A stretch of 64,000 nucleotides of DNA from Salinicola endophyticus. GTDB lineage: Bacteria; Pseudomonadota; Gammaproteobacteria; Pseudomonadales; Halomonadaceae. The stretch covers positions 558,001 through 622,000 of the forward strand of contig NZ_CP159578.1 in the NCBI RefSeq assembly GCF_040536835.1, written 5' to 3'. How positions within the stretch are numbered: the stretch's first letter is position 1; each line of letters starts with the position of its first letter. Below, piece after piece: positions 1 through 64,000 of the stretch. The notes under the pieces were generated by a model. The model ran no database searches. It was not told the origin of the DNA and saw only the letters and a list, made by a program, of their open reading frames with translations. The position numbers and the translations under genes are program-made.

Positions 1-368
1 CGCTGCCGGGCGATGATGGCGTAGACATGGATCTCGCTGAGCTGGTGATGCGTGGCCAGGGCGGTGATGCTGGCGCGGGTGCCGTCGAAGGTTTCGAACA
101 TCTCGCGGTCGCGCAGCGCGGTCTCCAGCCGCTGGCCCCGGGGCAGATAGAAGGAGTGGCCGCCGTGGTGGGCGGCCAGCGCGCGCACCGTGGTGAAGGC
201 CCAGTGGCGCGCCTGGGCTGGCTCGGCGCCGGCGTCGCCAAAGGTGCGCTCGAGGGTGTGGATCAGATCCATCAGCCCGCTGGGCCACTTGGCCAGCAGC
301 GCCGGGTCGCTGGGGGCGGCCGTGGCGTCGTCGGGGATCGCCGGGAACAGCTCGAAGGTCTCGGTCAT
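1..368 (-). CDS. Mor-family phage transcription activator (C-terminus beyond window)
   Basis: I translated the leftward frame from the ATG at 368; it stays open to the edge (about 122 residues visible). The visible part fits the Mor/C family (middle and late activators of Mu-like phages). It has an N-terminal dimerisation-like part ending in SGLMDLIHTLER, then a segment with GGHSFYLPRGQ, then a basic helix-turn-helix region ending in HVYAIIARQR. A GGAGG-like ribosome site precedes the ATG. It follows the integrase gene in the same direction, so it is probably co-transcribed. Known: Mor proteins activate middle-gene transcription with the host polymerase. Inference: it may switch on genes lying to the left of the window. 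The C-terminus cannot be checked. Confidence 0.7.
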   Translation of the reverse strand, partial: MTETFELFPAIPDDATAAPSDPALLAKWPSGLMDLIHTLERTFGDAGAEPAQARHWAFTTVRALAAHHGGHSFYLPRGQRLETALRDREMFETFDGTRASITALATHHQLSEIHVYAIIARQ

Positions 369-478
369 CGCTCTCGCCTCCGGGGCGCGCGGTCAGGGCC
401 CGGCGCCGGGGTGTTCGATCGGGGGTTGTCGTGTCGGTGCGTGTCGTCTCGGGTCACCGCGCCTCTTGTTTCCGCGCC

Positions 479-1756
479 TCAGACAGCCTCGGCGCGATAG
501 CCGGGCCAGGGGACGAGAGGGACGCTCAGGTCGTAGACATCCATCATCGCCGGCGAGCGGTGGCCGCTGGCTTCGAGCTTGTCGTGGCGGGTGCCGGCGG
601 TGTCGGTGATGCCGCGGCGCTTGAGGTCGTGCAGGCCGAAGCGCTGCTCGGGGCGGATCACGCGCTCGGCGATGGCGAGCCGGATGAAGCGCTGCCAGGC
701 GCTGTCGAGGCTTGATTTCTGCAGCGCGGCGCCGTCGGCGGCGACGATCAGCGGGCGCGCGGCGGCCTCCTTGGGCACCGGCAGAGCGCGGGCACGCCAC
801 AGGGCGTCGCGGTGGCGGGTGGCGGCGTCCCAGGCGTGGCGCAGGCGCGGGTACCAGCGGATCACGCTGTCGCGGCTGCCCTTGCGGCGGTTGGTGTGCA
901 CCCCCGCCGCGGTGTGGTGGGCATCGGTGAGGGTGACCACTTCGATCCCGCGCAGGCGGCAGATATAGGCCAGCTCCATCACGATCCAGAGATAGGGGGC
1001 GCAGGCGCCGGCCTCGCCCCGGCGGCGCTGGCCGCGTTCGCGGGCGAAGGCGGTCAGCGCCTCGATGGTCTCCAGCTCGGGCAGCCGGCGGCGGCGGCGC
1101 TCGCGGGCGGCTTCGACGCCGCGCGCCGGGTTGGTGTCGCAGTAGCCGCGGTTGATGCCCCAGCGGAACAGCCGGCGCAGGTAGCGCAGCAGGTGGTTGG
1201 CCTTGGCCGGGGTGCCGTCGCTGGCGATGCGGTCGACCAGGCGCTGGACCAGCGCCGGCTGGAACTGGCGCGTGGGCAGCTCGCCCAGGGGCTTGCCCAG
1301 CTTGGTCGGCATCTCGATCAGCAGCTTGCGGCACCAGGCGTAGTCCTGCTGGGTGCGCGGGGCGAGCTGCTGGAACTGCTCGGCGGCGTGGAAGGCGGCG
1401 GCGAGATAGGCCAGCGAGTCGCGCGCGAGCCCGTCGCGCTCGGTGGCGATCTGGCGCAGCTCGTCCAGGGTCGCCTGGGCGTCGGCGACGTTGCGCCGGC
1501 GCAGGCGGTTGGCCTCGTCGCGGTACTGCAGGTACCAGCGCCCGCGCCCCCGGGCATCGAAGTAGATCCCCGACGGCAGCCGTGTCTGGTCGATATGCGC
1601 GGGGATCGCCGGGTGATAGCGCCGGCGGCCGCTCTCACCGCTCTCGCCGCGGGGCTGGGCGGCTGCAGATCGCGCGGCGTGATCAGCGGCGCCGCGGGGG
1701 CGGTCGGTATGGCGCGCTTCGCCGCGGTGTCGGGCGGCAGTATCAGCAGCGGGCAT
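479..1756 (-). CDS. int: Phage tyrosine recombinase (integrase)
   Basis: 425 residues. The catalytic landmarks of a tyrosine recombinase are visible: an RLRGIE box near residue 270 (first Arg), HDLKRRG near 377 (His-x-x-Lys/Arg), and GHRSPAMMDVYD with the nucleophilic Tyr near 408. The N-terminal 45 residues are Arg/Ala-rich and poorly conserved-looking; an arm-binding-like segment with RGRWYLQYRD follows. The start at 1756 has an AAGGAC ribosome site. It should catalyse site-specific insertion and excision of the element. It lies at the distal end of the leftward operon, after the DUF4224 gene, a partner often found beside integrases. No attachment site was recognised beside it. Confidence 0.9.
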   Translation of the reverse strand: MPAADTAARHRGEARHTDRPRGAADHAARSAAAQPRGESGESGRRRYHPAIPAHIDQTRLPSGIYFDARGRGRWYLQYRDEANRLRRRNVADAQATLDELRQIATERDGLARDSLAYLAAAFHAAEQFQQLAPRTQQDYAWCRKLLIEMPTKLGKPLGELPTRQFQPALVQRLVDRIASDGTPAKANHLLRYLRRLFRWGINRGYCDTNPARGVEAARERRRRRLPELETIEALTAFARERGQRRRGEAGACAPYLWIVMELAYICRLRGIEVVTLTDAHHTAAGVHTNRRKGSRDSVIRWYPRLRHAWDAATRHRDALWRARALPVPKEAAARPLIVAADGAALQKSSLDSAWQRFIRLAIAERVIRPEQRFGLHDLKRRGITDTAGTRHDKLEASGHRSPAMMDVYDLSVPLVPWPGYRAEAV

Positions 1757-1820
1757 GGTGGCGTCCTTGTTTTGGTTCAGGTCTGGCTTGGGTCTGGTTC
1801 GGGTCGCGTGACGCGCCAGG

Positions 1821-2219
1821 TCACAGCACCTGGCGCGGGTCGAGGGTGTCGTTGGCGGCGTGGCCGCCGAGCCCGCCGGCCTGATTGATCAGGTCGAGGG
1901 TGGTCCAGGGCCCGCGTCGGCCGTGGAACACCCGCACGCCCTGCTCGCGCAGGCAGCGGGCGATATCCGCCGGGCGCTGATAGCCGGTGATCTGGCGCAG
2001 CGCCTCGCAGCCGAGCACCCCGGAATGCGGGCCGGTGTCGGCGCCGGAATGCGGGCCGGTGTCGGCGCCGGAATGCGGGCCGGTGTCGGCGCCGGATAAC
2101 GGGCCACGGCTGGCGTCGGCGCCATATACAGCGCCGGGGTTGGCTTTTCGGCTGGCTTCGGAGCCGGCTAAAGCGCTGCGGCCGGCGTCGGGGCCGCGAA
2201 TAGACAGATCAGCGCACAT
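1821..2219 (-). CDS. DUF4224-type protein with in-frame octapeptide repeats
   Basis: 132 residues. The C-terminal half matches the DUF4224 type seen next to phage integrases: an ITGYQRPADIARCLREQGV-like stretch, then a GRRGPWTTLDLIN segment. The N-terminal half carries SGADTGPH repeats, three near-identical copies encoded by 24-bp units, followed by more degenerate G-A-D repeats. Its start overlaps the end of the upstream gene (2209-2219), so translation is probably coupled. Family knowledge: DUF4224 is small and of unknown mechanism; a role as integrase cofactor or excision factor is only a guess from location. Confidence 0.65.
   Translation of the reverse strand: MCADLSIRGPDAGRSALAGSEASRKANPGAVYGADASRGPLSGADTGPHSGADTGPHSGADTGPHSGVLGCEALRQITGYQRPADIARCLREQGVRVFHGRRGPWTTLDLINQAGGLGGHAANDTLDPRQVL
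2020..2088. repeat. 24-bp in-frame tandem repeat (about 2.9 copies)
   Basis: The unit GCGCCGGAATGCGGGCCGGT plus GTCG is repeated at 2041-2064 and 2065-2088, with a 21-bp first copy at 2020-2040. The copies are identical over the shared bases. Because the unit is a multiple of 3, it adds or removes exactly one SGADTGPH octapeptide per slippage event in the DUF4224 protein. Confidence 0.9.
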
Positions 2220-2424
2220 GGCGAAGCCTCCGTTCGCGCAGCGACTGGCAGTCGATGCAGGTGTCGGTCCAGGGCGCGGCGGCGCGCCGGGCGGCGGGAA
2301 TCTCCTCGCCGCAGTCGGCGCACTCGGGGGCGCCGGTCTGGGCCTCGGGCAGCCGGTGGCGGGCCAGCGACTGGGCGAGATGGCGCTCGATGACGGCGCC
2401 GGCGTTGTCGGCCAGATCAGCCAT
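2209..2424 (-). CDS. Phage TraR/DksA-type zinc-finger protein
   Basis: 71 residues. The sequence begins with a helical segment (MADLADNAGAVIERHLAQSL) and has a C4 zinc finger, CADCGEEIP ... CIDC, in the C-terminal half. Size and order match the short TraR/DksA C4-type proteins of phages and plasmids, which bind the RNA polymerase secondary channel and change promoter choice. The start overlaps the stop of the preceding gene, and its own end overlaps the DUF4224 start, so it belongs to the leftward operon. Inference: it may reprogram host transcription when the element is active. Confidence 0.75.
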   Translation of the reverse strand: MADLADNAGAVIERHLAQSLARHRLPEAQTGAPECADCGEEIPAARRAAAPWTDTCIDCQSLRERRLRHVR

Positions 2425-2656
2425 GGGTCAGCTCCTGAACGTGCTGGCCATCGCGGTAGGCGCAGCGGTGGTGGGTCACGGCCTGGCGCAGCGCTTCTTC
2501 GCTGTCGAAGGCGATCACCAGGGCGTAGCGGTGGCGGGTGGCGCCGCTCATGTCGCTGAGCACGGCCAGCTCGCCGGCTTCCTGCAGGGTGCCGCGGGCG
2601 ATCTTCTCGGCGCCGCTGGCGGGGTGGGTCTGGGTCAAGGTCATGTTCTGGTTCAT
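2417..2656 (-). CDS. Small hypothetical phage protein
   Basis: 79 residues if started at the ATG at 2656, which has a strong AGGAG site seven bases upstream. A longer reading from a GTG at 2743 would overlap the end of the replicase gene but lacks a good ribosome site and would add a Thr/Asn/Pro-rich tail. The folded part contains ATRHRYALVIAFDSEEALRQAV, which looks like a small alpha/beta domain. I do not recognise the family. It lies between the replicase and TraR-like genes in one operon. Confidence 0.5.
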   Translation of the reverse strand: MNQNMTLTQTHPASGAEKIARGTLQEAGELAVLSDMSGATRHRYALVIAFDSEEALRQAVTHHRCAYRDGQHVQELTHG

Positions 2657-2739
2657 GTTTTGGCTCCTGTTCGGGTTCGGGGTCGTATTCGTCGTCGGGG
2701 TCATGGGGCTCTCCGGGTCAGCGGGTCGCGGGCACGCCG

Positions 2740-5190
2740 TCACCGGCGCTCGGCCCGGCGAAGGGGCCGGCGGTGGGCGCCGGTGGGCGCCGGTGGGCGT
2801 GATGTCTGGCGCCGAGCGAGGGCACGGATCAGGCGCTGCTCGTGGTCGGCGTTTTCCACCTCGGCGCGGGCGGCTTCGCTGGCGCGCCAGGCGTGGTAAC
2901 GGGCGAGCTGCTCGGCCAGCGCTTCTGGGCTCGGCTCGCGCGGGGTGAGCAGATGGCGCGGCACCGTGCTCGGCGGCGTGTTGGTTTGGGAAGCGGGGGC
3001 CGTACCGCTCGGACGCGTCTTGGTCTTATAAGAAGCGGGGTCCGTACAGCTCGGCCGCGTCGTGGTCTTATAAGAAGCGGGGTCCGTACAGTTAGTGACA
3101 CAAGTCCAAGGGTCGGCGGCTGCGCCGCCTCCCAAAAATCCACCCACCGCGCCCATGGCCAGGCCGCGCTTGGGGCGCACCTCCCAGCGGTAGAGGCGGG
3201 TGAGGTACTCGGCCGTGTGGCCCCGGCGGTCGCTGACCACCAGCCCCTTGGGCACGCGGATCTCATCGCCGTAGCGGCCGCGCTCGATCCGCCCCGGGTC
3301 GACCTCGCCGCTGGCGTGGCTGAAGGCGTCTTCGCCCGTCTGGGAGCGGCGGAAGGCGGGGATCGACCACGGCTTGATCGGCTGGCACTTGCGCGGCGCG
3401 TTGGGCCCGCCCATCAGACGCAGATAGCGGTCCCACTGGCCGGCCAGGGCGGCGGCGCGCACCCGGCGCAGCACCCGGGCGATGCTGGGGCGCGGGCGGG
3501 TGGCGGCTTCCCACTGGTCCAGGGCGTCCGCCTGGCGTTCGGTCAGGCGTCTCACTTCGCGCCACACGGTGACGCTGGGCAGGCCCAGGAACTGGAACTG
3601 GCGGATGCCCCAGGTCGCCGCCCACGCCTCGATGCGCGGGGCGGCGTCGGTCAGCGCCTGGCCGTAGCGGTCGAGGTGGTCGCCCTCGACCCCGGCACGG
3701 GCGAACTGCTCGCCGTTGAGGTTCTTGGAGATGTACTTGGCCACGTAGCCGGCGGCGGTGCCGCGGGCGGGGTCGATGGTCTCGGCCTTGAAGCGCGCAT
3801 CTGTCTTATTGCCGGCGCGGTCGTAGAGCTCTTCCGGCGATTCCGCCTCGGCGTAGCCGCGCAGGGTCGCCGTCACCGCCGCGGCGTGTTCGGGCTTGGC
3901 CCACACCAGCAGGTGCCAGTGGGGGGTGCCGTCGTGATGCGGTTCGACCACGCGGATGCCGTAGATGCCCAGGCCCTCCCGGGCCAGCGAGGCGCGCGCC
4001 TTGGCCCACAGCGCCTGCAGATGCTGCTGCGCCTCGCGCGGGGTGCTGCCGTCGTACTTCGGGTTGCGCTGGGCGCTGGCGGCGAGCACCGGGTGGAAGC
4101 GGCTGGGCGCGGTCAGGGTGAAGAAGAGCCCGACATGGCCCAGGCGCCGCGCTTCGACCTCGGTATCGCGGATGCGCAGCATCAGCTCGGCGCGGCGGTG
4201 GTCCGGGTTGGCCAGCCCCAGCTCGGCCAGCTCGGCCAGGGTGTAGGTCTGGCCCGCCTGGTTGATCGCCTCCAGCGTCTCCAGCAGCGCACGGTTGCGC
4301 ACCTTCTGGGCGCGGCGGCGGGTGAGCGTTAGCTCGCTGCAGTAAATGCCTGCACGTTTGTGCACTCGGCGCGCTTCGCGCAGCACCTGCTCCAGGCGCC
4401 GCCCGGCGAGACGCCGCAACTGGCGCCGCCACCAGCGCTCACAGCTCAAGCGGGCGAGCTGGGCCGCCGGCTTGAGCCGCAGGCTGGGCGGGGCGATGCC
4501 GTGGTGGCGGGCGCGGGTCCGGGCGCGTTCCAGCGCCAGGTTGTCGGCCACGGCCAGGGTCATCAGCGGCGCGCGCTGCCAGGTAAAGAGAGACAGCAGC
4601 GGCACGCCGGGGCGCGGCGGGGTCAGCGGGTTGGGGCCACGGGCGATCAGCCCGGCGCGGGCCCGAGCCTGAGCGGAGAGGCTCGACCCCGGCAGCCGCG
4701 GCAGGCGGCGCGGCGGCGGCAGCAGGCCCAGGCGCTGGCGGCGGTTGTGGTTGGCGATATTGGCGACGAGCTGATGGCGCACGTCCTCCGCGCCCCGGGC
4801 CTGGGCGCGGGCGTAGTCGATCAGGGCGTCATCGTCGTGGCTGGCGTTGAAGGCGCCCAGGGTCAGGCGGCGCTCGACCGTCTCCAGCCAGGCGCAGCCG
4901 GCGGCGATACCGTCCAGCGGCGTCTCGGCCTGGCGGCGCAGCTCCGCGAAGGCGCGGCGCAGGTCGGCGGCCAGGGGCGGAAAGCGCCGGCACACCCGCT
5001 CCGGCTCGATCAGCCCAGCGGCCCGGCGTGCCAGCCAGCGGTTACCGGCAGTGTTGCCGTGGCGAGTGGCCACCGCGACGAAGCCGGCGGCCAGCGCCTC
5101 GGCCAGCGACGGCAGGCGCTCGAAGAAGCCCTGACGCCACTGCCGGCACTCGGGGGTGCCGAAGGTATGAGACGTCTCGATCGCGCTCAC
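2740..5190 (-). CDS. P2 gpA-type replication initiation endonuclease
   Basis: 816 residues. Seen: an HUH-like metal-binding motif, HTDG-type replaced by HDGTPHWHLLVW, near residue 421, and a two-tyrosine motif YVAKYISKN near 485 (Tyr-x3-Tyr). This is the layout of P2 gpA and related rolling-circle nickases. Known: such proteins nick the origin in cis, join the 5' end to a tyrosine and start rolling-circle replication. The N-terminal ~350 residues are basic and helical. The C-terminus carries DPASYKTxTRPS repeats (42-bp units). Its start overlaps the previous gene by an ATGA. An operator-like sequence lies inside the gene at 4351-4364. Length is close to P2 gpA (761 residues). Confidence 0.85.
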   Translation of the reverse strand: MSAIETSHTFGTPECRQWRQGFFERLPSLAEALAAGFVAVATRHGNTAGNRWLARRAAGLIEPERVCRRFPPLAADLRRAFAELRRQAETPLDGIAAGCAWLETVERRLTLGAFNASHDDDALIDYARAQARGAEDVRHQLVANIANHNRRQRLGLLPPPRRLPRLPGSSLSAQARARAGLIARGPNPLTPPRPGVPLLSLFTWQRAPLMTLAVADNLALERARTRARHHGIAPPSLRLKPAAQLARLSCERWWRRQLRRLAGRRLEQVLREARRVHKRAGIYCSELTLTRRRAQKVRNRALLETLEAINQAGQTYTLAELAELGLANPDHRRAELMLRIRDTEVEARRLGHVGLFFTLTAPSRFHPVLAASAQRNPKYDGSTPREAQQHLQALWAKARASLAREGLGIYGIRVVEPHHDGTPHWHLLVWAKPEHAAAVTATLRGYAEAESPEELYDRAGNKTDARFKAETIDPARGTAAGYVAKYISKNLNGEQFARAGVEGDHLDRYGQALTDAAPRIEAWAATWGIRQFQFLGLPSVTVWREVRRLTERQADALDQWEAATRPRPSIARVLRRVRAAALAGQWDRYLRLMGGPNAPRKCQPIKPWSIPAFRRSQTGEDAFSHASGEVDPGRIERGRYGDEIRVPKGLVVSDRRGHTAEYLTRLYRWEVRPKRGLAMGAVGGFLGGGAAADPWTCVTNCTDPASYKTTTRPSCTDPASYKTKTRPSGTAPASQTNTPPSTVPRHLLTPREPSPEALAEQLARYHAWRASEAARAEVENADHEQRLIRALARRQTSRPPAPTGAHRRPLRRAERR
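2990..3090. repeat. 42-bp in-frame tandem repeat in the replicase gene (about 2.4 copies)
   Basis: Units at 2990-3031 and 3032-3073 plus a 17-bp partial copy. Each full unit encodes 14 residues containing TDPASYKT and TRPS. The AT-rich core GTCTTATAAGAAGCGGGG stands out from the flanking GC-rich DNA. It lies in the poorly conserved C-terminal part of the protein, so copy-number change should be tolerated. Confidence 0.85.
4351..4364. promoter_or_regulatory. Exact copy of the repressor operator-like motif inside the replicase gene
   Basis: TGCACGTTTGTGCA occurs here and, identically, at 6596-6609 beside the repressor gene. The motif is partly palindromic (TGCAC...GTGCA). Inference: a third repressor-binding position acting as a roadblock, or a coincidence. 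A 14-bp identity is unlikely by chance within 64 kb. Confidence 0.4.
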
Positions 5191-5660
5191 GGCTCACCTC
5201 GTTCGATCAGCCCCAGCCAGTGGCGGGCGCCGGGGGTATCGCCGCGATCCAGCGCGCGGCGGGCATTGGCGGCCAGCGCCCGGCTGGGGTGCGGCGGGCG
5301 GGCGTTCGGCTGGGCATGGCAGCGCTGGCTACCCAGGCAGGCGTGCAGCGCCTGGGCGTAGCGGCTCATGCGGCCGATGGCGGCGCGGATCGCATCGCGC
5401 TCCACCTGGTTCAGCGCGGCAATGGCGGCCTCGGCATCCCGCGGGTGCAGCCCGGCGCTGGCGGCGATCGCCTTGCGCTCGCCCAGCTTCAGCCCGGCCC
5501 ACAGCGCGGCCAGATCCTCATCGGCACAGCGCGCGTGCAGCTCGGCGCGCAGGGCACCGAAGCCGGCGCGGCCATCCGGCTGGACGTCGGCGGCGCGCGG
5601 CTGAGCGGGCGGCTGAGCGGGAGACGAGAGGCGTTGGGGAGCGCGCATGGCGGACCTCAC
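5187..5660 (-). CDS. Hypothetical phage protein
   Basis: 157 residues, soluble and helix-rich. The N-terminal ~25 residues are Pro/Ala-rich and probably disordered. Two regions stand out: a central LWAGLKLGERKAIAASAGL stretch and a C-terminal ALDRGDTPGARHWLGLIERGEP segment. No family was recognised. It overlaps the Delta-like gene upstream (5657-5660) and the replicase gene downstream (5187-5190) by ATGA junctions, so it is translated as part of the early operon. A role in replication is possible only by position. Confidence 0.6.
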   Translation of the reverse strand: MRSAMRAPQRLSSPAQPPAQPRAADVQPDGRAGFGALRAELHARCADEDLAALWAGLKLGERKAIAASAGLHPRDAEAAIAALNQVERDAIRAAIGRMSRYAQALHACLGSQRCHAQPNARPPHPSRALAANARRALDRGDTPGARHWLGLIERGEP

Positions 5661-6211
5661 GGATGCCGGGGCGTGGAGCGCGTGGGCGTGGCGGCGTCGG
5701 TTTCGGTGGCGGGCTCGACGACCTCAGCGCCACGGGTCGGCAGCGGCGCGGCGGCCGGGGCCGGGCGGTAGGGCAGATGCGCCGCCAGACGGCGGGCATA
5801 GCCCGGGTTGGGGATGCCGCTGGGGCTCACCGTCTCCAGCACCACGTAATCGCCCTGGCCGATCCAGCCGCAGGGGCCGAAGGTGCAGTGCAGATAGGCC
5901 ATCCGGTAGTCCGGCAGCAGCTGCTTGGAAGAGCGCACCCGGCAGCGCGAGTGGCACGCCGGGCAGCGCCACTGCGGGCGCGTCTCGTCGGTATCCGTGG
6001 CCGCCACCACCTGCTGGCGGGCCTGCTGGGCCGCCGGGGTGAGCGCCGAGGGCGTGGTGGTCTTGCGCACGCTGTGCTGCGCCTGGCCGCACCAGCCGCA
6101 GGCCGGCTCGGTGCACTGCTGGTAGCTCGTATCGGGCCCGCCCGGCAGATGCCGGGAGTGGCGCAGCCGGCTCGGCGCGCCGCATTCAGGGCAGGTCCAG
6201 AGATTGCGCAT
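5657..6211 (-). CDS. Double Ogr/Delta zinc-finger transcription activator
   Basis: 184 residues with two consecutive Ogr-type zinc fingers. Finger 1 has CPEC near residue 7 and CTEPAC near 34. Finger 2 has CPAC near 84 and CTFGPC near 109, followed by a Pro-rich tail. Known: P2 Ogr has one such finger (72 residues). The satellite phage P4 Delta is a natural two-finger fusion (166 residues) that activates both P4 and P2 late promoters. Seen: it is second in the early operon, directly after the ribbon-helix-helix gene. Inference: it could activate P2-type late promoters, including those of the tail cluster at 16.6-31 kb, which has no ogr gene of its own. Confidence 0.85.
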   Translation of the reverse strand: MRNLWTCPECGAPSRLRHSRHLPGGPDTSYQQCTEPACGWCGQAQHSVRKTTTPSALTPAAQQARQQVVAATDTDETRPQWRCPACHSRCRVRSSKQLLPDYRMAYLHCTFGPCGWIGQGDYVVLETVSPSGIPNPGYARRLAAHLPYRPAPAAAPLPTRGAEVVEPATETDAATPTRSTPRHP

Positions 6212-6304
6212 CGGCGCTCACCTCACCAAGAGAGAAGAAGAGAGAAGAAAAGCGACACCGGGAGATCGATCGGCACCGGCACGTTCATGCATTCGGCCTG
6301 TGCC

Positions 6305-6532
6305 CTAGGACGTACCGGCGGTGTCGGCGTGGCGGGCACCGGGGGCTGCCAGCGGTGCCGCTTCCTGCTGGGCCAGACCGCGCAGCGCGAGCAGGCGCAC
6401 GGTGGCCGAGAGCGAACGCCCCTCCTCGGCGGCCAGCGCCTTGAAGCGGTCGCGCTCCGCCGGGGTGAGCTGGGTCATCACCTGGCAGCGGCAGCCGTTG
6501 GGCGAGCGGTTAACGGGCGACTGAGACGTCAT
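6305..6532 (-). CDS. Ribbon-helix-helix (Arc/MetJ-type) DNA-binding protein
   Basis: 75 residues from the ATG at 6532, which has an AAGGGAG ribosome site; the longer open frame upstream overlaps the operators and is unlikely. The centre reads MTQLTPAERDRFKALAAEEG followed by RSLSATVRLLALRGL, the strand-helix-helix pattern of RHH repressors. It is the first gene of the leftward early operon, facing the repressor gene. Inference: it occupies the Cox/Cro-like position and may control the genetic switch or excision. Confidence 0.65.
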   Translation of the reverse strand: MTSQSPVNRSPNGCRCQVMTQLTPAERDRFKALAAEEGRSLSATVRLLALRGLAQQEAAPLAAPGARHADTAGTS

Positions 6533-6595
6533 GTGATATTCTCCCTTGTGGAATCTTGAGCACGTCGGCGCCGGGAGGTCCGGGGCTGTGCTGAG

Positions 6596-6641
6596 TGCAC
6601 GTTTGTGCATCTAATGGGAGAGGCTATTGCGCAAACGTGCA
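6596..6641. promoter_or_regulatory. Inverted pair of operator-like sites in the divergent switch region
   Basis: TGCACGTTTGTGCA at 6596-6609 and, on the opposite strand, TGCACGTTTGCGCA at 6628-6641 match at 13 of 14 positions, with centres 32 bp (three helical turns) apart. A half-like third copy, TGCACGTTTCTG, overlaps the repressor start at 6669-6680. The pair lies between the divergent RHH and repressor genes. Inference: these are binding sites for the S24 repressor and control both early promoters and its own expression. Confidence 0.7.
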
Positions 6642-6667
6642 ATTGTCAAAGGGTGAGAGGGAGAAAA

Positions 6668-7414
6668 GTGCACGTTTCTGACCGCCTCAAGCAGGAGAGA
6701 CACCGGCTTTCCCTGTCGCAGGAAGAGCTGGCGCGGCTGTGCGGCGTCTCCAAGCGCGCCCAGGCGAGCTACGAGAGTGGCGAGCGCAGCCCGCGAGCGG
6801 AGTACCTCGAAGCCGCCGCCGGCGCTGGCGTGGATGTGCACTTTGTCTTGACGGGTATCGTCTTGGCGGGCCAGAGCCAGAGCGCGGCGGGGGATGCCGC
6901 CTGGGCGGCTAATCCCCCCGCGGCACCCGAGGGCGTGCGCGAGGCGGGGATTCATTATCTGAGCGGCGACCGCGATTCGAGCGGCGCTGACCTTCACCCC
7001 AACGGCACGCTGCCGGTGCCGATGTACGACATCGAAGCCGCCGCCGGCGCGGGGCGCATCTTCGACGCCGAGCGCATCGAAGCGACCTTCTACCTGCCCG
7101 CCGCGCTGTTCGAGGCCGACGGCGTCGACCCCGCCCAGGTGGTCGGCGTCACCGCCCGCGGCGACTCCATGGGCGACACCATCCGCGACCGCGAGCAGGT
7201 GCTGGTCAACCGCGCCCAGCGCACGCCGGATGGCGTCTTCCTGCTGCGCATGGATGACGAGCTACGCCTCAAGCGGGTGCAGCGCGTCGCCGGCGGCGCC
7301 TGGATACTGATCAGCGACAACCCGGCCTACGAGCGCGAACTGATCAAGCCCGACGACCTCGCCTCGGTGGAGATCATCGGCCAGTGCTGGAGGAAGGTGG
7401 GGCGGGTGTTTTGA
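6668..7414 (+). CDS. CI-like S24 phage repressor (HTH plus self-cleavage domain)
   Basis: 248 residues from a GTG at 6668 with an AGGGAG site; the in-frame GTG at 6605 lies inside the operator. An N-terminal XRE helix-turn-helix (RLSLSQEELARLCGVSKRA, about residues 15-34) is followed by a linker and an S24 domain. Visible catalytic features are an Ala-Gly cleavage-type site near 126 (AAGAGR), the nucleophile in RGDSMG near 166, and the general-base Lys in RLKRV near 201. Known: RecA filaments trigger self-cleavage of such repressors, so the element should be SOS-inducible. It is transcribed divergently from the early operon. Confidence 0.9.
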   Translation: MHVSDRLKQERHRLSLSQEELARLCGVSKRAQASYESGERSPRAEYLEAAAGAGVDVHFVLTGIVLAGQSQSAAGDAAWAANPPAAPEGVREAGIHYLSGDRDSSGADLHPNGTLPVPMYDIEAAAGAGRIFDAERIEATFYLPAALFEADGVDPAQVVGVTARGDSMGDTIRDREQVLVNRAQRTPDGVFLLRMDDELRLKRVQRVAGGAWILISDNPAYERELIKPDDLASVEIIGQCWRKVGRVF

Positions 7415-7424
7415 GGTTGTAAGG

Positions 7425-7516
7425 CCAAGGATCTACCGAACATGACGGGCGACCACGCCCGCAAACCGGAACGAGCAGCCGCTAGAGCTGCCGAGTCAAA
7501 CGCAAGGGAACACAAT
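7425..7516 (+). ncRNA. Structured 92-nt leader, copy 1
   Basis: The 92 bases before the lipoprotein gene align along their whole length with 8214-8305 before the next gene. Two hairpins are visible: CGGGCG-ACCA-CGCCCG at 7446-7461 and GCAGC-CGCTAGA-GCTGC at 7475-7491. A conserved CCAAGGATCTACCG opens the element and CGCAAGGGAA, including the ribosome site, closes it. Differences between the copies preserve pairing (see the findings), so this is probably a functional 5' UTR and not plain duplicated DNA. Its class is unknown. Confidence 0.65.
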
Positions 7517-8182
7517 ATGTTGATACGTTCACGCTGGCTGGCGGGCCTGGGTTGCCTGCTCGCCCTCTCCGGCTGCAAGACCGAGTTCGGGGTCGAAGTG
7601 CCGCTCTCGCAACTGCTCGACCCCGCGGTCACCCAGATCCCCGGCACGGTGCGCTTCGAAATCCCCGGCTGCGACAGCTACGAAGATTCGCGCCAACCCT
7701 CGAGCTCGCTGGTGAAAGCCCAGGAGCAGGTGCCGACGATCTTCCCCCAGGCCGAGTTCAAGAGCTGCTACCAGCAGAAACTCACCAGCTGGGCCGAATT
7801 CTCGCTGCCGGTCGCCATCGATCGTGACGGTGACGCCGCGACCTTCGTTTCCACCGATACCCTCAGCCTCACCAGCGACCCGCGTCGGCTGCTGGGGCTG
7901 GCCATCCCCCCGGCGGTCCTTTCGCGGATCGACAAGGTGCAGCGCGAGAACCTGGGGCCCACGCCCGAGTACGAGGTCCGCCTGCTGGTGGTCAACGACC
8001 TCGAGCGCGACATCGACACCGCCGTGCTCGCGTCCTGGCTCGACGACGAACCGGTCACCTTCGGCTCGGTGAACTTTGCCCAGGGTGAGACCCGCTCGCT
8101 GCGGCTCTCCAACGTGCTGATCGACCGTGCCATGCAGGAAGGGGAAGCTACCATCCTGGTCGACATGGACCAGGAGGGGTAA
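7517..8182 (+). CDS. Putative outer-membrane-type lipoprotein, phage cargo
   Basis: 221 residues from the ATG at 7517. The first 20 residues form a lipoprotein signal ending in a lipobox (LALSGC), so Cys20 should be lipidated; the next residues (KTEF) do not give an inner-membrane-retention Asp. The mature part is acidic, with two further cysteines (GCDSY, KSCYQQ) that could form a disulfide. No known domain was recognised. It is expressed away from the repressor behind leader copy 1. Inference: a lysogenic-conversion protein acting at the cell surface, perhaps in superinfection exclusion. Confidence 0.65.
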   Translation: MLIRSRWLAGLGCLLALSGCKTEFGVEVPLSQLLDPAVTQIPGTVRFEIPGCDSYEDSRQPSSSLVKAQEQVPTIFPQAEFKSCYQQKLTSWAEFSLPVAIDRDGDAATFVSTDTLSLTSDPRRLLGLAIPPAVLSRIDKVQRENLGPTPEYEVRLLVVNDLERDIDTAVLASWLDDEPVTFGSVNFAQGETRSLRLSNVLIDRAMQEGEATILVDMDQEG

Positions 8183-8213
8183 ACCACAACGGCCCGGGCG
8201 CAACAGCGCAGTA

Positions 8214-8305
8214 CCAAGGATCTACCGGAAGCGACGGGCACAAAGCCCGCACACCGGCAATAAGCGGCCGCTAGAGCTGCGCCATACCGCAAGGGAATCG
8301 ACAAC
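8214..8305 (+). ncRNA. Structured 92-nt leader, copy 2
   Basis: This copy aligns with 7425-7516 and is also exactly 92 nt, ending at the ATG. The hairpins are CGGGC-ACAAA-GCCCG at 8235-8249 and GCGGC-CGCTAGA-GCTGC at 8264-8280. Relative to copy 1, hairpin A loses one base on each side of the same pair and hairpin B changes an A-T pair to a G-U pair. Both changes keep the helix. Confidence 0.65.
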
Positions 8306-8665
8306 ATGACCGATACCATCACCCCCGCTGCCGCTGGCAGCAAATCCGCGCCTGTCAAAGCTGTCTGGGCGCTGCTGATCGTCACCTGGCTCTGCTTTCT
8401 GGTGCCGCTCCCCGGCCTCGGCGTCTTCGTCGGCTGGCCGCTCAACCTCGTCGCCTTCATCGTCGCCATCGTGGTGATCACCCGCGGGCGCACCGGCATG
8501 GGCATCACCCAGCTCATCGTCAGCCTGATCGTCTCCCCGGTGATCTACTTCATCGGCCTGGGCATCCTCGGCGCCGCCTTCCACGACGACAGCGCCAAGG
8601 CCTCGTTCGAGTACGGCCAGCTCACCCCGAGCTACGTCCAGAGCGCGGTGCAGACCCTGAGCTGA
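8306..8665 (+). CDS. Small integral membrane protein, phage cargo
   Basis: 119 residues. Three hydrophobic segments are visible: AVWALLIVTWLCFLVPLP (about 19-37), VGWPLNLVAFIVAIVVI (about 42-58) and GITQLIVSLIVSPVIYFIGLGIL (about 66-88). A soluble C-terminal tail of about 30 residues follows. No family was recognised. It is preceded by leader copy 2 and followed 14 bp later by a secreted-protein gene, so the two are probably co-transcribed. Inference: inner-membrane cargo protein of the lysogen. Confidence 0.65.
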   Translation: MTDTITPAAAGSKSAPVKAVWALLIVTWLCFLVPLPGLGVFVGWPLNLVAFIVAIVVITRGRTGMGITQLIVSLIVSPVIYFIGLGILGAAFHDDSAKASFEYGQLTPSYVQSAVQTLS

Positions 8666-8679
8666 GAGAAGGAAGTGCC

Positions 8680-9021
8680 ATGAAACGCCTTGCTCTGGGC
8701 GGCCTGCTGCTGGCTTCGCTGGCGGCCGGCACCGCCCATGCCGACAAGCTGCCGCGCTATGACGTCGAAGCCTACTGCAACCAGGTGGCGCAAGTCGGCG
8801 GCAGTTTCAGCAACCTGACGTATAACGGCTGCATTCAGATGGAGCAGTCCGCTTATAACAACCTCAAGCCCGTGTGGACGAAGCTCCCGGCCAGCATGCG
8901 CCAGGGTTGCAACGACATCGCCAACGTCGGCACCCCAAGTGGCAGCTACAGCACCCTCTACGGCTGTGTGCAGATGGAGACGAACGCGGCGAACAACCGC
9001 CAGTCGTTCAACTTCGAGTGA
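8680..9021 (+). CDS. Secreted four-cysteine protein
   Basis: 113 residues. A clear Sec signal peptide ends at AHA (residue ~21). The mature protein has an internal duplication: YCNQVAQVGGSFSNLTYNGCIQMEQ and, later, GCNDIANVGTPSGSYSTLYGCVQME. Each half carries two cysteines with the same spacing pattern, suggesting two disulfide-bonded repeats in the periplasm. It has an AAGGAAG ribosome site and is the third envelope-directed gene in a row downstream of the repressor. Function unknown. Confidence 0.7.
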   Translation: MKRLALGGLLLASLAAGTAHADKLPRYDVEAYCNQVAQVGGSFSNLTYNGCIQMEQSAYNNLKPVWTKLPASMRQGCNDIANVGTPSGSYSTLYGCVQMETNAANNRQSFNFE

Positions 9022-9350
9022 TGCCCCACGCCCCGGCGGCCGCCCGGCCGCCCGGCCGCTGGGGTGATCGCCTACGACCAAAGCGGGTGGGCAGTAGGTG
9101 TGGTGGCGTTAGGAGTTGCTGTATAAGGAGTATTTGACTGCCCCGTTTACCGAAGACGCAATGCAGCACAAAGGGAGACGCATAGACAACATTATGTGTA
9201 TTCTTGTCAACTATGAGTCTATAGTTTAAGCATGGGCGCATTAAATAGACGGTTTAATGCACATGAGCAGCACTGGTTATGCGGAAGTGATGGGATAAAG
9301 CTTAGGCTTTGGGTTTTGATTGCTAAACATTACTTTGAGAGCAAAATTTT
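9022..9350. other. Junction between GC-rich phage cargo and AT-rich island, no gene
   Basis: Base composition drops sharply near 9115. The left part holds a GC-rich run of repeated CGGCCGCC units just after the stop codon, with no T-tract. The right part contains the inverted repeat AACTAT-GAGTCT-ATAGTT at 9209-9226, a possible operator for the ATPase operon. No convincing ORF lies here. The ATPase ATG at 9351 lacks a strong ribosome site (AGAGCAAAATTTT). Confidence 0.6.
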
Positions 9351-10790
9351 ATGAAGGTGGTTATCGAGAATTATGGACCTGTTCATAAATTTGAGTTTGA
9401 TACAGAGAGCTCGTTCCATTTGATAGTGGGTACTAATAACGTAGGTAAGTCTTATGCGCTTTCAGCTTTTTATTCAGTATTGAAGGCTGTTCATGAGCTT
9501 TCCTCGTTGCGGAATTTTTATATCCTCTTGGAAGACGATCTGGCCGCAAAAGAATATCCTTCCGATGAGGATTTTCCTACAATTGATATGGGTAAGCAAG
9601 AGGTTAAAGTTAATGCCTCATATCGAATGATTGCAAAGGAGCTTTTTGACAGCACCCTTGGCGCCTATTTGTCTGATGCCATAAAGGCGTCATATAGCGA
9701 GCTGAGTTCTATTTCTAATAGATTTTCTGGTGAGAAAGCAAAGATAACGGTAGGGTTGGACTTTTTTAGTGTCATTCTCGAAGGCGATGTTGATGGATTT
9801 GAAGTTATAGATGTACAGTTTTCCGAGGATTTCTACCTTCGTGCGGTTAAACAAAATAGAACTACGGTTGCCCAAGAAAATAAGATTATCATATATAGAA
9901 ACACTAAGGTGGAAAAGACAGAGAAACAAGCTGTCAATATCTTGCGGCAAGATTGCATCCATCGGGTTATCAAGTGCTACAGAGATGTTTCGTATAGGAT
10001 TAATGATGTCCACTATCTGCCAGCCTCACGTTCTGGGCTTTATCTTTCTTTGCAGGCGTTTGGCCAAATTATCGCACAGCTCTCCCAGAGTAGATCGTTG
10101 TTATCTAAGAAGATAGAGATACCTGGTATTTCGCAACAGCTAAGTGATTATTTCATAAAGCTATCTAACATCAATACAAGCAACGCCAAGTCGAGTAGCG
10201 AAATAGAGGAGGTCGCGAAAAAGATTGAGCGTGACGTTCTCAAGGGGACCATTGAATTTGATGAGAATGAAAAACGTCTCTATTATCAGCCTTTGAACAC
10301 TGATTTGCGTCTAGACTTAGCTGGCACCTCTTCGATGGTTTCTGAGGTCGCGCCGATAGTGGCGTATATTCGACATATATTGACCCAGGTCAGTCCAGCT
10401 ATTCCAGCTCGTCGCTTTCGTAATAACCTGAAAAAGTACGGGCTTTTTCGTCAGGTTTTAATTATAGAAGAGCCGGAGGCCCACCTTCATCCTGAGAATC
10501 AAATAAAAATGACCGAGATATATGCCCAGTTGGCTGGATTGGGCGTTAGTGTGGTTATGACTTCTCATAGTAATTATGTCTTCAATAAACTCAGCAATAT
10601 AATGATAAAGAAGGAGTTGCTCCCCCAGAATGTGAGGTGCGATTTATTTGCCATGACAGATAAGGGTGGGGTTGGTTTTCGCCAAGAAATAGATGAATAC
10701 GGTATTGATGATAACAATTTTATTGATGCCTCTCAGCGTCTTCTAGAAGAAAAAATGGACTTGATCGACTCGTTGGATGATGATCTATGA
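9351..10790 (+). CDS. AAA family ATPase (OLD/RecF-like ATPase head), candidate defence gene
   Basis: 479 residues. The N-terminal Walker A is GTNNVGKS (27-34). A Walker B with tandem glutamates, LIIEEPEAHLHPENQ, lies near 370-384, followed by a SHS switch-type motif (VVMTSHSNYVFNKL). This is the ABC/SMC-like head of the AAA_15/AAA_21 group found in OLD, RecF and many anti-phage systems. No TOPRIM nuclease is fused at the C-terminus. The gene is far more AT-rich than its surroundings and overlaps the next gene by an ATGA, so the two products probably act together. Inference: energy-using sensor of a two-component defence module. Confidence 0.8.
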   Translation: MKVVIENYGPVHKFEFDTESSFHLIVGTNNVGKSYALSAFYSVLKAVHELSSLRNFYILLEDDLAAKEYPSDEDFPTIDMGKQEVKVNASYRMIAKELFDSTLGAYLSDAIKASYSELSSISNRFSGEKAKITVGLDFFSVILEGDVDGFEVIDVQFSEDFYLRAVKQNRTTVAQENKIIIYRNTKVEKTEKQAVNILRQDCIHRVIKCYRDVSYRINDVHYLPASRSGLYLSLQAFGQIIAQLSQSRSLLSKKIEIPGISQQLSDYFIKLSNINTSNAKSSSEIEEVAKKIERDVLKGTIEFDENEKRLYYQPLNTDLRLDLAGTSSMVSEVAPIVAYIRHILTQVSPAIPARRFRNNLKKYGLFRQVLIIEEPEAHLHPENQIKMTEIYAQLAGLGVSVVMTSHSNYVFNKLSNIMIKKELLPQNVRCDLFAMTDKGGVGFRQEIDEYGIDDNNFIDASQRLLEEKMDLIDSLDDDL

Positions 10791-11368
10791 TTGACTTGAT
10801 TTATGCTCATGACAAGCTGTCTTTAATTGTTGAAAAGGATATCGAAGAGTGCGGCATTAAAGTTGAGCTGGATGGCTCCGTCCTTAACTTCGAAGGTGTT
10901 CCTGATCCATCTTTTTCAGTCGTATTAAAGCCGGATGGATATTATAATTCAAGAGTCATGCATGAGCCTCCGAAGTCGGTGGATAACGTTACTATTATTG
11001 ACAATAGTCCAAGCGGGTATGATTTCTACGTCATTGAGCTAAGGTCTTCTTATCGGCCTAGAAATATCAAGGTGTCCGAGGTGAAGCAAAAGTTTGACAC
11101 AATGTTTCAACGGTTTTTCCCTGTTGATTTTGCTGACGTGTTTTCCGGGGATTTTTCGGTAAGGAGGTTGAATCTCTGGGTGGTTTGTTTTCCATATAAA
11201 GACAGAGGAGCCAAGATCTCTCGTGAGGATTTTGAAAGACGAGTAAAGTCTTCGGCTTTAGATGTCTTTAATTCTTACAGGCCTTACGTCTTGAAGAATA
11301 AGGTTGCTTTGATTAAACCAATGCTTTCTCCTCCGACTATTCACAGGGATACTTTCACCGAAGTCTAA
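10787..11368 (+). CDS. Partner protein of the AAA ATPase, unknown family
   Basis: 193 residues, translationally coupled to the ATPase (ATGA overlap). It shows alternating strands and helices. One stretch, YDFYVIELRSSYRP followed by a helix with KVSEVKQKFDTMFQRF, has the rough shape of a D-(x)n-ExK-type nuclease core, but the expected lysine is an arginine, so this is weak. AT-rich like its partner. Inference: the effector or DNA/RNA-sensing half of the module. I cannot assign a known defence type. Confidence 0.65.
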   Translation: MIDLIYAHDKLSLIVEKDIEECGIKVELDGSVLNFEGVPDPSFSVVLKPDGYYNSRVMHEPPKSVDNVTIIDNSPSGYDFYVIELRSSYRPRNIKVSEVKQKFDTMFQRFFPVDFADVFSGDFSVRRLNLWVVCFPYKDRGAKISREDFERRVKSSALDVFNSYRPYVLKNKVALIKPMLSPPTIHRDTFTEV

Positions 11369-11477
11369 GTGTTGGAGCTGTGTCGCAGGGCGGAATAGAT
11401 ATCCGAGACGCTTGGGTTACTATGCTTGCGAGTTATAGCTAGCCAGTTTTCTCAGCAGTATATTGGCCACCCTCGAC

Positions 11478-12116
11478 CTAAGCCTTCGGCAGGCGTTTGG
11501 CCAGTATCACCGCCCCCAGGGCGTTGGTGGGGTTGCTCTTCTCTCTGGCCTCGTCGGGGAAGGTCCAGCTCATCAGGTCGCATTCCAGCGTTTTCCGGTA
11601 TCCCTTCATCTCTTCGATAAAGTCCAGAATCTGCGCTGACGTCACTTCCCAGGGATCTGGGCGCCAGATATTGAAGAAGGCGAGGCCGACGCTGTTGACG
11701 TTGGTGCGGTCGCCCCGCGTTAGAGTCACATCCGCGATGGCGCTTTTCAGGGTGCGATCCGCGAAGGCTTCGGCGTTGCCGCCTTCGAGGTGGATATCCT
11801 CCTGCTTGGCTTCGATATAGTCCTGACGCCGCAGGTTGTCCGTGGATAGCCAGAGGTCGCAGCGGCCATACCGATATTCGGCGTCTTCGGAATGCTTCTG
11901 GTAGCGGAACTCTTCGATGGCGATAAAGCCGGCGCGCCAGGCGGCGGCGCTGAAAACGCCCAGGTGGGGGCGCTCGGTGTAGTTGAAGATGTTCTCTTGG
12001 CCGCCCAGCACGCGGGAGTAGCGGTCGACCAGGGCGCGCCACTCCTCGCAGACGACGACCCAGTGGGTGAGGGGCGATTTCTTCGACGATAGCGCGATGC
12101 CGTTGATGCTGCTCAT
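11478..12116 (-). CDS. Hypothetical protein with PD-(D/E)xK-like signature
   Basis: 212 residues, leftward and convergent to the ATPase pair. A helix with an acidic pair (FIAIEEFRYQKH) precedes RYGRCDLWLST and, 11 residues on, DYIEAKQED. That is an Asp in one strand and an ExK in the next, as in PD-(D/E)xK nucleases. The remainder (GLAFFNIWRP...) looks like a mixed alpha/beta fold. Its composition is intermediate between the GC-rich and AT-rich neighbours. Inference: possible nuclease component of an accessory or defence locus; the family is not recognised. Confidence 0.6.
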   Translation of the reverse strand: MSSINGIALSSKKSPLTHWVVVCEEWRALVDRYSRVLGGQENIFNYTERPHLGVFSAAAWRAGFIAIEEFRYQKHSEDAEYRYGRCDLWLSTDNLRRQDYIEAKQEDIHLEGGNAEAFADRTLKSAIADVTLTRGDRTNVNSVGLAFFNIWRPDPWEVTSAQILDFIEEMKGYRKTLECDLMSWTFPDEAREKSNPTNALGAVILAKRLPKA

Positions 12117-12312
12117 CGTTTTTCCTGTGGATCATGAACCTTGTCATCATCGGCAGCGGGGGCGGCAGCTTGATCCCGCAGCCGGGCGCTCAGGGGGCCG
12201 CTTCACCCCGCGCGCACTTCAAACACCATGCCATAACCGATGGTGGCAAAACGCTGAAAAAAAATCCGCTACGGTGTGTGGCGTTATGCGATGGAGGCAG
12301 GCTATAGTGCTA

Positions 12313-12393
12313 GGCAGTCCACAAGCGCGTCCCATCGGCTTGTTGGCGTCCTGGATTAGGTGTTCGCCCGCGTGTCCCCGCGGGCTTTTTTTT
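12313..12393 (+). ncRNA. Candidate small RNA with intrinsic terminator
   Basis: A TATAGT -10-like hexamer at 12303-12308 would start transcription near 12313. The transcript would form a bulged stem, CCACAAGC (12319-12326) with GCTTGTTGG (12338-12346), and end in the terminator at 12366-12393. No -35 of quality is visible. It encodes no ORF with a ribosome site. Confidence 0.4.
12366..12393 (+). terminator. Rho-independent terminator
   Basis: Perfect 7-bp stem GCCCGCG / CGCGGGC with a TGTCCC loop, followed directly by eight T. It is not placed to serve any annotated rightward gene (the nearest upstream ends at 11368), which supports a non-coding transcript ending here. Confidence 0.8.
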
Positions 12394-12561
12394 GCCTGCA
12401 CGCCGGGTCCCGCGCTGTCGCCATAGGCGGCCTGTTACATCAGGTTACCTTATTGGGGCGTTTTTTGCTGGTCCGTATCGAATTTTCTAATCAGTATTTT
12501 TAATACTGGAAAATCCCGGAAAAAACCCTAAAATCGCCACCGCTTCAGGGATGTGGCGCTG

Positions 12562-12643
12562 TCCACGGGTGGCGGGCAGTCGGGACGATAAGTAGGGATA
12601 CTTATGACGCTCGCCGTGGATGTGCCGACTGGCAACAGTCGGC
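12562..12643 (+). ncRNA. Nested hairpin with GGGA loop plus GCAA-capped hairpin
   Basis: Three coaxial stems are visible: TCCACG/CGTGGA (12562-12567 with 12615-12620), GCGGGC/GCTCGC (12572-12577 with 12609-12614, one G-U) and the perfect ATAAGTA/TACTTAT (12588-12594 with 12599-12605) closing a GGGA loop. A second hairpin follows at once: GCCGACTG-GCAA-CAGTCGGC (12624-12643). A T-run comes only 21 nt later. The GGGA loop would suit CsrA/RsmA binding. It could equally be a DNA-level site (replication or recombination). Confidence 0.5.
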
Positions 12644-12717
12644 CGTTACATTTAGTTTCAAATCTTTTTTATGGATCTCCATACATTCATATCGCTAATG
12701 ATTGTTAGGGGCTATGC

Positions 12718-12862
12718 TGCACGCATCCAAGGATTGGATGTGAACAGGAACCCGGATACGGAGTGTCCGATGCCACGGATGCGCGGAACGTAAGGGCCGC
12801 GGAAGCCAGTACCTTTAGGCCGTACTGACTGGGGGCCCTTGCGCTTGCGCTGGCCCTCTTTT
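12718..12862 (+). ncRNA. Csr/Rsm-type regulatory RNA candidate (CsrA/RsmA sponge)
   Basis: Eight GGA motifs lie within 73 nt (12731-12803). Two are presented in perfect hairpin loops: ATCCAA-GGA-TTGGAT (12725-12739) and CGGATAC-GGA-GTGTCCG (12753-12769, one wobble). A third GGA sits in the loop of GGC-CGCGGAA-GCC. A CAGTAC/GTACTG stem (12807-12827) follows. The end is a GGGCC...GGCCC hairpin (12833-12856) with TTTT. Known: RsmZ, RsmY and CsrB RNAs sequester CsrA/RsmA through such loops. The 5' end is a guess and no GacA-type upstream palindrome was found. Confidence 0.65.
12833..12862 (+). terminator. Terminator of the Csr/Rsm-like RNA
   Basis: GGGCC at 12833-12837 pairs with GGCCC at 12852-12856; the interior can form weaker pairs. 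TCTTTT follows. Moderately strong, and correctly placed at the end of the GGA-rich RNA. Confidence 0.6.
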
Positions 12863-13033
12863 ATTGCCTGCTTGTCACGTCGATCGCTCTGCCCCCCTCT
12901 CTTTTCCCCTCTCTCTTTCCCCCGCTCTTCTTAGCTTTTCCGATGGCTGCCATGCGCGTCACCCGCGCCGTGTCGTTGGCCCGTGCGCGTTTGTCATGGC
13001 TTCACGCCGGCCGGCCGCTGGCGGCGTGCCGGG

Positions 13034-13849
13034 TCAGGAGGCGGCGGGCAGTTCGTAGATCCAGACGCTGAAGCCGCCCAGGGCGTTGGGGCCGAAGGTG
13101 TGGGTGAGCGGGACGTCGGTGGCGTCGCGGCCCTGGGCGATCAGCACGCGGCCGAGGCAGGGGGCGTTGTTGCGCGGGTCGAAGGTCCACCAGCGGCCGC
13201 TGAGGTAGACCTCCATCCAGGCGGCGAAGTCCATGTTGGCGTAGGGCGGCGGCTTGCCGATGTCGCTGACATAGCCGGTGCAGTAGCGCGCGGGGATGTT
13301 CATGCAGCGGCACAGGGTGATCGCCAGGTGGGTGTAGTCGCGGCAGACGCCGAGCTGCTCGCGGTAGGCTTCGGCGGCGGTGCGGGTGGGCCGGGAGTGT
13401 TCGTAGCCGAAGGTGAGGTGCTGGTGCACGAAGTCGCAGATCGCCTGCACCCGCTGCCAGCCGGCGGGGGTGTGCTGGAAGCGTTCCCAGGCGATGTTGC
13501 TGAGCAGGTCGGTCTCGCAGTAGCGGCTGCCGAGCAGGTAGGGCAGCACGTCCGCCGGTAGCGCTTCCACCGGGTGCTGGGTGGCGCTGAGGTCGATCGG
13601 GTCGGGCTGGCCGTCGTCGTGGAGCACGGCGTTGGTGCCGAGGGTGAAGGTGCCGGCGGGGGCGACCAGGCGGTTGCACCAGTTGCCGAAGCCGTCGCGG
13701 TAGCTGGCGATGGGCACGCTGGGGGAGGTGGTCAGGTGGTCGGGCCCTTCGAGATGCGAAAAGCGCGAGTGGTGCACATTGAGCAGCGCAATCATCGGCG
13801 TGGGGCCGGTGAATTGGAAGATCATTTCACAGCCGAGCTGGATTCTCAC
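13034..13849 (-). CDS. Transglutaminase-like family protein
   Basis: 271 residues from a GTG at 13849 preceded by GGAGG; an internal ATG at 13825 lacks a site. An N-terminal beta-rich part (FQFTGPTPMIALLNVH) precedes a transglutaminase-core domain. The catalytic triad is visible: Cys in REQLGVCRDYTHLAI, His region in ANMDFAAWMEVYLSGRWWTFDPR (Asp in FDPR) and FGYEHSRP. Known: bacterial members are cysteine proteases or amidases, often next to peptide-modifying genes. No such partners lie here. The gene is leftward, between the sRNA region and the S24-like gene, and is probably chromosomal. Confidence 0.8.
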   Translation of the reverse strand: MRIQLGCEMIFQFTGPTPMIALLNVHHSRFSHLEGPDHLTTSPSVPIASYRDGFGNWCNRLVAPAGTFTLGTNAVLHDDGQPDPIDLSATQHPVEALPADVLPYLLGSRYCETDLLSNIAWERFQHTPAGWQRVQAICDFVHQHLTFGYEHSRPTRTAAEAYREQLGVCRDYTHLAITLCRCMNIPARYCTGYVSDIGKPPPYANMDFAAWMEVYLSGRWWTFDPRNNAPCLGRVLIAQGRDATDVPLTHTFGPNALGGFSVWIYELPAAS

Positions 13850-14280
13850 GGTGGGGCCTCCGCAGGTGCGGTCGTTGACGGGTGACGCGGCCGGCCTTGG
13901 GGCTCCGGTCGCCAGGGGCGTTGCGGTCTGGCGTCGCTGACGGTCTGCCGTCCGTCCGTGCGGGGTCGGGAGGGGGGCGGGGTGGGCGCGGTGCGAGGCC
14001 GGCGCCGGCCCGGGCGTGTCGCGGGGGGAGCCGTTGCAGTATGGCTGGTGCGGGGGATTCCCGCGAATGGGCGGTCGCTGGCTGGCCCGGCAGGGGCGTT
14101 GCCTGTGCGGACCCGCCGGCTGGCGCTTGGGCATGCCTTTTCGCGCCGTTGCGTCGCGTGCGGCTTCCCATGTTGTGCTGTATGCGTATACAGTATTCGA
14201 AACGACAAGCGGTCGGCCGCCGGGCGGGTGCGTGGCGAGTGCGATGGCACAACGATGACTGGGTCGAGGTGGATGACGCG
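13850..14280. other. Divergent intergenic region with LexA box
   Basis: Between the leftward transglutaminase gene and the rightward S24-like gene. The very GC-rich DNA keeps frames open on both strands, but none has a ribosome site or family resemblance. The only clear signal is the LexA box at 14178-14193. Confidence 0.6.
14178..14193. promoter_or_regulatory. LexA (SOS) box
   Basis: CTGTATGCGTATACAG fits the gammaproteobacterial LexA consensus CTGT-N8-ACAG exactly, with an AT-rich alternating core and a T/A flank. It lies 88 bp before the preferred ATG (14281) of the S24-like gene, so that gene should be induced by DNA damage. Confidence 0.8.
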
Positions 14281-14631
14281 ATGCAGGTGCAATATCTGGG
14301 GCCGCTGATGCTGGGGCTGGGCCATCCGGCGCTGACAGGGTATGACCTCAATAGCTTTCCGCCGAGCTGCTATGCGGTGGAGCTGGGCCCGGCGGCGGGC
14401 TGCGAGGGGCCGCTGATCGAGGGGGACGTGCTGATCGTCGATGAGGATCGCCTGCCGACCCATGAGGATCTGATCGTGGCCAAGCTGGAGGGGGAGCACC
14501 TGCTGGGCCGGGTGTGGCGGATCGGCGGCCGGGTGCGGCTGATCCCGCTGCAGGGCCATGAGTCGCTGTTCGTGAGCGGCGAGATCCTGCGCGGGGTGGT
14601 GATCAGTCAGGCGCGGCGTTATGTGTGTTGA
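14281..14631 (+). CDS. Small degenerate S24/LexA-fold protein under SOS control
   Basis: 116 residues from the ATG at 14281, chosen because a GAGG site lies nine bases upstream and because the in-frame ATG at 14182 sits inside the LexA box. The pattern of a LexA/UmuD C-terminal domain is visible: EGDVLIVDEDRLPTHEDLIVAKLEGE, then RLIPLQGHESLFVSGEILRGVVI. The nucleophile motif (GxSM) is replaced by ELGPAAG and the catalytic Lys region reads LLGRVWR, so self-cleavage looks lost. No DNA-binding domain is present. Inference: an SOS-induced partner or antagonist of S24 proteins. It lies 2 kb from the tailocin and may regulate it. Confidence 0.65.
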   Translation: MQVQYLGPLMLGLGHPALTGYDLNSFPPSCYAVELGPAAGCEGPLIEGDVLIVDEDRLPTHEDLIVAKLEGEHLLGRVWRIGGRVRLIPLQGHESLFVSGEILRGVVISQARRYVC

Positions 14632-15705
14632 TCAGCCGCAGAGCGCTTCGCAGGGGGTGCCGTCGCCGTCGCCATCCAGGCGGGTGTTGCCGCACTGGGT
14701 CAGGTGGTAGCGCGCTTCTTCGCAGGAGCGCATCTTGCCGCAGCTCTTGCGTGGGGTGCAGCTGAAGGCGGCGGCCGCTGCGCGTTCGGGGTCGAGCGGG
14801 CGCGAATCCCGGCCCTTCGTCCAGGCCGGCGCCTCGGCGCTGCCGCGCTTGTCTGTCTTCGCTTCGTTCTTCCCTTCGCCCTTCTCTTCAGCCTTCTTTT
14901 CAGCCTTCTCTTCCGTCTTTCCCTCGCGCTTGCCACCTGAGGTATCGCCTTCCACATAGGGGTTGCCGTGGCCCTGGATCCTGGCGATGCGGCGGTTGCG
15001 CTCGCGCTCCCAGGCGCTCACCGGGTCGGCCTTGGCCCAGGCCTGGAAGAGCTGCTGCTGTTGCCGCCCGATCTGGATGCCGTAGGTGTCGCGCATGTAC
15101 CAGTAGGTGCGGGCGATGTCGCCGCGCACCGCCGCCGGCGGTTGGAAGGTGCGCTCGGGGAAGTCGACCTTGGCCGGGCACTGGCCGTACTGGTAGGCGT
15201 CGGCGCTGGCGGCCATGCCGTAGCGCATGTTGGAGCGGTCGCCGTTCACTTCGCCCACCGAGGGCACCAGGTTGACCAGATCGGCCTCGGCCTGGCGGAA
15301 CACCGGGTCGCTGGCGCGGCAGTGGCGCCGGCCGCCTTCCTGCCAGCACTGGCGCTGCCGGCCGAAGTCGTAGGCGGGCATGACGTGCTCCCACTCGATG
15401 CGCGCGGCGCGCTTGGGCTGCTTGCGAATCCGGTAGCCGCAGCTGGCGAGATCCGGGCCTGTGTCGAAGTCGAAGGCGCAGTCGCAGTAGAAGGTGCGGT
15501 CCTGATCGACATAGACCTCGCTTTCCGCCAGGCGCTTGGCGGCGGAGAAGGAGCTGGGCGGCGCGGCCTGCGCCGGCGGGGTGGCCAGCGGGGTCAAAAG
15601 GCAGAGCGCGACCAGGGTGAGGGAGAGGCCGCGTCGGGGGGAAAGGCGAAGTTTGGGCGACAGACAGAGTGCGGGCGACAGACAGAGGGCGGAAACAGCG
15701 CGCAT
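14632..15705 (-). CDS. Secreted EndA-type endonuclease I with C-terminal Excalibur domain
   Basis: 357 residues. A signal peptide (LSLTLVALCLLTP...AQA, ending about residue 47) follows an unusual N-terminal run of LSP repeats; an alternative start may lie nearer the hydrophobic core. The endonuclease I domain carries the beta-beta-alpha-Me motif IEWEHVMPAY, and also CDCAFDFDTG and NLVPSVGEVNGDRSN. A Lys/Glu/Gly-rich linker (about 265-295) leads to an Excalibur calcium-binding domain with SCEEARYHL, DGDGDGTPC. Known: EndA-like enzymes cut DNA in the periplasm or medium. It is convergent with the S24-like gene, their stops abutting at 14631/14632. Confidence 0.85.
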   Translation of the reverse strand: MRAVSALCLSPALCLSPKLRLSPRRGLSLTLVALCLLTPLATPPAQAAPPSSFSAAKRLAESEVYVDQDRTFYCDCAFDFDTGPDLASCGYRIRKQPKRAARIEWEHVMPAYDFGRQRQCWQEGGRRHCRASDPVFRQAEADLVNLVPSVGEVNGDRSNMRYGMAASADAYQYGQCPAKVDFPERTFQPPAAVRGDIARTYWYMRDTYGIQIGRQQQQLFQAWAKADPVSAWERERNRRIARIQGHGNPYVEGDTSGGKREGKTEEKAEKKAEEKGEGKNEAKTDKRGSAEAPAWTKGRDSRPLDPERAAAAAFSCTPRKSCGKMRSCEEARYHLTQCGNTRLDGDGDGTPCEALCG

Positions 15706-15760
15706 GCTTGATTAGAATCCTTTGATTTAGCAGGCGCGCATTGTAGAGGCCCGGCCGCGG

Positions 15761-15792
15761 CGATGCATGCCGGGGACGATGCATGCCGGGGA
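15761..15792. repeat. 16-bp perfect tandem duplication
   Basis: CGATGCATGCCGGGGA occurs twice in tandem with no spacer, between the divergent nuclease and membrane-protein genes. Each unit contains the palindrome GCATGC (within GATGCATGC). It may be a paired regulatory site or a slippage product. Confidence 0.6.
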
Positions 15793-15819
15793 TAGGCTCG
15801 AGACGACGACGGAGGTGGC

Positions 15820-16542
15820 ATGGGGGAGGCAGTCAAGCTGCTCACGGTGTTGGACCGGCTGGCGCAGTATCGGCCGGCGGGGCATCAGGCGCCGTTCGAG
15901 CGCCGCGTGAATCGCGGGGCGACCTGGGCGTTGGTGGCCGGGGGCGTACTGCTCGCGCTGCTCGCGGGGCTGGTGCTCGTGCATCTGAGCCTCGGCCCGC
16001 TGCCCGCGGCGTTCCGCTGGGTGGTGCTCGGGCTGGGGCTGCTGGCGCAGCTGGTGTCGCTGGTGCCGCTGTGCGTGCCGCTGCTGCTCGCCGGGCGGTT
16101 GCTGGTGTGCTGGCGGCGGATCACGCGGGACGATCTGATTCGCGAGTTTCGCCACGACCGGGCGGCGGTCGATCGGCTCGCCGGCTTCTCCACCGCGGCG
16201 CTGGCCGAGGTGCAGCCGTGGCTGGAGATCAAGGTGCGGCGGCTGGAGCGGCGGGTGACGCTGTTCTTCGGCTCGCCCACGGCGGGCGTCTCGCTGTTTC
16301 TGCTGGCCTCCAGCGCCATCGAGGCGCTGGGTGGCGTCGGCGTGCTCTCGGCGCTCTCACCGGCCGGCATCGCGTGGACCCGCGCGGGCGCGCTCCGGCT
16401 CGCCGCGCTGGTCGCCGTCTGCCTGCTGCTGGGGCTCTCGCTCGGCGCCATGGTGCAGCGCTGGCTGGCGACGCGCTATGCCTTCCAGGCGGAGCTGGTG
16501 GGGCTGGCGTTGCAGCGGCGCTCGGCGCGCGCGACGACGTGA
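15820..16542 (+). CDS. Four-segment membrane protein, unknown
   Basis: 240 residues with a GGAGGT ribosome site. Hydrophobic segments: WALVAGGVLLALLAGLVLVHL (about 31-51), FRWVVLGLGLLAQLVSLVPLCVPLLLA (about 66-92), TLFFGSPTAGVSLFLLASSA (about 147-166) and LRLAALVAVCLLLGLSLGAM (about 191-211). A charged cytoplasmic-like stretch lies between segments 2 and 3. No family was recognised. It is the last gene before the convergent end of the tail cluster (gpD stop at 16585). Confidence 0.6.
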   Translation: MGEAVKLLTVLDRLAQYRPAGHQAPFERRVNRGATWALVAGGVLLALLAGLVLVHLSLGPLPAAFRWVVLGLGLLAQLVSLVPLCVPLLLAGRLLVCWRRITRDDLIREFRHDRAAVDRLAGFSTAALAEVQPWLEIKVRRLERRVTLFFGSPTAGVSLFLLASSAIEALGGVGVLSALSPAGIAWTRAGALRLAALVAVCLLLGLSLGAMVQRWLATRYAFQAELVGLALQRRSARATT

Positions 16543-16584
16543 GCCGCGGCCTTGGCCAGTGTGCTGTGCGGGCCAAGGCCGCCT

Positions 16585-17586
16585 TCACCCCCCGCGCAGT
16601 TCGCAGCTGAGCTGGGTGAGGTAGCCGTTGTCGTCGAGGCTTTCGGTGGTCTGGGTGACCAGCCAGGCGCGTTCGTCGATGCCGGCCTTGAAGCCGCGCA
16701 GGGTGAGCGGGGTCTCGGGGCCGAGGTCGGCGCGGCCGCGGGCCAGGGTGAGGTCGAGGCTGGCCTGGCCGCGCTGCAGGCGGCGCCATTCGGCTTCGGC
16801 GGCGTGGCGGGCGTCGGCGGCGCTGGCGTAGGTGTCACGCAGGGTCTTGGGCTTGGTGTCGTCGCCGACCTGGACCGCCTGACGCTCGGCGCCGGCGGTG
16901 TCGTTCCAGTGCGCGATCACCCCGGTGTGGTCGTCGCGGTCGCTCTGGGCGAAGCGGTGGCGGTCGCCGTCGCGGCGGGTGAGCACGACGCCGGGCAGGG
17001 CCAGGCCGCTGGCGCTGAGGCCTTCCCCGGCGCGGGTGAAGAGCAGGTGGCCGGCCTTGATCGTGGCGATGGCGTCGAAGCGCTGGCCGAGCCGGGTGAG
17101 GAAGTTGAGGTCGGATTCGTCGGTCTGGTCGATGTGTTCGAGGCGGATGCCGGCGAGGGTGTCGCCGACCACCGGGGTGAGGCCGTGGCGCGCGGCGAGG
17201 GTCTCGATCAGCTGGGCCAGGGTGAGGTCGTGCCAGGATTGCGAGCGCTTGCCGGGAAGCTGCTGGCGCAGGTTGGCGGCGCGGGCGCGCAGCTGGAGGC
17301 GGTCCGGGGCGCCGCTGTGTTCGACTTCGTCGACGATGAAGGTGCCGCGGCTGGCCAGGCCGCTGTCGTGCCAGCCGAGGGCGAGTTCGAGGGTGGCGCC
17401 ATGCGGCGGCAGCGCCAGGCGGCCGTCGTGGTCGGCGAGGGTGAGGGTGAGCTGATCCGCTTCGCCGCCGCGCTGGCGGGTCAGGCGCAGGGTGATCAGC
17501 CGGCCATTGACCCGCGGGGTGATGTCTTCGCCACCCAGGCTGAGGCGGTAGTCGGGGCGCGCGGCGCCGCTAACCGTGGCGCTCAT
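16585..17586 (-). CDS. D: Baseplate hub / late control protein D (gpD)
   Basis: 333 residues from the ATG at 17586, overlapping the U stop by an ATGA. It resembles P2 gpD and T4 gp27-like hub proteins: a beta-rich N-terminus (DYRLSLGGEDITPRVNGRL), a region with QLIETLAARHGLTPVV and DESDLNFLTRLGQRFDAIATIKAGHLLF, and a C-terminal segment ending in a DNGYLTQLSCELR strand. The hub sits between tube and spike in contractile tails. It is the last gene of the tail operon, as in P2. Confidence 0.9.
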   Translation of the reverse strand: MSATVSGAARPDYRLSLGGEDITPRVNGRLITLRLTRQRGGEADQLTLTLADHDGRLALPPHGATLELALGWHDSGLASRGTFIVDEVEHSGAPDRLQLRARAANLRQQLPGKRSQSWHDLTLAQLIETLAARHGLTPVVGDTLAGIRLEHIDQTDESDLNFLTRLGQRFDAIATIKAGHLLFTRAGEGLSASGLALPGVVLTRRDGDRHRFAQSDRDDHTGVIAHWNDTAGAERQAVQVGDDTKPKTLRDTYASAADARHAAEAEWRRLQRGQASLDLTLARGRADLGPETPLTLRGFKAGIDERAWLVTQTTESLDDNGYLTQLSCELRGG

Positions 17587-18026
17587 GCGTAGGCTCCGTT
17601 GAGGCGCGAGAGGCTCTCGGCGGTGAGGCTGCCGAGCAGGTCGAGGCGAGTGTCGTCGACCCGTTCCAGGCTGAGGCTGAAGTCGAGCCTGCCGGCGGCG
17701 CCGTCGCGGTGGAACTGGCTGGCGGTCTCGTCGACCTGGGTGATCACCCACAGCCCGTACTGGCGCCCGGTGCCTTCGATCAGCGGCCAGGCGTCGCCCT
17801 GGCTGGCCATCTGGCGCAGGGCGTCGAGCTCGAGGCGGCCGCCGGTGAACTCGGGCAGCAGGGTGCCGCTGAGGGTCAAGGTGTCGCTGCCCGGGCCGAG
17901 ATATTGATAGGCCGGGCGCGCGCCGACCCGAGATTGGGCGGCGTGGCGCCAGGCACTGGTGCGCTGGAGCTGCTGGTAGGGCACCGAGCGCGTTTCGAAT
18001 ACGAACATACCGAGGGCCATGAGCAT
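17583..18026 (-). CDS. U: Tail protein U (tail terminator-type)
   Basis: 147 residues from the ATG at 18026, which has an AAAGGAG site. P2 gpU features are visible: MLMALGMFVFETRSVPYQQL at the start, SRVGARPAYQYLGPG, and LTLSGTLLPEF then YGLWVITQVDE. Known: gpU caps or completes P2-like tails and is needed for tail assembly. It lies between T and D as in P2 and overlaps D. Confidence 0.9.
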   Translation of the reverse strand: MLMALGMFVFETRSVPYQQLQRTSAWRHAAQSRVGARPAYQYLGPGSDTLTLSGTLLPEFTGGRLELDALRQMASQGDAWPLIEGTGRQYGLWVITQVDETASQFHRDGAAGRLDFSLSLERVDDTRLDLLGSLTAESLSRLNGAYA

Positions 18027-18055
18027 GGTGCTCTCCTTTAATCCGGTGGGGCCGC

Positions 18056-20458
18056 TTAATCCCGATCCCACATCGACGAACGTTGATACGCGGCCCGCTC
18101 TCGCTGCGCCTGCTCGAGGGCGCGCTGGACTTCCTGGGCGACCTGGCGCGCCAGGGCGTTTTCGTCCATGCCGGGGGCGGCGTGGATATGGATATCGCCG
18201 ATCTGGACGCGGTTGTCGCTGACCGCGGGCGGGGCGCTGGCGGCCAGCGGGGCGCGGGTATCCAGGGTGATCGGAGTCACGCCGGGTAGGGCGAATTCGG
18301 CGGCGAACGGCGGCTGCGCGCTGGCCGGCACGGCGGCAGCGGCCAGGGTGAGCCCGGCACCGGCGCGGACGATATCGCGGGCGATTGCGACCATACGCTG
18401 GATGGGCTCGTCGCGCTGGCGCTCGATCCCCAGCGTCAGGCCGTCCACGGTATACCCGCCGAGCTTGGCGAACTCGCGGGAGGGCGACTGGATACCCAGG
18501 ATGTCGCTGAAGCTCGTAAGGGCGCTCTGGGCCAGGCTGCTGGCGCCTTCGACCACATAGTTCTTGCCCGCTACCAGCCGATCGCCGACGGCGCGGGCGC
18601 CTTCGCTCGCTTTCTCCTTGAGCGATTTGAGGCCATCACCGGCGTCGCTGGCCAGCGACGTGACGCGATCGGCGGCCTTGCCCGCCATCTCTTGGCCGCT
18701 GCCCCAGAGGTTGCCGGGCAGCGACTTGAGATAGCCGATGGCGGCGTCCCACTTCTCCTTGAGCTGACCCATCAGGTCCCAGTCGGTGACCAGTTTGACG
18801 ACCGCGTCGATGGCGCGGCCGGGGGCCGTCTCGAACCAGTTCCAGAGTTCGGTGATGCCTTTCCAGGCGCTCTTGAGGCCGTTGACGATGGCGTCCGAGA
18901 GGGTGCTCATGCTGGCCGGCACCTCGATGCCGAGCTTGTCGAGGGTGGCGACGATGCCCTGGTAGATCAGCCCCAGCGGCGACCAGTTGGCGAGCAGCTG
19001 CATGACGCTGCCGATGCCGCCGGCGAAGGCGTCCTTGACCTGCTGCCAGCGCTGGCTGAACCACTGGCTGATCTCGCCCCAGTGGCGGTAGATCTGGTAG
19101 GCGGCGACGCCGAGGGCGGCGACCGCGGCGACGATGGCGAGGATCGTCAGCGTGGCCGGGTTGAACCCGAGCAGCGTGAGCACGCCGCTGAGTGCGGTGA
19201 GCGGGGCGAGCACGGCGCCGATGCCGCTGGCGAGCAGGCCCACGGTGGCGAGGATGCCGCCGAGCACGCCGAGGAACTGGGCCAGCAGGGTGGTCAGTTC
19301 GGGGTTGTCGTCGATCCAGCCGGCGATGCCGCGGGTGATCTCGGCGATGCCCTTGATCAGATCGCGCAGGGCGCCGTCGTTGGCCGCGGCGAAGGCGATG
19401 CTGGTCTCTTCCCAGGCCGCCTGCAGGGCGTCGAGGTCGCCGCTCAGGTCGTCCACCTCGCGGCGCGCGGCGCGCAGGTTCGTGCCGCTGAGATCGGGCA
19501 CGGCGGCGGCCGGAGCGGCGTTGGCCGTCGGGTTGGTGATGGCTGCTGAGTTGACGATGGCTGCCGGGGCCGGGCGCGGCTCGCTCGTGGCGGGGAGCCC
19601 GGCGGCACGTGCCGGCGTGCTGGCCTGACGGGCGGCGCTGAGCCGCTCGGCGGTGAGGGCGTCGGCGAAGCGGGCCATGGCGCCGTCGGCGGCGAGGTCG
19701 ACCCCGGCGTTGCGGGCCAGCGCGCTGGTGCGGGAGACGCTCGCGACCAGCTCGTCACCGTTGGCCTGGGCGAGCAGTACCATGTCGCCGAGGGAGGCCT
19801 GGATCGCCGCCGGGCTGACCTGGCGCTGGAGCAGGGCGGCCTGGGCCGCGGCGATCTGGGTGGCGCCGAAGCCGGATTGGGTGCCGAGCTCGCGGGCCTG
19901 CTGAGCCAGTGCCTGGGCGCGCGGGTCGTCGCGGGTGAAGCCGCCGGCGCGGCGGACGTGGCGCTGCTCGCGCTGGAACGCCAGGGCGGGGCCGAGCAGG
20001 GTCTTGGCGCCCTGGATCAGACTGCCGAACCCTAGCCCGCCGCTGGGCAGCTCGACGGGCTGCGGTCGCGGGCGGGCCCGTGCCGCGGTTGTCGTAGTTG
20101 TCGTCGTAGCCGTCGTCGCCTCGAGAGACGGCGCGGATCTTGCCGTGGGCGCCGGCAGCGGTAGCGCGTGTCTGGCCTGGGCGACCCGGGCCGCCGGCGG
20201 CGGCAGTGCCGGGGCGGCGGCGGGGGCCGGCAGCAGACGCTGCTGGCGCACCATCGTCTGGCGCAGCTGATCGAGGGCGTCGCGCAGGCGGGCGCTATCC
20301 CGCCAGGTGCGGCCAGCGACGGCGGTAGCGTCCGACGGCACGCCGGCGGGTGCCGCCGGACGGACAACACGCGGCGATTCGCGACGCAGGCGCGTCAGCG
20401 GGGCGGTGAGCTTAGCGACGCTGGCGAGCAGCGCCGGGAGGGGGAGGTTGCGCGCCAT
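18056..20458 (-). CDS. T: Tail tape measure protein (gpT)
   Basis: 800 residues, the largest gene of the cluster. The N-terminal third is Ala/Gln-rich and helical with a Thr-rich hinge (TTATTTTTTAARARP). The middle carries hydrophobic segments suited to membrane passage (LLAQFLGVLGGILATVGLLASGIGAVLAPL). The C-terminus has a gpT-like SPSREFAKLGGYTVDGLTLGIE motif. Known: tape-measure length sets tail length and the protein is ejected during contraction. The start at 20458 overlaps the end of the E' frame (20412), supporting coupled translation. Confidence 0.9.
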   Translation of the reverse strand: MARNLPLPALLASVAKLTAPLTRLRRESPRVVRPAAPAGVPSDATAVAGRTWRDSARLRDALDQLRQTMVRQQRLLPAPAAAPALPPPAARVAQARHALPLPAPTARSAPSLEATTATTTTTTTAARARPRPQPVELPSGGLGFGSLIQGAKTLLGPALAFQREQRHVRRAGGFTRDDPRAQALAQQARELGTQSGFGATQIAAAQAALLQRQVSPAAIQASLGDMVLLAQANGDELVASVSRTSALARNAGVDLAADGAMARFADALTAERLSAARQASTPARAAGLPATSEPRPAPAAIVNSAAITNPTANAAPAAAVPDLSGTNLRAARREVDDLSGDLDALQAAWEETSIAFAAANDGALRDLIKGIAEITRGIAGWIDDNPELTTLLAQFLGVLGGILATVGLLASGIGAVLAPLTALSGVLTLLGFNPATLTILAIVAAVAALGVAAYQIYRHWGEISQWFSQRWQQVKDAFAGGIGSVMQLLANWSPLGLIYQGIVATLDKLGIEVPASMSTLSDAIVNGLKSAWKGITELWNWFETAPGRAIDAVVKLVTDWDLMGQLKEKWDAAIGYLKSLPGNLWGSGQEMAGKAADRVTSLASDAGDGLKSLKEKASEGARAVGDRLVAGKNYVVEGASSLAQSALTSFSDILGIQSPSREFAKLGGYTVDGLTLGIERQRDEPIQRMVAIARDIVRAGAGLTLAAAAVPASAQPPFAAEFALPGVTPITLDTRAPLAASAPPAVSDNRVQIGDIHIHAAPGMDENALARQVAQEVQRALEQAQRERAAYQRSSMWDRD

Positions 20459-20666
20459 TGGATTCCTCTGCAGATGAGCGTTGGCGGGCGCGCTCGCGCC
20501 ACTCCATCAGTTCGCGCAGGCTGAAGTCCGCGCAGTCCGTGGGGGTCCAGTGGAAGACGATGGCCAGGTCGGCCATCGCATCTTCCACCTGGGCCGGCAG
20601 CGCGATCTCGGCCGCGCCGCGGGGCGTCAGGCGGTCTCGCCCCGCGCCCGCTTCGAGAGCAAAAAA
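20412..20666 (-). CDS. E': Tail assembly chaperone extension E' (minus-one frameshift product)
   Basis: This frame continues from E after a minus-one slip at 20660-20666 and ends at 20412. The slip gives ...GFFALEAGAGRD and leads into a GpE domain with MADLAIVFHWTPTDC and LRELMEWRERARQR, the hallmark of the P2 GpE family. A stand-alone ATG at 20576 without a good site could also give a 54-residue product. Known: in P2 the E and E+E' ratio chaperones tape-measure assembly. Confidence 0.8.
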   Translation of the reverse strand, partial: FFALEAGAGRDRLTPRGAAEIALPAQVEDAMADLAIVFHWTPTDCADFSLRELMEWRERARQRSSAEESNGAQPPPPGAARQRR

Positions 20667-20986
20667 CCGGCGATGTCGCTGCCGCACTGGACCAGGTCGG
20701 CGGGGTCCATCTGGCGCGCTTCGTGCTCGGTCAGGCTGGGTTGGGAGAGCCGCGGGATCAGCTTGATCAGGGCGTCGGTCTGCATCTGCAGCACGTCGGC
20801 CAGGTTGACCCCGCGCAGCTCGCCGGCGCTCGGCTTGCGCAGCACGATCTCGTCGATACGCTGCTCGCCGCGCACGATCGGCGTGTCGAGGGCGATGGTG
20901 GCGCGGGTGCCGTCGGCGACGGTCTGGCCAGCGTCGATATCAGCGGTCTTTTCAGCGGCGGTAGTCGCGTTCTGGGCTTGGCTCAT
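20627..20986 (-). CDS. E: Tail assembly protein E
   Basis: 119 residues, matching the phage tail assembly chaperone family encoded between tube and tape measure. After an Ala/Thr-rich N-terminus come TIALDTPIVRGEQRIDEIVLRKP, then GELRGVNLADVLQM and a helical C-terminus (DPADLVQCGSDIAGFLLSK). The last codons contain the slippery heptamer that allows extension into E'. Confidence 0.85.
   Translation of the reverse strand: MSQAQNATTAAEKTADIDAGQTVADGTRATIALDTPIVRGEQRIDEIVLRKPSAGELRGVNLADVLQMQTDALIKLIPRLSQPSLTEHEARQMDPADLVQCGSDIAGFLLSKRARGETA
20660..20666 (-). other. Programmed minus-one frameshift site (T TTT TTG)
   Basis: On the minus strand the zero-frame codons read GGT TTT TTG, giving the heptamer T-TTT-TTG, the same slippery sequence used by P2 between E and E'. 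A slip of one base joins the E frame to the GpE-domain frame with no stop in between. The position near the end of E matches the P2 arrangement. Confidence 0.8.
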
Positions 20987-21069
20987 GGGTGTCTCTCGGT
21001 GGTGATCGTGGGGTGAGGGGCGCGTCGGGCGCCGTCAGCGGCGGGAGGCCACCGCTGACGGGGCGCGGC

Positions 21070-21582
21070 TTAGATACCCAGCGCCTGGCGGCGGCGCGCC
21101 AGACGGTCGTCGCCGTTGACCTTGAACACGTAGTTGGGCAGGTCGATCTCGATCTTGGTCACGCCACCGATCACCAGCTTGTAGTAGCTCAGGGTGCTGG
21201 TGATCTTGTGCTCGGTGTTCTCGCCGTCCTGGGCGTCGCCGAAATCGATCTCGGTGTGGCGGCCGCGCATCACCACCTCGACCGCGACCACCTCGTCGGT
21301 GTCGTCACGCTCGTAGCTGCCGGTCATGCGCAGCAGGTCGGCGTCGAGGCGCGAGGCGCCGAAGTTGTCGAAGATCGACTCGACCAGTCCGCCCACGGTC
21401 CACTGGCAGGTCATCAGGCCGTCCATGCCCATGTCGATGCCGACGCTGCCGTCCATGCCGCCGCCGCGCCACTCCTCGATCTTGCGCGTGAGGGTGGGCA
21501 GGGTGACCGACTGGATCTGGCCCTGGTAGCTGTCGCCGTTGCCGAACAGGTTCAGCGCTTTGAGTTTCTTGGGAAGTGCCAT
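21070..21582 (-). CDS. FII: Major tail tube protein (FII)
   Basis: 170 residues. It begins MALPKKLKALNLFGNGDSYQ and carries VTLPTLTRKIEEWRGGGMDGSVGIDMGM, the signature of P2 FII tube proteins. The C-terminus (KLVIGGVTKIEIDLPNYVFKVNG) is also typical. Known: hexameric rings of FII stack to form the inner tube driven into target cells. It follows the sheath gene by 40 bp. Confidence 0.95.
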   Translation of the reverse strand: MALPKKLKALNLFGNGDSYQGQIQSVTLPTLTRKIEEWRGGGMDGSVGIDMGMDGLMTCQWTVGGLVESIFDNFGASRLDADLLRMTGSYERDDTDEVVAVEVVMRGRHTEIDFGDAQDGENTEHKITSTLSYYKLVIGGVTKIEIDLPNYVFKVNGDDRLARRRQALGI

Positions 21583-21622
21583 CGATCAATGCTCCTAAAG
21601 GGTCTCGGGGCCGAACCGGCGC

Positions 21623-22807
21623 TCAGGCGCTCGCGGCGACACGGGTGGCGAAGTCGGCGAGATAGGTGTCGGTGATGCGCTGCTGGAAGCCGAGGTCCTC
21701 GAGCGGCGGCACCGGGGTGTAGTCGTAGTCGATGCGCAGCTTGCCGGCCTTGAGGCTCTCGCGGGTATTGAGCGACTCGTTGAGCCAGGCGCGGCCGTCG
21801 ATGATCAGGCCCAGCGCCTTGAGCTCGGCGAACTTGGCGTTGATGCCTTCGATGATGTCGCGGGCCAGCGAGGCGTGCAGCGGCTTGTCCACCGCCCACA
21901 GGTGGGCCTCGGCGATGGTGTCGGCGAGGATCTGCGCGGTGCGGGTGTAGTTCTCGAACGGGAACAGCGACTGCGGCCCGGCGCAGGTGCGCGAGCCCCA
22001 GAAGCGGAAGCCGCCCTGGTTGACCAGAGTGGTGACGTCGGCGGCGTTGAGCAGGCCGGCGTCGGTGGCGGCGGATTGCAGGTCCCAGAAGACGTCGCGG
22101 TCGATCCCGGTGACGCCGTTGACGACCACGTTGGAGAGCGTCTTGTGCCAGCCGATCTCCTGGTCGAGCTTGGCGCGCAGGCCCAGCGCCACGGCCACCG
22201 GGCTGCGCGGGGCGGTGGCGGCGGTGTCGGCATCGAAGGCTTCGAACTGCGGCCAGATCAGCATCAGCTCGCGGGCGCCGAACTGGTCGCGGTAGGCGGT
22301 GGCGTCGGCCAGCGTCTCGCAGCCGTGGGCGTAGGCGTAGCCGAAGGCGCGCAGCGACTGCAGCAGCGGCACCAGGGCGGTGGTCACTTCCGGGGTATCG
22401 AGTTCCGGGCAGCCGATCAGGCGCGGGGTCACGCCGAGCTTCTGCTTGGCGCTCATCAGCGCCTGCAGGCCGGTGCGCTGGCCGCTGTCGGTGGTGGTAC
22501 CGATCACGTTGGCGCTGGTCTCGGTGGCGTCCGCACCCTCGGCGACGCGCACCACGACCACGATCGGGCGCGCCTGCTCGGCGATGGCGCTGAGCGCGCC
22601 TTTCAGGGTGCCGCTGCTGCCGGCCTGGCCGATGGCGGTGGTGATATCGGTGACCAGCGCCGGGCGGTCGAGGGGGAAGGCGGTCGCGTCGGCGTCGGCG
22701 GCGGTGGCGACGATGCCGATCACCGCGGTGGAGATCGTACGCAGGGTGCGGGTGCCGTCGTTGACTTCCGAGACGCGCACGCCGTGATGGTATTGGTCGA
22801 GTGCCAT
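21623..22807 (-). CDS. FI: Contractile tail sheath protein (FI)
   Basis: 394 residues. The start (DQYHHGVRVSEVNDGTRTL) and the motifs ITTAIGQAGSSGTLKGAL, GFRFWGSRTC and FENYTRTAQILADTIAEAHLWAVDKPL match P2 FI-type sheaths. Known: the sheath contracts and drives the tube through the envelope. Its length equals the P2 protein (396 residues). It is followed by FII; upstream lies the inserted moron gene on the opposite strand. Confidence 0.95.
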   Translation of the reverse strand: MALDQYHHGVRVSEVNDGTRTLRTISTAVIGIVATAADADATAFPLDRPALVTDITTAIGQAGSSGTLKGALSAIAEQARPIVVVVRVAEGADATETSANVIGTTTDSGQRTGLQALMSAKQKLGVTPRLIGCPELDTPEVTTALVPLLQSLRAFGYAYAHGCETLADATAYRDQFGARELMLIWPQFEAFDADTAATAPRSPVAVALGLRAKLDQEIGWHKTLSNVVVNGVTGIDRDVFWDLQSAATDAGLLNAADVTTLVNQGGFRFWGSRTCAGPQSLFPFENYTRTAQILADTIAEAHLWAVDKPLHASLARDIIEGINAKFAELKALGLIIDGRAWLNESLNTRESLKAGKLRIDYDYTPVPPLEDLGFQQRITDTYLADFATRVAASA

Positions 22808-22925
22808 GAGGGGTTCCTGATCAGGGTAACGGGGCTGTCAGGGGCTCATGGTGTGGGGGATGGTAGTCTGGAGCGAGCGGGGGGCGGTGTAGAGTGCACT
22901 CATACAGAGTAGGGGATAATCGCAC

Positions 22926-23441
22926 ATGTGTTGGACGACGGGCATTTCTATACTGGCAATTGTGGTTTCTGGAGTCAGCGCGTTCATGTCGATTCGAACG
23001 AGTCGTTTGTCGGCGAAGCCTGTTTTGAGTGCTTGGTTACAATCTGACTCGCCAAATGAGCACGCTTTTATCGTTTCAAACAAAGGAAATGGCCCAGCAA
23101 TCATTGAGTCATTTGAAGTAGAGTCGCCAGGAATCGAAAAGTCCTTTGAGGAGAGTGGTGCGGGTCTAGTTCATCGATTTCACGAAGTAATGAGGCAGGC
23201 TTATTCGGCACACTACTATGAGCTTCTTAGCAGTACGTATCTGCCGAGGGGGCAAGCTGTAGGGGCAGGAGAGGAAAAGAAGATAGTTGTCTTTTCTACC
23301 CAGAGCATAAATCCCTTTGATAGTCGGAAAAAAGAGTCATTTCTGAGGAGTTGGAAAGTTAAAATTATCTATAAAGATATGTTTGGAAACAGGAAGGGGG
23401 CTGTTTTTTATCAAGGTCGGATAACTGTGGTCCGCGCGTAG
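22926..23441 (+). CDS. Membrane-anchored moron protein inserted in the tailocin
   Basis: 171 residues, rightward inside an otherwise leftward cluster and clearly more AT-rich. One N-terminal membrane segment is visible (ISILAIVVSGVSAFMSI, about 7-23). A beta-rich soluble domain follows, with HAFIVSNKGNGPAIIESFEV and WKVKIIYKDMFGNRKGAVFYQG. No family was recognised. It lies between G and FI, where P2 has the Z/fun moron that blocks phage T5. Inference: self-expressed cargo for immunity or phage exclusion, not part of the particle. Confidence 0.7.
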   Translation: MCWTTGISILAIVVSGVSAFMSIRTSRLSAKPVLSAWLQSDSPNEHAFIVSNKGNGPAIIESFEVESPGIEKSFEESGAGLVHRFHEVMRQAYSAHYYELLSSTYLPRGQAVGAGEEKKIVVFSTQSINPFDSRKKESFLRSWKVKIIYKDMFGNRKGAVFYQGRITVVRA

Positions 23442-23544
23442 AAATCCGTTGATAGCCCGCCATTAGGCGGGCCATCTCGTTCAGTTTACCTACCGACCCA
23501 GTTCCAGCCGCGCCTGCAGCGCTTAGCGATCAATGCGTTATTCA

Positions 23545-24198
23545 TCACGTGGCCGTATCGGCCTCGGTGTTATCGGCGGGCTCCCATCTCACCGCCTGAA
23601 TCGCCTCGCGGTCGCCGGCGGCCTCGGCGGCGGTGATGGCGTCCTTGAGCTGCCATGACTTGGCCAGCAACCCCTGCTTGAACGCCTTGGCGGCGTCGGT
23701 CAGTGCGATCATCTGCTCGGGCGTGAGCGAGTAGACGGTGTTCGATTGCGCCCGCAGCGCCATGTTGGCCTCGGTGTCGCCGGCGGCACGACGGTCGCGG
23801 GCCTCGATCGCCAACCCGAGCAGATTGGCTTCGTCTTCGTCCGGCCGGGTCTGGATCACATCCTCGCTACCGTCCGGCAGGGTGTAGGGCATGCCGGCGC
23901 GCAGAGCGTTGGCCAGGGCCGATTCGATCGCCGCACGCTGGCGGTTGGCGAGGCGGAATATCGGGGCTATGGGTCTCTCTACCCAAGCTGGCCGGCCGCT
24001 GGACGTAGAGCCAAGTATCTTGTCCTTGGGTTTGCCATGCGCTTGGGCGGCATAAGCCTCGAACTCTTCGTCGGTGACGGCGATGGCATCGTCTGGCCAG
24101 CTTCCGGATTTTACGTAAGACTCTTGAAACTCACCGGCGAAGAATTCGCATCGAGATGGGCTGAAATAATATGAAGCCCGCGCAGTTATGTTTGTCAT
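23545..24198 (-). CDS. G: Tail fibre assembly chaperone (gpG-like)
   Basis: 217 residues. The N-terminus has the pattern of fibre assembly proteins (ASYYFSPSRCEFF ... WPDDAIAVTDEEFEAYAAQ). The C-terminal half (GMPYTLPDGSEDVIQTR and NTVYSLTPEQMIALTDAAKAFKQ) is DUF4376-like. Known: such chaperones fold the matching fibre tip and usually co-vary with it. It follows the fibre gene by nine bases. Confidence 0.85.
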   Translation of the reverse strand: MTNITARASYYFSPSRCEFFAGEFQESYVKSGSWPDDAIAVTDEEFEAYAAQAHGKPKDKILGSTSSGRPAWVERPIAPIFRLANRQRAAIESALANALRAGMPYTLPDGSEDVIQTRPDEDEANLLGLAIEARDRRAAGDTEANMALRAQSNTVYSLTPEQMIALTDAAKAFKQGLLAKSWQLKDAITAAEAAGDREAIQAVRWEPADNTEADTAT

Positions 24199-24207
24199 GA
24201 TGGATCC

Positions 24208-26412
24208 TTAGTAGCCGATGGCCATGTAATATGCCTTGCCTGCACTGGGGACTTCGGCATGGATTCGGAAGCCCGAGGCGCTTTGTTCATCAACGGAAAT
24301 GTCGCCGGTGTTCAATACTCCCAAATCTGTCAGAACGACTGAGGCGCAGCGGTTGGGGAAAGTGATAGGGAAGGTTTCGTAGGAGTCCACATCATGTGTG
24401 CCCCATTGAATCAATAAGCCATTGGGCAGTCGTGCATAGCCGTTGGTCTGGATGCTTGCGGCGGCGTCACCGTCGTGCCAGATGCGTTGTTGCTTGTAGC
24501 GCAGATCCCGAGGACTGATCAGTAGCATCTCTTCTGCATCGGCATTGGTGACCGGATTCTCGCCGCCGCTGGCGCTGTAGCTGTAGGTCAAATGATCAGA
24601 ATCGAACCACAGCGCGCCACTGCCAGCATCGGTGGTGCGGTCCTCGAAGACCACGCCCGGTGCGAAAGATTTGAGCGTGATGCCATAGGCCTCTGACGAA
24701 TTGTTCAGCGCGTGGCCTGAGCCCCATAGTTCCAGCTTGCCAACTATCTGCTGCGACGCTTGGCCACGACGCCAGATGAAATCGCTCGCGTGCTTGCCGT
24801 CGACCTTATCGGCACTACCTGAGATATCGATCGCCGCTTTCCCATCCAGCAGCGAGGCATCAATGCCACCATCAGCGCGATCCAGTCGCCCGCTGGCGTT
24901 GACTCGGAAGATGTAGCCGTTGCCATCGTGCATATCGAGATTGCCGCCGCTAGAGACGGATACTCTAGCGCCGCCGCTGCCGCGAATCCCTGCCTTATCG
25001 TAATCCTTCTCTTTCAGCAATCGGTCGCCACCGGCCTCCACCCAGCCAGGGCCGAGCAGCACGCGAGGAGTGTGGGCGGAAGGGTCCTGGTCGGCGAAGA
25101 AGGCCAGCGTATTGGCGCTGTCGTCGTAGACCAGACCGTCCCAGTTAGTTGAACTCGTCGAGCCCATGGGGACTCTACTGTTGCCGGTATCCGAGCGCAG
25201 GAATTGACCGGCTTGAAGGCCATCGACTGTATCGGCATCGAGCCCGGAACCCGCGCCATCGTTGCCCTCATGCCAGAGCTTTCGATAGCCATTGCCATGC
25301 TTCACCTGGAGGCCATCATCGGCCAGGCTGACGCCGCCATATCCGCTGAAAATGAGCGTTCTGGCTTCGCTGGTATCATCGCGATTGTAGAACTGAAACC
25401 AGGCCCGGCTGCTGTCGGAGACCATGCGGATTTGCGTCTGGCCGGCAACCGGTGCTCCAAGCAGAATGCCGGTATTCACCGTCAGCGTGCCGTTCATGAC
25501 ATCGTCGGTATTACGCAGAAGCTGATTGCCGTGGATGCCATCCACCGTATCCGCATCCAGCCCCTTGCCGGGGCCTTCGTCGCGCCGGGCCGCGCTACCC
25601 AGCGCGCTCAGGGCGTTCTGCACCGTGGTCGGGTTGCCCAGCTTGGCCAGGTTCTCGACGGAGATCCGCGTCGCGGCGTGGGCGCCGCCTTCGCTGCGGT
25701 GGGCATCCAGCGCCGACTTGTTGGCCGCCGGCGTCACCGCGCGGGCGTTGTCGCTGCCCTCTTTGGTCTCGGCGTAGGTGGCCAGCTCGACCATGCCCTG
25801 GGCGTTGGTGGTCGCTGCCGGGTGGTTGCGGCTGGCGGCGTGGTCGTTGAGCTGCGTCAGCGTGGCGTAGGCGGCGAGCACCTTGTCGATGAACGCCTTC
25901 AGCGTGCGCGGGACGACCCCGCGGCGGGCGTCGCTGCCGGCGTCGACCTCGGCCTGGGTGGCGAGTTCGAGCACCCCGGCGACCTCGGTGGTGGCCGGCG
26001 GGTTGAGAAAGGCGGCGTCACCGAAGGTGATCGAGGAGACGTCGAGGGACTCGACCACCAGGTCGGTGGCCAGCAGCAGGGTCGAGGGGGCGGCCTTCTC
26101 GATGATCCACTCGCTCTGCGAATAGACCGCGAAGAGCACGCCGGCGTCGGTGAACAGGCCGATCTCGCCGACGGCGTAGGTGTCGCTGCTCTCGTCCTGC
26201 ACGCTGACGTGCAGGGTGTCGGCGGCGACCGCCTGGCCGGCCATGCTGGCCAGACGCTTGATCGGCTCGCGCAGGGCGGTCTGGTCGGCGCTGGGGGTGT
26301 AGCGGCCGCGGCCGAAGCCGATCTCGCTGAGGGTCAGGGCCGTGGTGCCGTCGTGGTCGGCGTCGATCAGCGCGGCGCGGCCGGCATCGGTGATGGTGAA
26401 GACGATGGCCAT
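24208..26412 (-). CDS. H: Tail fibre / receptor-binding protein (gpH-like)
   Basis: 734 residues from the ATG at 26412. The N-terminal ~160 residues match the phage tail-collar fibre domain that attaches to the baseplate (VFTITDAGRAALIDAD, ALTLSEIGFGRGRY). Repeated shaft motifs of the type GLDADTVDG occur several times (about residues 280-560), with variants LDGKAAI and KVDGKHASDF. The C-terminal ~75 residues resemble a gp53-like tip domain (LPNGLLIQWGT, FPITFPNRCASVVL). The distal half is less GC-rich than the proximal half. Inference: the tip sets the killing spectrum and was probably exchanged together with G. Confidence 0.9.
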   Translation of the reverse strand: MAIVFTITDAGRAALIDADHDGTTALTLSEIGFGRGRYTPSADQTALREPIKRLASMAGQAVAADTLHVSVQDESSDTYAVGEIGLFTDAGVLFAVYSQSEWIIEKAAPSTLLLATDLVVESLDVSSITFGDAAFLNPPATTEVAGVLELATQAEVDAGSDARRGVVPRTLKAFIDKVLAAYATLTQLNDHAASRNHPAATTNAQGMVELATYAETKEGSDNARAVTPAANKSALDAHRSEGGAHAATRISVENLAKLGNPTTVQNALSALGSAARRDEGPGKGLDADTVDGIHGNQLLRNTDDVMNGTLTVNTGILLGAPVAGQTQIRMVSDSSRAWFQFYNRDDTSEARTLIFSGYGGVSLADDGLQVKHGNGYRKLWHEGNDGAGSGLDADTVDGLQAGQFLRSDTGNSRVPMGSTSSTNWDGLVYDDSANTLAFFADQDPSAHTPRVLLGPGWVEAGGDRLLKEKDYDKAGIRGSGGARVSVSSGGNLDMHDGNGYIFRVNASGRLDRADGGIDASLLDGKAAIDISGSADKVDGKHASDFIWRRGQASQQIVGKLELWGSGHALNNSSEAYGITLKSFAPGVVFEDRTTDAGSGALWFDSDHLTYSYSASGGENPVTNADAEEMLLISPRDLRYKQQRIWHDGDAAASIQTNGYARLPNGLLIQWGTHDVDSYETFPITFPNRCASVVLTDLGVLNTGDISVDEQSASGFRIHAEVPSAGKAYYMAIGY

Positions 26413-26422
26413 CGGGGGTCCT

Positions 26423-26977
26423 CTAGTGGGCGGTGGCCGCCAGGCGGCGGTAGACGTAGGCTCGGGCGCCGCCGGCGACGCCGACACCGCCCGTGGCGCT
26501 GAGCCCGGCGGTGAAGGTGAAGTGCGAGCGGACCGGCTTGGTGCGGGTGATCTCGTCGACGATGTCCTGCTGGAAGGCGGCGCTGTTGGGCACCTCCGCG
26601 CCCAGGGTCAGCACCACGTCGAAGGTGTGCGGCGCGCCCGGCTCGGCCTTCTGCCACCACTCGCGTAGCGCCAGGCTGGAGCCGAACGAGCGGACCACGT
26701 CGCGCACGCTCTTGGCGGTGCCTTTACGACGCTGGATCTCGATCGCGTTGCGCAGGCGCTGGCGCTTGATGCGCTCCGGCCAGTAGGGCTGCCAGGCATC
26801 CAGTGAGAGCGCCCAGGCGAGCCACGGCAGCAGCTCGGCGGGGCAGGTGTCCGGGTTCCACAGCGCGCGCAGCGGCACCGGCAGCTCGCTGGCACCGGCG
26901 GCGGCGGTCTCCAGGGCGTGCTCCAGGGGGCTGGCGTTGGGCGGCAGCAGGCTGGCGCGGGGGCTCGGCTCACTCAT
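26423..26977 (-). CDS. I: Baseplate wedge / tail protein I (gpI)
   Basis: 184 residues. The family signature is visible: SLLPPNASPLEHALETA near the start, then CPAELLPWLAWALSLDAW and WPERIKRQRLRNAIEIQRRKGT, the region conserved in P2 gpI. Known: gpI links the fibre to the gpJ wedge. Its start overlaps the end of J and its stop lies 10 bp before the fibre start. Confidence 0.9.
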   Translation of the reverse strand: MSEPSPRASLLPPNASPLEHALETAAAGASELPVPLRALWNPDTCPAELLPWLAWALSLDAWQPYWPERIKRQRLRNAIEIQRRKGTAKSVRDVVRSFGSSLALREWWQKAEPGAPHTFDVVLTLGAEVPNSAAFQQDIVDEITRTKPVRSHFTFTAGLSATGGVGVAGGARAYVYRRLAATAH

Positions 26978-27869
26978 CGAGACCTCCGTCGCGCAGCGCG
27001 ATCTCGGTGCAGTGGGTCGCCTGGGTGCGGTCGATCACCAGGCTCGCCGCGGGGTCGGTGAGCTCGACCCGCTGCACGCCGGGCTGGTGCAGCGCGGCGT
27101 AGAGCCCGGAGAGGGTGACATCGAGGCCCAGACGGTGCTGCTGCTCGGCATAGACGGCGGCGGCGGCGCGCGCTTCGCGCATCACCACTTCGCGGTCGGG
27201 GCCGGCGTAGAAGTAGAGGGTGGCGGCGATACGGTAGTCGACGATCTCGGCGCTGCGCACGCTGACGTGATCGGTGAGCGGGCGCACATCCTCGGCAGAC
27301 AGCGTGGCGTCGACGCGCGCGAGCAGCTCGGCCGGGGCGCTGCCGTCGCCGTCGCGGGCGAGCACCGTCACCACCACCTCGCCCGGCGCCGGGCTGGTGG
27401 CGCTGGCATCCAGCACCTGGCCGTCGGCGGAGAGCGCGTGGAAGACGTAGGCGCCCTCGGGGCCGGCGGTGGAGAATCCCTCCAGCGAGAGCTGAATGCG
27501 CCGGCGCAAGTCGGCGTCCGTCTCCAGCGTGGCCGGCACCGGCGGCACCGCTGCGGGGTCGCCGGCGTCCAGGGTCTGGCGGGCGACGCCGAAGAGCGCG
27601 CCGAGGTGGTCGAGATCGGCGCCGCGGGCGTAGGCGAGCATCACCCCCTGGGCGGCTTCGTTGATCCGCTGGCGCAGCAGCAGCTCGCGGTAGGCGGCGG
27701 CCTGCAGGATCTTGTAGGCGGGGTCGGACTCGACGCTGACATCGAACGCCGGAGCCCGCGCGCGCAGGTCGGCGAGCAGGGCGGCGAAAATCGTCTCGAA
27801 GTCGAGCGGCTCGACGATATCCGGCGCGGGCAGCCGCGAGAGATCGACGGCGGTGAAGCCTCCGGCCAT
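26970..27869 (-). CDS. J: Baseplate wedge protein J (gpJ)
   Basis: 299 residues. Family features of P2 gpJ (T4 gp6-like wedge) are present: DFETIFAALLADLRARAPAF near the N-terminus, then RQRINEAAQGVMLAYARGADLDHLGALFG and GPEGAYVFHALSADGQVLDA. Known: gpJ forms the wedge ring that triggers sheath contraction. It lies between W and I, with a short overlap to I. Confidence 0.95.
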   Translation of the reverse strand: MAGGFTAVDLSRLPAPDIVEPLDFETIFAALLADLRARAPAFDVSVESDPAYKILQAAAYRELLLRQRINEAAQGVMLAYARGADLDHLGALFGVARQTLDAGDPAAVPPVPATLETDADLRRRIQLSLEGFSTAGPEGAYVFHALSADGQVLDASATSPAPGEVVVTVLARDGDGSAPAELLARVDATLSAEDVRPLTDHVSVRSAEIVDYRIAATLYFYAGPDREVVMREARAAAAVYAEQQHRLGLDVTLSGLYAALHQPGVQRVELTDPAASLVIDRTQATHCTEIALRDGGLDE

Positions 27870-27872
27870 GGT

Positions 27873-28223
27873 TTAGGTCTCCTGTCCCAGGGGGATATCG
27901 AAGGTGAGGTCGGCGCCGTCGTCGACCCGTTCGGCGTGCACGCTGAGCGTCAGCCGCCCGGGGCGCGTGGTAGAGACGTGGCGCGTGACCTGCTTGACGC
28001 GAATCCGCGGCTCCCAGCGCATCAGTGCCACCACCGTGGCCGAGTAGGCGCGCAGGGCGGTGGCGCCATCCAGCGGCTGGTCGATCAGCTCCGGCAGCAG
28101 CGAGCCGTAGTCGCGGCGCATCACCCGCGAGCCGATGGGCGTGGTGAGAATGTCGGTGACGGACTGGCGAATATGGGCGATGCCCGCCAGCGCCGCGCCG
28201 CTGGTGCGATCCATGCCGGCCAT
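27873..28223 (-). CDS. W: Baseplate wedge protein W (gp25-like)
   Basis: 116 residues of the GPW/gp25 family: HIRQSVTDILTTPIGSRVMRRDYGS, the most conserved segment, then LPELIDQPLDG. The EPR-type motif reads WEPRIRV, as in gp25 homologues. Known: gp25 nucleates sheath assembly on the baseplate. Its start overlaps the V stop by one base (ATGA-type junction). Confidence 0.95.
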   Translation of the reverse strand: MAGMDRTSGAALAGIAHIRQSVTDILTTPIGSRVMRRDYGSLLPELIDQPLDGATALRAYSATVVALMRWEPRIRVKQVTRHVSTTRPGRLTLSVHAERVDDGADLTFDIPLGQET

Positions 28224-28861
28224 CAGTTCACCCCCTCCGTCTGGGCGCCGCCGCGCTGCACGCCGCCGTGGGTGTGGCTGGCGCTGATGTCGCGGCCGTT
28301 GCTGGTCACCGCGCCGGTGAAGTGGGTATCGCCGGCCATGGTCGCGGTCTGGCCGCTGGGCTGGCTGAAGTTGCCGTTCAAGGTGAGATTGCCGTTGATC
28401 ACGGTGTCGGCGTTGAGGGTGGCGCCGCCGGCGGCGGTGGCGGTGAGGGCGGCGGCGGTGGTGACGCTCACCGCGCCCTGGGCGTCGAGGCTGGCCGAGC
28501 CGGGCAGGGTGGCGCTCAGGTGGCTGGCAGCGTGGTCGTAGCGGAGCCGCGCGCCGTCGGGCAGTTCGAGCTGGGTCACGTTGGCATCATGGCTCGGCGC
28601 CGGCACCGCGTCCGAGTTCAGCGCCGGCAGCACCAGGGCGCCGCGCAGCTCGCCGCCGGGGGCCAGCAGCAGCACCTGCTCGCCCAGGGTCGGCGGGTTC
28701 CAGGTTCGGCTGTGGCCGGCGCGGGCGGTCAGCCACGGCAGCCAGTCGGTGAGTAGCGCACCGCTCTGGACGCGCACGCGCACCGCGGCGTGGTCGATCG
28801 CGGCGACACGGCCGACGCGGATCAGATTGTGGAGCAGACGGGCAAGTTCGACGGAGTTCAT
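28223..28861 (-). CDS. V: Baseplate spike protein V
   Basis: 212 residues. The N-terminal OB-like domain is visible (NLIRVGRVAAIDHAAVRVRV, WNPPTLGEQVLLLAPGGEL). A repeat-rich beta-helix (SLDAQGAVSV ... LNADTVINGNLTLNG) leads to the C-terminal SASHTHGGV, the HxH iron-binding apex motif of P2-type spikes. Known: the trimer forms the membrane-piercing needle. Confidence 0.95.
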   Translation of the reverse strand: MNSVELARLLHNLIRVGRVAAIDHAAVRVRVQSGALLTDWLPWLTARAGHSRTWNPPTLGEQVLLLAPGGELRGALVLPALNSDAVPAPSHDANVTQLELPDGARLRYDHAASHLSATLPGSASLDAQGAVSVTTAAALTATAAGGATLNADTVINGNLTLNGNFSQPSGQTATMAGDTHFTGAVTSNGRDISASHTHGGVQRGGAQTEGVN

Positions 28862-28984
28862 GGCGCACCGGTGGCGGGAGACGGCATGCGCTCATGGTCC
28901 GCGGCGCGGGGCGGGCTGGCGAGCCGCGGGCGTTGTCGGCGGGGGTTCGACGTGGGCGCTTTCTATCGCCCCCGACGCCGGGCG
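28862..28984. other. 123-bp gap where phage P2 carries gene S
   Basis: Between R and V, P2-like phages carry S, a head-joining/tail completion gene of about 450 bp. Only 123 GC-rich bases without an ORF remain. I see no recognisable S remnant. The direct GCGGGC-type repeats could be a deletion scar. Confidence 0.5.
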
Positions 28985-29479
28985 TTAGGCCAGCGGGCCA
29001 TCCCACTCGGCCACCAACCGATACCCCTCGTCACCCGCGCTGTCGTCGCGCAGCAGCAGCTGCCAGTGCTCGGCGGGGCAGGTCTCGTGCGCGAAGGCGG
29101 GCTGGCGATGGTCGAGAGTGATCTCGCCGCTGGCGCAGTCGTGGCGCGCCACCACGCGCTCCTCGAGCGGCACCCACAGGCGCAGGTCGGCGGGCGCCTC
29201 GCCGGCGAAGGCCCAGGCAAAGCGCAGGCCCGGTTCCGGCCCCAGCTCGGGCTGATAGCGCGACAGCCACGCCAGCAGCGGCAGCATCACCGCGTCCAGG
29301 GTGTCGTCATAGGCGTGCAGCGTCAGTGCGGCGGTCACCGCATAGCCTTGGGAGAGCGAGGCCCCCGGGGCGAACCGGATGCGCCCCTCGTCCACCTGCG
29401 CCGAGAGCCGGTTCGGCATCTCCTGCAGCGCCGGCACGGTGCGCCGCAGATGTTCAATCAGGGCGTTCAGCAGTTGCAT
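28985..29479 (-). CDS. R: Tail completion protein R
   Basis: 164 residues beginning MQLLNALIEHLRRTVPALQE, the conserved start of P2 gpR. Then come YAVTAALTLHAYDDTLDAVMLPLLAWLSRYQP and a C-terminal strand region (YRLVAEWDGPLA). Known: gpR and gpS act in tail completion; here only R is kept. Its start overlaps the Rz1 reading frame. Confidence 0.85.
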   Translation of the reverse strand: MQLLNALIEHLRRTVPALQEMPNRLSAQVDEGRIRFAPGASLSQGYAVTAALTLHAYDDTLDAVMLPLLAWLSRYQPELGPEPGLRFAWAFAGEAPADLRLWVPLEERVVARHDCASGEITLDHRQPAFAHETCPAEHWQLLLRDDSAGDEGYRLVAEWDGPLA

Positions 29480-29729
29480 GTCGGGTCTCCTCCAGGGTGG
29501 TCACCAGTCCGTTATGTCGAATCGCGCAGGCGTGGTACTGCGCCGCCCAGTCGCGCAGCGTCAGCACCACGCTGGCGCCGCTGCCGTCACTCAACGGCGG
29601 CAGCGTCGTCGGGCAGCGGGTCAGCAGCGTCTGCTGGATCGGGGGCGCGGCCGGCGGCGGCGTCGTTGAGCAGGCGCACAGCGTCAGGCTCAAGGCAGAC
29701 GCGGCGATAAATCGGCTTCTGGATCTCAC
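29454..29729 (-). CDS. o-spanin Rz1-type lipoprotein
   Basis: 91 residues. A lipoprotein signal ends in LCACS, so Cys19 is the likely lipid site. The short Pro-rich mature part (TTPPPAAPPIQQTLL, CPTTLPPLSDGSG) is typical of Rz1 outer-membrane spanins. It starts inside the Rz gene in another frame, the classic embedded or overlapping spanin layout, and its end overlaps R. Confidence 0.8.
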   Translation of the reverse strand: MRSRSRFIAASALSLTLCACSTTPPPAAPPIQQTLLTRCPTTLPPLSDGSGASVVLTLRDWAAQYHACAIRHNGLVTTLEETRHATAERPD

Positions 29730-29955
29730 GAATCACTCCGCGGTCGATGACCCGTTGATGGGTGTCGAGGGTCGCGAGCCGCGCCTCGACCACGCCGGCG
29801 ATGACGGACTCCCGCGCCAGCGCCTGGCTGGCCGCGGCCTGGGCGGCCTCGAGGGCGGTGAGGCGCTGGGCATCCTCGAACCAGCCGCGGCTGAGCCAGC
29901 CTGTGCCTGCGGCGATCGCCAGCACGGCGAGCATGACGAGCGTGCGCGCCGTCAT
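29587..29955 (-). CDS. i-spanin Rz-type protein
   Basis: 122 residues from the ATG at 29955, overlapping the lysozyme stop by an ATGA. One N-terminal membrane anchor (LVMLAVLAIAAGTGWLS) is followed by a periplasmic coiled-coil region rich in Ala, Glu and Gln (LTALEAAQAAASQALARE) and REIQKPIYRRVCLEPDAVRLLND. Known: Rz and Rz1 fuse inner and outer membranes in the last step of lysis. Confidence 0.8.
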   Translation of the reverse strand: MTARTLVMLAVLAIAAGTGWLSRGWFEDAQRLTALEAAQAAASQALARESVIAGVVEARLATLDTHQRVIDRGVIREIQKPIYRRVCLEPDAVRLLNDAAAGRAPDPADAADPLPDDAAAVE

Positions 29956-30452
29956 TCCAGCCCCGCCAGACACAGCTCGCGCTCCGCCGCACGGCGCTCG
30001 ACCAGCCCCGGCAGCTTGCGGCCACCGGCATAGACCCAGCGCGCGAGCTGATCGCACGCGGCGCGCGTGTCGCCGGCGTTCAGCCTGGCCAGCAGGGTCG
30101 AGTCGCGAAACGCCCCCTCGCCGACGTTGAAGATAAAAGAGGCCAGCGCCGCCCGGCGGGTCGGCGGCATTGTGGCGTTGATCGCCGGCGCGACGTGGCG
30201 GTCGATGGCCGCGAATGCCTCGCCCAGGTCGCCGGCCAGCAGCGCCTCGCACTCCTGGGTGGTTCGGGTCTGGTTCAGCGCGACCGTCGGCCCGGTATGG
30301 CCGGTGCAGATCGTCGGGATGCCGACAGGGTCGGGATACGCCTGCAGCTCGGTGCCCTCGTAGTGCTTGACCACATTGATCGAGAGCGACAGCGCCAGGC
30401 CGCAGGCGCCGCCGATACCCGCGCCGCCGAGCCAGCGTTTCCAGTGGTTCAT
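29952..30452 (-). CDS. Endolysin, GH24 lysozyme with SAR-like N-terminus
   Basis: 166 residues from the ATG at 30452. A weakly hydrophobic, Gly/Ala-rich N-terminal segment (GGAGIGGACGLALSLSINVV) resembles a signal-anchor-release sequence. The T4-type catalytic core follows: HYEGTELQAYPDPVGIPTICTGHT holds the catalytic Glu, the Asp and the Thr. Known: R21-type SAR endolysins are exported by Sec and activated when the holin collapses the membrane potential. It lies between holin and spanins as expected. Confidence 0.9.
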   Translation of the reverse strand: MNHWKRWLGGAGIGGACGLALSLSINVVKHYEGTELQAYPDPVGIPTICTGHTGPTVALNQTRTTQECEALLAGDLGEAFAAIDRHVAPAINATMPPTRRAALASFIFNVGEGAFRDSTLLARLNAGDTRAACDQLARWVYAGGRKLPGLVERRAAERELCLAGLE

Positions 30453-30658
30453 GAACGCCTCCGCCGAATGCGCGCCCACCACTCGCGCAGGTTGCCGAGA
30501 TACTTGGGCACGATCAGCCCGATCTGCAGCGCCAGATAGGCCAGGGTCAGCACCGTGACCCAATCCGACGGCGTCATGCCGCCGGCATGCAGCAGCGAGA
30601 CGAGCGCAGGCGGCGTGGTCTTGATTGCCTCGGTGGTGATATTCGACTGATGGGCCAT
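30449..30658 (-). CDS. Holin
   Basis: 69 residues from the ATG at 30658 (MAHQSNITTEAIKTTPPALV). One strong membrane segment is visible (WVTVLTLAYLALQIGLIVPKYL), preceded by a weaker one (PPALVSLLHAGGM), with a basic C-terminal tail (REWWARIRRRRS). Size, tail and position directly before the endolysin fit a pinholin or class II/III holin. It overlaps the lysozyme start by an ATGA. Confidence 0.75.
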   Translation of the reverse strand: MAHQSNITTEAIKTTPPALVSLLHAGGMTPSDWVTVLTLAYLALQIGLIVPKYLGNLREWWARIRRRRS

Positions 30659-30740
30659 GCCGATTCCTGCGTCGACGCGGGCCGGTATGACGCTCACACC
30701 GGCCCGCGACGGGATGAAAGAAGCGCTGATCGGGCCGGGC

Positions 30741-30950
30741 TCAGCGCCACAGCTCGATCACCCGCGGCGTGGGTGACGGCGAGGCGACATCCGGCAGCAC
30801 CACCGGCGTGGCGCTCGGCAGCCGCGGGCCCAGCGCGCACAGCCCGGGATTGTGCGTCAGCACCTGCACCACCAGATCGGTACGCCCGTAATGGCGCTGA
30901 CACAGGCGATCGACGGTATCGCCCTGAAGACTCGACACGGTTCGCGGCAT
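30741..30950 (-). CDS. X: Tail protein X (LysM-like)
   Basis: 69 residues from the ATG at 30950. It is the P2 gpX type with VSSLQGDTVDRLCQRHYGRTDLVVQVL, a LysM-like fold, then VLTHNPGLCALGPRLP. Known: gpX binds the baseplate hub region. It is the first gene of the leftward tail and lysis cluster; the next phage gene expected upstream (L, head completion) is absent. Confidence 0.85.
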   Translation of the reverse strand: MPRTVSSLQGDTVDRLCQRHYGRTDLVVQVLTHNPGLCALGPRLPSATPVVLPDVASPSPTPRVIELWR

Positions 30951-31465
30951 GCGTACTCCCGGCTTGGCACTCGACTCGCCCGGGGCCCGTGCCGATGAGC
31001 GGCGCGGGCACCCCGGCACCTCACGATGCCCCGAGAGTGCGACGCCCGCCCGCCGGCCTCAATCCAGCGCGAACGTCCACCGCCCGGCGACAACCCAGGC
31101 CAGCAGAAGCGGCGTGCCACGCGGATGGCAGAGCGCGATCACGAGCGTGAACCAGAGCGCGGGAGCCGTATGTCAGGCGGGCCGGAAAGATGACGAACAC
31201 TTCCCCCGCACTCCCCGCACCAGCGCACGGCAGAGACGGGATATGCGTAGTCGGGAATAAGATAAACCATTGTTTTCTATCGATAGTGGCGTTGTCTTGT
31301 AATCAGTAGGTCTTGCTGCATCTACGCTAGAGATCGGCCCGTTTAGGGCCGGTATGGGAGGGAGATCGGCCGGCGAGTCGCAGGTTTATCGTCCTTCGTG
31401 AGGGAGCCGACGCGCCTATACTCGCTCGCGTCTAGGTGGGCGATGAACGCGAATCAGGAGGTGGG
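30951..31465. other. Upstream region of the tail cluster, no gene seen
   Basis: 515 bp. The left half is GC-rich with no convincing ORF. AT content rises at 31250-31320, where the 10-bp palindrome CTATCGATAG lies at 31277-31286. A leftward late promoter would have to lie here, but I found neither a clear sigma-70 promoter nor a TGT-N12-ACA Ogr-type site nor a LexA box. AGGAGG at about 31457 serves the gene at 31466. Confidence 0.5.
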
Positions 31466-31771
31466 ATGAAGACGCTTGCCGTTCTCTTGGTGCTCGGCTG
31501 TGTGGGGCAGGGTGCAGCCGCGCTGGCCGGTGACTGTGCCGAGTTCCGCTGCCGCTATGGGGACGTACCGCGTCCGCCCGAAACGCTGATCGCAGAGCCC
31601 TTTCATGTCTTCTATGGCCAGCCTACGCCGCGGCCGATGCGACCCTATCGCGATCTCGGTGTCGGGGAGATCTCGAGGGATACCGTTTCCGGGCACGGCA
31701 GCCCCGGCGGTGAGATGGCGGGATCACTCGGGCGCGAAGCGGCGCCGTCGTCGAGTGATTCGGTGCCGTGA
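31466..31771 (+). CDS. Small exported protein, unknown
   Basis: 101 residues with an AGGAGG ribosome site. A signal peptide (MKTLAVLLVLGCVGQGAAALAG) is followed by a mature part with one cysteine pair (CAEFRC) and a Pro-rich middle (GQPTPRPMRPYR). The C-terminus is Ser/Gly-rich. No family was recognised. It marks the return to chromosomal-type DNA to the right of the tailocin. Confidence 0.6.
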   Translation: MKTLAVLLVLGCVGQGAAALAGDCAEFRCRYGDVPRPPETLIAEPFHVFYGQPTPRPMRPYRDLGVGEISRDTVSGHGSPGGEMAGSLGREAAPSSSDSVP

Positions 31772-31859
31772 CAGCTCGCTGGCGCCGTGAGCAGTCAGGT
31801 CGTCAGTCGCGCCGTGGGCGTGCGGTGATAGCCGGCCCATTGGCACGCTGGAAGATCTG

Positions 31860-32054
31860 TCATGCTGCGCGATGACGCGGCGGCGTCTGTTCGCGGCGAG
31901 ACGCCATCAAGGTCGACTCCAGCGCCAGCGTCTGGCACTTCACGGCGGTACAGTTGGCGCAGCGCACATGGGGGCTCTCCCCGGGCTGCGTCGGCAGGTG
32001 GAATCGGTCGCTGCCGCACAGCGAGCACTGCATGTCGAGCGTGATGCAGATCAT
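31860..32054 (-). CDS. Small C4 zinc-ribbon protein
   Basis: 64 residues with a GGGAGAGG site just before the ATG. Two cysteine pairs, CSLCGSDRF and VRCANC, form a zinc-ribbon-like knuckle. The C-terminal 20 residues are polar. Function unknown. It is divergent from ectD. Confidence 0.6.
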   Translation of the reverse strand: MICITLDMQCSLCGSDRFHLPTQPGESPHVRCANCTAVKCQTLALESTLMASRREQTPPRHRAA

Positions 32055-32427
32055 GGCTTGCCTCTCCCGGAAAACGGCAGCGGGAGTGTGGCTGTCGCGG
32101 ATGAAAGCTTGATGACGCCTGGCACGACCCCGCCCCCATCTATGGGTTCCTGTGCCAGATCGCGGGGCACGAAGCTGTCATTTTCTTGCTTTACGTTATC
32201 GCTGCCCCTGATTGGGCCTGCCACGGTGGCCGGGCCGAAACGGTCGCAGAAGCGCAGCGCCGATAGTGGCCCGGGGGCTGACCGGGGCAGGCGGTTGCAA
32301 TTCTGGCCGACTTTTCTAGGCTAGAGACCCTTTTGATGTCAGATGAGGAAACTCCACTCGACCCACCTATCGGCACTACTGCCGAGGACTGGATCTGAAA
32401 CCTGATCACAAACTTGGAGGTGATTGG
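32055..32427. other. Intergenic region with the ectD promoter
   Basis: 373 bp between the divergent zinc-ribbon gene and ectD. A possible sigma-70 promoter is TTGCAA (32295-32300), a 16-bp spacer, then TAGGCT (32317-32322), about 100 bp before the ATG; it is weak. GGAGGTG at 32416-32422 is the ectD ribosome site. Nothing else is recognised. Confidence 0.45.
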
Positions 32428-33375
32428 ATGTCAGTACAGACCGCATCCCCCCGTAAGCAGGACACGTGGACGAAGCAGGATCGCTATCCGACACGTTTGC
32501 GCCGGTCGCAGGAAGCGCTCTGGCGTGAACGTCAGGAGGCAGTCGTCAAGGGCCGCCATCTGGACGGGCCACTCGACGCCACCCAGTTGGACACCTTCGA
32601 GCGCGATGGCTTCCTGTTCGAGCCCAACTTCCTGGGACATGACGAAGTCGATGCGCTGTGCGAGGAGCTTGCCGCGCTGCTGGCGCGGGATGATTTTCGC
32701 GACCGCGACTTTGCCATCACCGAGCCGGACAGCCAGGAGATCCGCTCACTGTTCGCCGTGCATTTCCTGTCGCAGCGCTTCGCGCAACTGGCGGCGGACC
32801 CGCGCCTGACCGGGCGGGCACGTCAGATCGTGGGCGGCGACGTCTACGTGCATCAGTCGCGGATCAACTACAAGCCTGGTTTCCAGGGCAAGGGCTTCAA
32901 CTGGCACTCGGACTTCGAGACCTGGCACGCCGAGGACGGCATGCCCGAGATGCATGCCGTCAGCGCCTCGATCGTGCTTACCGACAATCATCACTTCAAT
33001 GGCCCGTTGATGCTGGTGCCGGGCTCGCACAAGGTGTTCGTGCACTGCCTGGGTGAGACGCCGGACGACAACCACAAGCGCTCGCTCAAGCAGCAGGAGT
33101 TCGGCGTGCCGAGTCAGGATGCTCTGCGCGAGTTGATCGAAACCAATGGCATTCAGGCGCCGACCGGCGCTGCCGGCGGGCTCCTGCTGTTCGACTGCAA
33201 CACCCTGCACGGCTCCAACGCCAATATGTCGCCGGACCCGCGCAGCAACGCCTTCTTCGTCTTCAACCGTCGCGACAATGCCTGCGTGCGCCCGTTCGGG
33301 GCCAAGCAGCCGCGTCCGGCGTTTCTGGCCCATGCGCCGGATGAGGTATGGACGCCCCAAGGCGTGACCCACTGA
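32428..33375 (+). CDS. ectD: Ectoine 5-hydroxylase
   Basis: 315 residues, close to characterised EctD proteins. A non-heme Fe(II)/2-oxoglutarate dioxygenase: the facial triad is visible as H-x-D in FNWHSDFETWH and a distal His in NTLHGSNANMSPD, and an Arg in SPDPRSNAFFVFN would bind 2-oxoglutarate. The EctD signature spans GFNWHSDFETWHAEDG. Known: it converts ectoine to 5-hydroxyectoine, a compatible solute protecting against salt and heat. It stands alone here without ectABC, as in many halophilic gammaproteobacteria, and ends at a strong terminator. Confidence 0.95.
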   Translation: MSVQTASPRKQDTWTKQDRYPTRLRRSQEALWRERQEAVVKGRHLDGPLDATQLDTFERDGFLFEPNFLGHDEVDALCEELAALLARDDFRDRDFAITEPDSQEIRSLFAVHFLSQRFAQLAADPRLTGRARQIVGGDVYVHQSRINYKPGFQGKGFNWHSDFETWHAEDGMPEMHAVSASIVLTDNHHFNGPLMLVPGSHKVFVHCLGETPDDNHKRSLKQQEFGVPSQDALRELIETNGIQAPTGAAGGLLLFDCNTLHGSNANMSPDPRSNAFFVFNRRDNACVRPFGAKQPRPAFLAHAPDEVWTPQGVTH

Positions 33376-33445
33376 CGACGCGCCGCGGCCTGGCTCTGCT
33401 CTTCGATAGATAGCATAGAGAGCCAGGCTCGCCGGCAGGCGTGAT

Positions 33446-33500
33446 GCCATCGACCGCCGTTGAGGCTAGACTCGTCGAGTCTGCGTCGATGGCGGTTTTT
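33446..33500 (+). terminator. Long terminator hairpin after ectD
   Basis: GCCATCGAC (33446-33454) pairs with GTCGATGGC (33485-33493). An inner perfect stem, AGACTC-GTC-GAGTCT, lies at 33468-33482. GGTTTTT follows. An alternative CCGCC/GGCGG pairing is possible. Confidence 0.75.
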
Positions 33501-33554
33501 CGTATTGCCTTCGGCGCACTTCTAGCGGTTCCACCACTGGCAGGGGAGTAGAGC

Positions 33555-34217
33555 ATGGCTTTCACCACGCGCTTCGTCGACGGCAGCGAAACAGGGTATG
33601 CACTGGGCAAGATTCTGTGCGTGGGGCGCAATTACGCCGAGCACGCCGCCGAGCTCAATAACCCGGTTCCCAGTTCACCGCTGCTGTTCATGAAGCCGGC
33701 GACCAGCGCGGTGGAGCTCGAATCGCCTATCGCTCGACAGTTCACCCATGGCGAGGTGCACTTCGAAACCGAACTGGCGCTGCTGATCGGCGAGCGTCTG
33801 AGCGCGGCGAGTGCGGCGGAAGCGCTCGCCGGTATCGCCGGGGCCGGCCTGGCACTGGACCTCACCCTGCGCGACGTGCAGTCGGCGCTCAAGGAGAAAG
33901 GTCATCCGTGGGAGCGCGCCAAGGCGTTCGACGGTGCCTGCCCGCTATCGCGCTTCGTGCCGGTGGATGCCGATACCGACTGGGCCAGTGTCTCTTTCCA
34001 TCTGGATATCAACGGCCAGCGCCAGCAGAGTGGCAAGCTCAGCGACATGCTTTTCAGCGTCCCGGCGCTACTCGAAGAGATGACCCGCACCTTCACCCTC
34101 GAACCCGGCGATGTGGTGCTGACCGGCACCCCGGCCGGCGTCGGCAAGCTGCCGCGGGAGGCGGTGCTCGGTCTGTCTCTATCGCTGGGGCTGGATATCG
34201 GCACGCGCACCCGCTGA
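33555..34217 (+). CDS. Fumarylacetoacetate hydrolase-fold protein
   Basis: 220 residues. Family motifs: ILCVGRNYAEHAAELN, PLLFMKPATSAV, the metal-binding FETELALLIG (Glu-x-Glu) and VLTGTPAGVGKL. This is the short FAH/YcgM-type branch, which includes acylpyruvases and oxaloacetate decarboxylases. Substrate cannot be told from sequence alone. GGGGAG serves as ribosome site. It ends before a bidirectional terminator shared with speA. Confidence 0.85.
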   Translation: MAFTTRFVDGSETGYALGKILCVGRNYAEHAAELNNPVPSSPLLFMKPATSAVELESPIARQFTHGEVHFETELALLIGERLSAASAAEALAGIAGAGLALDLTLRDVQSALKEKGHPWERAKAFDGACPLSRFVPVDADTDWASVSFHLDINGQRQQSGKLSDMLFSVPALLEEMTRTFTLEPGDVVLTGTPAGVGKLPREAVLGLSLSLGLDIGTRTR

Positions 34218-34286
34218 GGCGTCTGCCGGTGCCGGGGCACTGATGCCAGATGCAAGAGCCGTCGGGCACGACAAACTGCCGGGCAC

Positions 34287-34315
34287 AAAAAACCGCGATC
34301 TCGTCGCGGTTTTTT
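34287..34315. terminator. Bidirectional terminator between convergent genes
   Basis: AAAAAACCGCGA-TCTCG-TCGCGGTTTTTT is symmetric: a GC stem flanked by A-tract and T-tract. It can terminate both the rightward FAH-type gene and the leftward speA. Confidence 0.85.
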
Positions 34316-34343
34316 GCATCTGTCATGAGGCTGGCTCGGCGTC

Positions 34344-36251
34344 TCACTCCAGATAGGTGTAGCCGCTCAGGCCGGCGGAGAGTTCTTCGACGAACTGCTC
34401 GCGCTCCTCGACGCTCAGCGGGCTGGCGATCAACTGCTCGGTGAGTTGCTTCTTGAGCGCCTCGGCGTCGAAGTTGACGTAGCCCAGCACCGCGGCCACG
34501 GTATCGCCCTGCTGCACGTGGGAGAGGCGCCACTCGCCATTGTCGTCCAGCGCCACGTCGACCGAGTCGGTATCGCCGAACAGGTTGTGCAGATCGCCTA
34601 GGATCTCCTGATAGGCGCCGACCAGGAACAGACCCAGCAGCTTGTCGTCGTCATCGTCCCATTCGGGCAGCGGCAGCGTGCTCTCGAGCCCCTGGCCGTC
34701 GACGTAGAGGTCGATCCGCCCGTCGGAGTCGCAGGTGATGTCCTGGATCACCCCGCGCCGGGTCGGCGTATGGTCGAGTCCGGTCAGCGGCAGCACCGGG
34801 AAGACCTGGTCGATACCCCAGACGTCCGGCAGCGACTGGAACAGCGAGAAGTTCACGAACAGCTTGTCGGCGAGCTTCTCGGCCAGCTCGTCGGCGATGT
34901 CGCGATGGGCACGGTTGCGGCCGTCGAGCCGGTCGCGCAGGCGCTGGCAGGCCGCGAAGTAGACCGACTCGCCCTCGGCGCGGGCCTGGATATCGGCCAG
35001 CCCCATGACGAAGCGATCCTGCAGCTCGCCCACTGCCTGTACCACGTCGTGGTAGGCCTCGACCAGATCGCGCGGCTCGCGCATGCCTTCGAGCCGGTCA
35101 TAGACCCGCCACAGCTCGTCGACATGCGGGTCCTCTCCGACCCGGCGCTCCGGTTCGATGTGGCCCATGCGCTCTTCGCCGATGACGTTGGTCACCAGCA
35201 CCGCATGGTGGGCGGTCAGGGCGCGTCCGGACTCGGAGATGATCTGCGGATGCGGCAGCTCGTGGGTGTTGCAGATCTGGCTGAAGGCCCACACCACGTT
35301 GCTGGCGTACTCGCGCATGGAGTAGTTGATCGAGCAGAAACTGCGCGAACGCGTGCCTTCGTAATCCACGCCCAGCCCGCCGCCGACGTCGACGGTATCG
35401 ATCGGCGCGCCGAGTTCGCGCAGGCTGTGGTAGAAGCGCGCGCACTCGCGCAGGCCGCGCTGGATGTCGCGAATATTGGCGATCTGCGAGCCCAGATGGA
35501 AATGCACCAGTTGCAGGCTGTCGAGGGCACCGGCGCTGCGCAGGCGCTCGGTGATGGTCAGGATCTGGGTCGCGGTGAGGCCGAACTTCGACTTCTCGCC
35601 GCCGGTGTCCTGCCACTTGCCCTTGCCCACCGAGGAGAGGCGCGCACGCACGCCGATACGCGGCCGCACCTGGAGCTTCTCCGCCTCCTCCAGGATCAGG
35701 CTCAGCTCGGAGTACTTCTCCACCACCAGGTAGACCTTGTGGCCGAGCTTCTCGCCCATCAGTGCCAGGCGGATGTATTCGCGATCCTTGTAGCCGTTGC
35801 AGATGATCACCGAAGGGCCGTCACCGGAGAGTGCCAGCACCGCCATCAGCTCCGGCTTGCTGCCGGCTTCCAGACCGACCCGGCCGTGACCGCGCTCCTG
35901 GGTGGCCAGGATCTCCTCGACCACGCGGCGCTGCTGGTTGACCTTGATCGGATAGACCGCGGTATAGCCGCCCTGATAGCGCTCTTCCTGCATCGCCTGA
36001 TCGAAGGCCATGCACAGCTGTTCGACCCGGTCGTGCAGGATGTCGATGAAGCGCACCAGCACTGGCAGGCGCAGGCCGGCGTCGCGCAGCTTGTCGACCA
36101 GGGTGTCGAGCACCATGCTGGGGCCGGGCACTTCGCTGCCCAGCGGCCTGACCAGCGTACGGCCCTGATCGTCGACGTCGAAGTAGCCGCTGCCCCACTG
36201 ATCGATATTGTAGGTGCGGCGGGCCTGTGCGGCGGGAGAAGGATTCGGCAT
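34344..36251 (-). CDS. speA: Biosynthetic arginine decarboxylase
   Basis: 635 residues, the usual SpeA length. It is a PLP-dependent fold III enzyme. The Schiff-base lysine lies in YPIKVNQQRRVVEEIL near residue 105. QLVHFHLGSQIANIRDI and IDTVDVGGGLGVDYEGTRS form the PLP phosphate site. ISESGRALTAHHAVLV is also conserved. It produces agmatine, a precursor of putrescine. It is transcribed leftward, convergent with the FAH-fold gene. Confidence 0.95.
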   Translation of the reverse strand: MPNPSPAAQARRTYNIDQWGSGYFDVDDQGRTLVRPLGSEVPGPSMVLDTLVDKLRDAGLRLPVLVRFIDILHDRVEQLCMAFDQAMQEERYQGGYTAVYPIKVNQQRRVVEEILATQERGHGRVGLEAGSKPELMAVLALSGDGPSVIICNGYKDREYIRLALMGEKLGHKVYLVVEKYSELSLILEEAEKLQVRPRIGVRARLSSVGKGKWQDTGGEKSKFGLTATQILTITERLRSAGALDSLQLVHFHLGSQIANIRDIQRGLRECARFYHSLRELGAPIDTVDVGGGLGVDYEGTRSRSFCSINYSMREYASNVVWAFSQICNTHELPHPQIISESGRALTAHHAVLVTNVIGEERMGHIEPERRVGEDPHVDELWRVYDRLEGMREPRDLVEAYHDVVQAVGELQDRFVMGLADIQARAEGESVYFAACQRLRDRLDGRNRAHRDIADELAEKLADKLFVNFSLFQSLPDVWGIDQVFPVLPLTGLDHTPTRRGVIQDITCDSDGRIDLYVDGQGLESTLPLPEWDDDDDKLLGLFLVGAYQEILGDLHNLFGDTDSVDVALDDNGEWRLSHVQQGDTVAAVLGYVNFDAEALKKQLTEQLIASPLSVEEREQFVEELSAGLSGYTYLE

Positions 36252-36461
36252 GACGCTCTCCGGTGGACCGGCGGTGAAATCCCGACGACAAGACAGCTAG
36301 CGCGCCGGGCGACGATGGCGCGCATTATGCCGTTGCACTGTGTCGGGAACCATGAATTTCAGGAAAAAAGCCACGGCGCGACCGCGCGGGTTCGGCGCCG
36401 CGTCACAGCCGGAGCCGCGGGTACGGCGCCACACTAGCCTAGGCGACAACGCGTCCGGCGC

Positions 36462-37409
36462 TCACGCCGGCAGCGGCGGGACTTCGCCCTCTATCCGCTG
36501 CATCAGCAGGATGCGGAAGCGCGCCGGGTCGTGGGGGGTGATGTCGTGCGCCGGCGGGTCGACATGGATCACCAGCAGGCGCGACAGCCAGTAGCGCAGC
36601 GCGGTCATGCGCAGCATCAGCGGCCACAGCGCGCGTTCGGCAGCGCTCAGCGGGCGGTGAGCCAGATAGGCGCCGAGGATGGCGTCGTAACGCGCGCGGT
36701 CGATCTCGCCCGCGGCATCGCTGGTCCAGTCGTTGATCACGATCGCCAGATCGAACAGCAGCTCGCCGGTGCAGCCGTTGTAGAAGTCGATGATGCCGCC
36801 GAGGTGGTCACCGTCGTAGAGGGTGTTGTCGCGGAACAGGTCGCCGTGGATGGCGCCGCGCGGCAGCTCGGCATCGGTGAAGGCCTCGGCGTAGGCGGCG
36901 ATCTCCTCGCGCATCAGCGCCTGGTCGCGGCTATCGAGATGGGGCAGCACTTCGCGATGGCGGCGCTCCAGCCAGGCTAGGTTGCGCGGATTGTCGCGCT
37001 GGCCGGTGAAGCGCTGTGACACCTGATGCATGCGCCCCAACGCATCGCCGAGCGCGGCGCACTGGGCCAGATTGGGGGCGCTGGGGTGGCTGCCGGGCAT
37101 GCGCGGAAACAGCAGCGCTGGGCGGCCGGCGAGACGCTGCAGGGCGACCCCTTGGCGGTCGTGGACCGGCCCCGGCACCGGCAGGCCCTGGGCGTCCAGA
37201 TAGTCGAGTAGATCGACGAAGAACGGCAGATCCTCGAACTCGCCCTGTTCGAACAGCGTCAGCACCCACTCGCCCTGATCGGTGGTCACGAAGAAAGTGC
37301 TGTTCTCGGTGCCCTGGGGGACGCCTTTCAGCGCGACAAAGTCGCCGACGGTATAGCGCGTGAGGAAGTCAGCGACCTGGGCGTCGTCGAGGGGAGTGAA
37401 TACGGCCAT
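36462..37409 (-). CDS. thrB: Homoserine kinase, APH-fold (ThrB type II)
   Basis: 315 residues. It starts MAVFTPLDDAQVADFLTRY, typical of the pseudomonad-type ThrB. Kinase motifs are visible: GTENSTFFVTT (P-loop region), the catalytic loop GAIHGDLFRDNTLYD and IDFYNG (DFG-like). It phosphorylates homoserine in threonine synthesis. Gene order with the DUF2782 gene and polA matches other gammaproteobacteria. Confidence 0.95.
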   Translation of the reverse strand: MAVFTPLDDAQVADFLTRYTVGDFVALKGVPQGTENSTFFVTTDQGEWVLTLFEQGEFEDLPFFVDLLDYLDAQGLPVPGPVHDRQGVALQRLAGRPALLFPRMPGSHPSAPNLAQCAALGDALGRMHQVSQRFTGQRDNPRNLAWLERRHREVLPHLDSRDQALMREEIAAYAEAFTDAELPRGAIHGDLFRDNTLYDGDHLGGIIDFYNGCTGELLFDLAIVINDWTSDAAGEIDRARYDAILGAYLAHRPLSAAERALWPLMLRMTALRYWLSRLLVIHVDPPAHDITPHDPARFRILLMQRIEGEVPPLPA

Positions 37410-37565
37410 GGCAATATCGGATCTGGGAGCGGAAACCGCGCATTGTAGCGGTTGCGGCGGCGCGCTCCTACCTCATGTGCGTCGCTGCCTGCGTTTACGG
37501 CGCAGCCGTCATTTACGCTGCGGCCTAGGCGTGCGTCGTCGCGACGCGGCCACGCTGTAAGCGCC

Positions 37566-37883
37566 TCACTCGCGCTGCACCCACGCGGGTACCGGTACGG
37601 TATCGGCATCGCGGCGCTGGTAGTTGCCGTCGCCGTCGGCGTCGTAGAGGAAGTAGGCCTGCCCCGACTTGGGCGCCACCCGAATGGCGTAGAGCTTGCC
37701 GTTGAGCCGATACTCCGAGACCGTCTGCTGGGCATCACTGTGGGTAGTGACCTGGGGCGTCGGCGTGTTCTGCGCCAGCGCCGTGGATGTCAGCGCGGTC
37801 GCGACCAGCAGGGTGGCCAGCAGCGCGCCCGGCAGCGGGTGCCGCAGCGCCTGAAGCCGCGTGTGCAATGTCGTCTTGGGCAT
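37566..37883 (-). CDS. DUF2782 periplasmic protein
   Basis: 105 residues with a GGAGGT site. A signal peptide (LLATLLVATALTSTALA) is followed by the DUF2782 core: VSEYRLNGKLYAIRVAPKSGQAYFL, DADGDGNYQRRD and PAWVQRE. Function unknown, but the gene is conserved between thrB and polA in Pseudomonas and Halomonas relatives. It is divergent from polA. Confidence 0.85.
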   Translation of the reverse strand: MPKTTLHTRLQALRHPLPGALLATLLVATALTSTALAQNTPTPQVTTHSDAQQTVSEYRLNGKLYAIRVAPKSGQAYFLYDADGDGNYQRRDADTVPVPAWVQRE

Positions 37884-38105
37884 GGCAATGACCTCCGATA
37901 GCGCGGCTGCCACGGGCGGCGAAAGTGCTTCCCGGCGGCAGCGAGTGCCTGCGCGGCCCAGTCTAGCGCTGGATCGCGGCTCTTCGCATCTGCTTCGACC
38001 ACCGGCACGGGTGGGGATTCCCGATTGCCGGCGGTGCGCCCTGACGCCGAGCGGCGCCTTGCGTATCATGAGGCCATCGAAAGCCAGTCACGGATGCCCC
38101 AGCTC

Positions 38106-40886
38106 ATGGCAGATGCCCCTATCGTCCTCGTCGACGGTTCCTCCTATCTCTATCGCGCCTTTCACGCCCTGCCGCCGCTGTCGACCTCCGACGGTCAGCC
38201 GACCGGTGCAGTGCGCGGGGTGCTGGCGATGCTCAAGAGCCTGATCAAGCAGTATCCGCAGAGCCCGATGGCGGTGGTGTTCGACGCCAAGGGCAAGACC
38301 TTTCGCGACGAGATCTACGCCGAGTACAAGGCCCACCGGCCGCCGATGCCGGACGATCTGCGGCCCCAGGTCGAGCCGCTGCACGACTGTGTCAGAGCGC
38401 TCGGCCTGCCGCTGCTGTGCATCGAGGGGGTCGAGGCGGACGACGTCATCGGCACGCTGGCAAGGCTTGCCACCGAGTCCGGGCGCGATGCGGTGATCTC
38501 CACCGGCGACAAGGACATGGCCCAACTGGTCAACGCCCATATCACCCTGGTCAACACGATGAAGGACGAAACCCTCGACGTGGCCGGGGTGGAGGCGAAG
38601 TTCGGCATACCGCCCGAACTGATCATCGACTATCTGGCGCTGATGGGTGACAAGGTCGACAACATCCCCGGCGTCCCCGGGGTCGGCGAGAAGACCGCGC
38701 TCGGCCTGCTCCAGGGCATGGGCGGCGGCCTCGACACCATCTATGCCGATCTCGAGCACGTCACCACGCTCGACTTCCGCGGCGCCAAGACGCTGCCCAA
38801 GAAGCTCGAAGCCAACCGCGAGCAGGCTTTTCTCTCCTATCGTCTGGCCACGATCAAGACCGATTGCGAGCTGCCGGTGGGGCTCGACGAGCTGCACCTG
38901 GCCGAGCCCGACCGCGAGGCCCTGAAGGCGCTGTATACCCGGCTCGAATTCAAGAACTGGCTGGGTGAGCTGCTCGACGGCAAGGACGAGGGCGTGGACG
39001 ACGTCGCCTCGGGCAGTGCGGTGGCGAGCGATGATGTCGACGAGGACCCGGCGCTGGCCAGCCCCTCGCGCGAGGATCACACCCTGCTCACCCAGGCGGA
39101 GTTCGACGCCTGGGTCGAGCGCCTGGCGGCGAGCGAGGCGTTCTGCTTCGATCTCGAGACCACCAGCCTCAACTATATGGAGGCCGACATCGTCGGCATC
39201 GGGCTGGCGCTCGAACCGCACGAGGCCGCCTACATTCCGGTGGCCCACGCCTACCTGGATGCCCCCGATCAGCTCGATCGCGACGCAGTGCTGGCGGCGC
39301 TCAAGCCGCTGCTCGAAAACCCCGACATCGCCAAGATCGGGCAGAACCTCAAGTACGACATCTCGGTACTGGCGCGCTACGACATTCGGGTCGCCGGCGA
39401 GCTGATCGACACCATGCTCGAGTCCTATGTCTTGAACTCCACCGCAACGCGACACGACATGGATTCGCTGGCGCTCAAGTACCTCGGTGAGAAGACGATC
39501 AGCTTCGAAGAGATCGCCGGCAAGGGCGCCAAGCAGCTCACCTTCGATCAGATCGGGCTCGAGGAGGCGGTTCCCTACGCCTGCGAGGACGTCGATATCA
39601 CCCTGCGCCTGCATCGCGAACTGCGGCCCAAGCTCGAGGCGGAAGGGCGCCTGGCCGAGGTGCTCGACCGTATCGAGCGGCCGCTGATTCCGGTGCTGTC
39701 GCATATGGAGCGCGGCGGCGTGGCCCTCGACCCGGCGCGCCTGCATGCCCAGAGCCAGGCGCTGGAAACACGCATTCGCGAGCTCGAGAGCGAAGCCTTC
39801 GAACTGGCGGGCCGGGAGTTCAACCTCGGCTCGCCCAAGCAGCTCGCGGAGATCCTGTTCGACGAGCAGAAGATCCCGGTGATCAAGAAGACGCCCAAGG
39901 GCGCGCCGAGTACCGCCGAAGCGGTGCTCGAAGAGCTGGCACTGGACTATCCGCTGCCCAAGCTGATCATGGCCCACCGCGGCATGACCAAGCTCAAGTC
40001 GACCTACACCGACAAGTTGCCGCGGCTGGTCAACCCGGCTACCGGGCGGCTGCACACCAGCTATCACCAGGCGGTCACCGCCACCGGGCGGCTGTCCTCC
40101 TCCGACCCCAATCTGCAGAACATCCCCATCCGCACCGAAGAGGGGCGCAAGATCCGCCAGGCGTTCGTCGCCCGCGACGGCTACCGCATCGTCGCCGCCG
40201 ACTACTCGCAGATCGAGCTGCGCATCATGGCGCACCTCTCCGATGACAAGGGCCTGCTCGACGCCTTCGCCAACGATCAGGACATCCACGCCGCCACCGC
40301 CGCCGAGGTCTTCGGCGTGGCGCTGGAGAAGGTCACCGTGGATCAGCGGCGCAGCGCCAAGGCGATCAACTTCGGGCTGATCTATGGCATGAGTGCCTGG
40401 GGCCTGGGCAAGCAGCTGCACATCGAGCGCGGTCAGGCGCAGACCTATATCGACCGCTACTTCGATCGCTACCCCAACGTCGCCACCTTCATGGACAGGA
40501 TTCGCGCCCAGGCGGCGGAAGATGGCTTCGTGGAGACGGTGTTCGGGCGCCGGCTCTACCTGCCGGAGATCAAGGCGCAGAATCACGCCCGGCGCCAGGC
40601 CGCCGAACGCACCGCGATCAACGCCCCTATGCAGGGAACCGCGGCGGACATCATCAAGCTCGCCATGATCGACGTGCACCACTGGCTCAACCCCGCCAAG
40701 GGTCAGGCCGAATTCGACGCCTGGATGGTGATGCAGGTGCACGACGAACTGGTCTTCGAGGTCGCCGAGGCGCAGAGCGACGACTTCATCGCCGCGGTGC
40801 GCCAGCGTATGCAGTGCGCCGCCGAACTCAAGGTGCCGCTGATCGTCGACGCCAATAGCGGCGCCAACTGGGACGAGGCGCACTGA
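38106..40886 (+). CDS. polA: DNA polymerase I
   Basis: 926 residues from the ATG at 38106, close to the E. coli length; an ATG at 38094 is an alternative. The 5'-nuclease domain is at the N-terminus ([48 protein letters not shown]). The 3'-5' exonuclease domain has [15 protein letters not shown] with the catalytic D/E pair. The polymerase domain has motif [15 protein letters not shown], the O-helix [15 protein letters not shown] and motif [14 protein letters not shown]. It functions in repair and Okazaki-fragment processing. Confidence 0.97.
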
Positions 40887-41038
40887 GCCCCGGCTGGTTA
40901 GTCTCCAGCCGGCGGTGCCGGGCGGGGCAGCGGGCGATTCGGCGGAACGCCCGCTCTGCCTTACAATAGGGAGCATCCGTCAGCGGGTGACGTTCATCGC
41001 CGCGTGGCGGCTTCATTTTTGCAAGGAGCATCAATTCC

Positions 41039-42454
41039 ATGGCCAAACAGCAAATCGGCGTGGTCGGCATGGCCGTCATGGGGCGCAATCTGGCGCTCAA
41101 CATCGAGAGTCGCGGCTATACGGTGTCGATCTACAATCGCTCGGCGGAGAAGACCGACGAGGTGATGGCCGAGAACGGCGACAGCAAGCTCAAGCCGTTC
41201 TACAGCGTCGAGGAGTTCGTGGCGTCGCTGGAGACCCCGCGGCGCATTCTGCTGATGGTCAAGGCCGGCGATGCCACCGACAAGACGATCGAGTCGCTCA
41301 AACCGCATCTCGACCAGGGTGACATCCTGATCGACGGCGGTAACACGCCGTTCGAGGACACCATCCGCCGCAACAAGGAGCTCTCCGAAGCGGGCTTCAA
41401 CTTCATCGGCACCGGCGTCTCCGGGGGCGAGGAGGGCGCGTTGAAGGGACCGTCGATCATGCCGGGGGGGCAGAAGGAAGCCTACGACATGGTGGCGCCG
41501 ATCCTCGAGAAGATCGCCGCGCGTGCCGATGACGGCGAGCCCTGCGTGGCCTATGTCGGCCCGGACGGTGCCGGCCACTACGTCAAGATGGTCCACAACG
41601 GCATCGAATACGGTGACATGCAGTTGATCGCCGAGGCCTACGCGATCCTCAAGGGCTCGCTGGGGCTCTCCAACGCCGAGCTGGCCGACGTGTTCAGTGA
41701 ATGGAACGAAGGCGAACTCGACAGTTACCTGATCGATATCACCGCCAAGATCTTCACCAAGCCGGATGACCAGAGCGATCACGACGTGGTCGATATCATC
41801 CTCGACTCGGCGGGGCAGAAGGGCACCGGCAAGTGGACCAGCAAGAGCGCGCTGGATCTCGGCGTGCCGCTGCCGCTGATCACCGAGTCGGTCTTCGCGC
41901 GTTTCATCTCCGCGCTGAAGGACGAGCGTGTCGCAGCGTCCAAGGTGCTCAAGGGCCCGGCGCAGAAGACCTTCGAGGGTGACAAGGCCGAGTTCATCGA
42001 GAAGGTGCGCAAGGCGCTCTTCTTCAGCAAGATCGCCTCCTACGCCCAGGGCTTCGCTCAGATGCGCGCCGCCTCCGAAGATCATGGCTGGGACCTGAAC
42101 TACGGTGAAGTGGCCAAGCTGTTCCGTGCCGGTTGCATCATCCGTGCGCGCTTCCTGCAGAAGATCACTGACGCCTACCAGGAGAACCCCGAGCTCAAGA
42201 ACCTGCTGATGGCGCCGTACTTCGGTGAAATCGCCGGCAACTACCAGCAGGCGCTGCGCGACGTGATCGGTCATGCCGTCCAGAATGGCATCCCGGTGCC
42301 GACCTTCTCCTCGGCGATCGCCTACTACGACAGCTATCGCAGCGAGAAACTGCCGGCCAATCTGATCCAGGCCCAGCGCGACTTCTTCGGCGCTCACACC
42401 TACAAGCGTGTCGATCGCGAAGGGACCTTCCATACCGAGTGGTTGCAGGACTGA
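41039..42454 (+). CDS. gnd: 6-phosphogluconate dehydrogenase, decarboxylating
   Basis: 471 residues with an AAGGAG site. The Rossmann motif is [16 protein letters not shown], with an NRS sequence after the second strand suiting NADP. The catalytic region is [21 protein letters not shown] (Ser-Gly-Gly) and [16 protein letters not shown] (Lys, His-Asn). The C-terminal tail [17 protein letters not shown] closes the partner's active site. It acts in the oxidative pentose phosphate pathway. nadA follows after 13 bp. Confidence 0.97.
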
Positions 42455-42467
42455 CGGAGACGAGGCG

Positions 42468-43514
42468 ATGGCGGAGCGGGAGCGGGAACGCGTTCGCGAG
42501 CATCTGACGGGCCAGGCGCAGCCGGCGCTCGATGAAGAGGCCAGAGCGCACTATCGGGCGCGTATCGCGGCGCAGTTGAAGGCGCGTAACGCAGTGCTGG
42601 TTGCGCACTACTACACCGATCCCGAGATCCAGGCGCTGGCGGAAGCGACCGGTGGCTGCGTCGCCGACTCGCTGGAGATGGCCCGCTTCGGCAAGGATCA
42701 CCCGGCGACCACGCTGATCGTCGCCGGGGTGCGCTTCATGGGCGAGACCGCCAAGATCCTGAGCCCCGAGAAGCGGGTGTTCATGCCCACGCTGGAGGCG
42801 ACCTGCTCGCTGGATATCGGCTGTCCGGCGGATACCTTCTCCGCCTTCTGCGATCAGCATCCGGAACGCACCGTGGTGGTCTATGCCAACACTTCGGCGG
42901 CGGTGAAGGCGCGTGCCGACTGGGTAGTGACCTCGTCGATCGCGGTGGAGCTGATCGATCACCTCGACCGCCAGGGCGAAAAGATCCTGTGGGCGCCGGA
43001 TCGCCATCTGGGCAACTATGTGCGCGAGCGAACCGGGGCAGACGTGCTCTGCTGGGAGGGCGAGTGCATCGTCCATGACGAGTTCAAGGCCAAGGGAATC
43101 CTCGATCTCAAGGCGCTGCACCCGCAGGCCGCCGTGTTGGTGCACCCGGAGTCACCGGCCTCGGTGGTGGAGATCGCCGATGTCGTCGGTTCTACCTCGC
43201 AGTTGATCAGTGCGGCCCAGAAGCTCGACAACCCCAGCTTCATCGTCGCCACCGATCGCGGCATCTTCTACAAGATGCAGCAGCTGATGCCGGACAAGAC
43301 CTTCATGGCCGCACCCACCGCGGGTAATGGCGCGACCTGTAGAAGCTGCGCCAACTGCCCGTGGATGGCGATGAACGGTCTCGAGAACACCCTGGCGGTG
43401 CTGTCAGACGCCAACGGTTGCGGTCAGGAGATTCATGTCGACCCCGAGATCGCACGTCGGGCGCTGATTCCGTTGAATCGGATGCTTGAGTTCGGTGCCG
43501 AGTTAAAGCGCTAG
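42468..43514 (+). CDS. nadA: Quinolinate synthase
   Basis: 348 residues. The [4Fe-4S] ligands of NadA are visible as Cys in [16 protein letters not shown] and RSCANCPW. Other conserved parts are [38 protein letters not shown] and [19 protein letters not shown]. It condenses iminoaspartate with dihydroxyacetone phosphate in NAD synthesis. It is probably co-transcribed with gnd and ends at a strong terminator. Confidence 0.97.
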
Positions 43515-43538
43515 ACGCGTTACGCTGAAAGACGACAA

Positions 43539-43572
43539 CGCCCGCCCCGGCCGATGCCGGGGCGGGCGTTTT
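43539..43572 (+). terminator. Rho-independent terminator after nadA
   Basis: A 13-bp perfect GC-rich stem (CGCCCGCCCCGGC / GCCGGGGCGGGCG) with a CGAT loop, followed by TTTTC. It ends the gnd-nadA unit. Confidence 0.9.
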
Positions 43573-43668
43573 CGTAGTTAGGGCGGCGTGGGGCGCCCCT
43601 GACGATGTCACCGATGTTCTACGTCACCAGCGCTCTTCACCAGCGCTCTGTATCACCCGTGCTTGGCA

Positions 43669-44439
43669 TCAGAAGTGATAGTTGATGAAGGCCCCCGCAC
43701 GCCACTGGGTGGCGTCGCCGAGATCGTCGACGATCGGGCTGTCCTCGGCGTCGCCGGTGAGGCGTGCCACGCCGACCAGGCCGGTGATCGACCACTGGCG
43801 GGTAAGGTAGTAGCTCAGGGTGGCATCGGCGCCGAGAGTGAAGTAGCCATCGTTCGGGTCGTAGGCACGAATCCCTGAGCGCGCACTCTCGCCCGCCGAA
43901 ACGCCGAACAGATCGTCGGTCCAGGCCGCGCTGGTGTAGCTGAAGCGCGGGCCGACGGTGAAGGCGGCGCGCTCGCCGAGGCGGGCGACATGGGTCGCCG
44001 CGAACTTGACCCGATAGCCGTCGATATCACCGGTGAACGGCGTTTCGGCGGCGGCGCTGTAGTGCCAGGTGTCGTCGAGATAGCTGGCGCGCAGGCCGGC
44101 GGTGGCGCCGCCGTCGACCTGATCCAGGGCGCGGATGTCGCCGGTGTCGTCGCGGCCGAAGGTGTAGCCGATGAAGGGGGCGACCCGCCACTTGCCCTCG
44201 CGCACCAGATTCCAGCCGATGCCGTCGGTCACGCTGACGAAGAAGGTATCGCCGTAGGTCGCATCCAGCGACGGCCAGGCGTTCCACTCGTAGTCGTCGC
44301 TACCCAGGTAGTCTGGGGCATAGATCGCCCCGGCGCCGACGCTGCCTTCCCAGGTCGGCTGGGCCGCGCTGACCGCGGCGGCGGAGGAAAGGCCGGCGGC
44401 GAGCGCCAGCAGACGGACACCATGACGTGAAGCACTCAT
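43669..44439 (-). CDS. MipA/OmpV-family outer membrane protein
   Basis: 256 residues from the ATG at 44439. A signal peptide (VRLLALAAGLSSAAAVSAAQ) precedes a beta-barrel of alternating strands. The family start is GSVGAGAIYAPDYLGSDDYEWNAWP, and the last residue is Phe (AFINYHF), as needed for BAM-dependent insertion. Known: MipA scaffolds murein enzymes and OmpV-like proteins act as porins. The exact role is open. It is divergent from the paoABC operon. Confidence 0.85.
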   Translation of the reverse strand: MSASRHGVRLLALAAGLSSAAAVSAAQPTWEGSVGAGAIYAPDYLGSDDYEWNAWPSLDATYGDTFFVSVTDGIGWNLVREGKWRVAPFIGYTFGRDDTGDIRALDQVDGGATAGLRASYLDDTWHYSAAAETPFTGDIDGYRVKFAATHVARLGERAAFTVGPRFSYTSAAWTDDLFGVSAGESARSGIRAYDPNDGYFTLGADATLSYYLTRQWSITGLVGVARLTGDAEDSPIVDDLGDATQWRAGAFINYHF

Positions 44440-44704
44440 CTCTCTGATCCCTGTGACGATGCAGTTGGGCGAAAACATACGGCAGGCCTGAGCAAAAGAC
44501 CAGCCGCGTCGCGGGCCTGCGGAAGATGCCCATTTCTGCGTGAATCGCGCGAATTACGCCAATGATTTGGCATTGGTGCCGCACTTTTCCTAAGTTCAGT
44601 GAAGCACTACGCCTCCTTTCCCTGCCGCGCCCCGATAAACCAGAGCACCACGCTGGAAAGACAAAGATGCCGGCAGCGGCACAGCCTTGATGAGGATCCC
44701 TGAC

Positions 44705-45394
44705 ATGGATGACAACGAGCGCACCGCGCCGGGCGTCGATCACTTCGACCCCCGCGGCGACACCCAGCCCCACTCTCCCGGCCGCCGGCGGTTCCTGCAG
44801 TCCGCTGGCGCCTCCGGCCTCGCCATTGCCGCGGCGCCGGCGCTGTCCCAGGTCAGCTATGCCGGCTCGCCGGACCAGCCTCAGACCCAGACCGATGCCC
44901 CGCCGGCCGAAGGCCGGCAGCGCATCACGCTGACCGTCAACGGCCAGCCGCATCGGCTCGATGTGACGCCCAACGTCATCCTGCTCGACGCGCTGCGCCA
45001 TGGGCTGGGGCTCACCGGCACCAAGAAGGGCTGCGATCATGGCCAGTGCGGTGCCTGCACGCTGCTGGTCAACGGCACCGCGATCAACGCCTGCCTGAGC
45101 CTGGCGGTCAGTCACGACGGCGACGAGATCACCACGGTCGAAGGGCTGGAGAAGAACGGCCAGCGCCACCCGATCCAGCAGGCCTTTCTCGAGCACGATG
45201 CCTATCAGTGTGGCTACTGCACCGCGGGTCAGATGATGAGCGCGGTGGCGATTCTCAACGACCCCGCGATCGGCACCAGCGATGCCGAGGTACGCGAGGC
45301 GATGAGCGGCAACATCTGCCGCTGTGGCGCCTACAAGAACATCGTCGCGGCGATCCAGTCGGCGCGTGGCAAGCTCGCAGGAGATCCGGCATGA
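44705..45394 (+). CDS. paoA: Tat-exported aldehyde oxidoreductase [2Fe-2S] subunit (PaoA-type)
   Basis: 229 residues from the ATG at 44705 (GAGG site). A twin-arginine signal is visible (GRRRFLQSAGASGLAIAAAPALSQV). The plant-type [2Fe-2S] cluster is bound by GCDHGQCGACTLL and NACLSL. The second cluster is bound by QCGYCTAGQMM and GNICRCGAY. Known: E. coli PaoA is the Tat-bearing subunit that takes the whole PaoABC complex to the periplasm to oxidise aldehydes. It overlaps paoB by an ATGA. Confidence 0.9.
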   Translation: MDDNERTAPGVDHFDPRGDTQPHSPGRRRFLQSAGASGLAIAAAPALSQVSYAGSPDQPQTQTDAPPAEGRQRITLTVNGQPHRLDVTPNVILLDALRHGLGLTGTKKGCDHGQCGACTLLVNGTAINACLSLAVSHDGDEITTVEGLEKNGQRHPIQQAFLEHDAYQCGYCTAGQMMSAVAILNDPAIGTSDAEVREAMSGNICRCGAYKNIVAAIQSARGKLAGDPA

Positions 45395-46377
45395 GAGCCT
45401 TCGATTATGCCCGGGCGGAGAGCCCGGCGGCCGCGATCGCGGCACACGGCAGCGATGACCAAGCGGCCTTTCTGGCCGGCGGCACCACGCTGCTCGATCT
45501 GGTCAAGCTGGACGTGATGCAGCCGCGCAAGCTGGTCGATATCAACGGCGTGGCGCTGGACCGCATCGAGCGTCTGGACGATGGCCGTCTGCGTATCGGC
45601 GCCATGGTGACCAACACCGCGCTGGCCCGCGACCAGCGTGTCGTCGCGGATTACGCCGTGCTGTCCCAGGCGCTGCTGGCGGGCGCCTCGACCCAGCTGC
45701 GCAACAAGGCCACCACCGGCGGCAACCTGATGCAGCGGGTGCGCTGCCCCTATTTCCGCGACGGCGTCTCGGCCTGCAACAAGCGCGAGCCGGGCAGCGG
45801 CTGCGCCGCCATCGGTGGCGTCAACCGCTCGGTCCATGCGGTGCTCGGCACCAGCGACAGCTGCATCGCCGCGCATCCGTCGGACATGTGCGTGGCGATG
45901 GCGGCGATCGGCGCCAAGGTGCAGGTCGAGGGCCCGGAGGGCCGGCGCGAGATCGACTTTGCCGATTTCCATCTGCTGCCCGGCGACACGCCGCAGCGCG
46001 AACATGCGCTGGCGCCCGGCGAGCTGATCACCCACGTGGTGCTCGACGCGCCGCTCGCCGGCAGCCGCTCGGCTTATCTCAAGCTGCGCGACCGCCAGTC
46101 GTATCAGTTCGCGCTCGCCTCCAGCGCGGTGATCGTGACGCTCGACGGCAACACCATTCGTGAAGCGCGGGTGGCGCTGGGGGGCGTCGGCACCAAGCCC
46201 TGGCGTGCGCCGGAGGTCGAGGCTGCGCTTGCGGGCCAGCCGGTGAGCGAGCAGCGCTTTGCCGATGCCGCCAAGCGCGCGTTCGCGCATGCCACCGCCT
46301 ATGCCCACAACGCCTACAAGATTCCCCTCGGCCAGCAGGCGATCGTGCGCAACCTGACCGACCTGACCACTGCCTGA
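45391..46377 (+). CDS. paoB: Aldehyde oxidoreductase FAD subunit with extra [4Fe-4S] site (PaoB-type)
   Basis: 328 residues. The FAD domain of the molybdopterin dehydrogenase family is visible: FLAGGTTLLDLVKLDVM and LLAGASTQLRNKATTGGNLMQRVRC. The PaoB-specific insertion carries cysteines in RCPYFRDGVSACNKREPGSGC, which bind a [4Fe-4S] cluster in E. coli PaoB. The C-terminal domain includes YLKLRDRQSYQFALAS. Middle gene of the three-gene operon. Confidence 0.9.
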   Translation: MRAFDYARAESPAAAIAAHGSDDQAAFLAGGTTLLDLVKLDVMQPRKLVDINGVALDRIERLDDGRLRIGAMVTNTALARDQRVVADYAVLSQALLAGASTQLRNKATTGGNLMQRVRCPYFRDGVSACNKREPGSGCAAIGGVNRSVHAVLGTSDSCIAAHPSDMCVAMAAIGAKVQVEGPEGRREIDFADFHLLPGDTPQREHALAPGELITHVVLDAPLAGSRSAYLKLRDRQSYQFALASSAVIVTLDGNTIREARVALGGVGTKPWRAPEVEAALAGQPVSEQRFADAAKRAFAHATAYAHNAYKIPLGQQAIVRNLTDLTTA

Positions 46378-46399
46378 GCCGCGGCGAGGAGAGATCCAG

Positions 46400-48643
46400 A
46401 TGAGTGACGACAAGCCCAGCGACCCGCACTTCGGGGCGATCATCGGTGCCGGCGTGCCGCGTATCGACGGCCCCGACAAGCTCTCGGGGCGCGCCTACTA
46501 CGCCGCCGATCAACTGCCCGCCGGTCTCACCTACGGCTACGGGGTGTTCAGCACCATCGCCAGTGGCAAGGTGACCCAACTGAGCGTTGAACGCGCGCGT
46601 CGGATGCCTGGCGTGATCGATATCTTTCACCACGGGCACTTCCCCAAGCTCTACCGCTCGCCGTCGAGCTTTGCCCAGGGCAACAAGGTCGAGGAGACGC
46701 GTCTGCCGTTCGAGGATGAGCGCATCTACTACGCCGGCCAATTCGTGGCGCTGGTGGTGGCGGATACCTTCGAGAACGCCCGCGCGGCGGCGCGTGAGGT
46801 CGACGTCAGCTATGCCGAAGACGCGGCACTCGCCAATCTCGAACAGGGCGTCGCCGCCCACGGCACCCAAAGCGGCAGTGGCAATCATTCGCGCGGCGAT
46901 GCCGCGGCGGCTTTCGACAGCGCTGCCCGGCACATCGATGTGACCTACCGCACCCCGGTGGAGACCCACAACCCGATGGAGATGCACGCCTCCACGGCGT
47001 GGTGGGAGCGCGACCATCTCACCATTTTCGATGCCTCCCAGGGCGTGGTGATGGCGCGTAACGCGCTCTCCAAGATGTTCGCCATCCCGCCGGAGCGGGT
47101 CACCGTGCACGCGCCCTATATCGGCTCCGGCTTCGGCAGCAAGCTGTGGACCTGGCCTCACGCCGTGGCCACTGCCGCCGCCGCGCGTGAGCTGGGGCGG
47201 CCGGTACAGCTGATGGTGCCGCGGGCGCAGATGTTCACCACCACCGGCCACCGCCCGGAGACGCGTCAGCGCCTGCGCCTGGCCACCGATGGCAGCGGCA
47301 AGCTGGTTTCGCTGCGTCACGAATCGATCAACACCACCTCGTTCACCGACCAGTACGTCGAGACCTGCGGCAGCGTGACCAAGAGTCTCTACAGCTGCCC
47401 CAATCTCACGGTCAGTCACGCAACGACCCAGGTGAATCGCGGCACGCCCACCTCGATGCGCGCTCCAGGTGCCGCGCCGGGGCTGTTCGCGCTGGAGTCG
47501 GCGGTGGATGAGATGGCCGCCGCGGCCGGCGTCGACCCACTCGATTTTCGCCTCGACAACTATGCCGAGCGCGACGAGAGCAAAGACCTCGACTTCTCCA
47601 GCAACCATATCGTCGAGGCGACCCAGCGCGCCGCCGAGCGCTTCGGCTGGGCCGCACGCAACCCCGAGATCGGCAGCATGCGCCAGGGGCGCGAGATCGT
47701 CGGCTACGGCATGGCGGCGTGCAACTGGGAGGCGCTCAAGCGCCCGTGCGACGCGCGGGTCTCGCTGCGTGCCGACGGGACGGCGTTTGCCTCCTGCGCC
47801 ACCCAGGACATCGGCACCGGCACCTACACCATCGTCGCCCAGGCGGTGAGCGATCTCACCGGCCTGCCGCTGGAGCGGGTCACGGTCGAACTGGGGGACT
47901 CCTCCTACCCGGATGGCCCGGTCTCCGGTGGCTCCTGGGCCACCGCGACCACGCTGCCGGCGATCGCCAAGGCCACGCGGGTCGCCCTGGACGAGATGAA
48001 GCGCTACGCCACCGGCGCCAATGGTGCCTTCGCTGGGGGCGCCAGCGACGATCTCGAGGTCGCCGAGGGCGGCCTGCGCAACGCCGATGGCAAGCAGGTG
48101 AGCTTTGCCGACATCCTTGGCGCTGCGCGCTACGGCAGCGCCGACGGTGAAGCCCACACCGAGGGCGCCGACGCACAGTACTCCTACCGCTCCTTCGGCG
48201 CGCACTTCGTCGAGGTGCGCTGGGACCCGGGCATCTCGCATCTGCGCGTGGCCCGCGTGGTCAGCGCCATCGATGTCGGCCGGGTGATCAACGAAACCAC
48301 CGCGCGCAATCAGGTCGAAGGCGCGATCGTCATGGGTATCGGCATGGGGCTGTTCGAGGCGACCGAGTACGACGCCCGCAATGGCCGTCCGGTCAACAAC
48401 GACTATGCCGAGTACGTGGTGCCGGTCCACGCCGACCAGCCCGAGGTTGAAGTCATCCTGCTCGACTACCCCGACACCCGCTTCAACGAGTACGGCGCCC
48501 GCGGCATCGGCGAGATCGGCATCACCGGGCTCGCCGCCGCCGTGGCCAACGCGGTGCACCACGCCACCGGCAAGCGGATCCGCGAGCTGCCGATCACCCT
48601 CGACAAGCTGATGGATGACGTGCCCGAGGCGCGCACGGCCTGA
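46400..48643 (+). CDS. paoC: Aldehyde oxidoreductase molybdenum subunit (PaoC-type)
   Basis: 747 residues of the xanthine oxidase family large subunit. It starts with GAGVPRIDGPDKLSGRAYY. Moco-contacting segments are HAPYIGSGFGSKLW and ATQDIGTGTYTIVAQ. The conserved catalytic Glu is in GARGIGEIGITGLAAAVANAV. It follows paoB by 22 bp with a GAGGAGAG site. Known: the PaoC Moco is the cytosine-dinucleotide form and needs a PaoD chaperone, which is not in this window. Confidence 0.9.
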   Translation: MSDDKPSDPHFGAIIGAGVPRIDGPDKLSGRAYYAADQLPAGLTYGYGVFSTIASGKVTQLSVERARRMPGVIDIFHHGHFPKLYRSPSSFAQGNKVEETRLPFEDERIYYAGQFVALVVADTFENARAAAREVDVSYAEDAALANLEQGVAAHGTQSGSGNHSRGDAAAAFDSAARHIDVTYRTPVETHNPMEMHASTAWWERDHLTIFDASQGVVMARNALSKMFAIPPERVTVHAPYIGSGFGSKLWTWPHAVATAAAARELGRPVQLMVPRAQMFTTTGHRPETRQRLRLATDGSGKLVSLRHESINTTSFTDQYVETCGSVTKSLYSCPNLTVSHATTQVNRGTPTSMRAPGAAPGLFALESAVDEMAAAAGVDPLDFRLDNYAERDESKDLDFSSNHIVEATQRAAERFGWAARNPEIGSMRQGREIVGYGMAACNWEALKRPCDARVSLRADGTAFASCATQDIGTGTYTIVAQAVSDLTGLPLERVTVELGDSSYPDGPVSGGSWATATTLPAIAKATRVALDEMKRYATGANGAFAGGASDDLEVAEGGLRNADGKQVSFADILGAARYGSADGEAHTEGADAQYSYRSFGAHFVEVRWDPGISHLRVARVVSAIDVGRVINETTARNQVEGAIVMGIGMGLFEATEYDARNGRPVNNDYAEYVVPVHADQPEVEVILLDYPDTRFNEYGARGIGEIGITGLAAAVANAVHHATGKRIRELPITLDKLMDDVPEARTA

Positions 48644-48684
48644 GTCATCCGTGCCAGTCCACCGCGTCTGGCCCATAACGCATC

Positions 48685-48716
48685 GACGCCGGCCTCAGGG
48701 CCGGCGTCTTTGTCTT
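48685..48716 (+). terminator. Terminator after the first pao operon
   Basis: GACGCCGGC-CTCAGG-GCCGGCGTC is a perfect 9-bp stem followed by TTTGTCTT. Short TTGGTC-type repeats follow. Confidence 0.75.
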
Positions 48717-48803
48717 GGTCTTTGCCTTGGTCTTGATATTTGTCGTCGTCACGTCGTCGGTGTCGATACGCCCGTGTGTCTGGCGCCCAGGGTGATGGCG
48801 CTA

Positions 48804-49298
48804 TCAGCGTTCGGCGGTCGCCTCGACCAGCGCCTGCATTTCGCGGCTGAGAGGAGCGACCGCGGGGCAGTCGCCGACCCCGTGGCGCGTGGCGATCCAC
48901 TGCGGGTCGTCGTAGCCGAGCCAGGTCTGGCCGTCGCTGTCCTGCCAGATCAGCGCCTTCATCGGCAGGTCGATGCCGGCGGTGGCGGCGCACTGCATCA
49001 GGGGCGTCGAGGTCTTGGGGTTGCCGAACACGATCACTTCGTTGGGCAACATGGCCATGTCGCGGGACATTGCGCCCTGGCGATGGTCGATGCGCGCGAA
49101 GATGGTCATGCCGCTGGTGCGCACGTTGTCGGCGAAGCGACCGGCCACCTGGTGCACGCTGCCCTCGACCGGGGTGGCGATCAAACCCGGCACCGTTGCG
49201 GCCGCCTGCGTCTCCTGGGCGCTGGCGGCGGTGACGGTGGCAAGGCTCGCGAGCGCCAGGCTCGCGGCGGTGATCCAGCGTGACATCGGTCGTCTCAT
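48804..49298 (-). CDS. Periplasmic DUF302 protein
   Basis: 164 residues with an AGGAGAG site. A signal peptide (ITAASLALASLATVTAASA) precedes a DUF302 domain: TIFARIDHRQGAMSRDM, NEVIVFGNPKTSTPLMQ and PMKALIWQDSDGQTWLGYDDP. Known: DUF302 proteins are small and widespread, mechanism unknown. It lies between the two pao operons. Confidence 0.85.
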   Translation of the reverse strand: MRRPMSRWITAASLALASLATVTAASAQETQAAATVPGLIATPVEGSVHQVAGRFADNVRTSGMTIFARIDHRQGAMSRDMAMLPNEVIVFGNPKTSTPLMQCAATAGIDLPMKALIWQDSDGQTWLGYDDPQWIATRHGVGDCPAVAPLSREMQALVEATAER

Positions 49299-49422
49299 CC
49301 CTCTCTCCTGTCGGTATCGAACACTCTGTCTTCACGCGCGTGAACGACAGTTGGCAATGGTTGCAGCTGATCTGGGGCCGGCCGCCCAGGCGTGCAAGGC
49401 AGGTGCGGCCCCATGTCGCGGT

Positions 49423-51141
49423 TCAGTGAGCCGGCTGGCCCTGGTCGCTGGTCAGCGCGGCTTCGGCGAGGTCGACCTCGCGCACCAGCTTTCTGAGCAC
49501 ATTGTCGTTGATTCGGTGGCGCTGGCGAAGCTTGTAGTACTCACGGCGCTCGGCACGCAGCGCTTCCAGTCGCGTTTCGCGCTCCAGCTCACGGCTGGTG
49601 GCCAGCTGCGGGGTGGCGGTCTCGGTGGAGTGCAGCGCCATGCGCTCACGATAGTAGGCCATCAACTGGGCGCTGATGTCGTTGAAGGCGATGATCGTCT
49701 CGTCGTTGGTCTGGGCCCGGGCGAACTCGCCGGTGCGGTCGTGGTGGAAACGTTCGATACGGTAGATCGCCGCCTCGGCGCCGGCGATGCGTGCGCGGCG
49801 CTCCTCGTCGAACTCGCGGGTGTCGCGGGGCAGCTTCAGATTGCGCAGCACCAGCGGCAGGCCGATGCTGCCGGTGACCAGCGTGAACAGAATCACCCCG
49901 GTGGCGAGAAAGATCAGCAGCTCGCGATTGGGGAAGGGGGTGCCGTTCTCCATCAGATGCGGCAGCGACAGCGCTGCGGCCAGCGTGATGGTGCCGCGGA
50001 TACCCGCCAGGGTCGCCGCCAGCATCAGGCGCAGTGACAGGCGGCCATTGCCGTCCGGCGTCGGCAGGCGCGGGCGACCGTGGATCAGGCCGCGCAGCCG
50101 GGTCAGCGCCAGCCCGACCTCGCTGGCCAGCCAGACCCACAGAAAGCGCGACAGCAGCAGCGCCAGCGAGATGATCGCCACGTAGCCGAGCAGGCGCAGG
50201 AACTCGTAGTCGCCGATGTCGTGCAGCGAGTGGTCGAGGGCGCCATTGATGATCGCTGGCAGCTGGAAGCCGAGCAGCAGGAACACCAGTGCATTGAGCA
50301 CGAACTCCAGCATCTCCCACACGCTCTGGGTCTGCATGCGCGCATTCAACTGGCCGACCCGCTTGAGGTCGGCGCGGTTCATCACCATCCCCGCGGACAC
50401 CGCTGAGAGAATGCCCGAGAGCCCCAGGTGCTCGGCGAGCAGATAGGCGGCGAACGGCAGCAGCAGCACCAGCAGGATCACCTGAACCGTGGTTGCCTCG
50501 CCCAGATGGCGTTCGATCAGGCGGGTGCGCAACAGGTTGAAGCCCATGGCCAGCAGCGCCCCCACCACCAGCCCGCCCACCGCAATGATAAAGAAGCTGA
50601 AAGTGGCGTCGACCAGCGAGAAGGTGCCGGTGAGTGCGGCGGCGACGGCGAACTTGAACGCCACCAGGCCGGAGGCATCGTTCATCAGCGACTCGCCCTC
50701 GAGCACTCGCATCAGCCGCGGCGGCACCCGCAGACGGCCGGAGATCGACGATACCGCCACCGCATCGGTGGGCGAGAGGATCGCCGCCAGGGCGAAGCTC
50801 ACCGCCAGCGGTAGTGCCGGAAACAGCAGATGGATGAAGTAGCCCACGCCGACCACGGTGAACAGCACCAGCCCCAGCGCCAGGGCCAGGATGGGGCCGC
50901 GCAGGCTCATGAATTCACGCTGGGGGAAGCGTCGGGCATCGGCGAAAAGCAATGGGGCGATGAACAGCAGCAGGAAGATCTCCGGCTCCAGCTCGACATG
51001 CAGTCCGGCCGCCGGCCAGGCCAGCAGGGCACCCAGGATGATCTGCACCAGCGGCGTCGGCAGCGCCGGTACGAAGCGAGTGATGACGCCGGTGGCCGAA
51101 GCCACCAGCAGCAGAATCAGGACCAGGATCAGCGTATTCAT
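49423..51141 (-). CDS. CPA1-family Na+/H+ antiporter
   Basis: 572 residues from the ATG at 51141. About 12 membrane segments are followed by a ~150-residue charged cytoplasmic C-terminal domain. The transport core is visible: ALAAILSPTDAVAVSS and LEGESLMNDASGLVAFKFAVA (the ND pair of electroneutral CPA1 exchangers), then LAGIRGTITLAAALSLPHL. Known: NhaP-type members export Na+ or K+ for protons. This suits a halophile. It is leftward between the DUF302 gene and the second pao operon. Confidence 0.9.
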   Translation of the reverse strand: MNTLILVLILLLVASATGVITRFVPALPTPLVQIILGALLAWPAAGLHVELEPEIFLLLFIAPLLFADARRFPQREFMSLRGPILALALGLVLFTVVGVGYFIHLLFPALPLAVSFALAAILSPTDAVAVSSISGRLRVPPRLMRVLEGESLMNDASGLVAFKFAVAAALTGTFSLVDATFSFFIIAVGGLVVGALLAMGFNLLRTRLIERHLGEATTVQVILLVLLLPFAAYLLAEHLGLSGILSAVSAGMVMNRADLKRVGQLNARMQTQSVWEMLEFVLNALVFLLLGFQLPAIINGALDHSLHDIGDYEFLRLLGYVAIISLALLLSRFLWVWLASEVGLALTRLRGLIHGRPRLPTPDGNGRLSLRLMLAATLAGIRGTITLAAALSLPHLMENGTPFPNRELLIFLATGVILFTLVTGSIGLPLVLRNLKLPRDTREFDEERRARIAGAEAAIYRIERFHHDRTGEFARAQTNDETIIAFNDISAQLMAYYRERMALHSTETATPQLATSRELERETRLEALRAERREYYKLRQRHRINDNVLRKLVREVDLAEAALTSDQGQPAH

Positions 51142-51501
51142 GGTGGTCGTGGATCGTCCTTGCTGGGTGGGTCGGATGGCGCGAGCGGCCAAGCTTAACC
51201 GAAGTCGACGTGCGCGGAGGGCCGGCGGAGACATTTACAGTCGTCTCCGGGCGGGGTGGCGCTCGGGTGTCTATGCTGATCAGTCGACACGGCGATGGCG
51301 TCCTGACAGCGCCCCGCCCTGCATGGATTCCCGTGATACCCATTGGTTCCCGATCGCAGCGCGCCCGGTGCCCGCCAGCGTGGCGTCGGTGCCGTCTGCC
51401 CCGGGCCATGGTGTTCACGCGAGTCGCCCCAGACCGCGGGGCGTGGCCGCGCGCAGTGACGCGCCCCGGGGCCGCGCCTCGATCATCGATGAGGAGCCGG
51501 C
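51142..51501. other. Divergent promoter region, nothing specific seen
   Basis: 360 bp of GC-rich DNA between the antiporter and the second pao operon. GAGGAG at 51491 serves the next gene. No palindrome, repeat or clear promoter was found, and the open frames here lack family resemblance. Confidence 0.5.
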
Positions 51502-52056
51502 ATGATGGACGATTCCGTGCATTCCCCGACCCGGCGCGGGATCCCCGCGCCGACCCTGAACGTCAACTTCACCCTCAACCAGCAGCCGATCTCGCTAGAG
51601 GTCGCCCCCAACGCGGTACTGCTCGACGTGCTGCGCGAGCAGCTCGGCCTGGGCGGTACCAAGAAGGGCTGCGACCACGGCCAGTGCGGTGCCTGTACCG
51701 TGCACGTCGACGGCCAGGCGATGAACGCCTGCCTGCGGCTGGCGGTCATGTGCGAAGGCCAGCACGTCACCACGGTGGAGGGGTTGGCGCGGGAAGGCGA
51801 GCTGCACCCGGTGCAGCAGAGCTTCCTTGCCTGCGACGCCTTCCAGTGCGGCTACTGCACGCCGGGGCAGATGATGTCGGCGACGGCACTGCTCAATGAC
51901 GCGCGCATCGGCAGCGACGATGCTGCGGTGAAAGAGGCGATGAGCGGCAATATCTGCCGCTGCGGTGCCTACAAGAATATCCTGACGGCGATCCAGCAGG
52001 CGCGCGCGACCCTGGCCGACGACGCCACGAGCCGGGCCGGGGAGGGGACCCCATGA
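51502..52056 (+). CDS. Aldehyde oxidoreductase [2Fe-2S] subunit, second copy, no Tat signal
   Basis: 184 residues. Cluster motifs match the first copy (GCDHGQCGACTVH, NACLRL, QCGYCTPGQMM, GNICRCGAY). The N-terminus lacks a twin-arginine signal and a hydrophobic stretch: MMDDSVHSPTRRGIPAPTLN leads directly into the ferredoxin fold. Inference: this paralogous enzyme stays in the cytoplasm. It overlaps the next gene by an ATGA. Confidence 0.85.
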   Translation: MMDDSVHSPTRRGIPAPTLNVNFTLNQQPISLEVAPNAVLLDVLREQLGLGGTKKGCDHGQCGACTVHVDGQAMNACLRLAVMCEGQHVTTVEGLAREGELHPVQQSFLACDAFQCGYCTPGQMMSATALLNDARIGSDDAAVKEAMSGNICRCGAYKNILTAIQQARATLADDATSRAGEGTP

Positions 52057-53087
52057 GAGCCTTCGACTTCTCCCGCGCCGAGAGCGTCGGCAGCGCGGCG
52101 CAGCACGGCAACGCCGAGACCGCCTTCGTCGCCGGCGGCACCACCCTGCTCGACCTGGTCAAGCTCAACGTCATGCGCCCGGCGGCGGTGGTCGATATCA
52201 ATGCGCTGCCGCTGAAGACGGTCGAGCGGCTGGCGGATGGTCGGCTCAGGATCGGGGCGTTGGTGACCAATACCGATCTCGCTCATCACCCGGAGGTGAC
52301 GCGCGACTACCCGCTGCTCTCCCAGGCGCTGCTGGCGGGCGCCTCGACCCAGTTGCGCAACATGGCGACCACCGCCGGCAACCTCATGCAGCGCACTCGT
52401 TGCCCCTACTTCCGCGATGTCGGCAGCGCCTGCAACAAGCGCCAGCCGGGCAGCGGCTGCGATGCCCGCGATGGCATCAACCGCATGCACGCGCTGCTCG
52501 GTGGCAGTGCCGACTGTATTGCCGTGCACCCCTCGGACATGTGCGTGGCGCTGGCCGCCATCGGCGCCACCCTGACCCTCGAAGGGCCGGCGGGCGAGCG
52601 CGAAGTGGCGTTCGCCGATTTCCATCGGCTGCCCGGCGACACGCCGCACATCGAGCACGATCTCGCCGCAGACGAGCTGATCACCGCGCTCACCCTCGAC
52701 GTGCCGCTGACACTCGATGCGTCGCTGGCGACGGCCGGGTCGCACTATCTCAAGCTGCGTGACCGCGCCTCCTACGAATTCGCGCTGGCCTCGGCGGCGG
52801 CGCAGCTCAAGCTGGATGGCGGGCGGATCCACGAGGTGCGGCTCGCCCTTGGCGGTGTCGCCACCAAACCGTGGCGAGCCAGCGAGGCCGAGGCGGCCCT
52901 GGTCGGTCAGCCGGCCGAACTGGCGAGCTTCGAACGCGCCGCCGAGATCGCCCTGCGCGACGCCCGGCCGCTCGCCCACAACGCCTTCAAGGTCGACCTG
53001 GCCAAGCAGGCGATCGTACGCGCCCTGCGCGATGCCACACGCGCCGCCCGCCAGGGCGGCACCGACACCCAGGAGAGCCAGGCATGA
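52053..53087 (+). CDS. Aldehyde oxidoreductase FAD subunit, second copy
   Basis: 344 residues, strongly similar to the first copy (FVAGGTTLLDLVKLNVM, LLAGASTQLRNMATTAGNLMQ). It retains the [4Fe-4S] insertion RCPYFRDVGSACNKRQPGSGC. Overlaps on both sides by ATGA indicate coupled translation with its partners. Confidence 0.9.
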   Translation: MRAFDFSRAESVGSAAQHGNAETAFVAGGTTLLDLVKLNVMRPAAVVDINALPLKTVERLADGRLRIGALVTNTDLAHHPEVTRDYPLLSQALLAGASTQLRNMATTAGNLMQRTRCPYFRDVGSACNKRQPGSGCDARDGINRMHALLGGSADCIAVHPSDMCVALAAIGATLTLEGPAGEREVAFADFHRLPGDTPHIEHDLAADELITALTLDVPLTLDASLATAGSHYLKLRDRASYEFALASAAAQLKLDGGRIHEVRLALGGVATKPWRASEAEAALVGQPAELASFERAAEIALRDARPLAHNAFKVDLAKQAIVRALRDATRAARQGGTDTQESQA

Positions 53088-55339
53088 ACGATCTGACCCA
53101 GTCGACACTCGCCCAGCCCCAGGTCGTCGGCCAGCGCACACCGCGTATCGACGGCGAGTTCAAGCTCACCGGCCGTGCCGGCTACACCGGCGAACTCAGC
53201 GTCGAGGGCATGCTCTACGGCTATCCGGTCGGTGCGAGCATCGCCCACGGCACCCTGGCACGCCTCGAACTCGACGAGGCGCTGGCGATGCCCGGGGTGG
53301 TCGATATCTTCCACCACGCCAACTTTCCGCGCCTGCACCGCTCGCCCAACAGCATGGGGCACGGCGATCAGGTGAGCGAGGTGCGCCTGCCGTTCGAGGA
53401 CGAGCGCATCTACTATCACGGCCAGTACGTCGCGCTGGTGGTGGCGGAGAGCTTCGCCCAGGCCCGCGCGGCCGCCCAGCGCGTGGTGGCCCGCTACCGC
53501 CAGGAGACCGGGGCGATCTCGAGCCTGCTCGACGGCGCCCACGACAGCCACACCGAAGGCGAGCTGCTGGAAGACTCAGGAACCACCCGCGGCGATCCGG
53601 AAGCCGCGTTCGCCGGCGCCGAGGTGCAGATCGATGCGGTCTATCACATCGCCGCCGAGAGCCACCTGCAGATGGAGATGCACGCCACCCTGGCCGAATG
53701 GCGCGACGGCGGCAGCCGGCTGGTGGTGCACGAGTCGAGTCAGGGGGTGTTCTACCAGCGCAACGCCATGGCCCGGATCTTCGATCTGGCGCAGGAGAAC
53801 ATCGAGGTCATCTCCCACTACATCGGCTCCGGCTTCGGCAACAAGCTGTTCATGTGGCCCCACGCGGTGGCCGCCGCCGGTGCCGCGCGCGAGCTCGGGC
53901 GTCCGCTCAAGCTGGTGCTGCCGCGGGCCCAGGACATGACCGGCGGTGGTAACCGCCCCGCCTCGCGCCAGCGCCTGCGGTTGGGTGCGGATCGCGACGG
54001 CCGCCTGAGCGCGGTGATCCATGACTCCACCACCGAGACCTCGCTGGTGGATCGTTACGTCGACGCCTGCGGCAGCGCCACGCCGAGCTTCTACGCCTGC
54101 GACAACCTGGCGGTCAGCCAGCGCATCCTGGCGCTCAACCACGGCACGCCCTGCCCGATGCGCGCGCCCGGCGAGGTCTCCGGTATCTTCGCGCTGGAGA
54201 CCGCGATGGACGAGCTGGCGGTGGCGCTCGAGATGGACCCGGTCGAGCTGCGTCTGCGCAACTACGCCCACGAGGACCCGGAGAGCGGCCTGCCGTGGTC
54301 GAGCAAGCAGCTCGACAAGTGTCTGCACAGCGCCGCCGAACGCTTCGGCTGGGCCCAGCGCGACCCGGGCATCGGGGCGATGCGCGACGGTGACGAGATC
54401 ATCGGCTACGGCATGGCCGCGTGCACCTGGTTCGCCGGGCGCCAGCCGTGTCAGGCGCGGGTCGAGCTGCGCGCCGATGGCACCCTGTTCGCGGCTTGTG
54501 GCACCCAGGACATCGGCACCGGCACCTACACCATCGTGGCCCAGACGGTGGCCGAGCTGACCGGCGTCGCCGTGGCTGACATCGAGGTCAAGCTGGGCGA
54601 GACCAGCCTGCCGACAGGGCCGCTTTCCGGCGGCTCGATGGCCACCGCGACCACGCTGCCGGCGGTGGCGGTGGCGGTCCGCGATGCCTTGAGCGCGCTC
54701 AAGGAGGTGGCGACCGGCCACGGTGGGGTGTTCGCCGGGGTCGATGCCGACAGCCTGACGGTGGCCGAGGGCGCGCTGAGTGACGGCGAACGCAGCCACA
54801 GCTTTGCCGAGGTGCTCGAGGGCATGCGTCTGTCCAGCGTCAACGGTCAGGGCAGCAGCGCCCCGGGCGAGGAGAAGAAGCAGTACAGCTTCCGCTCCTT
54901 CGGTGCCCACTTCGTCGAGGTGCGCGTCGACCCGGGCATCTCGCGGGTGCGGGTGGCACGGGTGGTGTCGAGCATGGATATCGGCCGTGCGATCAATCCG
55001 CCCACGGCGCGCAACCAGGTCGAAGGGGGTATCGTCATGGGGATCGGCATGGGGCTGTTCGAGAAGCTCGACTACGACCCGCGTGACGCCCGGCTGATCA
55101 ACGCCAACGTGGCCGACTACATCGTGCCGGTACACGCCGACATCCCCGAGATCGACGTCGAGCTGCTCGACTATCCGGACTTCAAGTTCAACGAGTTCGG
55201 CGCCCGCGGGGTGGGCGAGATCGGTCTCACCGGCATCGCCCCGGCAATCTCCAACGCGCTCTATCACGCCACCGGCAAGCGTTACCGCGACCTGCCGGTG
55301 ACCATCGAGGCGCTGCTTGCCGATCACGCTTCGGGGTAG
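53084..55339 (+). CDS. Aldehyde oxidoreductase molybdenum subunit, second copy
   Basis: 751 residues. Conserved parts are GQRTPRIDGEFKLTGRAGY, YIGSGFGNKLFMWPHAVA, CGTQDIGTGTYTIVAQTVAE and the catalytic-Glu segment GARGVGEIGLTGIAPAISNAL. It lacks a signal, as expected. Its last 16 bases overlap the convergent tetR-like gene. Confidence 0.9.
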   Translation: MNDLTQSTLAQPQVVGQRTPRIDGEFKLTGRAGYTGELSVEGMLYGYPVGASIAHGTLARLELDEALAMPGVVDIFHHANFPRLHRSPNSMGHGDQVSEVRLPFEDERIYYHGQYVALVVAESFAQARAAAQRVVARYRQETGAISSLLDGAHDSHTEGELLEDSGTTRGDPEAAFAGAEVQIDAVYHIAAESHLQMEMHATLAEWRDGGSRLVVHESSQGVFYQRNAMARIFDLAQENIEVISHYIGSGFGNKLFMWPHAVAAAGAARELGRPLKLVLPRAQDMTGGGNRPASRQRLRLGADRDGRLSAVIHDSTTETSLVDRYVDACGSATPSFYACDNLAVSQRILALNHGTPCPMRAPGEVSGIFALETAMDELAVALEMDPVELRLRNYAHEDPESGLPWSSKQLDKCLHSAAERFGWAQRDPGIGAMRDGDEIIGYGMAACTWFAGRQPCQARVELRADGTLFAACGTQDIGTGTYTIVAQTVAELTGVAVADIEVKLGETSLPTGPLSGGSMATATTLPAVAVAVRDALSALKEVATGHGGVFAGVDADSLTVAEGALSDGERSHSFAEVLEGMRLSSVNGQGSSAPGEEKKQYSFRSFGAHFVEVRVDPGISRVRVARVVSSMDIGRAINPPTARNQVEGGIVMGIGMGLFEKLDYDPRDARLINANVADYIVPVHADIPEIDVELLDYPDFKFNEFGARGVGEIGLTGIAPAISNALYHATGKRYRDLPVTIEALLADHASG

Positions 55340-55971
55340 CGCAACCCGCCGACGAAGAGGGAGACGCAGCGCGCCACGCGCTGCTCGATCGCCGCCTGCG
55401 AAGGCGGCGATTCCAGTTGCAACAGCTGGTTCAGATGCAGCTCGCCGAGCACCGAGCCGAGGAAGATACCGGCGAGCTCGACGGCGTCGCTCTGGGGCAG
55501 GCGCCCGGCGCGCATCTGGCGTGCGAGATAAGCGGCCAGCGCCTGACGCACGCGGCCCGGCCCGGCGGCGTAGAACAGCTGGCCGAGCTCGGGCTGACGC
55601 GGGCTCTCCGCCACCACTTCGCGGTAGATGCCCAGGGTCTCGCCATCGATGACCTTGATCAGCAGGGTGACGCCCAGACGCTGCAGCGCCTGTTCCACCG
55701 ACAGGCCGTCGACGCCCTCGGCGGAGAGCGCCTCATAGAGGTGGTGGGAGCGGCGTTCTATCATGGCCTGGAACAGCCCCTCCTTGCTGCCGAAGTGGCG
55801 GTAGAGGGTAGAGAGCGAACCGCCCGCCTCGGCGACGATATCGTTGACGCTGACCTGACCGTAGCCCTGCTCGAGGAACAGCTTCTGGGCCGCGTCCATC
55901 AGCGCGTCGCGGCGTTTGAGACCGCGCTCGGTGGTGGGCGTCAGCGGGCGTGGGGCATCGGGTGACGGCAT
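55324..55971 (-). CDS. TetR-family transcriptional repressor
   Basis: 215 residues from the ATG at 55971 (a TTG at 56013 is the alternative). The N-terminal HTH is visible: DALMDAAQKLFLEQGYGQVSVNDIVAEAGGSLSTLYRHFGSKEGLF. The C-terminal ligand domain resembles the AcrR/TetR_C group (GIYREVVAESPRQPELGQLFY). It is divergent from the EmrAB-type pump, and a perfect palindrome lies between. Inference: it represses the pump and itself. Its 3' end overlaps the second molybdenum subunit gene by 16 bp. Confidence 0.9.
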   Translation of the reverse strand: MPSPDAPRPLTPTTERGLKRRDALMDAAQKLFLEQGYGQVSVNDIVAEAGGSLSTLYRHFGSKEGLFQAMIERRSHHLYEALSAEGVDGLSVEQALQRLGVTLLIKVIDGETLGIYREVVAESPRQPELGQLFYAAGPGRVRQALAAYLARQMRAGRLPQSDAVELAGIFLGSVLGELHLNQLLQLESPPSQAAIEQRVARCVSLFVGGLRYPEA

Positions 55972-56063
55972 GGCGCTGGCGGTGGCCTCGGTAAGGGTGA
56001 ATGGTGGGTGCAACGCGTGGGTTGCCAGCCGTAACGTGATCGCGGTGGCGTTTTACGAAAGAT

Positions 56064-56083
56064 AGTGTAGCATACACTACACT
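56064..56083. promoter_or_regulatory. Candidate operator of the TetR-family repressor
   Basis: AGTGTAG-CATACA-CTACACT is a perfect 7-bp inverted repeat with a 6-bp spacer, in the AT-richest part of the divergent region. Length and symmetry suit a TetR dimer pair. It lies 93 bp before the preferred tetR start and 177 bp before the pump ATG. Confidence 0.75.
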
Positions 56084-56259
56084 TTGGGCTTTGCACGAAA
56101 AGTCGGCGGGCGTGATGGCGAGGTTTAGCGGCGCGGCGTAGTGGCGGGTGTAGCAGCGTCGTCACAAGGCGCGAGTGCCGTCACAAGGCTCGATTGCGCC
56201 TGTGTCTCCGGCAACTATCCGTGTCTCCTGCACCCAGTCAAAGGCATGAAGATCAACGC

Positions 56260-57348
56260 ATGAAGATCAAGAAAAAGCTCTATACGGCGGCGGCGGTCCT
56301 GGTAGTGGCGGTGGCCGCGCTGGTGTTCGCGTGGCACTGGTGGCACACCGGCCGCTTCTTTGTCGGCACCGACAACGCCTACGTACACACCGACAGCGTG
56401 GCGGTGCGCGCCGAACTCACGGCCAAGGTGGCGCGGGTGGCGGTGACCGACAACCAGCGCGTCGAGGCGGGCCAGCTGCTGGTCCAGCTCGATGATCGCG
56501 ACACCCGCAGCCAGCTGGCCCAGGCCCAGGCTCAGCTCGCGGTCAACGCCGCCGGTGTGACCCAGGCCCAGCGCCAGATCGAACTCGACCGCGCCAGCAT
56601 CGACGAAGCCCAGGCGCAGGTGAGCGCGGCGGAATCCGACGTCGCCCAGGCGCGCCAGCATCTCGAACGCTCGCAGTCGCTGGCGTCGAAGAACTACGCC
56701 TCGCGTCAGCAGCTCGACGACGACCGCGCCTCGCTGCGCGTGGCCCAGGCCACGCTGGCCGCGCGCCGGGCCAGCGTCGAGTCGGCCAAGCGCCGGCTGA
56801 GCGCCGATCAGGCCGCGGTGGAGAGCGCCCAGGCCCAGCGCGATGCCGCCCAGGCCGATATCGACTACTACCAGAACCAGCTCGCCAAGACTCGCATCGT
56901 CGCCCCGCGCACCGGCGTGGTCGGCAACCGCACGGTGGAGGCCGGCGACCTGGCCCAGCCGTCGCTGACTCTGATGCAGCTGGTGCCGGTCTCCAGCGCT
57001 TACGTGGTGGCCAATTTCAAGGAGACCGATATCGAGCGCATGCGCGTGGGGCAGCCGGTCTCTCTGGAGGTCGACGCCTACCCGGATATCGCCTACACCG
57101 GCAAGGTCGACAGCGTGGCCCCGGCCACTGGCACCCAGTTCAGCCTGCTGCCGCAGGACAACGCCACCGGCAACTTCAACAAGATCGTGCAGCGGGTGCC
57201 GGTCAAGATCCGTATCACCGGCCCCAAGGATCAGCTGTGGCGGCTGCAGGCGGGGCTCTCGGTGGTGCCCTCGGTGGACACGCGTCAGGTCGACGGCCAG
57301 GCAATCTACTTCGATCCCGGCCCCGCGCTCGAAGACAGCGCCCCGTGA
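56260..57348 (+). CDS. EmrA/HlyD-type membrane fusion protein
   Basis: 362 residues from the ATG at 56260. One N-terminal anchor (YTAAAVLVVAVAALVFAWHWW), then the lipoyl-like half GTDNAYVHTDSVAVRAEL, a long coiled coil (about residues 90-210, Ala/Gln-rich), then YYQNQLAKTRIVAPRTGVVGN and the beta-barrel. It pairs with the downstream MFS pump across the periplasm. The substrate is unknown. Confidence 0.9.
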   Translation: MKIKKKLYTAAAVLVVAVAALVFAWHWWHTGRFFVGTDNAYVHTDSVAVRAELTAKVARVAVTDNQRVEAGQLLVQLDDRDTRSQLAQAQAQLAVNAAGVTQAQRQIELDRASIDEAQAQVSAAESDVAQARQHLERSQSLASKNYASRQQLDDDRASLRVAQATLAARRASVESAKRRLSADQAAVESAQAQRDAAQADIDYYQNQLAKTRIVAPRTGVVGNRTVEAGDLAQPSLTLMQLVPVSSAYVVANFKETDIERMRVGQPVSLEVDAYPDIAYTGKVDSVAPATGTQFSLLPQDNATGNFNKIVQRVPVKIRITGPKDQLWRLQAGLSVVPSVDTRQVDGQAIYFDPGPALEDSAP

Positions 57349-57361
57349 GGAGTGACGCGGC

Positions 57362-58912
57362 ATGAGTGAGGTCGCGCCGCCCGCCAACGGCGGCCCGCAG
57401 GAGATGCCCTCCTGGCACCACCGCTTCGGTTTCGTCGCGGCGGTGTTCGGGATGTTCATGGCGATCCTCGATATCCAGATCGTGGCCAGCTCGCTCAACG
57501 AGATCCAGGCCGGCGTATCCGCCTCCAGCGACGAGATCTCGTGGATCCAGACCTCCTACCTGATTGCCGAGATCATCATGATCCCGCTTTCCGGGGTGCT
57601 GATGCGCTGGCTCTCGACCCGGGTCGCCTTCGTCATCTCGTGCGCCGGTTTCACCCTGGCCAGCCTCGGCTGTGCGCTGGCCACCAGCATCGATCAGCTG
57701 ATCGTGCTGCGTGCGATCCAGGGCTTCATGGGCGGGGCGATGATCCCGCTGACCCAGGCGGTCAGCTTTTCGCTGTTCCCGCGTCGCGCGATGGGTACGG
57801 TGCAGGGCATCATCGGCATGGTGGTGACGCTGGCGCCGTCGATCGGCCCCACCGTGGGCGGCTATCTCACCGAGATCTTCAGCTGGCACTGGCTGTTTCT
57901 GGTCAACGTGATCCCCGGCATCTTCGTGACGCTGGCGGTGTGGCGTTTCCTCGACGTCGACGAAGGCGATGCCAGCGTTGCCAAGCGGCTCGACTTCACC
58001 GGGTTGATCCTGATCGCGCTGTTTCTCGGCAGCCTCGAGTTCGTGCTCGAGGAGGGCCCCGGCGATGACTGGTTCTCGAGCGAGCTGATCGTGTGGATGA
58101 CGCTGCTCTGCGTGGCCTCCTGCATCGGCTTCTTCTGGCGCGTGCTCACCTGCGAGCACCCGATCGTCGATCTGCGTGCGTTCAAGAATCTCAACTTCTC
58201 GGTCGGCACCGGGCTGGTGTTCGTCGTCGGCATCGCCATGTACGGGCTGGTCTACCTGATGCCGCTGTTTCTGGGCGGCGTGCGCGGCTACTCGAGCCTG
58301 CAGATCGGTGAGGTGATGTTCGTCACCGGGGTGGCAATGTTCTTCACCGCACCCGTGGTGGGGCGGCTGACCAACTCGGTCGATCTGCGCGTGCTGCTCT
58401 TCTTCGGCCTGCTGCTGGTGGGCATCGGCACCGCGATGAACTCGAATCTCACCAGCGAGTCGGGCTTCTGGCAGTTCTTCTGGCCGCAGATCGTGCGCGG
58501 TACCGGCATGATCATGTGCATCATCCCCGCTTCGCGTATCGCCCTGGGCACCCTGGGGCCGGCGGAGCTGGGCAACGCCGCGGGGTTGTTCAGTGTGATG
58601 CGCAACCTGGGCGGTGCGGTCGGGCTCGCCATGCTCGATACCGTGCGCGACTGGCGTGAGGACTACCACTGGAACCAGTTGATCCCGGCGCTCGACCAGG
58701 GGCGGCTCGTGGTCCAGCAGCAGATCGCCAACTATCAGTCGCTGCTGATGGGGCATGTCGCCGATCCCTACCACAGCGCCGTGGCGATGCTCGGCCAGCG
58801 GATCGGCGTGCAGACCCAGGTCCTCGCCTACAACGACATCTTCCTGTGGATGGGCTGTCTCTACCTGATCAGCGTGCCGCTGGTGCTGCTGCTCAAGCGC
58901 ATCGAGCACTGA
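57362..58912 (+). CDS. EmrB-type DHA2 MFS multidrug transporter
   Basis: 516 residues, 14 predicted membrane segments. MFS motifs are visible: MAILDIQIVASSLNEIQAG (motif D1-like), GVLMRWLSTRVAFVIS (motif A) and TLAPSIGPTVGGYLTE (motif C of antiporters). It follows the fusion protein by 13 bp. Inference: drug or acid export regulated by the TetR-like protein. Confidence 0.92.
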   Translation: MSEVAPPANGGPQEMPSWHHRFGFVAAVFGMFMAILDIQIVASSLNEIQAGVSASSDEISWIQTSYLIAEIIMIPLSGVLMRWLSTRVAFVISCAGFTLASLGCALATSIDQLIVLRAIQGFMGGAMIPLTQAVSFSLFPRRAMGTVQGIIGMVVTLAPSIGPTVGGYLTEIFSWHWLFLVNVIPGIFVTLAVWRFLDVDEGDASVAKRLDFTGLILIALFLGSLEFVLEEGPGDDWFSSELIVWMTLLCVASCIGFFWRVLTCEHPIVDLRAFKNLNFSVGTGLVFVVGIAMYGLVYLMPLFLGGVRGYSSLQIGEVMFVTGVAMFFTAPVVGRLTNSVDLRVLLFFGLLLVGIGTAMNSNLTSESGFWQFFWPQIVRGTGMIMCIIPASRIALGTLGPAELGNAAGLFSVMRNLGGAVGLAMLDTVRDWREDYHWNQLIPALDQGRLVVQQQIANYQSLLMGHVADPYHSAVAMLGQRIGVQTQVLAYNDIFLWMGCLYLISVPLVLLLKRIEH

Positions 58913-59020
58913 GGCGGGGGGAGATGCAGGCGCGCGGCGTGGATGCTTCAATAGCGCCAGTCCTGTCGGTGGCGTGACCGCGACGGCCGCGCCGCCTTTG
59001 CCAACCCGTTCTGGAAGCCG

Positions 59021-59437
59021 ATGATGCAGACCCCGCAACCGCCCAAGCCGGGCGCCGACGAGCCCGTTCGTACCGTGTCGCGCCTGATCGGCGCCTTCGC
59101 CGCGCCGGTGTTGATCTATCTGGTGGTATGGGAGCTGGCCGCGCGCCTGCTGCTGCCCGGCGTCGCCGCGTCCGGACGCGAGTTCGTGATCAACCTGTGC
59201 AGCGTGCTGATCCCCTGTCTCGGTGTGCTGGTCAGCGTCTATCTGGCCGGCGTGCGTGCCGGGCGTTTGCTCGGCGGCGGCGTGATGTCGCTGTTCTTTC
59301 TCTACCTCTATGTCTCCTCCGGCGTGGCCTTCAGCTGGCTGCCGGTGCTGCTGACCCTGGGCGGTGTGGCCCTGGCGTTGGTGCTGGCGCGCTTCTGCCC
59401 CACGCTCAAACCCGATCTCGGCGATCTCTTTGGCTAG
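59021..59437 (+). CDS. Small four-segment membrane protein
   Basis: 138 residues. Hydrophobic segments lie at about 24-46, 56-77, 83-100 and 103-124 (e.g. VINLCSVLIPCLGVLVSVYL, SLFFLYLYVSSGVAF). The N-terminus is Pro-rich and cytoplasmic-like. No family was recognised. It ends 21 bp before tmcA. Confidence 0.6.
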   Translation: MMQTPQPPKPGADEPVRTVSRLIGAFAAPVLIYLVVWELAARLLLPGVAASGREFVINLCSVLIPCLGVLVSVYLAGVRAGRLLGGGVMSLFFLYLYVSSGVAFSWLPVLLTLGGVALALVLARFCPTLKPDLGDLFG

Positions 59438-59458
59438 GCGACCTCTTTGGAGAAAAAC

Positions 59459-61792
59459 GTGAGCCCGCTGGCCGAGTGGCTGCGTGAGCAGTGTGAGGCG
59501 CTGCGTGCCCGCCGGGTGCGCGGGGTGCTGTGGATCGCCGCCGACCCTGATACGGCGCTGGCGCGAGCCAGCGAGTGGATCGCCGCCGGCGATTGGCGCG
59601 CGCCGCTGTGGCTCGGCCCGGTCAACGAGAGCGCACCCGACATCCCCCGGCTCGCGGCGGCCAAGGCGCGCTCGCGGCTGGGCCAGGAGCACGACCTGGT
59701 GGTCATCGATGCCGTCTCGCCCCAGGGCGGTTTCGACCCCGACGCCTTCGGTGCGCTCAGCGGCACCGTCCTCGCCGGGGGCTGGCTGGTGCTACTGACC
59801 CCGGCACACTGGCTCACCCCCGAGGCGGGCCCGTGGCGGGGGGACGCCGACTACCGTCGCCTGACCCAGTGGCCCCACGCGGCACAGACCCTGGAGGCGC
59901 GCTATCTGCGCCGGGTGGCGCGTGAGCTGATGGCCGCAGAATCAATGGCGGTGTGGACGCCCGAAGCGCCACTACCACGGGCCGGTGCGTCGAGGCTATC
60001 GGCGGGCAACCCGGTACAGGCGCAGACACCGATATCGATACCGACATCGTCACCGACACCGACGAGCAGGGACGCCGACTGTCTCACCGCCGACCAGGCC
60101 GAGGCGGTGGCGCGGCTGACCCGGCTGCGTCGGCGCCGGCCGCTGGTGCTGGTCGCCGATCGCGGACGCGGCAAGAGCGCCGCCCTGGGGATCGCCGCGG
60201 CACGCCGGCTGCAGCAGGGCGAGCGGCAGCTGTGGGTGAGCGCGTCCACCCGCGAGGCGGTGGCGCCGCTGTTCGCGCGCCTCGCAGCGCTGCTGCCCGA
60301 GGGGCGCCTGGACGAGACCGGCTTCACCCTGACCCTGGCGGGGCAGCCGGCGCAGGTCACCTGGCTGCCGCCGGAGCGGGTGCTGCCCGCGCTCGATGAT
60401 ACCGACATCGACCCGCACGCGCCGCCGACCCTGCTGGTGGACGAAGCGGCGGCGATCCCCGCTGCCCGCCTGATCCGCTGGCTGGAACGCTTTCCGCGGC
60501 TCGCCTTCGCCACCACGGTGCACGGCTACGAAGGCACCGGGCGCGGCTTCGAGGTGCGCCTGCGCGAGCGTCTCGACCAGTTGACGCCGGGCTGGCGGCG
60601 GCTGCGCCTGAGCGAGCCGGTGCGCTGGGCCGCGGGCGACCCGCTGGAGGCGTTGACCCGGGATCTGCTGTGTCTCGATGCCGAGGCGGCGAGCGCCGAG
60701 ACGGTGGCGGCCAGCGCCGAGCATCACGCACCGCGCGTGGTCTGGCTCGACCGCGAGGCGCTGGCGGCGAATGCCACGCTGCTGACCCAGGCGTTCGGGC
60801 TGCTGGTACAGGCCCACTATCGCACCGCACCCAGCGATCTGCGCCATCTGCTCGACGGCCCCGAGGTCGCGCTACCGGCCGTCATGCTGGGCGAGGCGCT
60901 GGTGGCGATCGCCGTAGTCCAGCCGGAGGGGGGCTTCGATGCTGCCCTGGCCGCGGAGATCCACCACGGCAGACGCCGCCCGCGAGGGCACCTGATGGCG
61001 CAGTCGCTGGCCTTTCATGGCGGCTATCTCGATGCCGCGCGCGCGCGCTGGTGGCGGCTCATGCGTATCGCCGTGCATCCGGCCTTGCGCCGCCGCGGGG
61101 TGGGCAGCCAGCTGCTCGCCGCGGTGGAAGAAGCTGCCACGGCGGCAGGCATCGAGCGCCTCGGTGTGAGCTTCGGCGCCGAGCCGGGGCTGATCGCCTT
61201 TTGGCGCCGCGCCGGATTCGTGACTCTGCGCCTGGGGTTGACCCGCGAGGCGGCCAGCGGCGAGCCGGCGCTGATGCTGGGGCGGGGGCTGACGCCTGCG
61301 GCGCGGGATACGCTGGCCGCCATGGCGGCGGATTTCCGTCTGCTGCTGCCTGATCTGCTCAGCCAGGCGGCACGGGATCTCGACCCCGAGGTGGCGGCGT
61401 CACTGCTCTGGGAAGGCGAGCCCGGGCCGGCCTCCAACGCCCTCAGGGCGCGGCTGGCCTGGTTCGCGGAGGGTGGGGGCGAGCTGGCCCTGGTGCGGCC
61501 CTGGCTGCGTCAGGCGTGGCTCGACTGGTGGCGTCACCAGCCTGCCCCGGGTGGTGAGTCGGCGCTGGCGGATACCCCGAAGGAAAGCGTGCAGGACAGT
61601 GATGTCGCCGCCGCGCTGGGCACGCCGGCAGCCATTGCCACCGCGGTGGCGGCGCTGTTCCAGGGCCATGACGAACGCCTCTCTGACGATGGCCGGCGTG
61701 GGCGCCAGGCGCGCGCCCGGGCGCTTGCCCGCGGCCTGCTCGCGGCGGCCGGTGAAGGCGGCGATATGGTCAAGCCGGCGCCGGGCGAGTAA
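59459..61792 (+). CDS. tmcA: tRNA(Met) cytidine acetyltransferase
   Basis: 777 residues from the GTG at 59459, which has GGAG six bases upstream; an in-frame TTG lies at 59447. Domain order: an N-terminal DUF1726-like region, an ATPase/helicase domain with Walker A ADRGRGKSAALG and Walker B LLVDEAAAIPA, and a GNAT domain with RIAVHPALRRRGVGSQLL. Known: TmcA makes N4-acetylcytidine at the wobble position of elongator tRNA-Met with acetyl-CoA and ATP. Confidence 0.95.
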   Translation: MSPLAEWLREQCEALRARRVRGVLWIAADPDTALARASEWIAAGDWRAPLWLGPVNESAPDIPRLAAAKARSRLGQEHDLVVIDAVSPQGGFDPDAFGALSGTVLAGGWLVLLTPAHWLTPEAGPWRGDADYRRLTQWPHAAQTLEARYLRRVARELMAAESMAVWTPEAPLPRAGASRLSAGNPVQAQTPISIPTSSPTPTSRDADCLTADQAEAVARLTRLRRRRPLVLVADRGRGKSAALGIAAARRLQQGERQLWVSASTREAVAPLFARLAALLPEGRLDETGFTLTLAGQPAQVTWLPPERVLPALDDTDIDPHAPPTLLVDEAAAIPAARLIRWLERFPRLAFATTVHGYEGTGRGFEVRLRERLDQLTPGWRRLRLSEPVRWAAGDPLEALTRDLLCLDAEAASAETVAASAEHHAPRVVWLDREALAANATLLTQAFGLLVQAHYRTAPSDLRHLLDGPEVALPAVMLGEALVAIAVVQPEGGFDAALAAEIHHGRRRPRGHLMAQSLAFHGGYLDAARARWWRLMRIAVHPALRRRGVGSQLLAAVEEAATAAGIERLGVSFGAEPGLIAFWRRAGFVTLRLGLTREAASGEPALMLGRGLTPAARDTLAAMAADFRLLLPDLLSQAARDLDPEVAASLLWEGEPGPASNALRARLAWFAEGGGELALVRPWLRQAWLDWWRHQPAPGGESALADTPKESVQDSDVAAALGTPAAIATAVAALFQGHDERLSDDGRRGRQARARALARGLLAAAGEGGDMVKPAPGE

Positions 61793-61904
61793 GGTGTTGG
61801 CACACTGAAACAGGCCGCCCGCCGCGCTGCGGGCCGGGCCTTTCTCTTCCATCACCGTTGCAAGCCTGCCGCCGCCTGCGGGTGTCGGCGAGGCCGGAAT
61901 CGAC

Positions 61905-63380
61905 ATGAACGATCATCTGTTAACGCTCTCTCCCGAACCCGTCTGGCGGCATTTCCGTACCCTGTGCAACACGCCGCGGCCCTCGGGGCACGAAGCCCGG
62001 CTGGTGGCAACGCTGGAGCAGTGGGCCGATGCCCAAGGGCTCGCTCACGATCGCGACAGCAGCGGTAACCTGCGCATCCGCAAGCCGGCCACGCCCGGCT
62101 GCGAGTCGGTCCCGGGGATCATCCTCCAGGGGCATCTGGACATGGTCACCCAGGCCAACGCCGACCGCCCTCATGACTTTCTCAACGACCCGCTCGACGC
62201 CTACGTCGAAGATGGCTGGCTGCACGCCCGCGGCACCACCCTGGGCGCCGACAATGGTCTCGGCGTGGCCGCCGCGCTGGCGATCCTGGAAACCGACGAC
62301 ATCGCCCACGGGCCGATCGAGGCGCTGTTCACGCTGGAAGAAGAGACCTCGATGAAGGGCGCGCTGGGCCTCGAGGAGGGCTGGCTCGAAGGGCGCTATC
62401 TGCTCAACCTCGACTCCGAGGATCGCGGCGAGGTCTATATCGGCTGCGCCGGCGGCGCCGACGTGGTGATCGACGCCGACCTGCCGATGCGTGGCTGCGA
62501 CGAGGAAGAGGTGATGCGGCGTCTGGCGCTCACCGGCCTGGTCGGCGGCCACTCCGGGGTCGATATCCACAAGGAGCGCGGCAACGCCAACCGGCTGCTG
62601 GTGCGCGCGTTGCGGGCGCTGGAGGCGTACGACATCCGTCTGGTCGACTACCATGGCGGCACCCTGCGCAACGCCCTGCCGCGGGAAGCCTTCGCCACCA
62701 TCGTGGTCAACGAGAGCCATCTGCCGGCACTGGAAGCGACCCTGGCCGAGCTACAGGCGCTCTACCGCGACGAGCTGGCCGGCGTCGACGACGGCGTCAG
62801 CCTGACGCTCTCGCCGGGCGAGCTCTCCTGCGACGCCGCCGAGGCGCTGACCGATACCGCCACCGACCTGCTGGTGGCGGCGCTGCACGCCGCGCCCTAC
62901 GGCATCGAGCGCATGAGCGTGGAAGTGCCGGGCGTGGTCGAGACCTCCAACAACCTCGGCGTGGTGACGCTGGAGAACGGGCGTTTCCACCTCTGCGCGC
63001 TGGTGCGCTCGCTGCGCGATAGCGCCACGCAAAATCTGGCCGACCGCTTCACCGCGCTGTTCGGGCTGATCGGTGCGCGCACCCGGGTCGAGAACGGCTA
63101 CCCGGGCTGGACGCCGAGCGCCGACAGCGCGCTGCTGGCGCGCTTCAAGCGCCTGCACCAGGAGACGCTGGGTCAGGAACCGGCAGTCAAGGTGATCCAC
63201 GCCGGGCTCGAGTGCGGCATCATCGGCAGCAAGTACCCGCAGCTGGAGATGATCTCCTTCGGCCCGGTGATCCGGGGCGCCCACTCACCCACCGAGCGCA
63301 CCGAGATCGCCTCGGTCGAGGAGTTCTGGCAGGTGCTCAAGGCGCTGGTGGCGGATATCGGCTCGGGCCGCGCGGCCTGA
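61905..63380 (+). CDS. pepD: Aminoacyl-histidine dipeptidase (M20 family)
   Basis: 491 residues, like E. coli PepD. Zinc-site motifs are visible: ILQGHLDMVTQ (His), LGADNGLGVAAAL (bridging Asp), TLEEETSMKGALGL (catalytic Glu pair), LDSEDRGE and a C-terminal GAHSPTERTEIAS. The GHSGVDIHKERGNAN lid is also present. It hydrolyses Xaa-His dipeptides such as carnosine. Confidence 0.95.
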   Translation: MNDHLLTLSPEPVWRHFRTLCNTPRPSGHEARLVATLEQWADAQGLAHDRDSSGNLRIRKPATPGCESVPGIILQGHLDMVTQANADRPHDFLNDPLDAYVEDGWLHARGTTLGADNGLGVAAALAILETDDIAHGPIEALFTLEEETSMKGALGLEEGWLEGRYLLNLDSEDRGEVYIGCAGGADVVIDADLPMRGCDEEEVMRRLALTGLVGGHSGVDIHKERGNANRLLVRALRALEAYDIRLVDYHGGTLRNALPREAFATIVVNESHLPALEATLAELQALYRDELAGVDDGVSLTLSPGELSCDAAEALTDTATDLLVAALHAAPYGIERMSVEVPGVVETSNNLGVVTLENGRFHLCALVRSLRDSATQNLADRFTALFGLIGARTRVENGYPGWTPSADSALLARFKRLHQETLGQEPAVKVIHAGLECGIIGSKYPQLEMISFGPVIRGAHSPTERTEIASVEEFWQVLKALVADIGSGRAA

Positions 63381-63488
63381 TCAGCCGCTGCCGGGCAGAG
63401 GCCCTCGGGCCGGCGGCGCCATGACGCCGGCCTGACAACGACAGCGCGCCTCGACGCCCCGCGGCAGACTGCGATTGCTCCCCTGGTG

Positions 63489-63540
63489 TTGGGGAAGCGC
63501 GTTGGGGAAACGCGCTGGAAAAACTCGTTGGAGAAACCTT
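63489..63540. repeat. Four degenerate 13-bp tandem repeats before the acetyltransferase gene
   Basis: Units 63489-63501, 63502-63514, 63515-63527 and 63528-63540 align as TTGGGGAAGCGCG, TTGGGGAAACGCG, CTGGAAAAACTCG and TTGGAGAAACCTT. The last unit supplies the ribosome site (GGAG) and overlaps the TTG start. Thirteen is not a multiple of three. Confidence 0.75.
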
Positions 63541-64000
63541 GAACGGTCCGAATCCAGACACCAAGCACCCCATGGAGGGGTTTCCGCAGGTTTGTTTCAT
63601 CAAGAATACCGTGCGGAATCCGAATATCGTCGTCGGCGACTATACCTACTACGACGATCCTGAGGCGCCGGAGGATTTCGAGCGCAACGTCCTCTATCAC
63701 TTCCCGTTCATCGGCGACAAGCTGGTCATCGGCAAGTTCTGCGCCATCGCGCGCGGTGCGACATTCATCATGAATGGGGCCAATCACAAGCTTTCGGGCA
63801 TCTCCACGTATCCCTTCCAGATCTTTGGCCATGGCTGGGAAAAGGTCATGCCGGAAGCGGGTGACCTGCCGTTCAAGGGCGACACCGTCATCGGTAACGA
63901 TGTCTGGATCGGTTACGACGCATTGATCATGCCCGGCGTGACCATCGGCAATGGCGCCATCGTTTCTTCGCGCGCCGTGGTGGTATCCGATGTGCCGGCC
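63539..64000 (+). CDS. Hexapeptide xenobiotic acetyltransferase, Vat-type (3' end beyond window)
   Basis: About 154 residues are visible from a TTG at 63539 (GGAG five bases upstream); the ATG at 63572 is an alternative. The left-handed beta-helix repeats are clear: YHFPFIGDKLVIGKFCAIARGATFIMNGANHK, then VIGNDVWIGYDALIMPGVTIGNGAIVSSRAVV. The catalytic His lies in GANHKLSG, as in streptogramin (Vat) and chloramphenicol (CatB) acetyltransferases. Chromosomal members often have unknown physiological acceptors. The C-terminus is missing. Confidence 0.8.
   Translation, partial: MNGPNPDTKHPMEGFPQVCFIKNTVRNPNIVVGDYTYYDDPEAPEDFERNVLYHFPFIGDKLVIGKFCAIARGATFIMNGANHKLSGISTYPFQIFGHGWEKVMPEAGDLPFKGDTVIGNDVWIGYDALIMPGVTIGNGAIVSSRAVVVSDVPA

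Follow-up and report, generated by a model that had tools for sequence, protein, structure and literature searches.

An old prophage of Salinicola, its head genes gone and its contractile tail, fibre and lysis set intact, would most likely serve to make R-type killing particles. It lies in a window of 64,000 nucleotides (bases 558001-622000 of the single-contig, 4.32-Mb genome of Salinicola endophyticus). The locus, in a genome of the Halomonadaceae, is best read as encoding an R-type tailocin of P2 origin. From the sequence, we put at about 85% the probability that a P2-like prophage integrated in tRNA-Thr(TGT) gave rise to an R-type tailocin here, L to Q and S having been deleted ancestrally. 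For this locus we show directly which genes are present and which were deleted, where the att sites lie, how far the genes are conserved and under selection, and that the fibre is a mosaic. A sequence-only reading of this DNA had proposed the make-up of an R-type bacteriocin, perhaps in a relative of Halomonas; the make-up is supported by P2-type tail and lysis genes without head genes, a state found in 4 of 18 genomes of the genus, and the host, Salinicola, belongs to the family Halomonadaceae.

Results

The tail and lysis module

The tail module runs leftward in the order D, U, T, E', E, FII, FI, G, H, I, J, W, V, R, Rz, lysozyme and X (PHROGs and Pfam; Table 1), an order common to the headless locus and its headed Salinicola relatives. 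The tail, baseplate, fibre and lysis genes are intact, as had been claimed, each lying in an open frame within 16585-31019. Sheath, tube, baseplate, tape measure and fibre are all present, and the best matches of sheath and tube among solved structures are to the R2-pyocin. For lysis, lysozyme and Rz are identified, and the holin is assigned by similarity only; the holin-like protein of the second prophage with which it was compared is itself only a sub-threshold Pfam holin match. The sequence-only reading had called the tail set complete, which is true of all other P2 tail genes but not of S, the tail-completion gene in P2, which is absent. It had also placed the tailocin at 16585-30950; this is right for the tail module, but the element is larger and has its early genes at 479-7414.

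A T-TTT-TTG run at about 20660-20666 falls within the overlap of E and E', which we take to be the place where P2 shifts frame between the two. The family matched by gpFII, phrog_55, carries the label 'head closure' in PHROGs. The low-GC gene of 171 aa between FI and G gave no Pfam or PADLOC match and no tblastn match in three headless relatives, S. endophyticus CPA92 (G005), bacterium MFB021 (G015) and S. tamaricis F01 (G017); at the same position all three have a shared ORF that begins with or contains MWRSMMMAGVL.

Table 1. Features of the headless element, in window coordinates.
Feature	Position	Strand	Evidence
Tyrosine integrase int	479..1756	-	phrog_1 integrase, Phage_int_M
Excisionase xis	1821..2219	-	phrog_1266; homologue in G005, in G017 over residues 60-132
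DksA/TraR-like zinc finger protein	2209..2424	-	phrog_54, PF01258
gpA-type replication nickase	2740..5190	-	phrog_91, PF05840
Double Ogr/Delta zinc finger, probable late-gene activator	5657..6211	-	PF04606, two stretches
CI-like repressor with S24 peptidase domain	6605..7414	+	PF00717, HTH_3
Accessory (cargo) stretch	7442..16542	.	
gpD tail protein	16585..17751	-	phrog_52, 8.2e-136
gpU tail protein	17583..18071	-	phrog_76
gpT tape measure, 800 aa	18056..20458	-	phrog_28
gpE', frameshift partner of E	20412..20687	-	phrog_6416 and phrog_1756 tail proteins
gpE tail protein	20627..20986	-	phrog_103
gpFII tail tube	21070..21582	-	R2-pyocin tube structures 3j9q, 6pyt; phrog_55
gpFI tail sheath	21623..22807	-	phrog_23; R2-pyocin sheath 3j9q, E 1.4e-53
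Low-GC extra gene between FI and G, 171 aa	22926..23441	+	only phrog_9607, E 1.6e-4
gpG tail-fibre assembly protein, variable N-terminus	23545..24198	-	phrog_188
gpH tail fibre, 759 aa	24208..26487	-	phrog_8443 and others; Gp53-like_C
gpI baseplate	26423..26977	-	phrog_48
gpJ baseplate wedge	26970..27869	-	phrog_4226, phrog_6
gpW baseplate wedge	27873..28223	-	phrog_43
gpV baseplate assembly/spike	28223..28861	-	phrog_9992
Scar at gpS position of headed relatives	28862..28984	.	second prophage: S (PF05069) between V and R
gpR tail completion protein	28985..29479	-	PF06891
Rz-like spanin	29650..29946	-	phrog_1152, residues 103-201 of ORF 29587-30252
Lysozyme/endolysin	29952..30563	-	PF00959, phrog_7
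Holin-like ORF, 82 aa	30449..30697	-	88% identity, residues 62-128, to second prophage's holin-like protein
gpX tail protein	30741..30950	-	PF05489, phrog_46; longer GTG ORF to 31019
attR, 17-bp core CTTGTAATCAGTAGGTC	31296..31312	+	paired with attL at G000:C1:544778, outside window

Loss of the head genes and of S

The same genome holds a second P2-like prophage at about 1.466-1.497 Mb (gpA to Q), with a head set of GPL, small terminase, P2 capsid, scaffold, large terminase and portal, and with S. Amino-acid identity between the headless locus and this prophage is high for FII (91%), V (88%), FI (88%) and J (87%) and lower for D (62%), X (57%), R (52%), CI (39%) and T (30-38% over parts). Its L, M, N, O, P, Q and S proteins served as tblastn queries (E up to 1e-8) and gave no match in the window or in the 20 kb to its left; the same queries recover nine headed loci. 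The capsid-side genes Q, O, N, M, L and S are thus missing, as had been stated, and P is missing too: the locus has no capsid, portal or terminase genes and, being without L, M, N, O, P, Q and S, is not a complete P2-like prophage. The expectation that HMM searches would find no terminase, portal or capsid family holds at the locus but not elsewhere in the genome, where the P2 capsid (PF05125) and portal (PF04860) models have one match each, both in the second prophage. The terminase model PF03354 had no match anywhere in the genome; it is a weak test for P2 heads, since the second prophage's own terminase matches other Pfam models.

The scar between V and R has a sequence common to all four headless loci, and a permissive tblastn search (E up to 10) of the V-R scar and the X-att stretches with S, L, M and Q found no credible remnant of these four (best E 0.28). 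At both junctions, V-R and X-att, the four headless loci have homologous sequence, which points to ancestral deletions; in MFB021 the X-att homology extends only up to a transposase-like stretch right of X (ORF listing, by eye). The best explanation of these junctions would be that both deletions, of the right end up to attR (L to Q) and of S, occurred in the common ancestor of the four Salinicola genomes.

Headless loci form one clade in the genus and the family

Among 18 genomes of the genus we found 13 strong gpJ loci, nine with L to Q (the second prophage, G001, G002, G003, G004, G011, G014 twice and G016) and four without (the window, G005, G015 and G017). When I, W and V of these 13 loci are placed in a tree, the headless four fall together as a clade (support 1.000), with the second prophage as their sister (1.000). 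The host neighbours ectD-FAH are present in all 18 genomes, with a DNA identity to the window of 90-94% in the three headless relatives and 74-83% in the other 14. In CPA92 and F01, the two relatives in which the site can be followed, the headless element lies between tRNA-Thr(TGT) and ectD, as in the window; in MFB021 the contigs break in this region, the one with the module ending inside T, short of the early genes, and ectD lying on another.

Head genes elsewhere had been named as what would speak against a tailocin. A related but distinct headed prophage does occur in the window genome, but neither a P2-type capsid nor a PF04860 portal was found in CPA92 (about 20 contigs) or F01 (rated 93% complete), and MFB021 has no P2-type capsid and two PF04860 portals on other contigs; this helper search covered P2-type capsid and PF04860 portal in the relatives, with terminase PF03354 searched in the window genome only. 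Read from these assemblies, the absence of both markers in CPA92 and F01 appears strong but not absolute. With both markers missing in two of three relatives, a P2-type helper seems not to be needed for upkeep.

Of 189 relatives in IMG/VR we retained the best 80 and compared the ten best of those: three, at 97-98%, are headless and seven, at 79-82%, are headed. The headless three are MFB021 and CPA92 again and a new contig, L156, in which an att copy lies about 370 bp past X, leaving no room for head genes. Across 201 sampled genomes of the family, gpJ (E up to 1e-40) gave 63 rows, or 62 loci (one F01 locus is split). The suggested synteny comparison among Halomonadaceae thus finds the headless module in the four Salinicola genomes and head genes at 58 of the 62 loci; the four headless ones are all of one clade (window, G005, G015, G017). 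Of 49 loci outside the genus, 45 have P2-type heads (44 with whole L-Q; one contig ends after N) and four (L113, L124, L127 and L140) each carry a lambda-type terminase and portal and were rejected as further tailocins. The 42 named gpJ loci comprise three headless ones (G015, G005 and G017), seven headed Salinicola loci and 32 others, half of which have P2 head genes; the remaining 16 gave no L, M, N or O match, three of them having weak P or Q matches (23-25% identity), and any of these 16 may have heads of another type or be a tailocin.

Early region, cargo and attachment sites

The integrase, excisionase, gpA, Ogr/Delta protein, repressor and att sites had escaped the sequence-only reading. 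The 17-bp att pair encloses both the early and the tail regions, and the early genes at 479-7414 are therefore part of the same element; P2 tail gene order together with int, gpA and Ogr/Delta places it in the P2-like lineage. The core occurs in three exact copies in the genome (none for a reversed control) and derives from the anticodon region of tRNA-Thr(TGT), the third copy lying inside a tRNA-Thr gene at 465870 that is intact. At attL of the window strain, tRNA-Thr has kept just its 3' part. The tRNA 3' half at attR is unrecognisable by eye, which suggests an old insertion. The att pair also bounds the element in F01 (a 17-bp run) and CPA92 (a 15-bp exact run on the right), the left copy in CPA92 lying within a whole tRNA-Thr gene. 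To the right of the window's attR come host ectD and FAH, confirming that the next genes are chromosomal. The interval of about 12 kb between attL and int occurs in the window genome only, matching CPA92 and F01 solely as a piece of about 100 bp in CPA92.

The integrase boxes CRLRG, HDLK and GHRS..Y (identified by eye) are conserved in CPA92 and F01 except for one residue. The YVAKY motif of gpA, presumably its functional motif, is conserved in CPA92, F01 and the second prophage; GDSM and LKRV of the CI-like repressor, which we take to be the catalytic positions of the S24 peptidase, are conserved in CPA92 and F01. With its conserved GDSM and lysine, the S24 repressor is the candidate for control by DNA damage.

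The cargo stretch encodes a DUF7424 protein, an AAA_15 ATPase with a 193-aa partner, a 212-aa protein, a transglutaminase-like protein, an endonuclease I with an Excalibur domain and a 240-aa protein. The 212-aa protein, the transglutaminase-like protein and the endonuclease I also occur in CPA92 and F01, and the 240-aa protein, of those two, in CPA92 only. The AAA_15 protein matches 73 PADLOC models (best HEC-02A and PDC-M47A; also AriA and GajA), but PADLOC names no defence system here and the partner is without a match, so we do not assign one. The late-promoter consensus TGT-N12-ACA occurs three times from attL to attR, twice within genes, and the scan was uninformative on regulation. A 19-nt P2 cos motif, allowed up to 4 mismatches, had no match in the nine headed loci; its 4-mismatch matches fell in headless stretches only (one in CPA92, one in F01 and four in the window strain), and the motif was of no use for comparing packaging sites.

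Selection on the module

We estimated dN/dS by Nei-Gojobori counts between the window and CPA92 and F01, MFB021 being close, with few differing sites. Values were 0.02 for FII, 0.07-0.09 for FI and 0.06-0.07 for J; 0.18-0.35 for D, U, T, E, I, W, V and R; and 0.52-0.55 for E', 0.45-0.46 for H, 0.35-0.46 for lysozyme and 0.30 and 0.58 (the latter against F01) for X. For Rz the three relatives give 0.74-0.93, no clear sign of constraint, perhaps owing to an overlapping Rz1 frame. Against MFB021, values apart from Rz ran from 0 (FII) to 0.83 (a 64-codon piece of T). The tail genes are mostly under purifying selection, the exceptions being small or overlapping genes with dN/dS near 0.5-0.9; constraint on most of them is weaker than on the host genes ectD, FAH and the one after (0.02-0.10). 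Among the early genes, integrase (0.27-0.28), gpA (0.29-0.37) and CI (0.28 and 0.08) are constrained, with weaker constraint on xis (0.36-0.52), the DksA-like protein (0.43-0.53) and Ogr/Delta (0.47-0.54); the gpA values among headless relatives are close to that for the headed prophage (0.34).

Inactivating mutations in the tail genes had likewise been named as counter-evidence. No stop codon was seen in the aligned pieces (covered parts) of 19 genes, the tail genes among them, in CPA92, MFB021 or F01. In 300 simulations of random substitution at the silent rate against CPA92, int acquired a mean of 5.0 stops (minimum 0) and gpA 10.5 (minimum 2); the absence of stops is thus telling for gpA and not decisive for int. 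Frames of J, FI, gpA and CI are split in F01, probably by assembly errors, since the host genes FAH and the next one are split as well. Silent divergence from F01 is similar in tail and lysis genes (0.10-0.28; H 0.49) and in host genes (0.13-0.29), whereas from CPA92 it is lower in the module (mostly 0.10-0.21; lysozyme 0.45, H 0.46) than in the host neighbours (0.21-0.39), and some exchange between lineages is possible.

A variable fibre tip on a conserved base

The base of gpH is conserved and its tip is a mosaic among the relatives. Residues 1-429 and 408-557 are 94% and 87% identical to MFB021, the rest being unmatched at that level; residues 16-437 and 381-548 are 74% and 58% identical to CPA92; and residues 16-254 are 98% identical to F01, with one short piece matching beyond. 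Similarly, gpG matches all three only from about residue 77 on. Such variability of fibre and gpG is the pattern that would be expected if target range diversifies.

Discussion

The kind of weapon described here is already known; the host, Salinicola, is new, and the intact integration and replication genes are unusual, the kept gpA being the least ordinary feature of a headless element. The R2-pyocin of Pseudomonas aeruginosa is a headless contractile tail with lysis genes, regulated by PrtN/PrtR. The Salinicola locus resembles it in sheath and tube, but retains an early phage region and att sites and carries CI and Ogr genes in place of PrtN/PrtR. The closest parallel is BceTMilo of Burkholderia cenocepacia, which the main text of PMC5411513 describes as a P2-like tailocin with a break between X and L, loss of S, an integrase and probable excisionase, a CI-like repressor and Ogr, and with RecA-dependent induction (reported as data not shown). 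All of the gene features among these recur in the Salinicola locus. The locus differs in having gpA, the word 'replication' being absent from that main text (gene table aside), and in its tRNA-Thr att pair, tRNA or attachment sites going unmentioned in the same text (PMC5411513). The same losses, the X|L break and S, are thus seen in Salinicola and Burkholderia; they were probably independent, because the nearest tail relatives of the locus are headed Salinicola prophages with S. Rhizoviticin of Allorhizobium vitis, as described in PMC10811719, is likewise headless, beside a tRNA and in possession of replication-related early genes, but has an F-type rather than a contractile tail, a truncated integrase and no detected attL/R repeats. 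MEDPRO2 of Marinomonas mediterranea (PMC10870725) is another gammaproteobacterial R-type bacteriocin kept at one site (across three strains); it spans about 12-13 kb and, unlike the Salinicola locus with its gpA, had no replication genes detected. In the open-access literature searched we found no tailocin for Salinicola and no phage tail-like bacteriocin for Halomonadaceae, and papers on tailocins and Halomonas, judged by titles and abstract starts, dealt with other subjects.

By analogy with such systems we infer particle formation, killing, induction and target range for the headless locus. The scheme follows from the gene content and the RecA dependence of BceTMilo: DNA damage would activate RecA and so inactivate the S24 repressor; the Ogr/Delta-type protein would turn on the late operons; and contractile tails would assemble, with a length guessed at about 120 nm from the 800-aa tape measure (tape measures scale at 0.15 nm per residue). 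Lysis of the producer by holin, lysozyme and spanin would then release particles, which would contract on, and kill, those bacteria that the variable fibre tip recognises.

The module is kept by selection across strains and has a variable fibre tip, as a tailocin would. The retention of int, xis and gpA in CPA92 and F01 counts against a tailocin, because a fully domesticated one would not need them. One tentative explanation, which we think possible but hold with less than even confidence, is that the tailocin still excises and replicates, leaving the chromosome or amplifying by rolling circle on induction and so raising the dose of tailocin genes, although the element could no longer be packaged. 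The dN/dS of int and gpA (0.27-0.37), their conserved motifs and the att copies at both ends point toward this, and the weaker constraint on xis (0.36-0.52) points against it.

Chance loss of the head end from a decaying, non-functional prophage is an unlikely account of the locus. It would fit the absence of the L-Q end and of S, the eroded tRNA 3' half at attR, the 12 kb of strain-specific DNA between attL and int and the relaxed constraint on xis and Ogr/Delta (0.36-0.54). Yet most tail genes are under purifying selection, with no stops in aligned pieces across species; CPA92 and F01 share the same losses and keep every other tail gene; and the stops expected under drift were not observed, tellingly in gpA and less decisively in int. 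The headed relative in the same genome, which could in principle supply heads and S, is also counted against the tailocin reading. A satellite-like element with its own tail, using the heads and S of a P2-like prophage in the same cell, would make sense of that neighbour, of the retained int, xis, gpA and att sites, and of the similarity of FII, FI and J to the headed prophage (91%, 88% and 87%). We consider it very improbable: the module is kept in CPA92 and F01 without P2-type capsid or PF04860 portal and in MFB021 without P2-type capsid, its constant site in related genomes points to inheritance rather than transfer, and R and X are far from their counterparts in the headed prophage (52% and 57% identity). 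Least probable of all is a cell-associated contractile injection system instead of a released bacteriocin; a contractile tail with variable fibres would suit it, but the lysis cassette and the CI/Ogr regulation are of phage type, and, although eCIS and T6SS loci carry an AAA+ ATPase, no match to one was found among the scanned tail-module ORFs.

An R-type tailocin at this locus would extend the P2-derived R-type tailocins to Salinicola. It would be a clean case of a prophage becoming a weapon, in which deletions fall on one clade and tips diversify on a fixed tail. The headed relative in the same genome allows direct comparison, and the retention of replication and integration genes poses a question that can be put to the test.

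Attachment region and accessory genes of the headless element

In the window genome, some 12 kb separates attL from the integrase gene (positions 8430-20000 of the stretch left of the window, L007, and on to window position ~480). A PADLOC scan of five proteins encoded in this interval returned a match for the 1700-aa protein only (1/5). An additional copy of the att core lies ~79 kb left of attL (interval G000:C1:465870-544794) inside an intact tRNA-Thr gene, which suggests the tandem insertion of another element at the same tRNA.

Features of the element, in the window and left of it.
Feature	Window position	Strand	Remarks
1700-aa protein and neighbours			attL-int stretch; weak EF-hand and LmuB matches
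AAA_15/OLD-like ATPase (479 aa) and 193-aa protein	9351-11368	+	cargo zone; low-GC gene pair
Transglutaminase-like protein and endonuclease I with Excalibur domain	13034-15705		near gpD
S-gene scar	28862-28984		equivalents in L022, L025, L027 (loci of headless relatives)

In other Salinicola species, P2-like prophages that have head genes are also found less than ~15 kb from ectD, as judged from match positions in G011, G014 and G016 (loci L032, L034 and L036). Among the headless elements, the S-gene scar contains repeats of ~30 bp each, with one unit in the window and more units in bacterium MFB021 (G015), S. endophyticus CPA92 (G005) and S. tamaricis F01 (G017); the scars of CPA92 and F01 also contain an insert with 18-bp inverted ends. 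Several genes of F01 (L027-L029), including the host FAH gene and its neighbour, are split between two frames, and these splits are probably assembly errors in that genome.

Homologues of both the transglutaminase-like protein and the endonuclease I are carried by CPA92 and F01. For the ATPase gene pair, tblastn against the stretches from these two genomes gave no match, and the 193-aa partner has no Pfam or PADLOC match. The ATPase and its partner possibly constitute an anti-phage defence pair.
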